Part shown: positions 1 to 35,001 of the stretch, piece after piece
How positions within the stretch are numbered: the first letter of the stretch is position 1
How the letters are laid out: the number at the start of each line of letters is the position of its first letter
Assembly (NCBI GenBank): GCA_946411735.1
Contig: CAMKFB010000016.1
Location: forward strand, 1-35,001
Direction: 5' to 3'
Length of the DNA: 35,001 nucleotides
From: an uncultured Selenomonadales bacterium
GTDB lineage: Bacteria; Bacillota; Negativicutes; Selenomonadales; Selenomonadaceae
Notes under the pieces: generated by a model
What the model was told of the DNA's origin: nothing
The model's input: only the letters and a program-made list of their open reading frames with translations
Database searches by the model: none
Made by a program: the position numbers and the translations under genes

Positions 1-975
1 AATCAGTTTGCCCACAAAGGGATCGACCGCCACCTTAAACGCCAGCGCCGCAAACGGCTCCTCATCACTCGCCGGACGCTCATCGGTCTCGTCATTTTCG
101 GGATTGAAGCCCTGAATCGGCGGAATATCCGTCGGCGCGGGAAGATAATCGACGATCGCATCGAGCAACGGCTGCACGCCCCGATTGCGATAAGATGTGC
201 CGCAAGTTACCGGCGTCATCTTGCAATCGATCGTCGCCTTGCGAATGACCGCTTTGATTTCATCTTCGGTGACGGGATCGCCGCAGAGATATTTTTCCAT
301 GAAATCGTCGTCCTGCTCCGCGCACGCCTCGAGCAGCTTGTCTCGATACTCCTCCGCCAACTCCCGCAAATTATCGGGAATCGCAACCTCCGCCGCGCGC
401 TTGCCGAGATCGTCCTCGTAGACGATCGCCTCCATCTTTATCAGATCGACGATCCCCTCGAATTTTTCCTCGGCGCCGATCGGCAGTTGAATCGGAACGG
501 CATTGGTGTGCAAGCGGTCGCGCATCATCTGAATCACATTAAAAAAGTCCGCTCCGGTTATATCCATCTTGTTGATATAAGCCATCCGTGGGACATTATA
601 ACGTTCCGCCTGCCGCCAAACGGTTTCGGTTTGCGGCTCGACGCCGCCGCGCGCCGTCAAAACCGCCACCGCCCCGTCGAGCACTCTCAGCGACCGCTCG
701 ACCTCGACGGTGAAATCGACGTGACCCGGCGTGTCGATGATGTTGATCCGATGATCCTTCCAATGGCAGGTCGTCGCCGCCGACGTGATCGTAATGCCGC
801 GCTCCTGCTCCTGCACCATCCAGTCCATCGTCGCCGCGCCGTCATGCACCTCGCCGATTTTGTGATTGATGCCCGTATAGAACAAAATGCGCTCGGTGGT
901 GGTGGTTTTGCCGGCGTCGATGTGCGCCATAATCCCTATGTTGCGAGTTTTTTCGAGTGAAAACTCTCTAGACAC
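1..975 (-). CDS. fusA: Elongation factor G, N-terminal part (cut by window edge)
   Basis: Translation elongation factor G, the ribosomal translocase GTPase of the cytoplasm. The 325 visible codons give the G domain and the start of domain II. The P-loop AHIDAGKTT is near residues 17-25, the G3 motif DTPGHV and the G4 motif NKMD are both visible, and the segment at the window edge reads [19 protein letters not shown], as at the domain II border of EF-G. The start is a GTG at 975, giving (V/M)[15 protein letters not shown], preceded by AAGGGG about 10 bases upstream. It lies 58 bp after rpsG in the classical rpsL-rpsG-fusA order and is almost certainly co-transcribed with them. The C-terminal half is outside the window. 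Confidence 0.98.
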
Positions 976-1033
976 TTTCGTTATCGCCCCTTACCTTCGA
1001 CACGTTCAACCGGTTTTCTCGACGTGTCGGAGA

Positions 1034-1504
<471 letters not shown>

Positions 1505-1544
1505 TTATAAAATTCCTCCCTTCTGCAACCGGCGAATTTGCTTG

Positions 1545-1928
1545 TTACTTCTTTTTGGCTTTGGCTTTCTTGGCGCCGTATTTGGAGCGCGCCTGGTTGC
1601 GATCCTGAACTCCGGCGGTATCGAGAGTGCCGCGAATGATGTGATAGCGCACGCCCGGCAGGTCCTTGACACGACCTCCGCGAATGAGCACGACGCTGTG
1701 CTCCTGGAGATTATGTCCGATGCCCGGGATGTAAGCGGTGACCTCGATTGAATTGGTCAGACGAACACGCGCGACCTTGCGTAAAGCGGAGTTCGGCTTT
1801 TTGGGAGTAGTGGTATAAACACGAGTGCAGACGCCGCGTTTTTGGGGGCATTCCTTGAGCGCGGGGGCGGTAGATTTCTCGACGAGAGTTTGTCTGCTCT
1901 TCCTGACTAACTGATTGATAGTCGGCAT
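1545..1928 (-). CDS. rpsL: 30S ribosomal protein S12
   Basis: Decoding-centre protein S12, 127 residues. It starts [13 protein letters not shown] and carries the conserved KKPNSALRK and the [28 protein letters not shown] segments around the streptomycin-resistance positions; the lysines are wild type. A longer frame opens upstream at 1973, but the ATG at 1928 matches the family start and has a strong GGAGG about 10 bases upstream. It is the first gene of rpsL-rpsG-fusA. The gene upstream is the NFACT gene rather than rpoC, so this str operon is separated from rpoBC and has its own promoter. Confidence 0.99.
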
Positions 1929-1999
1929 ATAGATTATGACCTCCTTTCCGATGTCAGACCGCAAAAAACACATTTGCAGTCATTTTGTAAAGCGCGCTG

Positions 2000-2029
2000 A
2001 TTGTATCATCGACAAAAAGATGCTGTCAA
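2000..2029 (-). promoter_or_regulatory. Sigma-A type promoter of the str operon
   Basis: On the minus strand a perfect -35 TTGACA (2029-2024) is followed after 18 bp by TACAAT (2005-2000). Transcription would start near 1993, about 65 bases ahead of the rpsL ATG. It is one of the best consensus promoters in the window, as expected for ribosomal protein genes. It lies between the NFACT stop codon and rpsL. Confidence 0.8.
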
Positions 2030-2053
2030 GCGCGCCACTATCGGCATAATTTT

Positions 2054-3751
2054 TTACACACCGTCCGGCGGGGCAGCTGCCTCCGCGCGGATCGACGCGG
2101 GCGTGACGTACAAAGTTTTTTGCCCGACGAACACCACGAAGCCCGGGCGCGCTCCCGACGGCTTTTTCAACGCGCGGCACTTGACGTAATCCACCGGCAC
2201 CTTAGACGAGCCCGCCGCTTGAGAGTAATGCGCCGCCACTTCAGCTGCGTACAACAATGTCTCGTCGCTCGGCTCGACGTCGCCGCATTTCAATATCACG
2301 TGCGACCCGGGGATGTCCTTCGTGTGCAGCCAGATGTCGTTCGGCGCCGCCGATTGCCGCAATCGATCGTTTTGTATGTTATTTTTGCCGATCAATATCT
2401 CCGTCCCGTCCGGCGCGCGCAATGTGATCGGCGCTGCCTTCTTCGAGGACGCCGCCTTCTTATGCGATTGTTTGATGTAGCCGCCCGCGATCAGCTCCGC
2501 GCGGATCTCGTCGATGTCTGCGAGCGTCGTTGCCGTCGTCAGCGAATGCTCCACCGTCGACAAATATTCGATCTCCTCCGCGCACTTTTCGATCTGCTCC
2601 TCGATGAATTTCGCCCCGCGCTTGAGCTTGTCGTACTTTCGATATAAATTCTGCACGTTGGCGGCGACCGTCAAGCGCCTGTCCAACGGAATTTTAATCC
2701 GCTCGCCGTCCTCGCTGTAGATGTTCTCGACCTCGATCTCATCAGCCGCGTGATCCTTTATCCGATATCGGTACGTCGACAGATTGTCCGCCAGGATTTT
2801 CCAATCCGACGCCGCCTCCGATTCCGACAGCTCCCGTCGAAGCACATCGATCTTGTTCGTCGCCCGCCGCAACTCGTTTCGGATCAGCCGCGCGAACACG
2901 TCCTTATCAGGCGGCGCGTAACTGCCGATCATTCGATCCGCCGCCTCGAGCAGCGCCGACATCGTCTCGAATTTCAGCTTCCGACCTTCGACGCAATTCA
3001 AATCGAGCGACGAGATTGCCAACACTTTTTGGTTGTCGTCGACGATCAGCGTAGGCGTCGGCGGCGCGCTCCTCAATTCGCTCAAACAATCGAGCGCCTC
3101 TTCGACCGTCGTCGAGCGGAAGGCGATCTCCCGCGCCGTCAGCGGTCCGAAGCCCTGTACCACATTCATCAGCGCCTTGTCGAGCCGAGCGCTCCGATCG
3201 ATCCGCGCGGAGATTTCCTCGAGCCCGACTTCAAACGGATTTAGTTTGTCCTGCGCGGGCGGCGGCTCATATTTTTGATTCGGCAGGACGGTTCGGACGC
3301 GGCTGTTATTCGAGCCGATTTTTTTGAGCGCATCGACAATCAGCCCGTCCTTGATCAGAATGATGTTCGAGTACTTGCCGATCAGCTCGACCGTCAGCGT
3401 GAGCGTCTCGAGCCTGCCGCTTGCAAGCGTATCGATGTCGATATCGATGATACGGTCGAGATTGCGCTGGCGGATCGCCGAGATCCTTCCGTTCTCGAGG
3501 TTCTTCCGAAGCACCATGCAAAACGTCGGCGGCTCGGGGAGATTTTCGGCGGTGCCGCTCGTTATGTACATCGACGGATTTTGCGGGTTGACGGTCAGTT
3601 GCAATAAAAAAGTTCGCCCGGGTTGGCGGACGGTGATCGACAGCGCGGCTCGTGACTGTTGAGAAATTTTGTCGACGCGTCCGCCCGTCAATGCCGCGCT
3701 CAACTCCTGAGCGAGCGGGCGCATCGAATATCCTTCCAAATTCAATTTCAT
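2054..3751 (-). CDS. rqcH: NFACT family protein, RqcH-like ribosome quality control factor
   Basis: Member of the NFACT/RqcH family (older names: fibronectin-binding protein, FbpA, YloA). In Bacillus, RqcH binds obstructed 50S subunits and recruits tRNA-Ala to add C-terminal alanine tails. About 565 residues, near the usual family length. The N-terminal NFACT-N domain begins LEGYSMRPLAQELSAAL, a coiled coil lies around RKYDKLKRGAKFIEEQIEK, and the C-terminal NFACT-R domain has the hallmark NDIWLHTKDIPGSHVI. The start is uncertain. The ATG at 3751 has GGAGG only one base away. A TTG two codons later (3745) has GGAGG at an ideal 7-base spacing and may be the true start. The symbol is by family resemblance. 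Confidence 0.9.
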   Translation of the reverse strand: MKLNLEGYSMRPLAQELSAALTGGRVDKISQQSRAALSITVRQPGRTFLLQLTVNPQNPSMYITSGTAENLPEPPTFCMVLRKNLENGRISAIRQRNLDRIIDIDIDTLASGRLETLTLTVELIGKYSNIILIKDGLIVDALKKIGSNNSRVRTVLPNQKYEPPPAQDKLNPFEVGLEEISARIDRSARLDKALMNVVQGFGPLTAREIAFRSTTVEEALDCLSELRSAPPTPTLIVDDNQKVLAISSLDLNCVEGRKLKFETMSALLEAADRMIGSYAPPDKDVFARLIRNELRRATNKIDVLRRELSESEAASDWKILADNLSTYRYRIKDHAADEIEVENIYSEDGERIKIPLDRRLTVAANVQNLYRKYDKLKRGAKFIEEQIEKCAEEIEYLSTVEHSLTTATTLADIDEIRAELIAGGYIKQSHKKAASSKKAAPITLRAPDGTEILIGKNNIQNDRLRQSAAPNDIWLHTKDIPGSHVILKCGDVEPSDETLLYAAEVAAHYSQAAGSSKVPVDYVKCRALKKPSGARPGFVVFVGQKTLYVTPASIRAEAAAPPDGV

Positions 3752-3799
3752 TCCTCCACTTGAAACTAAAAAATCTGCCTGCATCCTGAAATAAAAATG

Positions 3800-3828
3800 T
3801 AGACAGATTTTTTATCATCTGCTATAAT
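3800..3828 (+). promoter_or_regulatory. Promoter of the small hydrophobic ORF (toxin-like mRNA)
   Basis: TAGACA (3800-3805) and a perfect TATAAT (3823-3828) are 17 bp apart. The predicted start is near 3835, giving an RNA beginning AACGGACAACCCGTGAGG. It points away from the NFACT gene and toward the 38-codon ORF at 3884. Confidence 0.75.
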
Positions 3829-3855
3829 CCGCCTCAACGGACAACCCGTGAGGTC

Positions 3856-3883
3856 GGCACCTCCCGCAAAGGAGGTGATAGCC
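3856..3883 (+). promoter_or_regulatory. Hairpin that hides the Shine-Dalgarno sequence
   Basis: ACCTCC (3859-3864) pairs with the ribosome binding site GGAGGT (3871-3876) across a 6-base loop, and GGC (3856-3858) can pair with GCC (3881-3883). The start codon GTG follows at 3884. The same ACCTCC is the 5' partner of the distal GGAGGT at 4058-4063, so the two pairings are mutually exclusive, and this could work as a translational switch. This is inferred from base pairing only. Confidence 0.6.
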
Positions 3884-4000
3884 GTGAAAATCGATTTGAA
3901 GCAGATCGTTCGTAAGATCGGTCGAGCGAAGATCGATTGGAACTTCTGGCTTCAGGTCGGAACGTTCCTCGCTACCCTCTGGGGCGCGCTGAAAGACTAA
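3884..4000 (+). CDS. Small hydrophobic protein, candidate type I toxin (38 aa)
   Basis: A 38-codon ORF beginning with GTG behind an excellent AAAGGAGGTGAT ribosome binding site. The N-terminal half is basic (KIDLKQIVRKIGRAK). The C-terminal half is a hydrophobic, tryptophan-rich stretch (WNFWLQVGTFLATLWGAL) ending KD, long enough to enter or cross a membrane. Size, layout, a dedicated promoter, a masked ribosome binding site and an opposing promoter all match type I toxin-antitoxin loci (Fst, TxpA, AapA types). I do not recognise the sequence as one of those families. Alternatives are a small membrane regulator or a leaderless bacteriocin-like peptide. Confidence 0.6.
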   Translation: MKIDLKQIVRKIGRAKIDWNFWLQVGTFLATLWGALKD

Positions 4001-4103
4001 GCGCGAACAGAGAGCCGCTGGCTTAGCCGATCCGTCAACAAGCGCAACCATCTATTTGGAGGTCGCCGACGGTCTCACTCATCGGTTGTCCTCTTTAATT
4101 GGA

Positions 4104-4132
4104 ATTTTATCAGCCGACACGCCTGCCGTCAA
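4104..4132 (-). promoter_or_regulatory. Convergent (antisense) promoter of the toxin-like locus
   Basis: On the minus strand TTGACG (4132-4127) and TAAAAT (4109-4104) have a 17-bp spacer, a near-consensus sigma-A promoter. No gene in the correct orientation begins close downstream before the 38-codon ORF, so it most likely drives an antisense RNA. It lies 29 bp downstream of the cobA stop codon. Confidence 0.7.
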
Positions 4133-4160
4133 CTGATTTTTTTCGTCGCCGCCTCGTACT

Positions 4161-4784
4161 TTAAAATTCGATGCCGAGTTGCGCGTGGATGCCGCTCAAG
4201 AACGGATGCTTCACCAATTTCATTTCCGTCACCAAATCCGCCCGCTCGAGCAAAGCCGCCGTCGCCTGCCGCCCCGTCATTACCAGGTGCACGTTCGACG
4301 GGCGCGCCTCGACCAGTTTCATCATGTCCGCCTCGTCGATCAGTTTCATCGTCACCGCGTAATTGATCTCGTCGAGAATCACCATGTCCCACTCGCCGCC
4401 CTTGATCGAGTCCGCCGCCAACTTGAGCGCTTCCGCCGCCGCCCGCTCGTGTTCTTCCTGCTCGCCGATGCTCGTAAAGCCCAGCCCGCATTGCTTGATC
4501 GATATCCGCCCGTTCGACACTCGCGACAGCCACTCGAGCGCGTCAAGCTCGCCGTACCGTTGCCCGCCTTTGATGAACTGCAAGATTAAGACCCTCAGCC
4601 CGCCGCCGAACGCCCGCAGAGCCAATCCGAGCGCCGCCGTGGTTTTGCCCTTGCCGTCGCCGGTGTGCACGATCAGCAGCCCGCGATCGACCGTCGCGCG
4701 TTTTTCCGTCGCCGTCGTTTCGACCTCCGTCGCCGGCTCCTCCAACGTTTTTTCCTCGAGCGCTTTCAAGGTTTCCTCCGACAT
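4161..4784 (-). CDS. cobA: Cob(I)yrinic acid a,c-diamide adenosyltransferase (CobA/BtuR type)
   Basis: ATP:corrinoid adenosyltransferase, which attaches the 5'-deoxyadenosyl group of ATP to cobalt(I) corrinoids in B12 synthesis or salvage; cytoplasmic. 207 residues. After a charged extension of about 33 residues unlike the family core, the P-loop reads LLIVHTGDGKGKTTAALGLA, the hallmark of CobA/BtuR. WDMVILDEINYAVTMKLID (Walker B region) and VHLVMTGRQA follow. The ATG at 4784 has GGAGGCGG nearby. It stands alone, with the toxin-like locus downstream and an SGNH hydrolase divergent upstream; no other cobalamin gene is in view, which suggests a salvage role. Confidence 0.95.
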   Translation of the reverse strand: MSEETLKALEEKTLEEPATEVETTATEKRATVDRGLLIVHTGDGKGKTTAALGLALRAFGGGLRVLILQFIKGGQRYGELDALEWLSRVSNGRISIKQCGLGFTSIGEQEEHERAAAEALKLAADSIKGGEWDMVILDEINYAVTMKLIDEADMMKLVEARPSNVHLVMTGRQATAALLERADLVTEMKLVKHPFLSGIHAQLGIEF

Positions 4785-4811
4785 TTTTTACCGCCTCCAA
4801 AAAATTTTTTG

Positions 4812-4820
4812 TGCTATAAT
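4812..4820 (+). promoter_or_regulatory. Extended -10 promoter of the SGNH hydrolase gene
   Basis: TGCTATAAT is a perfect extended -10 element, with no recognisable -35 at the right distance, which is typical of extended -10 promoters. It lies about 30 bases upstream of the ATG at 4851. Confidence 0.6.
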
Positions 4821-4850
4821 ATCTGATCATTTTAGTATCGAGGGTTGAAG

Positions 4851-6482
4851 ATGAAAAGTGCCGTTAAAAGTTTTTTTATATTCCTGCCGCTGATCGCGCT
4901 GTTCACGTTCCTGTGTTTGTACATCACCGAGCGCGCCGACGTGTTGCGCATCGCCGATCAACGGCTCGTCACGTCGTTTCAACGGGACGGGCGCGAGCTC
5001 GTTCTGGATTGGGAGCCGCTCAAATATCCCTGCTCTTATGAAGTCAAAACGGTCGCGCGAAGCTCGGGCATGATCCTCGGCGCGCCCGATTATCATCAAT
5101 TCGATGACGAGCACGTCGCGGGCAATTCCTATCGCGTCCCGTCGACCGCCATCCCCATGTATTACGCGATCTCCGCGCGGGGCATTTTCGGTCGAACCTT
5201 CGACGCCGCCGATTCGATCGCCAATCCCAATTTCCCGTCGCCGCCCGCGCCCGTCCCGATCTTCCGGTACGACGCCTCCAACCCCGCCAGCCTGATGCCC
5301 TTCCTCGTGTGGCACGTCGTTCCTGACGCCGTCTGCTACGAAGTCGAAATTCTGTCGGCGCCGCCCGAGATCGAAGGCGGCATTTCCCTCTCGAAACTCA
5401 ATCACCTTTTCAGCACTCAAATGATCTTCACCAACGGTTGGCAAGCCGATCTCCGCCCGTTCCAAAATCAGCGGGCGCTCTATTGGCGGGCGCGGGCGTT
5501 GGGCTTTCACCACGAGCCGATCGGCGAATTTTGCAAGGCGGAGCCGATCGTGATCGACCTCAGCCGCCCCATGCCCACGTGCCCGCTCGTCAACAACTTC
5601 GACCAAATGCCGAATTTCGAGCAGCCGCTTTACCCGGTCTATTCGTGGATTCCGTTCAATCAGCCGAAACTGCATTACGAGGTCGAGCTGCTCAATCACC
5701 CGCCGACGATCGAGCACGACGTGATGCCGTCATCCGACAGCCTTTGGCGACAGTCGGGGCTTGACACGGCCAGCCTCTACGACGAGTACGGGCGCCCGTT
5801 CGCCGGTCCGTATTATTGGCGCGTGCGCGCGCTCGACGAGAACAATAATCCCGTCGGCACCTGGTCGGATTCGGAGCAGTTCATCGTCAAAGACCATATC
5901 GGCGGCGTGGACGTGGCGATTTTCGGCGACAGCATCTCCCACGGCGGCGGCGCGGTGTCGTATCCTCCGTGCGCGCTCGAGTACAGCTACGCGACGTATC
6001 TCGATTTCCCGACCGTCAATCTGTCGAGGAGCGGCGACACTTCGCATACTTCGCTCGATCGGTTCGAGAATGATGTGCTGCCGTTTAAACCGAAGAATTT
6101 GATCATCCTGACGGGCACGAACAGTTTGCGGGCGCAGGAGATCAAGGCGGAGGACGTGATCGAGGACATCGGGCGGCTGAGTCGAATGTGCGAGCTCAAC
6201 GGGATTCGACCGATCTTTTTGACGCTGATGCCGATCAATCCGACGAATATCAGCAGTGTGTTCGGGACGCCGACCGATCCGAATTGGCGGCAAAAGCTCG
6301 AGACGATCAACGCCTACATTCGGCAGCAGCGGTATTTCATCGACTTGGAGCCGCATTTTTATGACGTAAAGAAAATGCAGCTCGACGACCGGCTGTCGGT
6401 CGACGGACTGCATCCCGATATCAAGGGTAAGATGATGATGGCGGAGCTGATCAATCAGCACAAAGAGTTGTTTGCGCCTTGA
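4851..6482 (+). CDS. Membrane-anchored SGNH/GDSL hydrolase with fibronectin-III-like repeats
   Basis: 543 residues. One N-terminal hydrophobic segment (SFFIFLPLIALFTFLCLYI, about residues 6-25) without a clear cleavage site suggests a signal anchor with the rest outside the membrane. Residues about 45-340 hold three related sandwich-like repeats, marked by LDWEPLKYPCSYEVKT, LVWHVVPDAVCYEVEI and YSWIPFNQPKLHYEVEL. The C-terminal SGNH domain (from about 355) has block I FGDSISHG, block III LTGTNSLR and the catalytic DGLHPD. Likely an esterase or deacetylase acting on surface carbohydrate or envelope polymers. An earlier in-frame TTG at 4845 is possible, but ATG 4851 fits GAGGG better. It is monocistronic from an extended -10 promoter. 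Confidence 0.85.
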   Translation: MKSAVKSFFIFLPLIALFTFLCLYITERADVLRIADQRLVTSFQRDGRELVLDWEPLKYPCSYEVKTVARSSGMILGAPDYHQFDDEHVAGNSYRVPSTAIPMYYAISARGIFGRTFDAADSIANPNFPSPPAPVPIFRYDASNPASLMPFLVWHVVPDAVCYEVEILSAPPEIEGGISLSKLNHLFSTQMIFTNGWQADLRPFQNQRALYWRARALGFHHEPIGEFCKAEPIVIDLSRPMPTCPLVNNFDQMPNFEQPLYPVYSWIPFNQPKLHYEVELLNHPPTIEHDVMPSSDSLWRQSGLDTASLYDEYGRPFAGPYYWRVRALDENNNPVGTWSDSEQFIVKDHIGGVDVAIFGDSISHGGGAVSYPPCALEYSYATYLDFPTVNLSRSGDTSHTSLDRFENDVLPFKPKNLIILTGTNSLRAQEIKAEDVIEDIGRLSRMCELNGIRPIFLTLMPINPTNISSVFGTPTDPNWRQKLETINAYIRQQRYFIDLEPHFYDVKKMQLDDRLSVDGLHPDIKGKMMMAELINQHKELFAP

Positions 6483-6522
6483 CCGTTCCGCGCGGAGTTT
6501 AGAAAAAATTTTTTTCGATCCC

Positions 6523-6662
6523 ACCCGCCCACCCATTGGGGGGGCTGCCGCCCCCCGCCCCGCTTTAGCCGACGGTTGAAATGGGGCGTCGACAACGCAG
6601 GGTGGGAACGTCGTCCTCAATTGGGCGCCGCACTCGTGGGTGGGAGCGGTGGCGGCGCCCCT
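6523..6662. repeat. Intergenic structured repeat, copy A
   Basis: Between the convergent SGNH gene and ilvC. The core (6584-6661) begins GGGCGTCGACAACGCAGGG, ends TGGCGGCGCCCC, and matches 13130-13208 nearly position for position. Its ends are complementary (GGGGCG/CGCCCC), so it can fold into one large hairpin. A C-rich flank (CCCACCCGCCCACCC) lies upstream, and between flank and core is an extra G-rich/C-rich hairpin (about 6538-6556) that copy B lacks. It is too short to encode a protein. Confidence 0.75.
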
Positions 6663-6669
6663 TCAAATA

Positions 6670-7686
<1,017 letters not shown>

Positions 7687-7710
7687 AGGAAAAAAACATC
7701 TCCTTCGAAT

Positions 7711-7788
7711 AATTTTCCCACCCGCCCGCCCTCGGCAGGTTACCACCTGCCAACCGTCAGAACTTCGTCCGCAGCAGTTTGCAACTGC
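7711..7788. promoter_or_regulatory. Inverted repeats between the reductase gene and ilvC
   Basis: Two perfect small hairpins lie in this 111-bp gap: GGCAGGT/ACCTGCC (7734-7751, 4-base loop) and GCAGTT/AACTGC (7774-7788 region, 3-base loop). A C-rich stretch CCCACCCGCCCGCC (about 7717-7730) resembles the flank of the intergenic repeats. No T-box landmarks and no U-tract follow the stems, so attenuation is not shown; they may be processing or stability elements ahead of ilvC. Confidence 0.4.
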
Positions 7789-7797
7789 CAATGTCGG

Positions 7798-8727
7798 TCA
7801 GGGCAGGATATTGCCCGCCGAGAGATATATTTCGTACCATTCCTTTTTCGACAGCTCGATCTCCGTCGCCGCCGCCGATTCTTTCACGCGGCTTGCCTTC
7901 GTCGTGCCGATCACCGCCTGCATTTTGCCGGGATATCTCAATATCCACGCCAACGCGATCGCCGTGTTCGTCACGCCCTTCTCCGCCGCCAGCCGATCGA
8001 GCACGGCGTTGAGCTTCGGATATTTTTCCGAGCCGAGAAATACTCCCTCGAAATAGCCGTACTGCAACGCCGACCACGCTTGAATGACAATCCCGTTCGA
8101 TTGACAGTACTCGAGCACGCCGCCGTCGCGCATGATCGCGGCGTCATTTTCCATGTTGACGTTGAAGCCCGCATTGAACATCGGCGTGAACGCGCAACTC
8201 ATCTGCACCTGGTTGGTGACAATCGGGAACGGAAGCGCCGTCGCAAGCCGCTCGACCATGATCGGATTCATATTGCTCACGCCGAAGTCTTTGACTTTGC
8301 CCGCCTCGTGCAACTTCGTAAAGGCTTCGGCAATCTCGTCGGGCTCCATCAGCGCATCGGGACGGTGCAGCAGCAGGCAGTCAATGTCATTGACCTTGAG
8401 CCGCTTGAGACTGCCGTCGACGGAGTTGAGAATGTGCTCTTTCGAGAAGTCAAACCAAGTGAAGTCGTCGTCGATGCGAATGCCGCATTTGGTCTGCAGA
8501 ATGACTTTGTCGCGCAACGAAGGATTTTCCTTTAAAACGTCGCCCAGAATCTCCTCGCACACGCCCTTGGCGTAAATGTCGGCGGTGTCGAGGAAGTTGA
8601 TGCCGACCTCGAGCGCCGCGTCTATGAGATTTTTTACCTCGGCGGTCGTCATTTTCGAGATGCGCATCAGCCCGAGGATGATCTCCGACGCCTTCCGATT
8701 GTCGCTGCCGAATTCGATGTAACGCAT
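7798..8727 (-). CDS. Aldo/keto reductase, YdhF-like
   Basis: NADPH-dependent aldo/keto reductase, 309 residues, predicted TIM barrel in the cytoplasm. The catalytic tetrad is visible: Asp in NFLDTADIYAKG, Tyr in the same motif, Lys in VILQTKCGI and His in CLLLHRPDA. The C-terminal nucleotide-binding region includes YPGKMQAVIGTTKASRVKES. The overall pattern, such as FGVSNM, fits the YdhF branch. The frame can extend to a TTG at 8742, but ATG 8727 has GGAGG at 8 bases. It lies between ilvN and ilvC in an apparent operon; a role in branched-chain metabolism is only suggested by position. The substrate is unknown. Confidence 0.88.
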   Translation of the reverse strand: MRYIEFGSDNRKASEIILGLMRISKMTTAEVKNLIDAALEVGINFLDTADIYAKGVCEEILGDVLKENPSLRDKVILQTKCGIRIDDDFTWFDFSKEHILNSVDGSLKRLKVNDIDCLLLHRPDALMEPDEIAEAFTKLHEAGKVKDFGVSNMNPIMVERLATALPFPIVTNQVQMSCAFTPMFNAGFNVNMENDAAIMRDGGVLEYCQSNGIVIQAWSALQYGYFEGVFLGSEKYPKLNAVLDRLAAEKGVTNTAIALAWILRYPGKMQAVIGTTKASRVKESAAATEIELSKKEWYEIYLSAGNILP

Positions 8728-8769
8728 TATCCAGCCCTCCAAGTTTTTATGCTCATTGACGGTTTGAAC

Positions 8770-9309
8770 TCAGAGTAAATTTTTGCCGTAAAAATCCCGC
8801 CCCGCGCGGTTCTTCTCGTAATTGTCGATCGTATTCTCGCCGCGCTCGAGCGCGATAAGCCCCGTCCGTATCACTTCCAATATGCCGTACGGCGCCAACA
8901 ATCGCATGAACGCGGTGACTTTTTCGTCGTCGCCGGTGATCTCGAATATCAGAGTCGTCGGGCGCACATCGATCACATGCGCGCGAAACAGCTCCGCCAT
9001 CTTCAGCACGTCGAGCCGATTGGTGTCGTCCGCGCGGACTTTGATCATCGTCATGCCACGCGTCACCGCGATCGACGCGTCCAACCGTTGGACGGCTTTG
9101 ACCACCGGCATTTTCTCAAGCTGTTTGATCATCTGCTCGATCAGCCCCGCGTCGCCGTGCACCACCACCGTGATCCTCGAGAACTCGGGCGATTGCGTTA
9201 CGCCCACCGACAGGCTGTCGATGTTGAACTCGCGCCGACTGAACATGCTCGCCACCCGCACCAGCACCCCGGGCTGATTCTCTACGTATACCGACAACAC
9301 ATGCTTCAT
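8770..9309 (-). CDS. ilvN: Acetolactate synthase small (regulatory) subunit
   Basis: Regulatory subunit of acetohydroxyacid synthase, giving valine feedback inhibition and higher activity to the catalytic IlvB. 179 residues. The N-terminal ACT domain reads HVLSVYVENQPGVLVRVASMFSRR with FNIDSLSVG, followed by the second ACT-like domain (IKVRADDTNRLDVLKMAELFRAHVIDV). The start at 9309 (MKHVLSVYVEN) has GGGAG 8 bases upstream; the upstream extension to 9327 is poorly supported. ilvB is not in the window, so the subunits are encoded apart. The gene follows ttcA by 39 bp but has its own promoter inside the ttcA 3' end. Confidence 0.96.
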   Translation of the reverse strand: MKHVLSVYVENQPGVLVRVASMFSRREFNIDSLSVGVTQSPEFSRITVVVHGDAGLIEQMIKQLEKMPVVKAVQRLDASIAVTRGMTMIKVRADDTNRLDVLKMAELFRAHVIDVRPTTLIFEITGDDEKVTAFMRLLAPYGILEVIRTGLIALERGENTIDNYEKNRAGRDFYGKNLL

Positions 9310-9342
9310 CCTCGACGCTCCCATCAAAAATATTCGCCGCGC

Positions 9343-9371
9343 ATTGTATCACTTCTTCAACGGCGTTTCAA
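9343..9371 (-). promoter_or_regulatory. Promoter for ilvN-reductase-ilvC
   Basis: TTGAAA (9371-9366), a 17-bp spacer and an extended -10 TGATACAAT (ending 9343) on the minus strand. The -35 lies in the last codons of ttcA. Transcription would start about 27 bases before the ilvN start codon, so the ilv genes can be expressed separately from ttcA. Confidence 0.65.
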
Positions 9372-10146
9372 CTGTTTTATGGGCGATCGTCGCGAAGTAC
9401 TCGTCGCGCATCTCCAAGCGCGTCTTCGGCGCCGCCCACAAATCGCCGATCGCGCTCCGCCTCATTGCCGACGCCAAATGCGAAAACAGATCGGGATAAT
9501 CCGGCTCCAGCCGCGCGATCAGTTCTTTGATCGATTGCCGATTGGTCGTGCCGTCGATCGGGCACGGCGACTTCACGCTCTCGATCCCGTTCTCGTGCAT
9601 AAAACTTTCGATCTCCGACTCGCGAATGTAGCACAGCGGGCGAATCACCGTCACGCCCGTCCGATCCAAAAATGTTTTCGGCAAGAACGTCGTCAGCCGC
9701 CCGCTCGACATCAAACTCATAAAGAACGTCTCGACCGCATCATCGAGGTGGTGAGCGTAGGCGACTTTGTTGGCGCCGATCTCCGTCGCAAACCGATTGA
9801 CTGCCGCCCGTCGAAAATACGAGCACGTAAAGCACGGGCTCTCCTTCGACGATTGGATCGCGCCGTTGATATCCGTCCGTCGAACGTGGTGATCGATCCC
9901 GAGCTCCGCGCAAAATTTTTTGATCCGATCGACGTCGAACTCCGCGCGGAACATCGGATCGATCGTGAGCGCGGTCAACTCGAAATTTTTTTTGACTCTC
10001 GAGCGCAGCTCCGACATCGCCAGCGTCAAAAACAAACTGTCCTTGCCGCCCGAGACGCCCAGCAATATCCGATCGCCCTCGTCGAGCATTTCGAACTCCA
10101 CCGCCGCGCGGATCAGCTTGCTCAACATCAATTGCGTCAAGCGCAT
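9349..10146 (-). CDS. ttcA: TtcA-like tRNA 2-thiolation enzyme (PP-loop ATPase)
   Basis: Member of the TtcA/TtuA family, which uses ATP and an Fe-S cluster to thiolate tRNA (2-thiocytidine 32 in TtcA). 265 residues. The PP-loop ILLGVSGGKDSLFL lies near residue 43. A cysteine pair CFTC (in SSKESPCFTCSYFRR) and a later cysteine in VKSPCPIDGTT match the three cluster ligands of TtcA. HHLDDAVETFFMSLM is the second conserved family motif. Start ATG at 10146 has GGGAGGG 7 bases ahead. It is divergent from rsmD. Whether the target is C32 or another tRNA position cannot be settled from sequence alone. Confidence 0.88.
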   Translation of the reverse strand: MRLTQLMLSKLIRAAVEFEMLDEGDRILLGVSGGKDSLFLTLAMSELRSRVKKNFELTALTIDPMFRAEFDVDRIKKFCAELGIDHHVRRTDINGAIQSSKESPCFTCSYFRRAAVNRFATEIGANKVAYAHHLDDAVETFFMSLMSSGRLTTFLPKTFLDRTGVTVIRPLCYIRESEIESFMHENGIESVKSPCPIDGTTNRQSIKELIARLEPDYPDLFSHLASAMRRSAIGDLWAAPKTRLEMRDEYFATIAHKTVETPLKK

Positions 10147-10172
10147 CGTTGACCCTCCCCCAAATCTCGTGA

Positions 10173-10202
10173 TTGCAAAGTCCGATAGCGTTGTGATACA
10201 AT
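10173..10202 (+). promoter_or_regulatory. Promoter of the rsmD-coaD genes
   Basis: TTGCAA (10173-10178), an 18-bp spacer and extended -10 TGATACAAT ending at 10202. The start point predicted 6-8 bases downstream (10208-10210) is only a few bases from the rsmD ATG at 10212, so the mRNA is probably leaderless or nearly so. Confidence 0.6.
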
Positions 10203-10211
10203 GCAACGGTT

Positions 10212-10763
10212 ATGAGGATTATAGCAGGAAAGGCGCGCGGATTGAAACTGAAAACGCCGCGCGGGATGACGACGCGCCCGACGGCGGATCGGATCAAAGA
10301 ATCGCTGTTCAACGTGCTGACGTGCCTGATCGACTTCGTCGATCGACGGGTGCTCGATCTGTTTTCGGGCTCGGGCGCGCTCGGACTCGAGTCATTGTCG
10401 AGAGGCGCGGCGACGGCGGTTTTGATCGATCGCAGCTCGACGGAGTGCATCGAGGATAATTTTCGACGGTCGAAACTCGCGGGCGCGACGATCCTCCGCG
10501 CGGATGTGTTTCGAGCGCTCGAGCGATTGAGCGATCAAAAATTCGATCTGATATTCGCCGACCCGCCGTATCACCTCGGGCTGGCGCAACGGGCGGTTGA
10601 TGCGATCGTCGAAAAAAATTTACTGTCGATCGACGGGCTGATAATCGTTGAGCGCGGCATCGATGAAGAAATAAATTCGCCGTCGGTCGAGCCGATCCGA
10701 AAACTCGAGTACGGAAGGACGACGGCAATCGACATATTCAAATTGAGGTCGGAGGCGACGTGA
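10212..10763 (+). CDS. rsmD: 16S rRNA (guanine966-N2)-methyltransferase
   Basis: SAM-dependent methyltransferase that modifies G966 in the 30S head. 183 residues. It starts with the signature MRIIAGKARGLKLKTPRG; RPTADRIKESLFNVL, the SAM-binding LDLFSGSGALGLESLSRGA, and the catalytic DPPY (in FDLIFADPPYHLG) are all present. No Shine-Dalgarno sequence precedes the ATG and the promoter is immediately upstream. The stop codon TGA overlaps the coaD ATG (TGATG), giving the common rsmD-coaD pair with translational coupling. Confidence 0.97.
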   Translation: MRIIAGKARGLKLKTPRGMTTRPTADRIKESLFNVLTCLIDFVDRRVLDLFSGSGALGLESLSRGAATAVLIDRSSTECIEDNFRRSKLAGATILRADVFRALERLSDQKFDLIFADPPYHLGLAQRAVDAIVEKNLLSIDGLIIVERGIDEEINSPSVEPIRKLEYGRTTAIDIFKLRSEAT

Positions 10764-11269
10764 TGAGGAAAGCGGTCTGCACCGGCAGTTTCGATCCGGT
10801 GACGGTCGGGCATGTCGACATATTCGAGCGCGCCGCAAAGTTGGTCGACGAACTGACGGTTTGCATTTTCGTCAATCGAAAGAAAAAATACATGTTTTCG
10901 CTCGACGATCGACTAAAATTCTTGAGGCTGGCGACGGAACATCTGCCGAACGTGCGCGCGGATCACTTTGAAGGGCTCGTGACGGATTACATGCGCTCGA
11001 TCGGAGCGAATGTGATCGTGCGGGGGTTGCGCTCGACGGCGGACTTCGACCACGAACTTCGAGAGGCGCAAATGCTCAAGCGGCTGGAGCCGTCGCTCGA
11101 AACGATATTTTTGTTGACAGCGCCGGAGTTTTTATTTATAAATTCTTCGGGAGTGCGAGAGCTGCTGAGTTTCAACGCCGACATCAGCGGGCTGGTGCCG
11201 CCGCGCGTTGAAGAATCTATAAAAATTTCAAGTGGGGATGGTTATGGCAGTACGAGATACCTTGGATAA
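10763..11269 (+). CDS. coaD: Phosphopantetheine adenylyltransferase
   Basis: Penultimate enzyme of coenzyme A synthesis: transfers AMP from ATP to 4'-phosphopantetheine. 168 residues, hexameric in the family. The nucleotidyltransferase motif T/HxGH appears in CTGSFDPVTVGHVDIFERA. VRGLRSTADFDHELREAQM and LFINSSGVREL are typical. The ATG at 10763 has GGAGG 7 bases upstream and overlaps the rsmD stop; a GTG at 10760 is less likely. The C-terminus runs about 10 residues further than usual (SGDGYGSTRYLG) and overlaps the next gene by 26 bp in another frame. Confidence 0.97.
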   Translation: MRKAVCTGSFDPVTVGHVDIFERAAKLVDELTVCIFVNRKKKYMFSLDDRLKFLRLATEHLPNVRADHFEGLVTDYMRSIGANVIVRGLRSTADFDHELREAQMLKRLEPSLETIFLLTAPEFLFINSSGVRELLSFNADISGLVPPRVEESIKISSGDGYGSTRYLG

Positions 11270-11849
11270 GATCGAATCGTTGGTGGCGGACGCGTCGCAT
11301 CTGCCGCTGACCGAGAAGATTGTCATCAGCGAACAAGACTTGGTCCATTTGGTCGAGGAACTGCGACAGGAATTGCCGCTGGAGCTCGAGCGCGCCGACG
11401 AAATAATGAAGGACAAGGACACAATCATACGGACGGCGCAAGAGGAGGCGGCAGCGATCGTCAAGCAGGCGAAGCAATTTGCCGAGAAGCTGCTCGACGA
11501 GAACGATATCGTAGTGAAGGCGCGGGAGCGATCGCAAACGGTGCTCAATCAGGCGAAGCAGCAGGAGCAGGAGATTGTCGAGCGAACGCGGATCAACGCG
11601 CGGCAGTTGCAGGACGACGCCGATCGATATGCGAATCAGGTTTTTGATCAACTGATCGCCCACGTGACAAACACTTTCCAAGGTGTACAGCAGGCGCAGG
11701 CGGGACTCGAGCAGGCGCGGCAAATCCTCCAACAAGCGAAGATACAAATGAATCAGGCGGCGGCACAACAGGCGTATGCGCAATCGCAACCGGCGGCGTA
11801 CAACGCATTGCCGGAGCAAAATCCGTATGCGGCGCCGCCCGAGGGTTGA
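11244..11849 (+). CDS. Coiled-coil protein encoded after coaD
   Basis: 201 residues, mostly charged heptad-like helix (about residues 35-170, for example ERADEIMKDKDTIIRTAQEE), then a Q/A/P-rich tail ending NPYAAPPEG. No signal peptide or membrane segment. Similar proteins next to coaD in Bacillota are often named ATPase or V-type ATPase subunit-like because of coiled-coil resemblance, but no nucleotide-binding motif is present. A scaffolding or DivIVA-like cell envelope role is possible but unproven. ATG 11244 with GGGGA is preferred over in-frame starts at 11232 and 11238. It overlaps the coaD 3' end, so it is translationally coupled. Confidence 0.8.
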   Translation: MAVRDTLDKIESLVADASHLPLTEKIVISEQDLVHLVEELRQELPLELERADEIMKDKDTIIRTAQEEAAAIVKQAKQFAEKLLDENDIVVKARERSQTVLNQAKQQEQEIVERTRINARQLQDDADRYANQVFDQLIAHVTNTFQGVQQAQAGLEQARQILQQAKIQMNQAAAQQAYAQSQPAAYNALPEQNPYAAPPEG

Positions 11850-11904
11850 TACACTTCCCCGCTCCCTTATCGGGCGGGAAAATTTTTTTTGAGGAGTGAT
11901 CGAT

Positions 11905-12483
11905 GTGACGGAGAAGGAGAAAATGCAGGCGTGCGAATGGTACGACGCCAATTTCGACGAGGCGCTCCGCGCGGAGCGGTTAAAGGCGAAGGAGTTGTGC
12001 TTTCAACTCAATCAGACGCATCCGACGGATCAAAAAAGATTGCAGCGGATTTTGATCGAACTGCTGCCGAAAGTTGACGTGTCGAGTGTGGAGATATTGG
12101 CGCCGTTCGAGGTCGATTACGGCTACAACATTCGGATCGGAGCGGGCTCGTTCTTCAATCACGGCTGCTATCTGATGGATTGCGCGCCGATCACATTCGG
12201 GAGTCATTGCTTCGTGGGACCGTCGTGCGGATTTTACACGGCGCTCCACCCGGTGATGGTCGAGCAGAGGAATAAGGGACTCGAAAAGGCGCTGCCGATT
12301 GAGATCGGCGACGACGTTTGGTTCGGAGCGGGCGTGATGGTGATGCCCGGGGTAAAAATCGGCGCGGGCTCGGTGATCGGCGCGGGCTCGATCGTGACAA
12401 AGGACATTCCGTCGGGCGTGATCGCGCACGGCAATCCGTGTCGAGTGATACGACCGGTGCTCGATCAAAAGCTGACGGTGTGA
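11905..12483 (+). CDS. Left-handed beta-helix acetyltransferase (maltose/galactoside O-acetyltransferase family)
   Basis: 192 residues. Acetyl-CoA dependent O-acetyltransferase of the LacA/Maa type. The N-terminal helical cap begins [18 protein letters not shown]. Hexapeptide repeats run from about residue 70 ([17 protein letters not shown]) to [29 protein letters not shown], with catalytic His in TALHPV, and the usual ending [17 protein letters not shown]. The start is a GTG at 11905 with GAGGAG 8 bases ahead; the GTG at 11896 overlaps that site. The acceptor sugar cannot be predicted. The CHR transporter gene follows three bases after its stop codon. Confidence 0.9.
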
Positions 12484-12486
12484 GCC

Positions 12487-13098
12487 ATGTCGAATGAAGA
12501 AAAAAATTTGATCGTGGACGGCGACCCCGAGGTGCAACGTCCGACGATCAATGCGGATTTTTATTGGAAGTTATTCAAGTCGACGTTCGTGGTGAGCGCG
12601 TTCACGGTGGGCGGCGGCTACGTGATTATCCCGCTGTTGAAGGCGAAATTCGTCGACGAGTATCATTGGATCAGCGACAAAGAGACGCTCGACATGATCG
12701 CGATCGCGCAATCGACGCCGGGCATCATGGCGGTCAACACGTCGATCATGCTCGGCTATCGAATGGCGGGGATATCGGGCGCGATCGTCGGCGCGCTGGC
12801 GACGGTGTTGCCGCCGCTGATCATCATCACGTTGGTGGCGATGTTCTACGACCTGATCGCGAAGAACGAGTACGTGCAGCTGGTGTTGAAGGGCATGCAA
12901 TGCGGTGCGACGGCGTTGCTTTTGAACGTGGCGATCGACTTGCTGGTCAAGCAATGCAAAAAGAAATTGCTCCTGCCGATCGCGATCATCGTGGCGACGT
13001 TCGTTGCGAACTTGGCGTTCGGAGTGAACATCATGATTCTGGTGGCGCTCGACGGGCTGATCGGGCTGATGTTGATGCGCGAGAAGATTTACGGCTGA
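12487..13098 (+). CDS. CHR family transporter half (chromate transporter), first subunit
   Basis: 203 residues. Short-chain CHR protein corresponding to one half of full-length ChrA. After a hydrophilic start it has the family motif VGGGYVIIPLLKAKFVDEYHW and STPGIMAVNTSIMLGYRMAG, with about five hydrophobic segments (GAIVGALATVLPPLIIITLV, LLLPIAIIVATFVANLAFGV and others). Paired short CHR genes function together, exporting chromate or transporting other anions; the true substrate here is unknown. It is separated from the second half by 154 bp containing the intergenic repeat. Confidence 0.9.
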   Translation: MSNEEKNLIVDGDPEVQRPTINADFYWKLFKSTFVVSAFTVGGGYVIIPLLKAKFVDEYHWISDKETLDMIAIAQSTPGIMAVNTSIMLGYRMAGISGAIVGALATVLPPLIIITLVAMFYDLIAKNEYVQLVLKGMQCGATALLLNVAIDLLVKQCKKKLLLPIAIIVATFVANLAFGVNIMILVALDGLIGLMLMREKIYG

Positions 13099-13102
13099 AA
13101 TT

Positions 13103-13209
13103 TTTCTCCCGCCCACCCACCCTTAAAGAGGGCGCCGACAACGCAGGGTGGGAACTGCTCCGTAAGTTGGGCGCCGCGCTTGACGGGCGGGAGCGTTGGC
13201 GGCGCCCCT
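13103..13209. repeat. Intergenic structured repeat, copy B
   Basis: Core 13130-13208 begins GGGCGCCGACAACGCAGGG and ends TGGCGGCGCCCC; the ends are complementary (GGGCGCCG/CGGCGCCC), and a third GGGCGCCGC lies in the middle. It has the same core length and order as copy A at 6584-6661, with differences concentrated in the central part. It lies between the two CHR transporter halves, in the same orientation on the plus strand as copy A. Confidence 0.75.
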
Positions 13210-13252
13210 TCTAAAAACAAGAGAGAAAATAAATTTTCGGAGACGAAACGAT

Positions 13253-13819
13253 ATGATGATCTATTGGCTGTTATTTTTCGAGTTCGCGAAGATCAGTCTG
13301 GTATGCGTTGGTGGCGGCTACGCGTCGATGCCGCTGATCCAAGCAAGCGTGGTCGACGGCTACCATTGGCTGACCTTGCCCGAGTTCATCGACATATTTA
13401 CGATCTCTCAAATGACGCCGGGACCGATCGGCGTTAACGCGGCGACCTTCGCGGGCATGAAAATCGCGGGGCTCGGCGGAGCGATCTGCGCGACGCTCGG
13501 TTTCGTCACGCCGTCGTTATTTTTATGCGTCGCGCTCGCGAAGATCATGTTCAAATACGGCGACCTCGGCGCGATCCACGGCATTTTGAACGGCTTGCGA
13601 CCGGCGGTGATGGCACTGATCGCCGCCGCCTGCGTCAGCTTCGTGCTGTTGGCGGCGTGGAATGTCGAGACTCTCGACAAAGCATCGATGTCCACGCTCG
13701 ACATTCGCGGACTGATCATCTTAATCCTCGCCTTGATCGCCGCTCGCATGAAATTCGGCGCGATCAAATTGTTGATCGCCTCGGGCGTGCTCGGACTCGT
13801 GCTCGGACTTGTGATCTGA
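13253..13819 (+). CDS. CHR family transporter half (chromate transporter), second subunit
   Basis: 188 residues. Companion half of the CHR pair: VGGGYASMPLIQASVVDGYHW, TPGPIGVNAATFAGMKIAG, then hydrophobic segments ending GLIILILALIAARMKFGAIKLLIASGVLGLVLGLVI. The ATG at 13253 (MMIYWLLFFEFAKISLVC) has GGAG 10 bases upstream; an earlier in-frame start at 13196 falls inside the repeat and lacks a binding site. The gene ends 19 bp before the stop codon of the large convergent gene. Confidence 0.9.
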   Translation: MMIYWLLFFEFAKISLVCVGGGYASMPLIQASVVDGYHWLTLPEFIDIFTISQMTPGPIGVNAATFAGMKIAGLGGAICATLGFVTPSLFLCVALAKIMFKYGDLGAIHGILNGLRPAVMALIAAACVSFVLLAAWNVETLDKASMSTLDIRGLIILILALIAARMKFGAIKLLIASGVLGLVLGLVI

Positions 13820-13838
13820 GCGCTTTTTTTTTAGCGGA

Positions 13839-16800
13839 TTACCGATTCGCCGGCTTCAAATGCTCGACAACGTGATCGAGATGCGTTCCATGCGACGATT
13901 TGATTAGAACGGTATCGCCGTCGCGGAGCCAACCGTCAAGCGCCGCGTTCAATTCTTTATAAGTCGGGAACCACGCGCCGTTAATTTTTTCCTTGATATC
14001 GTCGTAAAGATATTTCATCAGCTCGCCGACCAACAGCACTCGATTTGGCTCCGCATCGAACAGCGTCGTCGAGACCGCGCGATGTTGCTTGATCGTATCG
14101 GCGCCCAGCTCGAGCATATCACCAAGAATCGCCACACGCCGTTTCTTATCCGCCTCGAGCGACTTTAAATAGCAGAGCGAACCTTTCATCGACAGCGGAT
14201 TGGCGTTGAAGGAGCTGTTGATCACTCGTAATTTTTTGCCGTTGAAACTCGTGTTGATGATGTTGCCGCGCCCCTCGACCGTTTCAAAAGTCTTGAGCAG
14301 CTCCAAAATTTCTTCGATCGGCAGCCCCGATGCCTTCGCCACACCGATCACCGCCAACGCATCGTAAAGTTGCTCATTCGGTCCGGGGCATTCGAGCCGA
14401 TACGATTGCCCCTCGACCGTGAAGACGCCGCCATTCTCGAGTCGCTCCATTCGGATCGTCGAGTCGGGATGCGTCCCAAACGAAATGATGTTGAGGCTGT
14501 ATTTGTTCGCGCGCTCCTCAAAAACTTCGTAGCAAGGCATGTCGCGATTGAGGATCGCATAGCCGCCCGGCGCCATCCCGCACATCACGCAGCTCTTGAA
14601 ATTGGCAAGGTTCTCAATCGATTTATACTCCTCGGCGTGAGCGGTGGTGAGCGACGTGACGACGGCGATATCGGGGCGAATCTCGTAGGTGATCGAGCCG
14701 CGCGGAGATGACAACGCCGACACCGCAACCTCGATGATCGCAAAGGCGGCATCTTGACGAACGCTCGCAAACACATACGGCACCATCACGCGCGTGTTGA
14801 CGGAACCGTAAGTGGCGGCAACTTCATGGTCGTGACCGAGCACGTGGCGGAGCATGTAACACGTCGTTGTCTTGCCGCTCGAGCCCGTCACAGCGATCGT
14901 TCTGCCTTGGAAACGTTGACGGGCGGCGAAGCCAAGCTCCATGCTACGACGAACGGGATCATCGACCAACAAAAGAGGATAGTCGGGCGGCAGCCCCTCG
15001 ACGGGATGAGAAATCATCGCGCCCGCCGTCGTCTCGAGGCATTTTTTGATGCTGACGTGCGAATCCCATTTTGTCGGAGTGCCGCCGGCGTGGAAAGCGT
15101 GTTGAGCCTGAGTGTTGGCGACGAACAGAGTCGGCTTGGGCATAATCGAATGATTTTCCGGCGTTCGGAGCAGCGATTGAATGTACCAACCCTCGGGCGG
15201 CTCGACCAACCATCGACCGCCCGTCACCGCCGCCAACTGCTTCGCGTTCCAACATTGCCCGAGCTTCGATTTATAAATGACGTCGGGGAAATCGTAATTG
15301 TAACGCGCGATGTTGGTGAGCGCCAACTTGATCGGCTGCGGATCGCGGAACGGTCCCCAAATTTGACCGTCGATCCTGACACGAATCTCGATGCGGAGAT
15401 CGACGTTGAACAGCCGATTGAAATACGGCGGACGCAATCCGAACTTCTCCCGATAAATCACGCCGGGCTTCCAACGCTTGACGGGGAACTGCCAATCGCA
15501 AAAATCGTGATCCATGCCCGCGCCGAAAGTCGATACGCGGCACTCTCGAACGGGCGGCGCGATGATCTCCAGCCGGCAATCTTTGTCGAGCGGCTTATGG
15601 ATCGTCCAATACGTTTCGACGTAGAGCATTCGACGGCTCGTCATCGTTCGACACTCGGGCGGCACGCGATAGCCGATCATCTTCAGCGGCCCAAACCACT
15701 TGGGCGAAAGGATCGCCTCATCGGGCACGCGCTCGACCGTCCACTCGGGGCGCGGCTCGCTCAACGGCTCGATCGTTTGATGTTCGAGTTTTGACGGATC
15801 GAATGTCGAAGGCAAAATTTCAATCGCCGAAGAAGATCGATCGGGCGGCATGAAATCAATTTCGACGATGCCGTCTTTGATTGTCGCCTCGGTCTCGAGC
15901 TCGCGGCACATCTCGACGAACCAATTATTAATCCGATCGCGCGAACGCGTCGCCGGCACCACGTAACCGTAACCGTTGCGCAGAGGCGAGAACGTCACGC
16001 GTCGGACGCCGCTCCGATCGACTGTCAACAAAAAGCCGCCCGTATCTTTTTCGCCGCCCGCCGACTCGAATAAAAAGTTGCCGGCATCGTAGATGATCGG
16101 GCGCCCGCCATAATTCTCGACGCCGTGAAGGTTATGCGAATGACAGCCCAACACCGCATCGGCGCCGCAATCGATCAACACTCTGCCGAGCGTCCTTATG
16201 TGATCCAACGGTTTTTTGCCGTCGCCCCAATGCGGAGCGATGAACACCAAATCGGCGTGATGACGGGCATCGGCGATCTTGTCGACGAAAATCGAACGCC
16301 ACAGCTCGATATCCTTGACGGGCAAATGCCACGTGCCCGCCTTATCCTCGGTCGCGGCGAAATTCTTGGTGATCGTGTCGACGGAGAAAATCGCGACGAC
16401 CATATTTTTGACCTTGACGAAAACAGGCTTGGAAGCCTCGTCGAGATTTTTGCCGCTGCCGACGTGAATGATGCCCGCCCGATCGAGATATCCAAGCTGC
16501 TCGAGCACGGCCTCGGGACCGTAATCGCCGCAATGATTGTTGGCTGTCAGCGCCACATCGATGTGCGCGCTCGTCAAGAGGTTGGTCATCTCGGGGCGCG
16601 CATGATAGTAGTACGGACCGCCCTCGCCCTTTTCGACGCCCTGTTCGCCGACGGTCGAGATCACGCTTTCGAGATTGACGATGCGAAGGTCGGCGTTGCG
16701 CATTGCGGGGATATTGCCGAACTGCTTCACCTCGTTGACGCGCCAGTGCATACGCCGTGCCACGACCAGATCGCCCGCGAAAAATATTTCCGCCCCGTCG

Positions 16801-18518
16801 ATTTTTTCTTCAGCCGTCTGTTCGACGTGCACGATCAGTTTTTCTTCGGGGAGCGCGATTTTTTCTTCGACGACCTTGCTGCCGCATCGATCGAGATATC
16901 GACGATACGCCGCGAAGCCCGACAGAAAATGCTCCACATCATCATTGCGCACGCGGAACTCGTGATGCCGCATGAAGAACGCCCCGATGATCGACTCGGG
17001 GCGCGCGAAGAACATTGCCGTCTCCGGATAAAAATAGCCGTTGAGCATGTTGGCAGCCCGCTCCTCGAGCGCTGCATAAAACTCGTCGAAGTTCACACTC
17101 GACAGCAGCGCCGACATTTCCGGCATCGACTTCATTCGCTCGAGCATCGTGTCGGCTGCCATCATCAGCTCCATCAGCGTCGGGAATTGCGTGTCGCGAT
17201 TGCGCACGAATCTCAAATGCCCGAGGACATTGTTGAGCCCGAACTCGAAATACTCCGCGCGGGGCTCGTATTTTGTCAGCTCATTGACCGCATACGACAG
17301 CCAATGGTCGTGATGCTTCCAATGGTTGGTGGCGATGAATCGATCGAAGGCGCGCTTGGACGCCTCGAGAAGCCGCTCGTCTCGAGTGAATGAGTAGAGC
17401 CGCATCAGACCGAAGACCGCCTCGCCATCATAATAAACGATGCGAAACGGTTCCTTAACGGTGAAGTCGCTCGAGTTGAGTACGTGCACAAAGGAGCCGT
17501 CGTCATTTTGCATGGTCGCAATGCCGCGCGCCAGTGCATTCATCAACGGCAGATATTTTTGAGTGTGCATGAGATCGGTGAACTTGGCGAGCGCGACGAT
17601 CGAAATGCCGAGCGCGCCCAGCTTGATCTCCTTCGACGCGGGCTCTTCGATGTAAGCGACTTGAGTGCCGTCAGGCAATTGGCGCCAACGGACGAAAGTT
17701 TTTACGCCGTAATCGATCGAGCGGGTGATGGCTTGACGGAGGAACTCCGATTGCGCGGAGCTTTCGTTGTAAGTTTCGAGCACGTCGAGCATGGCGAAGG
17801 TGGAGCTGAAATGTCGCAGGGAATTGTACGAGGACAAAATCCTGTCGAAGCACGGCAGGCGCCCGTAGATGAATTTGCCGCTGTCGAGGATTTGGCGGGC
17901 GAGATGTTGAGCGCCGTTGCGAGCGAGGCGCGTTATGAGATTGAGATCGATATGCGAGACTGAACGATGTCCGCTTTGATCGATCGAGCGCGGCTCAAAA
18001 CCGTCGATGACAAAAATGCCGGCGGTATCAAACACGATGACAGGCGCCTCGGGCTTGAGAGTCGGGAAATCGGCGTCGAAGCGTTGACGGCAATAAACGT
18101 TGGAGTTGTCGGCATTGAAGGCGCCGTTCTCGTTGTCCCTTGAGTAGAGCATGAGGTTTGCGTTGAGCTCGAGCGGCGTGAAGGCAATCGAAAAATCGGG
18201 TAAGGCGAAACCGCGTTTGTAATAATTACGGCGTGTTTTTTCGACGGCGGCATTGAAATCCGCCCACGTCATTGACTCGACGTCGGTGATCCAATCCGCG
18301 CGGAGGATTTTCGGCTCGATCGCTCCGAGTGCAGTGCTCAACTGCTCGAGCGCGCGATCGAAGGCAACGGCGGGATCGATATCGGAAGCGTGACGAACGA
18401 TTGCCCGTGATTTCATGTCGGACGCCGCCAAAAAAATTCGGCAAGGTCGAAACGATCTGCCGGAAAAATTTTCTAGGAACGCCGGACGCAACCGTTCGGC
18501 TAAATTTTTTAGAGGCAT
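13839..18518 (-). CDS. Giant fusion: helical-barrel / CapA-like / beta-sandwich / MurF-like ligase (1559 aa)
   Basis: No signal peptide or membrane segment. Residues about 1-180: unrecognised module (CRIFLAASDMKSRAIVRHAS, ILRADWITDVESMTWADF). About 190-560: alpha-helical barrel like six-hairpin glycosidases or epimerases (VYYDGEAVFGLMRLYS, NHWKHHDHWLSYA). About 577-850: CapA/PGA_cap metallophosphoesterase-like domain with all motifs intact (FFAGDLVVARR, VNLES, TANNHCGDYG, APHWG, GCHSH). About 915-1060: beta-sandwich (PLSEPRPEWTVERVPDEA, FPVKRWKPGVIY). About 1096-1559: MurF-like ligase with QLAAVTGGRWL, P-loop VTGSSGKTTT near 1210, and GDMLELG, but NSSFNANP where MurF has D-x-x-Y-N-A-N. The start at 18518 has AAAGGAG. 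It is last of the leftward array. The product is unknown; amide ligation on a surface polymer precursor is my inference. Confidence 0.8.
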   Translation of the reverse strand: MPLKNLAERLRPAFLENFSGRSFRPCRIFLAASDMKSRAIVRHASDIDPAVAFDRALEQLSTALGAIEPKILRADWITDVESMTWADFNAAVEKTRRNYYKRGFALPDFSIAFTPLELNANLMLYSRDNENGAFNADNSNVYCRQRFDADFPTLKPEAPVIVFDTAGIFVIDGFEPRSIDQSGHRSVSHIDLNLITRLARNGAQHLARQILDSGKFIYGRLPCFDRILSSYNSLRHFSSTFAMLDVLETYNESSAQSEFLRQAITRSIDYGVKTFVRWRQLPDGTQVAYIEEPASKEIKLGALGISIVALAKFTDLMHTQKYLPLMNALARGIATMQNDDGSFVHVLNSSDFTVKEPFRIVYYDGEAVFGLMRLYSFTRDERLLEASKRAFDRFIATNHWKHHDHWLSYAVNELTKYEPRAEYFEFGLNNVLGHLRFVRNRDTQFPTLMELMMAADTMLERMKSMPEMSALLSSVNFDEFYAALEERAANMLNGYFYPETAMFFARPESIIGAFFMRHHEFRVRNDDVEHFLSGFAAYRRYLDRCGSKVVEEKIALPEEKLIVHVEQTAEEKIDGAEIFFAGDLVVARRMHWRVNEVKQFGNIPAMRNADLRIVNLESVISTVGEQGVEKGEGGPYYYHARPEMTNLLTSAHIDVALTANNHCGDYGPEAVLEQLGYLDRAGIIHVGSGKNLDEASKPVFVKVKNMVVAIFSVDTITKNFAATEDKAGTWHLPVKDIELWRSIFVDKIADARHHADLVFIAPHWGDGKKPLDHIRTLGRVLIDCGADAVLGCHSHNLHGVENYGGRPIIYDAGNFLFESAGGEKDTGGFLLTVDRSGVRRVTFSPLRNGYGYVVPATRSRDRINNWFVEMCRELETEATIKDGIVEIDFMPPDRSSSAIEILPSTFDPSKLEHQTIEPLSEPRPEWTVERVPDEAILSPKWFGPLKMIGYRVPPECRTMTSRRMLYVETYWTIHKPLDKDCRLEIIAPPVRECRVSTFGAGMDHDFCDWQFPVKRWKPGVIYREKFGLRPPYFNRLFNVDLRIEIRVRIDGQIWGPFRDPQPIKLALTNIARYNYDFPDVIYKSKLGQCWNAKQLAAVTGGRWLVEPPEGWYIQSLLRTPENHSIMPKPTLFVANTQAQHAFHAGGTPTKWDSHVSIKKCLETTAGAMISHPVEGLPPDYPLLLVDDPVRRSMELGFAARQRFQGRTIAVTGSSGKTTTCYMLRHVLGHDHEVAATYGSVNTRVMVPYVFASVRQDAAFAIIEVAVSALSSPRGSITYEIRPDIAVVTSLTTAHAEEYKSIENLANFKSCVMCGMAPGGYAILNRDMPCYEVFEERANKYSLNIISFGTHPDSTIRMERLENGGVFTVEGQSYRLECPGPNEQLYDALAVIGVAKASGLPIEEILELLKTFETVEGRGNIINTSFNGKKLRVINSSFNANPLSMKGSLCYLKSLEADKKRRVAILGDMLELGADTIKQHRAVSTTLFDAEPNRVLLVGELMKYLYDDIKEKINGAWFPTYKELNAALDGWLRDGDTVLIKSSHGTHLDHVVEHLKPANR

Positions 18519-18559
18519 GAAAACTCCTTTCGCCCGCCCGCTTCCTCCCGCAAAATCTT

Positions 18560-19120
18560 TTATTCCTTCTCGATCTCGAGCACGCGCGCCGACAACCCTT
18601 CGCGCCCTCTGACGTAAGTAAAATGCCACGGCTCAAAATCAAACTCTCGCTTAAATCCGAATGACTCGGCGTTGGCGTTGAGCCAATCCCGCGTCGCCTT
18701 CACGCCCTCATTCTGTATATCGACCGCCAACCCGTAGCAGTGCGAACTGAAGCCCGGCACTTGCGCGAACGTCTGACCGTTATTCAACTGCCAAACGCGC
18801 CCTTCGTACTCGACGCGGATCGCGCCCTCTCGAATGTCCGCGCGGCTCTCGATCGGCGTGAAGCGATGTTTGAACTCGCGCTCCTGACTCTCAAACGTCC
18901 TGTATGTGTTGAACGGATGATTGACTTTGATCAACACGCCGTCGCGCTTGGCGGCTTTGAGCATCGCATTCCAACTCCGCGCGGCGTCGACGTACATGAA
19001 AATCTTGTCGGCGATCGGAATCAGCAAGTCCTTCGGCATGCGACCGTTGAGCTCCGGCGTGATTCCCTCCGGCAAAAGCTCCCGCACATCAAACCGCGCT
19101 TTTGGAACGTTAAGTGCCAA
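18560..19120 (-). CDS. M15-type (VanY-like) D-Ala-D-Ala peptidase
   Basis: Zinc peptidase of the M15 fold, which cleaves D-Ala-containing or L-Ala-D-Glu peptide bonds of peptidoglycan-like peptides. About 186 residues. The zinc motif SSHCYGLAVDI (SxHxxGxAxD) and the distal EPWHFTYV are both intact, so it should be active. No signal peptide is seen. The start is doubtful: 19120 is a TTG with no properly spaced ribosome binding site, and the frame is open without a stop back into the 3' end of the CapA-MurF gene upstream, past a C9 tract. It may be translated by coupling, or as a fusion after slippage at that tract. Pairing a MurF-like ligase with such a peptidase suggests synthesis plus trimming of peptide branches. 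Confidence 0.82.
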   Translation of the reverse strand: MALNVPKARFDVRELLPEGITPELNGRMPKDLLIPIADKIFMYVDAARSWNAMLKAAKRDGVLIKVNHPFNTYRTFESQEREFKHRFTPIESRADIREGAIRVEYEGRVWQLNNGQTFAQVPGFSSHCYGLAVDIQNEGVKATRDWLNANAESFGFKREFDFEPWHFTYVRGREGLSARVLEIEKE

Positions 19121-19134
19121 CCTCAGATCATGAA

Positions 19135-20751
19135 TTATTTCTGGGGGGGGGCGGTCGCGTTGGTCAGATGCTCAACCGCGTGAGTGAGACCGGTTGCGTT
19201 AGACGACTTCAACAGAACCGTGTCGCCGTCGCGCAACCACGCATTGACGCCCGCGATCAATTCTTTATACGTCGGGAACCACGCGCCGTTGATTTTGTCT
19301 TTGATGTCGTCGTAGAGATGTTTCATCAGCGAGCCGACCAGCAGCACCCGATCCGCTTGCGTCGACAGCACCGCCTCCGCCAGACTTCGATGGTGAGCGA
19401 TCTCGTTCGCTCCGAGCTCTGCAATGTCGCCGAGGATTGCCACACGCCGACTTGCCTCCGACTCAAGCTCCGTCAAATACTTCAGCGCGCTGCTCATCGA
19501 GGCGACGTTGGCATTATAGGCGCTGTCAATCACGCGCAACTTCAGACCGTTATATTCTGTCTCGATCACGCTGCCGCGCCCCTTGACCGGCGTGAACGTC
19601 TTAAGATGTTTCAACGCGTACTCGATCGAAACGCCCGAGGCGATCGACACGCCCAATACCGCCAACGCATCATACAATTGCTCCGACGGCACCGAACACT
19701 CGAGCGTATAACTCCGACCGCCGAAGGTAAATGAGCCGCCGTTTTTTATCTCCGTCATGCGAATCGTCGAGTCGGGATGCGCGCCGAAGGTGATGATGTT
19801 GAGATTTTTCGACAGCGCCTTCTGCTCAAAAATATCGTAATGCGGCATGTCCCGATTGAGGATCGCATAGCCGCCCGCCGACATCCCGTTGAAGACACGC
19901 GCCTTCACTTGAGCGAGCCTCGTCGTCGAGCCGTATGCTTCAATGTGCGCCGGAGTGAGCGACGTGACGACGGCGATATGCGGCGGCAAATCGTAAGTGA
20001 TTGAGCCGCGCGGAATGGTGAAAGCGCCGATCGCCATCTCGATAATCGCAAACGTCGTGTCCTGTTTGACGTTGGCGAATTGAAGCGGCACGCCGAGCCC
20101 CAAGTTCACCGAGCCGTAGCTTGCCACAACGTCGTGATCCTGACCGAGCACGTGACGGAGCATGTAGGTCGTCGTGGTTTTGCCCGCCGAGCCGGTGATC
20201 GCGATCATCTTGCCTTGGAATCGTTTTCGAGCGGCAAGCGCCAGTTCCATGCACGCCTTGATCGTGTCCTCGACCATCAGCAGCGGAAAATCCTTCGGCA
20301 GCCCCTCGACGGGATGATCGATCATAGCGCATGCCACTCTATTGATGTGTTTAGCAATTTGCGAGTGAGTGTCGTCGCCCGACGTGCGCGGATTAAGCCC
20401 GACATGAAAATTCATCATTGAACGGCGCCGCGCAACAAACATTGTCGGCTGTTCGACCTGCTCGTAAAAAATCATGTCCCTGAGGATCGATTGAATGTAA
20501 AAACCCTCAGGCGGCTCGACCAGCCATTTGCCGCCCGTCACCGCCGCCAATTGCTCCGCCGTCCAACATTTGTCCGGCTCCGAATGATATATGATGTCGG
20601 GGAACTCTCGACGGTAGATCGGATAATTCGGCATCTGCGAAACGATCGGCTCGGGATCGACGAACTTCTCGCAATCGACGCCGTCAATCTTGACGCTCAT
20701 CTCGAGCTGCAGATCGACGTTGACCATGCGATCTCCCGCCGGCGGTCGCAC
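19135..20751 (-). CDS. MurF-like ligase, downstream part of an interrupted CapA-MurF gene
   Basis: 538 residues from a GTG at 20751 that has AAGGAG nine bases upstream, so independent translation is plausible. The first ~70 residues finish the beta-sandwich (VNVDLQLEMSVKIDGVD). The MurF-like part follows: substrate domain QLAAVTGGKWLVEPPEG, P-loop ITGSAGKTTTTYM near residue 185, central EMAIGAFTIPRG with VVTSLTPAHIEA, and C-terminal VIDSAYNANVASM and ILGDIAELG. All ATP and metal motifs are intact. The frame continues upstream through a single TGA (20802-20800) into the CapA-like half, with homology to the paralogues across the stop. It ends with a C9 tract and a TAA at 19135. Confidence 0.8.
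   Translation of the reverse strand: MRPPAGDRMVNVDLQLEMSVKIDGVDCEKFVDPEPIVSQMPNYPIYRREFPDIIYHSEPDKCWTAEQLAAVTGGKWLVEPPEGFYIQSILRDMIFYEQVEQPTMFVARRRSMMNFHVGLNPRTSGDDTHSQIAKHINRVACAMIDHPVEGLPKDFPLLMVEDTIKACMELALAARKRFQGKMIAITGSAGKTTTTYMLRHVLGQDHDVVASYGSVNLGLGVPLQFANVKQDTTFAIIEMAIGAFTIPRGSITYDLPPHIAVVTSLTPAHIEAYGSTTRLAQVKARVFNGMSAGGYAILNRDMPHYDIFEQKALSKNLNIITFGAHPDSTIRMTEIKNGGSFTFGGRSYTLECSVPSEQLYDALAVLGVSIASGVSIEYALKHLKTFTPVKGRGSVIETEYNGLKLRVIDSAYNANVASMSSALKYLTELESEASRRVAILGDIAELGANEIAHHRSLAEAVLSTQADRVLLVGSLMKHLYDDIKDKINGAWFPTYKELIAGVNAWLRDGDTVLLKSSNATGLTHAVEHLTNATAPPQK
19143..19151 (-). repeat. Homopolymer tract C9 at a gene junction
   Basis: Nine consecutive C (coding strand) three codons before the stop of the CapA-MurF gene. 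With ten C the frame runs past the stop at 19135 and enters the M15 peptidase frame without another stop. Tracts of this length are typical slippage sites for phase variation or transcriptional frameshifting. Confidence 0.8.
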
Positions 20752-20799
20752 TCCGAATCGCTCCTTGTAAATAACGCCCGGCTTCCAACGATTGACCGG

Positions 20800-21888
20800 T
20801 CACATCCAATCGCAAAAATCGTGATCCATATTGGTGTCGTAGCCGTACATTATGCACTCGCGCGTCGGCTTGATGGAGATTTGCAGTCGACAATCGCTCG
20901 GCACGGGCTGATCGATCGTCCAATACGTTTCGACGTAGATGATCCCGCGCTTCTTCAACGTTCGATACTCGGGCGGAATCCGATAGCCGACCATCTTGAT
21001 CGGTCCGAAGTGAATCGGACGAATGATCGCCTCGTCGGGCACGCGCTCGACCGTCCACTCGGGGCGCGGTTCGCTCAACGGCTCGATCAGGCGGCGCTCG
21101 ATTGTCAACGGATCGATGAGAGTTGAAGGTTCTTCTTTATGAACGACTCCGCGCGGAGCGGGATCGAAGGCGATGTCGACGGTGCCGTCGTCGTTAATGG
21201 CGGCGGCGGTGTCGAGGGCGCGACACATCTCGACGAAATTTTTGTTGATGCGATCGCGATGACGCGCGTCGATTTTGACGAAGCCGAAGCCGTTGCGCAA
21301 GGGCGTGAAGTTGATCGAGCGGACACCGTTTCGATCGACCGTCAACAGAAAACCGCCGGTGTCAACGCCGTCGGCGCCGCGCGGAAAATATCTTGTATCG
21401 AAAAGGAAATTGCCGGCATCGTAGACTATCGGGCGCCCTTTGTAATTCTCGACGCCCTGAAGAACGTGAGCGTGGCAGCCGAGGACGGCATCGGCGCCGA
21501 GATCGATCAGCAGGCGATCGAGCGTCTTCTGATACTCGAGAGGCTCCGTCGCATCGTTATTGCCCCAATGAGGAGCGACAAATACGAGATCGGTATGACG
21601 ACGTGCGTCGGCGATCCGCGCGGAGAAAATGTCGCGCCATTGATCGGTTTTCAAGTACACGTCGATGCCGAATTTCTCTCGAAACAACTTCGCACGACGG
21701 AACGCCGACATCTCCAGCCCCGTCGTCTTCGGCACGATGTTGCGCAGCATGATAAAGATCACGCCGTTATGCTCTTTCAATTCCCTCGGGAATATGCTCG
21801 GATCAAAATCGTCGGGGACGGGCGGAATGAGCGCTTCGGGCGGAGAATTTTTCGGCTCCGCGCCGTTGACAACGCTGTTTTCGTTCAA
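20800..21888 (-). CDS. Chimeric GT-fragment / truncated CapA / beta-sandwich, upstream part of the interrupted gene
   Basis: 362 residues. Residues about 35-75 (GVIFIMLRNIVPKTTGLEMS, AFRRAKLF) match the start of the glycosyltransferase domain of the gene at 26888-30268, not CapA. At about residue 80 the sequence changes abruptly to the middle of the CapA domain (IFSARIADARRHTDLVFVAP, then GCHAHVL). The N-terminal CapA motifs (GD, NLE, NNH) are missing, so this domain is probably inactive. The beta-sandwich follows and stops at DHDFCDWM with TGA, where the paralogues read DWQFP; PVNRWKPGVIY continues in the same frame after the stop. RBS and spacing (30 bp after the previous gene) are normal. 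A nonsense mutation or base-call error are the simplest explanations. Confidence 0.75.
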   Translation of the reverse strand: MNENSVVNGAEPKNSPPEALIPPVPDDFDPSIFPRELKEHNGVIFIMLRNIVPKTTGLEMSAFRRAKLFREKFGIDVYLKTDQWRDIFSARIADARRHTDLVFVAPHWGNNDATEPLEYQKTLDRLLIDLGADAVLGCHAHVLQGVENYKGRPIVYDAGNFLFDTRYFPRGADGVDTGGFLLTVDRNGVRSINFTPLRNGFGFVKIDARHRDRINKNFVEMCRALDTAAAINDDGTVDIAFDPAPRGVVHKEEPSTLIDPLTIERRLIEPLSEPRPEWTVERVPDEAIIRPIHFGPIKMVGYRIPPEYRTLKKRGIIYVETYWTIDQPVPSDCRLQISIKPTRECIMYGYDTNMDHDFCDWM

Positions 21889-21918
21889 AATGACGTCATC
21901 TCCTCACAAAAAAATAGA

Positions 21919-24900
21919 TCAAAAGTACCGGTTAGGAGCTGGCGGCACATATGTGGGGGGCGCTTTCACGCCTTCATCCTGCATATCAATCTCGAGAGTG
22001 TCCTCGTCGGCGCCGACCGGTTTGCCGTTCAAAAGCTTCGCGCTCGGTTGAGGAATGTGATTGCGCCGCGCAAGATACTTGCGATAGTTGACCAGACCGC
22101 CGAGGAAGTGCTGAATGTCATCGATGCGAACGCGGAAGGCATCATGGCGAATGTAAAACGAGCCCACGATCGACTCGGGACGCTTGAAAAACATCGCCGT
22201 CTCCTCCCAGAAATAGCCGTTGAGCAATTTCCGAGCACGCTCCTCCATCGCCGCGTAAAAATCCTCCAGCGGCACTCTCGACAGCAGATCGCTCATCTCC
22301 GGCAGCGTTTTCAACCGTTCGAGCAATGCGTCCGCCGCCATCACCAGCTCCATCACCGTCGGCACTTGAGTAAAGCGATGATAGATGTACGGCAGCAGCG
22401 CCAGGAAATTGTTGATGCCGAACTCGAAGTACTCGCGCTTGGGTTGCCAGATCGTCAGCTCGTTTATCGCATACGACAGCCAGTGATCGTGGTGCTGCCA
22501 ATGATCTGTCTCAACAAAATGTTGGAACGTCCGCTCCGACGCCTCGAGCAAGCGCGCGTCGTGCGTGATCGAGTAGAGCCGCATCAATCCGAAAATCGCC
22601 TCGCCGTCGAAGAATATGATGCGGAACTCATTCTTGACCTCGAAAGTGTCGGAGTTCAGCACGTGGATGAAGGAGCCGTCCGGCTTTTGCATCGAGATGA
22701 TTCCCTCGGCAATCTCGTTCATCAGCGGCAGGTACTTGTCGGTTTTCATCTTGACGGCGTGATTGGTGAGAGCAAGCAACGCCAGCGCGGCATTGCCAAT
22801 CTTCGCCTCCTTGACCTTGGGCTCGATGATGTAAGCGGCTTGAGAGCCGTCGGGCATTTGGCGACGGACGACAAATTCTTTGACGCCATATTCGAGCCCG
22901 CGCTCGATCGCGCGACGCAACCGCTCCGATTGCTCCGTCGGTCGGTCGTAGGTGCCGTAGACTTCGAGCATCGCATAAATCGAGCTGAAATGCCTGCCGG
23001 TGTTGTAAGTCGCAATGACCTTGTCGGTACAGGGGAAGCGCCCGTAGATGAACTGACCGTTTTCCTGCACGTCGAGCGCAAGATGATCGGCGCCCGAGCG
23101 CACGCAATCGAGAACCAGCGCGTCGTCGATTTGAGCGATGTCGCGATGGTCGGCGGCAAGATTGGTGTCGGTGATCAAAAGCGGCTCGTCAAGGTCGTCG
23201 GCGATAAACGTGCCGTTGGTGCTGAACAAATACACCGCGCTCGAGGGGGCGGGCGTCGGGAAATCGCACTTATAACGGCGCCGGCAATACTCGTCGCTGC
23301 GATCCTGTCGAAAGACGCAAAACGGGCTTCCGCCGTCGCCGTCGGCGAAAAGCATGATGTTGGCGTTAAGCTCCGACTCGGTAAAGGCAAGCGCAAAGTT
23401 TTGATCGAGCGCAAGTCCCTTGCGGAAGTAATTGCGCTTGGTCTTGCCGATCTGATCGATAAAGCCCGCCCACGTGGTCGATTCGACATCAACAACGAAA
23501 TCCGCGCGGAGGATCGTAGGTTGGATCGTGCCGAGCGCGGAGCGTAATTTCTCGACGGCGGCGGTCCAAGCCTTGGCGGGATCGGGATCGGAGGCGTGAC
23601 GAGTGACGGCGCGCGATTGCATACTCGACGCCGATAAGAATACTCGACACGGCTGATAGGAATTTTTGCCGGCGACCTCGAGGAATTTCGATTTCAATCG
23701 ACGCGCCAAGCGATCGAGCGGTGTCATAAGTTCGCTGACTGCTTCCTGCTTTCGAATGGTCGTCAGGCGCGAGTCGATCAGCGCGACCTCGTCAAGCAAT
23801 GACGCCGAAGGTTGAGGCTCCGACGTCCGTCGCTCGAGATAACGTCGGTAAGCGACCGCGCCCGAGAACAAAAATTCCATGTCGAGCACCATCACTCGAA
23901 ATGCGTTGTGACGGAGGAAAAACGCGTCGACAACCGTGTCGGGACGCTTGAAAAACATCGCGAACTCCGGATAGAAATAAGCGTCGATGAGCGCCTGCAT
24001 CTGCTGTTCCAACGTCGCGTGCAGGTCTTCGACGTTGATATCCGCGCTCAGATCGGACATCTCCGGCATCGACTTGAGCTGCTCGATGAGATTGTCGGCG
24101 GCGATGAGCAACTCGAGCGAACGCGGATCGTGAGACTGCTGATGCCAAATCGGACGGAGCTGATCGGCGAAAGTCTTAACGCCGAATTCAAAGTACTCGC
24201 GTTTGGGCAGATGGCGCGTGATGTCGTCAACGGCGTGAACGAGCAGTGGATCGTGCAGCTTCCACATCTCGTTGATGATGAAATAAGTGAAGGCGCGTTC
24301 GGCGGCGTCGAGCAATTTCTGATCGCCGTTGAGCGCGTGCAGTCGAAGAAGTCCGAGCGTCGCAAGTCCGTCGAAGGTGGCGACGTGCACCTGATCCTTG
24401 ACGGAGTAATCAACGAGCTTGAGCGCGTGGGCGAAGGAGCCGTCGTCGTTTTGCATCGACAAGATTCCGCGCGCAAGCTCCTCCATCAGCTGAGTGTATT
24501 TCTTGGTCTTCATGAGGACGGCGTGCTTGGCAAGGGCGATCAGCGCCGCGCCGTTTGCGCCGAGGCGAATGTCATTGCCATCGATCGAAACGATGTAAGC
24601 GGCTTCGGAGCCGTCAGCGAGAGTGCGGTGCTTTACATAGCTTTTGATGCCGAATTGGAGCGCCTTGGTAATGGCGGCGCCGAGCGAGGAGTTGCCGATC
24701 CTGCCGTAAGTTTCGTAGACGTCGAGCAGGGCGGTGATGAAATTGAAATGCTTGAGTGGAACGCGCATCGGCACAACCTTATCGACGCAGGGATATCGAT
24801 CGCAAAGGAATTGCTCCTTCTTCTTGATCTCCGTGGCGAAGTAGGCGGCGCCGTTGCGAACGAGTTTAAGAATCGCCGCATCGTCATCGCGCTCGAGCGG

Positions 24901-25479
24901 ACGATGATCGGCGGCAAGCCCTTCGCTGTCGAGAAGGATCGCGTTTTTCTCGATGTCGGAGGCGAAAACGCCGGCAGTGGTAAAGGTGATGATCGTGTTC
25001 GACGGATCGGGCGTCGGGAAGACGCTATTGAAGCGTGTTTGACAATATCCGTTGCAGCGTTCCTCATTGAAGACGCAGTTCGGATCGCCGTTGGGACCGT
25101 CGCGATAGAGCATGGCATTGCCGGTGAGCTCGGGCTCGATGAAGGCGGTGTTGAAATCGGGATCGAGCGCCAGCCCCCGACGATAATAATTCCGTTGAAA
25201 TTGAGTGATGGAAGTCAGAAATTCCGCCCACGTCGTCTGCTCCTCTTCGACGACCCAATCCGCGCGGAGTATCGTCGGATTAATGCTGCCGAGCGCGGAT
25301 TTGAGATTATCGACGGCGGCAGTCCAAGCGTCGGCGGGAGTGTCGGCGGAGACGTGACGCGTGATCGCCCGCGCCTTCATGTCGGAGGCGGACAAGAACA
25401 ATCGAAACGGTTGATGCCCGTTCGATGCGGCGTCGAGGAACGCCGGCTTCAATTTTTTTATCAGTTGATCCAATGACAT
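21919..25479 (-). CDS. Tandem helical-barrel protein (two copies of the N-module plus barrel, 1186 aa)
   Basis: Two full copies of the module found at the N-terminus of the neighbouring fusions: copy 1 about residues 1-575 (FRLFLSASDMKARAITRH) and copy 2 about 595-1145 (CRVFLSASSMQSRAVTRHAS). Copy 2 keeps the shared barrel motifs FFDGEAIFGLMRLYSIT and DHWQHHDHWLSYA; copy 1 has FDGLATLGLLRLHA and MWKLHDPLLVHAV, losing the conserved Glu and His. The fold resembles alpha/alpha toroid glycosidases, lyases or C5-epimerases, but I cannot assign an activity. No signal peptide. A P/Q-rich linker (PQPS) follows each barrel. ATG 25479 has AAAGGAG 6 bases ahead. There are 30-bp gaps on both sides, so it is co-transcribed. 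Confidence 0.8.
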   Translation of the reverse strand: MSLDQLIKKLKPAFLDAASNGHQPFRLFLSASDMKARAITRHVSADTPADAWTAAVDNLKSALGSINPTILRADWVVEEEQTTWAEFLTSITQFQRNYYRRGLALDPDFNTAFIEPELTGNAMLYRDGPNGDPNCVFNEERCNGYCQTRFNSVFPTPDPSNTIITFTTAGVFASDIEKNAILLDSEGLAADHRPLERDDDAAILKLVRNGAAYFATEIKKKEQFLCDRYPCVDKVVPMRVPLKHFNFITALLDVYETYGRIGNSSLGAAITKALQFGIKSYVKHRTLADGSEAAYIVSIDGNDIRLGANGAALIALAKHAVLMKTKKYTQLMEELARGILSMQNDDGSFAHALKLVDYSVKDQVHVATFDGLATLGLLRLHALNGDQKLLDAAERAFTYFIINEMWKLHDPLLVHAVDDITRHLPKREYFEFGVKTFADQLRPIWHQQSHDPRSLELLIAADNLIEQLKSMPEMSDLSADINVEDLHATLEQQMQALIDAYFYPEFAMFFKRPDTVVDAFFLRHNAFRVMVLDMEFLFSGAVAYRRYLERRTSEPQPSASLLDEVALIDSRLTTIRKQEAVSELMTPLDRLARRLKSKFLEVAGKNSYQPCRVFLSASSMQSRAVTRHASDPDPAKAWTAAVEKLRSALGTIQPTILRADFVVDVESTTWAGFIDQIGKTKRNYFRKGLALDQNFALAFTESELNANIMLFADGDGGSPFCVFRQDRSDEYCRRRYKCDFPTPAPSSAVYLFSTNGTFIADDLDEPLLITDTNLAADHRDIAQIDDALVLDCVRSGADHLALDVQENGQFIYGRFPCTDKVIATYNTGRHFSSIYAMLEVYGTYDRPTEQSERLRRAIERGLEYGVKEFVVRRQMPDGSQAAYIIEPKVKEAKIGNAALALLALTNHAVKMKTDKYLPLMNEIAEGIISMQKPDGSFIHVLNSDTFEVKNEFRIIFFDGEAIFGLMRLYSITHDARLLEASERTFQHFVETDHWQHHDHWLSYAINELTIWQPKREYFEFGINNFLALLPYIYHRFTQVPTVMELVMAADALLERLKTLPEMSDLLSRVPLEDFYAAMEERARKLLNGYFWEETAMFFKRPESIVGSFYIRHDAFRVRIDDIQHFLGGLVNYRKYLARRNHIPQPSAKLLNGKPVGADEDTLEIDMQDEGVKAPPTYVPPAPNRYF

Positions 25480-25509
25480 AAAAAACTCCTTTCTTTGTAT
25501 CAAAAAAGT

Positions 25510-25965
25510 TTATGAGCAAAGATATTTTACCGCGTGATCGAGATGCGTCGCGTGAGATGACTTGATAAGTACCGTGTCGCCGTCGCGCAACCATGCATCG
25601 ATCGCCGCGATCAGCACTTTGTACGTCGGGAACCACACGCCTTTGATTTTGTCGCCGAGCTCCGCCACATCTTCTTGACCGTCGAAACTAAACGATCCGC
25701 CGTTTTTGATCGTCGTCATGCGAAACGAGCGATTTGCCGTTGGCAAGCTCCTCAAGGGAGGCGCCGTTGGCAAGATAAACCTCGAAAATGGCGGTGACGA
25801 CGGTGATGTGCGACGACAGGTCGTAGTTGAAGAATTGACAACGCGAATGTCGGCAGCACTCATCGGCTCGATATCGATGAAATGTCGCGCGGCGGGATCA
25901 AGAAAGTGCATTCGACGACCGAGATTGACGTTGCCGCCGAAAAATATAGTCTGACAGGAACTCAT
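25510..25965 (-). pseudogene. Decayed CapA-MurF relic
   Basis: An open 151-codon frame with a good start and GGAAGG site, but pieced together from remnants. It opens with the CapA N-terminus (IFFGGNVNLGRRMH, ADIRVVNS). At about 25855-25770 the homology moves to another frame, which reads YDLSSHITVVTAI, matching the central MurF motif YDLPPHIAVVTSL of the paralogues. The first frame then resumes with RMTTIKNGGSFSFDGQ and ends with the MurF C-terminus (GVWFPTYKVLIAAIDAW to SSHATHLDHAVKYL). Most of the CapA domain, the whole beta-sandwich and the ligase P-loop are gone. It shows internal deletions plus at least two frame changes in a former full-length CapA-MurF gene. A short translated product is possible but would have no ligase site. 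Confidence 0.8.
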
Positions 25966-25982
25966 TTTACCTTCCCGAAAAA

Positions 25983-26891
25983 TTATTTTTTGGCGGAGTG
26001 CTTTTCGTAGACCTCGCGCACGCAATCCAAAATGATTTTATTGTTTTGAGCCGCGCGCTGCCCTTTGCGCCGCCACTGTTTCACCCCGCCGAACTGCTCG
26101 CCTGCAAACTCCTCCTTCGACTTCATGGTCTGAAGAACCTCGAGCATCACATTCGCGCCGTAAACGATGTTGTCGTGAAACACATCGGAGCCGTCAACAT
26201 ATTTATATTTATTCCGCAAAGCCTTCGGCACCTTCGCTTTGTCCTTGAGATTGACCGCCAACGGATACCACAAAATCCCCGCCACATTGTACTTGCCTTG
26301 AAAAATTTGCGTCTCCGACAGCTTATTCTTCAGCGTCCACGACACATTGCGCCCGTCGGGATATTTTTTGTTCTTCGACACCGCGTCTTGCGACCAACGC
26401 GCCATGCCCTCAAGATACCACTTATTGGTAAAGTACGTCGCGCCGTATTGAATCAGATGAAAATACTCGTGCTCGGGCGTGGCATTTTTGCGCGGGTCGA
26501 CGGTGTTTGCAATCTTGACGTGCAAAGCGCGCACCTTCGGATCATGGCGCGATTTATTGCGGACGCCGTTATACGCCAGCCCGCTGACCTTCATGTTTTT
26601 CTTTGAATCGATGTCGACCTCGATCGCGTGCACATTTTTGTAGCGCGCCGAATCGAGCGGATCGGGATAACTAAAAACGTCATGGAAAAGCTCGCGCGTC
26701 GCATTGATCTGCGTGGCAATGTCCTCTACCACATCGGGCACGCCGTTTTTGTTGAGATCGACGGGATTTTGGTAAGCGGTCTCGCCCTCGGTCTCGTAGA
26801 TCACGCTGACGACGCCCTGTTGATACACCGCCGCGCTCGCCGTCGAAATGATCGACAGCATCAACGTTAATGCAAGAAATAAAATTGTCAT
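25983..26891 (-). CDS. Secreted HExxH metallopeptidase-like protein
   Basis: 302 residues. A clear signal peptide (MTILFLALTLMLSIISTASA, cleavage before AVYQQG) makes this the only evidently exported protein in the array. The zinc motif HEYFH (ATPEHEYFHLIQYG) is near residue 140, and WYLEGMARW about 20 residues later supplies the third ligand Glu, a gluzincin arrangement. The upstream segment DLNKNGVPDVVEDIA resembles the MXAN_6640-type putative metalloproteases; this match is from memory and tentative. ATG 26891 overlaps the stop codon of the glycosyltransferase gene (ATGA), with AAGGGG upstream, so it is translationally coupled. The substrate is unknown; possibly surface or host proteins. 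Confidence 0.78.
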   Translation of the reverse strand: MTILFLALTLMLSIISTASAAVYQQGVVSVIYETEGETAYQNPVDLNKNGVPDVVEDIATQINATRELFHDVFSYPDPLDSARYKNVHAIEVDIDSKKNMKVSGLAYNGVRNKSRHDPKVRALHVKIANTVDPRKNATPEHEYFHLIQYGATYFTNKWYLEGMARWSQDAVSKNKKYPDGRNVSWTLKNKLSETQIFQGKYNVAGILWYPLAVNLKDKAKVPKALRNKYKYVDGSDVFHDNIVYGANVMLEVLQTMKSKEEFAGEQFGGVKQWRRKGQRAAQNNKIILDCVREVYEKHSAKK

Positions 26892-29800
26892 CGATCGACC
26901 CCTTTGTGCGTTAAAGCATGAAACAATCTCGCCCATTGCTCGGCAATTTTCGGCTGCGAAAACTTCTCGACGCTCCGCGCGGCGGCGGCGGACATTTTTT
27001 GTTGGAGCGCCTCGTCGGAGAGAATTTTAATGATCCGCTCGGCAAGCGCATCGACATCGCCGACCGGCACAAGATATCCGTTGACGCCGTCCTCGATCAT
27101 GTCCGAAGGACCGTAGTTGCAATCAAACGCCACCACCGGACAACCCTGCTGCAGACTTTCCGAAACGACCAGCCCGAAGCCTTCAAACGTGCTCGGAAAA
27201 AGCGACAGCGCCGAGTTCGCAAACACCGCCGGCATGTTATCGCAAAAGCCCTCAATGAGCACCGATCGCTCAAGACCTTCGGCGGCGATCCGTGCTTGAA
27301 TTTCCTCCTGCAATCCGCCGCTGCCGTAAAAATGCAACGTCGCTCGGGGAATTTTTTCGAGCACGCGCTTGAATGCCTCGATCGATTTTGCATGCCCCTT
27401 CTCCTCGGAGAAACGCCCCGCCTGCACAACGCGGAACGGATCAAACACGGTGCGTGGCTCGGACTCAAGGCGCGGCAGGGCGTGCGGGATCGTCACGACG
27501 TTATTCAGATGATACCGCTCGACAATGTCTTCGCGCTGCCGATTGGTCAGCGTGAGGATCGCGTCGGACTTGAGCCGATCGGTCAGCAAATATTGATGCC
27601 GCGCGCGCGTCTTGCCGTCTTTCAAATTGTAATGGATGCTGTGAAGGTGATGGATGACGTGCGCGTGCTGCGCGTCGGCTTGCTTGAGTTTGACGTAAGC
27701 GTCGGTGTACTCGGGCGTGCGATCACCGATTATGAAATGCGTGCGGCGATCGCTGTCGACAAGCTCAAAAACCCATTGCGCAATCGCCTCTTCGTGCGTC
27801 GAAAATTTTTGAGCTACGTTGCCGTCTCGAGCAAGGCGCTCCATCGATTGAAGCACGGATTTGTTCTCGACGATCTTATAAAACTCTCGAGCGGCAATCG
27901 ATCCGTCGGGGCGATAATACAACGCCTCCGTCGGCAAGCCGGTCGTCGGCTCGAGCGTTTGTCGACGACTCAAAAAGCCCAATGAATCATACGTGTCACG
28001 CCGAATCTTTTTGCCGTTCTCGAAAAAATTTATGTACCGCAACTTTTGATTGTCGGGATCGAAGATGCAATACATCAACAGGCGCTCGTTTCGCAGCACG
28101 CGCACATTCGACTCGACGTAATGCACTTGACAATCCGCGCTGATCGGCGGCAGTTGAGCGATCCGATCCGGCTCCGTCGCCCGATCGATCCCTTGAAAAT
28201 GATCGTACATGTTGAGGATCGGATTGTCGAGCCCGTACTTGGTAAGCTGCTCGACGACATCATTTTGATACTCGTGTGTGAGGAAATATGGCTCACAACC
28301 GAAATAGTTTTTGAAGAGGCGCGCGCGACGGAAGGCGGCGAACTCGATCCCCGCCGCTTTCGGCTTGATCGAGCGGAGCATGAAAAATATTACGCCCTTC
28401 TCTCGTTTGAACTCCGCCGCAAAACTTTCGATGTCGACGTTCGATTCGAGCACCGGCGGGGGCGATGAAACTTTTTCCTTCGGCGACTCGATTTCCGATT
28501 CGATCGTCGTCGTGTTGTCGGTCGACGGCTTATCGGACATTTGTCGGTTGAGCATGCCCGTACCTTCCGCTTTGCCCTCGAGCAGTTCTTTCGACGGTTG
28601 GGGCTCGTGATCGCGCCGCGCCAGATATCGTCGATAGGCGACAAACGCCGACAGGAAATGCTCTACGTCGTCGATCCGCACTCGAAACGCGTGATGTCGA
28701 ATGAAGAAGCTGCCGACGATGCTCCGCGGGTTTTTGAAGAACATTGCCAGCTCGGGATAAAAATAGCCGTTAAGCAAATTCTTTGCGCGCGACTCCATTG
28801 CAGCATAAAAATCGTCGAGCGGCACTTTTGATAAAAGATCGCTCATCTCGGGCATCGACTTCATGCGCTCGAGCATTGTATCGGCCGCCATCATCAACTC
28901 GAGGAGCGTCGGGAATTGCGTGTCGCGATGGTAAATGAACGGCAGGAAGCTTAAAAAGTTATTGATGCCGAACTTGAAATACTCCCTTTTGGGCTCGTAA
29001 GTTGTCAGCTCGTTGACCGCGTAGGACAGCCAGTGGTCGTGATTCTCCCAATGATCCGTCGCGATGAAACGCTTGAATGCCAACTCCGACGCCGCGCGGA
29101 GCCGATCGTCCTTCGTGATCGAATAGAGGCGCATCATCCCGAAAACCGCCTCGCCGTCGTAATAGACGATGCGGAACGGCTCCTTGACGGAGTAATCGGC
29201 GGCGTTGAGGACGTGGACGAAACTGCCGTCGGGATTTTGCATCGAATAAATGCCGCGCGCGATCGATTCCATCAACGGGAGATTTTTTTTTGTTTTCATC
29301 AGTTCGGCATGCTTGACGAGCGCCAGGAGCGTGACGCCGAGCGCGCCGAGTTTGATCTCATCGTCCTCGAGATCGATCGGATAAGCGGCGTCGGAGCCGT
29401 CGTCGAGCGTTCGATGTTTTATAAAAGTATCGATGCCGTAACGGAGCGCCTTATTGATCGCCGCGCCGAGCGTCGAGTTGCCGATCCTGCCGTAAGTCTC
29501 GTAGACGTCGAGCATCGCGAAGATCGAGCTGAAGTGTCGCAGCGTGTTATAGCCGGGGACGACTTTATCAAAGCACGGATAATGCCCGTAAATAAATCGA
29601 CCGTTCTTCTGAACTTCTTTGGCAAGGTAAGCGGCGCCGTTGCGGGCGAATTGCAGGAAGGAGGGCTCGTCGATCGGCGAAATCTCCCGATGACCCGCGT
29701 CGAGCCCCGTGCCGGTGAGCGGCAGCGGCGTCTTATCGTCGTCGGAGATGAACATGCCGACGGTGGTGAAGACGACGACGGGCTCATCGGGCGCGGGCAT

Positions 29801-30268
29801 TTGACAATCCCGATCGAAACGAATTTTATAATATTCCTCGAAACGCTTCGGTCGAACGACGCAATACTTGCTGCCTTCCTTGCCGTCGCGATAGATCATG
29901 GCGTTGGCGTTGAGCTCGGACTCGGTGAAGGCAACGTTATAGTCGGGATCGAGCGCGACGCCTTGACGGAAATAATTGCGGCGCGTCTTGCCGATCAGCT
30001 TTAAAAACTCCGCCCAAGTCATCTGTTGCTCCTCGACCACCCAATCCGCGCGGAGTATGGTCGACTTGATCGATCTGAGCGCGGATTTGAGCGACGAGAG
30101 CGCATCGAGCCAAGCGTCGGCGGGATCGGGCGATGAAGCGTGACGCGTGATCGCGCGCGTTTTCATGTCGGATGCCGACAAAAAAAGTCGGCAAGGTCGT
30201 ATATCGTAAATGCTCGGCGTGTTGAGAACCGCGAGGCATAATCGTTTTGCCAATTGATCTAGAGACAT
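26888..30268 (-). CDS. Fusion of helical-barrel module and TagE-like GT4 glycosyltransferase (1126 aa)
   Basis: Residues about 1-560 are the N-module plus barrel shared with the neighbours (CRLFLSASDMKTRAITRHAS, VYYDGEAVFGMMRLYSIT, DHWENHDHWLSYA). After a linker rich in S/T/E (about 565-610), residues about 620-1126 are a glycosyltransferase: the N-terminal part starts GVIFFMLRSIKPKAAGIEFA and resembles poly(glycerol-phosphate) glucosyltransferases (TagE/GtfA type). The GT4 half has VVQAGRFSEEKGHAKSIEAF, FYGSGGLQEEI and the donor-binding E-x7-E in STFEGFGLVVSESL. A retaining sugar transferase with a nucleotide-sugar donor is likely. No membrane segment. Start 30268 has AAAGGAG. It follows the first CapA-MurF gene by 61 bp and overlaps the peptidase gene by 4 bp. 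Confidence 0.85.
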   Translation of the reverse strand: MSLDQLAKRLCLAVLNTPSIYDIRPCRLFLSASDMKTRAITRHASSPDPADAWLDALSSLKSALRSIKSTILRADWVVEEQQMTWAEFLKLIGKTRRNYFRQGVALDPDYNVAFTESELNANAMIYRDGKEGSKYCVVRPKRFEEYYKIRFDRDCQMPAPDEPVVVFTTVGMFISDDDKTPLPLTGTGLDAGHREISPIDEPSFLQFARNGAAYLAKEVQKNGRFIYGHYPCFDKVVPGYNTLRHFSSIFAMLDVYETYGRIGNSTLGAAINKALRYGIDTFIKHRTLDDGSDAAYPIDLEDDEIKLGALGVTLLALVKHAELMKTKKNLPLMESIARGIYSMQNPDGSFVHVLNAADYSVKEPFRIVYYDGEAVFGMMRLYSITKDDRLRAASELAFKRFIATDHWENHDHWLSYAVNELTTYEPKREYFKFGINNFLSFLPFIYHRDTQFPTLLELMMAADTMLERMKSMPEMSDLLSKVPLDDFYAAMESRAKNLLNGYFYPELAMFFKNPRSIVGSFFIRHHAFRVRIDDVEHFLSAFVAYRRYLARRDHEPQPSKELLEGKAEGTGMLNRQMSDKPSTDNTTTIESEIESPKEKVSSPPPVLESNVDIESFAAEFKREKGVIFFMLRSIKPKAAGIEFAAFRRARLFKNYFGCEPYFLTHEYQNDVVEQLTKYGLDNPILNMYDHFQGIDRATEPDRIAQLPPISADCQVHYVESNVRVLRNERLLMYCIFDPDNQKLRYINFFENGKKIRRDTYDSLGFLSRRQTLEPTTGLPTEALYYRPDGSIAAREFYKIVENKSVLQSMERLARDGNVAQKFSTHEEAIAQWVFELVDSDRRTHFIIGDRTPEYTDAYVKLKQADAQHAHVIHHLHSIHYNLKDGKTRARHQYLLTDRLKSDAILTLTNRQREDIVERYHLNNVVTIPHALPRLESEPRTVFDPFRVVQAGRFSEEKGHAKSIEAFKRVLEKIPRATLHFYGSGGLQEEIQARIAAEGLERSVLIEGFCDNMPAVFANSALSLFPSTFEGFGLVVSESLQQGCPVVAFDCNYGPSDMIEDGVNGYLVPVGDVDALAERIIKILSDEALQQKMSAAAARSVEKFSQPKIAEQWARLFHALTHKGVDR

Positions 30269-30329
30269 GATAATCTCCTTTCACCGGAGGAAGTCTTTTG
30301 CGCATTATACCACGCCGCCGAAAACTAAA

Positions 30330-33158
30330 TCAATCCGAAGCGACAACGGTGCTTTTGAGGTATTTGACGACGCGGTCGAGATGCGTCGCGTGAGACGACT
30401 TGATCAGAACGGTGTCGCCGTCCCGAAGGCAGCCGTCAATCTCATTGATCAAATCCTCAAGCTGCGCGAAGTGCCGGGCATTGACGGCGTCCTTGATATC
30501 CTCCCAAAGGTATTTCATGTATTCGCCGCAGAGGAGCACGCGATCGGCTTGGGATTCGAGGACGACATCCTTGAGCTTTCGATGGATCGGGATAGACTCC
30601 TGAGCGAGTTCGGTGATGTCGCCGAGCACCGCCACGCGATGACCGGCGTTCTGTTCGATCTCCTTGAGATATCGGAGGTCACCGCTCATCGAACCGAGGT
30701 TGGCGTTGTAAGTGCTGTCGATGAGACGGAGATTTTTGCCGCCGCGATTGACTTTGATCAGATTGCCGCGTTGCGAGACGGGCGAAAAACTCTTCAATCT
30801 TTCGAGCGCCTCTTCGATCGAAAAGCCCACCGCGAACGACACGCCGATCGCCGCAAGCGCATCGTAGAGTTGTACCGCCGGTCCGGTACACTCGAGCACA
30901 TATTCTTTGCCTCCGAAGGTGAAGGTGCTGCCGCTGACGAGTTCCGTCATGCGAATGCGCGCCTCGGGATGCGTGCCGAAGGTGATAATGTTGAGCTTTG
31001 CAGCCCGCGCCTTGCTTTCAAAGGCATCGTAAAATTCCATGTCGCGATTGAGGATCGCATAGCCGCCGGGTTTCATGCCGCAAAGGACTTTACTTTTGGT
31101 CTCGACGACGCCCTCGATCGAGCCGTGGACGGCGATGTGCGCGTGGCTGATCGACGTGACGACCGCGATATCGGGCGTGATCTCGTAAGTGATCGGTCCT
31201 CTACTCATCACGAACGCCTCTGACGCCATTTCGAAGATCGCGAAGGCGGCATTGGGCAAAACATTCGCGGCAATGATCGGCACCCAAATGGTGTTTTTGT
31301 TGAGGAATGTGCGCGAGCACAGCAGCTTTTCTGACAGGATGTGGTAAATCATCGATTGAGTGGTGGTCTTGCCGCTCGAGCCGGTAACGGCGATCACCTT
31401 GCCTTGAAAGCGTCGATAAGCCGCAACGCCGAGCTCAAAGACGGCGCTGTAGGGGCGCGACACTTTCAATTGCGGCATCTCGGGCGGCACATCATTGCGG
31501 CGTTCGCTGACGATGAGTCCTCCGACTTTTGCCGGCAACGTCCCCTTCCATCTTGCCGATGTCCAAAAACTGTCGGGCGGCGCAAACAGCACGGGCGTCT
31601 TCCAATAAGTGTTTTGCATATACCCGAAATTGCAGATGACCGATTGAGCAAACCAACCCTCGGGCGGCGGCACGATCCATTCGCCGTCGGTGACGTCGAC
31701 AATCTGTTGCGCCGTCCAAAGCCGATTGGGATGCCACTCGTAAACGCTCGCGGGATATTCTTTTTTGATGTAAGACGTATTTGGAAAATGCACGTCGATG
31801 CCCGTCGGCGCCGAATATTTTCCAAGCGATTGATTGCCGTCGAAGACTTCAACCGTCAACTGCAGATCGATATTGAGGAGATTGCCTCTCGGCGGCGGCA
31901 TCATTGCAAAGCGCTCACGGTAGATCACGCCCGCCTTCCATCGATTGGTCGGGAATTGCCAATTGCAGAACTCGTGACGGGAATTTTCGCCCCAGGCTCC
32001 CATTTTGCACTCGCGCTCGGGCTCCGCGCGGAGCGACAGTCGATAACTGCGATCGATCGGCTGCTCGATCGACCAAAAGGTCTCTACGAGGATCGGCTGC
32101 CGCCGCGTCAAACGTTCGGGCTCGACGCGCCAACCGAGCAATGTCAACGCGCCGAAATGTTGAGGACGAATTATAGCGTCCTCGGGCACGCGCTCGACCG
32201 TCCACTCGGGGCGCGGTTCGCTCAACGGCTTGATCAGCATATGAATCAGGCTCGAGACCTCGATCGGTGTCAGCACATCGGAGTGCTCGTCGGCATATTG
32301 AAAGTTCGGTCTCGAAATGTCTTCGCCTCCGCGCGTAGGCGGCGCGAAGTCGATCTCGATTATGCCTTTATCGTTGATCGTCACATCGGTTCCGATTTTT
32401 TTTGCGTTCGCGAGGAAGGCGTTATTGATCCGCTCCTTTGATACGGTCGCCGGCACGGTGTAGCACTCGCGCCGACGCAGCGCCGTAAATTCGACGTGCT
32501 TGACGCCATCCCGATCGACCGTCAACAAATAACAGCCGCTGTCCTTTTCGCCAGGCTCGTCGTGCAGAAGGAAGCCCGCGGCATAGATGATCGGGCGCTC
32601 GTTATGTTTTTCGACGCGCGTGAGAAGTCTCGAGTGATTGCCGAGGACGGCGTCGGCGCCGCAATCGAGCAACGCCCGCGCGAACTCTCTTGTCTCATCG
32701 AAATATTTATCGGCAGCGGGATTCCAATCGACGGCGATGAAAATCGTGTCGGCTTGCTTGCGAAGGTCGGCGATGCGCTTGGAAGCGATGTCGGAGAAAT
32801 TTTCGTCGGCAATGTCGACGGGAAGGAGCGCGATCGTCTGATCGACAACGCGAATGAGGACGGGGCGGTCGTCGACGTGAATGATGCCGGCTTGATCGAG
32901 CAGGCGGTTTTGATCCGACAGCGCTTGACGATTGCCGGTGATCACGACGTCGATGCCGGCGCCGGTGAGAACATTGATCATCTCGGGGCGCGCGTACATA
33001 GGCGCGGGCTCGTCGAAGGGCGTCACGAGACCGATCAGATTGACGATACGAAGATCGGCGTCGCGCATCGTGGTGATGTTGCCGAACGGAGCCCGACTGC
33101 TTCCGTGCATGCGGCGACCGAGATTGACTCCTCCGCCGTAGAAAATCTCTACTGCCAT
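30330..33158 (-). CDS. CapA-like / beta-sandwich / MurF-like ligase fusion (942 aa), first gene of the array
   Basis: Residues about 1-260 have the CapA (PGA_cap) fold but with altered motifs: FYGGGVNLGRR (GD lost), VNLIGL (NLE lost), TGNRQAL (NNH lost), AVDWNP (HWG lost), GNHSRLL (GCHSH altered). About 355-470 is the beta-sandwich (PLSEPRPEWTVERVPEDA, FPTNRWKAGVIY). From about 480 the MurF-like ligase is complete: QQIVDVTDGEWIV, P-loop VTGSSGKTTTQSM near 590, FEMASEAFVMSRG, VVTSISHAHIA, LIDSTYNANLGSM and VLGDITELA. The CapA part is probably structural or regulatory, the ligase active. Start 33158 has GGAGG. It is driven by an extended -10 promoter at 33200-33192, back to back with ulaG. Confidence 0.85.
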   Translation of the reverse strand: MAVEIFYGGGVNLGRRMHGSSRAPFGNITTMRDADLRIVNLIGLVTPFDEPAPMYARPEMINVLTGAGIDVVITGNRQALSDQNRLLDQAGIIHVDDRPVLIRVVDQTIALLPVDIADENFSDIASKRIADLRKQADTIFIAVDWNPAADKYFDETREFARALLDCGADAVLGNHSRLLTRVEKHNERPIIYAAGFLLHDEPGEKDSGCYLLTVDRDGVKHVEFTALRRRECYTVPATVSKERINNAFLANAKKIGTDVTINDKGIIEIDFAPPTRGGEDISRPNFQYADEHSDVLTPIEVSSLIHMLIKPLSEPRPEWTVERVPEDAIIRPQHFGALTLLGWRVEPERLTRRQPILVETFWSIEQPIDRSYRLSLRAEPERECKMGAWGENSRHEFCNWQFPTNRWKAGVIYRERFAMMPPPRGNLLNIDLQLTVEVFDGNQSLGKYSAPTGIDVHFPNTSYIKKEYPASVYEWHPNRLWTAQQIVDVTDGEWIVPPPEGWFAQSVICNFGYMQNTYWKTPVLFAPPDSFWTSARWKGTLPAKVGGLIVSERRNDVPPEMPQLKVSRPYSAVFELGVAAYRRFQGKVIAVTGSSGKTTTQSMIYHILSEKLLCSRTFLNKNTIWVPIIAANVLPNAAFAIFEMASEAFVMSRGPITYEITPDIAVVTSISHAHIAVHGSIEGVVETKSKVLCGMKPGGYAILNRDMEFYDAFESKARAAKLNIITFGTHPEARIRMTELVSGSTFTFGGKEYVLECTGPAVQLYDALAAIGVSFAVGFSIEEALERLKSFSPVSQRGNLIKVNRGGKNLRLIDSTYNANLGSMSGDLRYLKEIEQNAGHRVAVLGDITELAQESIPIHRKLKDVVLESQADRVLLCGEYMKYLWEDIKDAVNARHFAQLEDLINEIDGCLRDGDTVLIKSSHATHLDRVVKYLKSTVVASD

Positions 33159-33191
33159 AAAAATTGTCCTCCTTCGATGTGAATCTCAAAA

Positions 33192-33224
33192 ATTATATCA
33201 CAAACGATGCGTCGGTGGTATAAT
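33192..33224. promoter_or_regulatory. Back-to-back promoters for the array and for ulaG-gnd
   Basis: Minus strand: extended -10 TGATATAAT (33200-33192), serving the CapA-MurF gene. Plus strand: extended -10 TGGTATAAT (33216-33224), serving ulaG. Neither has a good -35. The two -10 elements face away from each other about 20 bp apart, so polymerases would compete for the same DNA and both units could be co-regulated. Confidence 0.6.
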
Positions 33225-33244
33225 AAATATTGGAGGTGATCACA

Positions 33245-34264
33245 TTGAACGTAAACGAAGTGATACGCGACGATTGGCTGCGCGCGATCTTCCCCGAGTG
33301 GGGGACGTGGCTGGTCGAGGAGATCGAGGCGGAAAAAGTTCCGCGCGGAAATGTCGCGATGTGGTGGCTGGGCTGCATGGGCGTGTGGCTCAAGACGGCG
33401 CGCCCGACGAATTTGACGATTGATTTTTGGGTGGGGACGGGCAAGCGCTCACATCCGACGACGCCGATGTCGACGACGCATCAGTACTACAAGATGTGCC
33501 GGAGTCGGATCACGCAACCGAATTTGCGCTTGACGGCGGTGCCGATCGATCCGTTCGCGGTGAAAAATCTTGACGCGTTTCTGTCGACGCATTTCCACAG
33601 CGATCATATCGACCCGTACGCGACGGCGGCAGTGCTGAGGAATTGTCCGTCAGCGAAATTCGTCGGACCTCGGGCGTGCGTCGACATATGGCGTTCGTGG
33701 AGCGTGCCGGAGGATCGATTGATCGAAGTGCGTCCCGGCGACGAGCTCACGATCGGAGATGTGAAGATCACGGCGCTCGAGTCATTTGATCGGACGCTTG
33801 AGTTGACGGAATATCCGATCGCCGGCGTCGAGGGCACGCTCGAGGAGAAGGCGGTCAATTATGTGCTCGAGACGAGCAGCGGCGTGATCTATCACGCGGG
33901 CGATTCGCATTACGCGGATCGATTTGTCGAGCACGGCAAGAAATTTGACATCGACGTGGCGATCGGCGCCTATGCGCATAATCCGATAGGGATCACGGAC
34001 AAGATGACGGCGTCGGATTTTTTGCGAATGGGCGAGTCGCTGGGCGCGAAGGTGATCATTCCGATGCACTACGACACGTGGAGCAACTTCCAATCGGACG
34101 TGCGCGAGATCGAGGCGCTGTATCGGCTGCAAGCGGAGCGGCTCGGCTACAAATTTCATCCGTACATCTGGCAGTTGGGCGGCAAGTACGTTTATCCGCT
34201 CGAGCGCGACAAAAAGTATTTTAATTATGAACGCGGCTTCCCCGACGCTTTCGAGAACAATTAG
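33245..34264 (+). CDS. ulaG: UlaG-like L-ascorbate-6-phosphate lactonase (metallo-beta-lactamase fold)
   Basis: 339 residues. UlaG hydrolyses L-ascorbate 6-phosphate to 3-keto-L-gulonate 6-phosphate, using a metallo-beta-lactamase fold. The metal motif THFHSDHID lies near residue 120. WWLGCMGVWLKT, NLTIDFWVGTGK, GVIYHAGDSHYADRF and IPMHYDTWSNF are typical of the family. The start is a TTG at 33245 (NVNEVIRDDWLRAIF) with a near-perfect GGAGGTGAT just upstream, preferred over an in-frame TTG at 33230. No UlaABC transporter or other ula gene is in view, so the lactone substrate may differ. It forms a unit with gnd, 13 bp downstream. Confidence 0.92.
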   Translation: MNVNEVIRDDWLRAIFPEWGTWLVEEIEAEKVPRGNVAMWWLGCMGVWLKTARPTNLTIDFWVGTGKRSHPTTPMSTTHQYYKMCRSRITQPNLRLTAVPIDPFAVKNLDAFLSTHFHSDHIDPYATAAVLRNCPSAKFVGPRACVDIWRSWSVPEDRLIEVRPGDELTIGDVKITALESFDRTLELTEYPIAGVEGTLEEKAVNYVLETSSGVIYHAGDSHYADRFVEHGKKFDIDVAIGAYAHNPIGITDKMTASDFLRMGESLGAKVIIPMHYDTWSNFQSDVREIEALYRLQAERLGYKFHPYIWQLGGKYVYPLERDKKYFNYERGFPDAFENN

Positions 34265-34277
34265 GAGGCACTGATTT

Positions 34278-35001
34278 ATGGACATCGGCATGGTCGGCTT
34301 GGCGGTGATGGGGCGGAGCTTGGCGCTCAACATGGCGGATCACGGCTTCAAAGTTTCGGCGTGGAATTATACTCTCGATCTGACGGAGCAATTTGCGCGC
34401 GAACATCCTCACGCCAACGTCAAGACTTTCTTCGATCTCAAAGAGTTTGTTCAATCGCTCGAGCGCCCGCGCAAAATCATGCTCATGATCATGGCGGGCG
34501 CGCCCGTCGACTCGACGCTCGACAGTTTGATGCCGCTGCTCGAGGCGGGCGACATCGTGTTCGACGGCGGCAATTCCTATTTCGAGGACACGATCCGTCG
34601 ACACGCGCGGGCGAAGGCGGCGGGCGTCAATTACTTCGGCGTGGGCATAAGCGGCGGCGAGTCGGGCGCGCGCAACGGTCCGTGCATCATGCCCGGCGGC
34701 GATCGCGATGCCTACGAGAGCGTTCGACCGATTTTCGAGGCGATTGCCGCGCGCGCCTCGGGCGAACCCTGCTGTACTTATATCGGCTCCGACGGCGCCG
34801 GACATTACGTCAAAATGGTGCACAACGGCATCGAGTACGCCGATATGCAATTGATCGCCGAGAGCTATCTGCTGTTGAAGGAGGTCTGCGGGCTCAACAA
34901 TCGCTCGATCGGCGCGACGTTCGGTCGATGGAATGAGGGCGAGCTCGAGAGTTTTCTGATCGAGATCACGTCGAAAATTTTTGCAGAGGATGATCCCGAG
35001 G
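34278..35001 (+). CDS. gnd: 6-phosphogluconate dehydrogenase, N-terminal part (cut by window edge)
   Basis: Decarboxylating dehydrogenase of the oxidative pentose phosphate pathway: 6-phosphogluconate to ribulose 5-phosphate with NAD(P)H. The first 241 codons are visible. The dinucleotide fold begins MDIGMVGLAVMGRSLALNMA. The substrate motifs FDGGNSYFEDTIRR, GVGISGGESGARNGPCIMPGG and GHYVKMVHNGIEYAD (catalytic Lys and Asn) are intact. AGGAGG precedes the ATG by about 9 bases. It is co-transcribed with ulaG, so the pair may feed sugar acids into the pentose phosphate pool. Confidence 0.97.
   Translation, partial: MDIGMVGLAVMGRSLALNMADHGFKVSAWNYTLDLTEQFAREHPHANVKTFFDLKEFVQSLERPRKIMLMIMAGAPVDSTLDSLMPLLEAGDIVFDGGNSYFEDTIRRHARAKAAGVNYFGVGISGGESGARNGPCIMPGGDRDAYESVRPIFEAIAARASGEPCCTYIGSDGAGHYVKMVHNGIEYADMQLIAESYLLLKEVCGLNNRSIGATFGRWNEGELESFLIEITSKIFAEDDPE

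Follow-up and report, generated by a model that had tools for sequence, protein, structure and literature searches.

The enzyme array described here probably modifies Asp-dipeptide repeats of exported surface proteins, and together with its relatives it suggests that such repeats are decorated by an enzyme system not recognised before. The array comprises nine minus-strand open reading frames (ORFs A-I of the ORF list; Table 1), which occupy positions 13,839-33,158 of the window, that is, of the whole stretch of DNA analysed, a contig of 35,001 bases whose host is presumably a Quinella species. Several of its proteins carry an N-module followed by a helical barrel, together called the N-barrel here. 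Among relatives of the array, N-barrel genes are linked in the genome to proteins with tandem Asp-dipeptide runs, the two co-occur across genomes, and the partner enzyme of the N-barrel correlates with the second letter of the dipeptide. Since homologous loci lie near exported surface proteins with Asp-Ala or Asp-Ser runs, a protein substrate is favoured; we infer that the repeats are this substrate, and likewise every chemical step proposed below.

Table 1. Features of the array and its flanking gene, in window coordinates
Feature	Position	Strand	Content
Gene I	30330..33158	-	CapA-like (conserved residues lost), beta module, MurF-like ligase
Gene H	26888..30268	-	N-module and (alpha/alpha)6 barrel (predicted fold) fused to SdgA/SdgB-like GT4
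Gene G	25983..26936	-	Metalloprotease-like; signal-like N-terminus, read by eye
ORF F	25510..26025	-	Relic: start of a CapA domain joined to the C-terminal ~50 residues of a Mur ligase
Gene E	21919..25503, likely start 25479	-	Two tandem N-module and barrel copies
Gene E, copy 1	23779-25416	-	9/16 near-invariant barrel residues changed
Gene E, copy 2	22009-23661	-	16/16 near-invariant barrel residues kept
ORF D	20800..21888	-	N-terminal GT fragment, CapA C-half, first part of beta module; front half of split gene
ORF C	19135..20751	-	Remaining beta module, complete MurF-like ligase; back half of split gene
Gene B	18560..19120	-	VanY/M15-type D,D-carboxypeptidase-like; no signal sequence by eye
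Gene A	13839..18629, likely start 18518	-	N-module, barrel, CapA, beta module, MurF-like ligase
Flanking MBL-fold hydrolase gene	33230..34264	+	83% identical gene beside the unit in locus L060

Self-comparison of the array yields four copies of the N-module plus barrel (H, A and twice in E; barrels 44-65% identical), three CapA domains (A, D and I) and a 38-residue CapA relic in F, three beta modules, three MurF-like ligases and the end of another in F, and one GT4 (H) with a ~80-residue N-terminal GT piece in D; two peptidases, B and G, lie among them. Reuse of modules on this scale is far beyond chance, and the copy numbers that a first-pass annotation of the DNA had given for barrel, CapA, beta module, ligase and GT were reproduced. 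Its count of eight leftward genes drawing on one module set also stands, because ORFs C and D share a single beta module across different frames and are read as one split gene. The identities that it had proposed for the CapA, Mur-ligase, GT4 and VanY domains are supported by Pfam and NCBIfam, with Pfam matches to PGA_cap (PF09587; 9.9e-53 in A, 6.3e-26 in D and 2.8e-16 in I), to Mur_ligase_M and Mur_ligase_C in A, C and I (C scoring best, with 1.1e-31 and 7.5e-16), to Glycos_transf_1 in H (1.9e-37) and to VanY in B (6.5e-13). For gene G, the NCBIfam MXAN_6640 metalloprotease model matches below its cut-off.

The N-module, barrel and beta module lie outside every profile over cut-off; we delimit them through similarity among the copies and through predicted structures. 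Neither Pfam nor NCBIfam gives a match over cut-off for the N-barrel, and a sequence search of the PDB with its profile gave two matches, both at chance level. The helical barrel of the first-pass annotation is matched by structure prediction, which gives an (alpha/alpha)6 fold of the cellobiose-2-epimerase type at 14% identity, whereas the N-module and beta module are barely covered by fold matches. From an alignment of 68 sequences we picked 16 near-invariant barrel residues, all of which are kept in H and A as in the second copy of E.

Several of the module copies look dead. Among the CapA copies of the window the conserved residues are kept in A only; D is without the N-half, and I has lost the GD, NLE, NNH, HWG and HxH positions that are present in A. 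Several of the same CapA residues are also lost in the Desulfovibrio copies L074 and L103. Gene A is the complete enzyme of the array. The corresponding locus of a sister species, L060, encodes an MBL neighbour, an N-barrel-CapA-beta-GT gene, a metalloprotease 61% identical to gene G at the matching place, and an N-barrel-CapA-beta-Mur gene; the match coordinates of this locus recur in genome G270. The similarity of the MBL neighbours makes the two loci syntenic, and hence the window array looks like a duplicated and reshuffled form of a two-gene ancestor such as L060. We give somewhat less than an even chance to the array being mostly recombination debris, with one or two live enzymes (A and H) among decaying copies. 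The relic F, the split C/D gene, the degenerate first barrel of E, the gene I CapA and the presence of only two complete genes in L060 all fit such decay, whereas long open frames persist in E, H, I and A and the Mur motifs are intact in A and I and likewise in C, as read from the ORF. Decay of this kind is compatible with the array being a repeat-modifying enzyme set.

In a genome scan 199 stretches encode a relative of the N-barrel, and the best 80 of the 199, which represent 78 distinct loci, form the basis of the comparisons in this and the next two paragraphs. They come from Selenomonadaceae, Desulfovibrio, Methylobacter, Microbulbifer, Pseudomonas, Limnobacter, Variovorax, Agrobacterium and others, and the barrel ORF is uncalled in five of the 78 loci (L082, L085, L090, L099 and L132). 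Relatives are often annotated as 'Mur ligase family protein' or 'poly(glycerol-phosphate) alpha-glucosyltransferase'. The first-pass annotation had proposed a search for the same fusion architecture in related genomes; the N-barrel-CapA-beta-Mur order was found in Microbulbifer, Variovorax and Desulfovibrio, and a fusion peculiar to the window genome is thus rejected. In total, 15 ORFs carry CapA and Mur in the CapA-beta-Mur order of gene A, and other fusion partners of the N-barrel are Mur alone, GT or CapA-beta-GT; CapA is missing from many N-barrel loci. In Quinella, partners also include ATP-grasp proteins of the YheC/D and sugar-transfer types. In a phage collection, 8 of 50,697 records encode an N-barrel, seven of them unannotated or with no product beyond 'uncharacterised'.

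The neighbours of these genes link them to secreted repeat proteins. T1SS-like neighbours are frequent: single-linkage clusters of HlyB-, HlyD- and TolC-like ORFs occur in 31, 28 and 20 of the 78 loci, respectively, and because each cluster takes its name from one or two of its members, other ABC proteins may be among them. For instance, in Agrobacterium pusense a BapA/LapF-type adhesin of 1,194 residues, whose run counts 207 dipeptides, lies between TolC and HlyB, and HlyD and N-barrel-Mur come next. In two Microbulbifer loci with the architecture of gene A, Asp-Ala adhesins (180 and 121 dipeptides) are found at a distance of 12-14 kb, on the far side of T1SS-like genes. Further genes in Microbulbifer encode a cyanophycin-synthetase-like ATP-grasp with acylphosphatase as well as a 2OG-Fe oxygenase. 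Within the stretch examined, 28 of the 78 loci have a run of at least eight dipeptides; the other 50, many on short contigs or cut in the flank, have none, which counts against the link.

The repeat letter correlates with the partner enzyme. Among loci with runs, all seven of the GT type are Ser-majority, and 16 of the 18 that are fused to Mur are Ala-majority (Fisher 7e-5, uncorrected for relatedness). Six of the seven GT-type loci are Limnobacter-like relatives and thus represent about two lineages, and the two Mur-type exceptions, both from Methylobacter with pure Asp-Ser runs, count against the rule. Three of the 28 run loci (L071, L082 and L114), for which no fused partner was called, were excluded from this comparison, and L134, whose GT is encoded by an ORF of its own, was retained as GT-type.

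The same association extends to plasmids and to Gram-positive bacteria. A plasmid collection holds 54 N-barrel records at E 1e-20, including 15 from Staphylococcus, 2 from Listeria and 6 from Enterococcus; in 13 of the 14 that were examined, chosen by us to span genera, a run lies near the N-barrel, and these include wall-anchored proteins of Gram-positives. In the remaining context, from A. baumannii, the T1SS-type protein next to the N-barrel lacks a run, which counts against the association. Asp-Ser runs accompany N-barrel-GT in Klebsiella aerogenes (388 dipeptides) and N-barrel plus GT in S. epidermidis, and Ala-majority runs accompany N-barrel plus Mur in S. simulans, S. haemolyticus and S. 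saprophyticus. S. aureus pWBG759 (52 Ala, 34 Ser) is a less clear case of the latter pairing, and in S. aureus pN10CSA27 a Ser-majority run goes with an N-barrel followed by two short ORFs, one of which is annotated as Mur ligase. In Listeria and Enterococcus gilvus the N-barrel gene sits directly behind an Asp-Ala surface protein and has no annotated ligase next to it; we take the Listeria protein to be lmo1799 and its neighbour lmo1798, going by gene order.

The Listeria and E. gilvus loci indicate that a ligase is not always needed and that the barrel must act there by itself or with distant partners. Hence, we argue that the N-barrel, rather than the Mur ligase, is the core component; a core role for the Mur ligase is disfavoured by these loci. 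The same loci, as well as the frequent T1SS-like neighbours, would also suit a chaperone or secretion factor that binds the acidic repeats through conserved Arg and His residues, with ligase, GT and CapA providing the sole chemistry or acting elsewhere, and we regard this role for the N-barrel as unlikely.

A comparison within Pseudomonas supports the link between N-barrel and runs. An N-barrel is encoded in 6 of 199 Pseudomonas genomes, two of which were known beforehand (G060, the source of the query, and G062), and homologues of the run-free C-terminal part of the adjacent adhesin occur in 37 of the 199. In all six N-barrel genomes the adhesin match is 60-100% identical and lies 7-8 kb from the N-barrel, and in the other 31 it is at most 45% identical; of these 31, a locus was available for 24 and a longer stretch for 20. 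A run lies beside the matched part in 6/6 N-barrel genomes (248, 248, 191, 106 and 43 dipeptides, with the sixth showing 4 before the contig ends), as against none above 3 dipeptides in 24 N-barrel-negative homologues (Fisher 1.7e-6, phylogeny ignored). At greater length, 20 of the 24 negative adhesins still showed none above 3, compared with up to 755 dipeptides in the frames of the positives; several of the fetched frames run off the stretch.

Of 66 Quinella genomes, 8 match the run query, 17 encode an N-barrel and 7 have both (Fisher 1.7e-4, phylogeny ignored), a count in which G274 is scored as a run genome on a weak match with no run of five and no N-barrel. Window-like barrels (at least 53% identical, a limit chosen once the list was known) occur in eight genomes, and seven of these, including that of the window, encode verified runs. 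The eighth (G013) has no run match, and neither do the nine genomes with only other barrels, several of them fused to YheC/D; both observations count against the association. In the genome of the window, N-barrel and runs co-occur: 65 dipeptides at the start of contig C31, 39 in a short frame on C120, and runs of 11 (C34) and 7 (C20) in giant frames with hemolysin-type calcium repeats. No run protein was found in the window contig itself, which counts against the reading, and the adjacency of N-barrel and run protein seen in relatives does not hold there. The link to repeats at this locus thus rests on genome content and orthology.

The combination of CapA domains and a Mur-type ligase in one gene recalls poly-gamma-glutamate synthesis, since CapA beside a ligase is the hallmark of CapBCA/PgsBCA. 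A capsule pathway, in which these enzymes would make a free amide-linked polymer, is nevertheless very improbable, and we reject it. The window ligases show the Mur fold with P-loop, central Lys and DNAN-type motif (GSSGKTTT, Lys and DSTYNAN in gene I), and their best NCBIfam ligase model is murF, although TIGR01143 scores of 239.1 (A), 256.4 (C) and 230.4 (I) bits all stay below the cut-off of 288.6; no CapB/PgsB model is among the matches listed for A (25), I (20) and C (22). The MurF-like rather than CapB-like ligase of the first-pass annotation is thereby borne out. So is its observation that CapC is lacking, as PF14102 has no match in the 93%-complete genome of the window and a B. subtilis control was positive. 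Also, many N-barrel loci dispense with CapA, the gene I copy is without the conserved CapA residues, and what recurs near the N-barrel in relatives is a repeat adhesin. The stand-alone glycan or peptide polymer that the annotation had considered as a product is consequently unsupported, given the missing CapC and homologous loci that point to exported repeat proteins; its guess of an amide-linked or glycan decoration agrees with the chemistry that we propose. Ordinary tailoring of lipopolysaccharide, O-antigen or murein side chains, which the MurF-like and GT4 domains and the VanY-like peptidase might suggest, is hardly likely, as there is another MurF-like gene elsewhere in the genome (contig C20), the GT matches best to models of protein glycosylators (SdgA, SdgB and GtfA), and the linkage to repeat proteins spans Gram-negatives and Gram-positives.

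As a working model, we propose that a cytosolic enzyme set modifies the Asp-Ala, Asp-Ser and Asp-Thr runs of large surface proteins before their secretion. The N-module and barrel would form the core, which recognises the repeats and probably acts on them through its conserved pocket, and further chemistry on these repeats would come from fused or adjacent partners. The SdgA-like GT4 of gene H may place a sugar on the Ser of Asp-Ser repeats. The MurF-like ligase of A, I and C could activate a carboxylate with ATP, most likely that of the Asp side chain, and couple an amine to it, by analogy with the Mur-like domain of cyanophycin synthetase acting on poly-Asp; amidation of Asp is suggested because Asp is the only reactive side chain in an Asp-Ala run and Mur-type enzymes are carboxylate-amine ligases. 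CapA of gene A, with a predicted fold like that of MslH, may epimerise residues as this structural relative does. In a broader form, to which we give slightly less than an even chance, epimerase-fold N-barrels with Mur-type ligase, ATP-grasp, CapA-epimerase or GT4 partners would constitute a widespread and unnamed protein-modification system by which gene-encoded Asp-dipeptide repeats become cyanophycin-like surface polymers through side-chain ligation, and/or come to contain D-residues or sugars, with partner enzyme and repeat letter co-evolving: Ser for a GT, Ala where only Asp is modified. Under this reading the substrates of Mur ligases would include ribosomal proteins in addition to precursors.

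Repeat proteins of this kind have been described in several bacteria. Paracoccus denitrificans BapA is a T1SS adhesin with 891 Asp-Ala repeats that is needed for biofilm formation (PMC5588039); the terms 'Mur' and 'glycosyl' are absent from the main text of that article. SD-type BAPs are described in Acinetobacter (PMC4647330), SdrI with SD/AD repeats in S. saprophyticus (PMC4850167) and 226 Ala-Asp repeats in Listeria lmo1799 (PMC8687577). Glycosylation of Asp-Ser-Asp by SdgB in vitro (PMC8561734) supports the proposed GT step. In the open-access literature, with subscription papers and preprints outside its scope, we found no paper that links a Mur ligase or N-barrel to Asp-dipeptide repeats, and nothing on what is done to Asp-Ala runs. 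Known Asp-Ala and Asp-Ser surface proteins are now tied to an enzyme family without an over-cut-off Pfam or NCBIfam match, with members in rumen Quinella as well as in Pseudomonas, Agrobacterium, Staphylococcus and Listeria. We regard the system as a variant of dedicated repeat-adhesin modification, and there is a real chance that a new kind of protein chemistry is involved. If the model is correct, amide ligation on repeat Asp residues would be a new post-translational chemistry that offers a testable reason for these odd repeats. It might also bear on the make-up of the Quinella cell surface, whose layers are of uncertain composition (PMC9585023).

Each part of the system resembles a known one and departs from it. 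The N-barrel shares its predicted (alpha/alpha)6 fold with the N-acylglucosamine/cellobiose 2-epimerase superfamily, yet the low identity, the lack of an over-cut-off family match and the additional N-module set it apart. Compared with CapBCA/PgsBCA, the window has the CapA/PgsA domain (PF09587 in A, D and I), whereas CapB/PgsB and CapC are missing. In contrast to CapA/PgsA and the lasso-peptide epimerase MslH, whose model NF038314 gives 62.1 bits in A against a cut-off of 700, the window CapA lies between barrel and ligase in a fusion protein, no longer carries its conserved residues in gene I and is not part of a CapBCA operon. Cyanophycin synthetase CphA makes multi-arginyl-poly-aspartate on a non-ribosomal Asp chain, whereas the substrate proposed here is a gene-encoded Asp-dipeptide repeat, and no ATP-grasp family is in the Pfam lists of the window proteins. 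P. denitrificans BapA/BapBCD likewise involves a T1SS adhesin with Asp-Ala repeats. The closest parallel is to SdgA/SdgB, dedicated enzymes encoded close to a repeat adhesin, which provide the best NCBIfam GT models for gene H: its GT4 aligns over the full length of NF047880/NF047881 (227.4 bits for NF047880, profile positions 4-486 of 488), although far below the family cut-off of 800. Similarly, GT-type N-barrel relatives lie near Asp-Ser runs, as seen in 7/7 GT-type relatives with runs and in Klebsiella, whereas the runs of the window genome are located on contigs other than that of the array. There are staphylococcal SD adhesins whose SdgA/SdgB enzymes work with no N-barrel, which counts against the proposed model. 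In gene H the GT is fused to an N-barrel; the Mur-like ligase and CapA have no counterpart in the SdgA/SdgB system, and N-barrel relatives also go with the T1SS adhesins of Gram-negative bacteria.

Within Quinella, the query for tandem Asp-Ala, Asp-Ser or Asp-Thr dipeptides was matched most often in the sister species of the window's host (G270), which, with 33 matches, has the highest number among the 66 genomes searched. In five loci from other Quinella genomes (L026, L028, L030, L070 and L109), the N-module and its helical barrel, together termed the N-barrel, are fused to one or two YheC/D-type ATP-grasp domains. No match to the run query was found in those Quinella genomes whose barrels are solely of such a less similar kind. 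Genome G265 has an Asp-Thr run and two barrels, which are similar in frame length to the YheC/D-fused pair of L109. An N-barrel/YheC-D gene is also immediately adjoined, in L028, by a look-alike (9828-11447) of the window's SGNH-type protein.

Many N-barrel-Mur loci have a companion gene that resembles alpha/beta hydrolases, a likeness resting on two scanned members of a cluster of 15 loci, which includes L083 and L126. In six Limnobacter-like loci (L115, L121, L123, L124, L130 and L133), the N-barrel-GT gene is immediately preceded by a TamB-like gene, a 6-locus cluster in which the TamB likeness comes from Pfam on L115.

The run accompanying the N-barrel of the S. aureus plasmid pN10CSA27 (L267) has a Ser majority. 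N-barrels are also present in eight phage-collection records (H85-H92), most of which lack annotation and which are possibly host DNA.

Features of the window and of loci with N-barrel relatives
Locus	Position	Strand	Feature
Window	4845-6482	+	Protein that by eye is SGNH-type and secreted-looking
L062	9914-16837		2,308-residue frame reaching the contig end: N-barrel, three ATP-grasp modules and two methyltransferase-looking modules (the latter by eye)
L073	14835-15500		2OG-Fe(II) oxygenase, near Microbulbifer N-barrel-CapA-Mur
L073	15574-17562		Cyanophycin-synthetase-like ATP-grasp and acylphosphatase fusion, near Microbulbifer N-barrel-CapA-Mur
L083	13153-14082		Alpha/beta-hydrolase-like gene
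L126	13065-14111		Alpha/beta-hydrolase-like gene
L267 (S. aureus pN10CSA27)	11627-12493		Two short ORFs annotated after the N-barrel, one named Mur ligase
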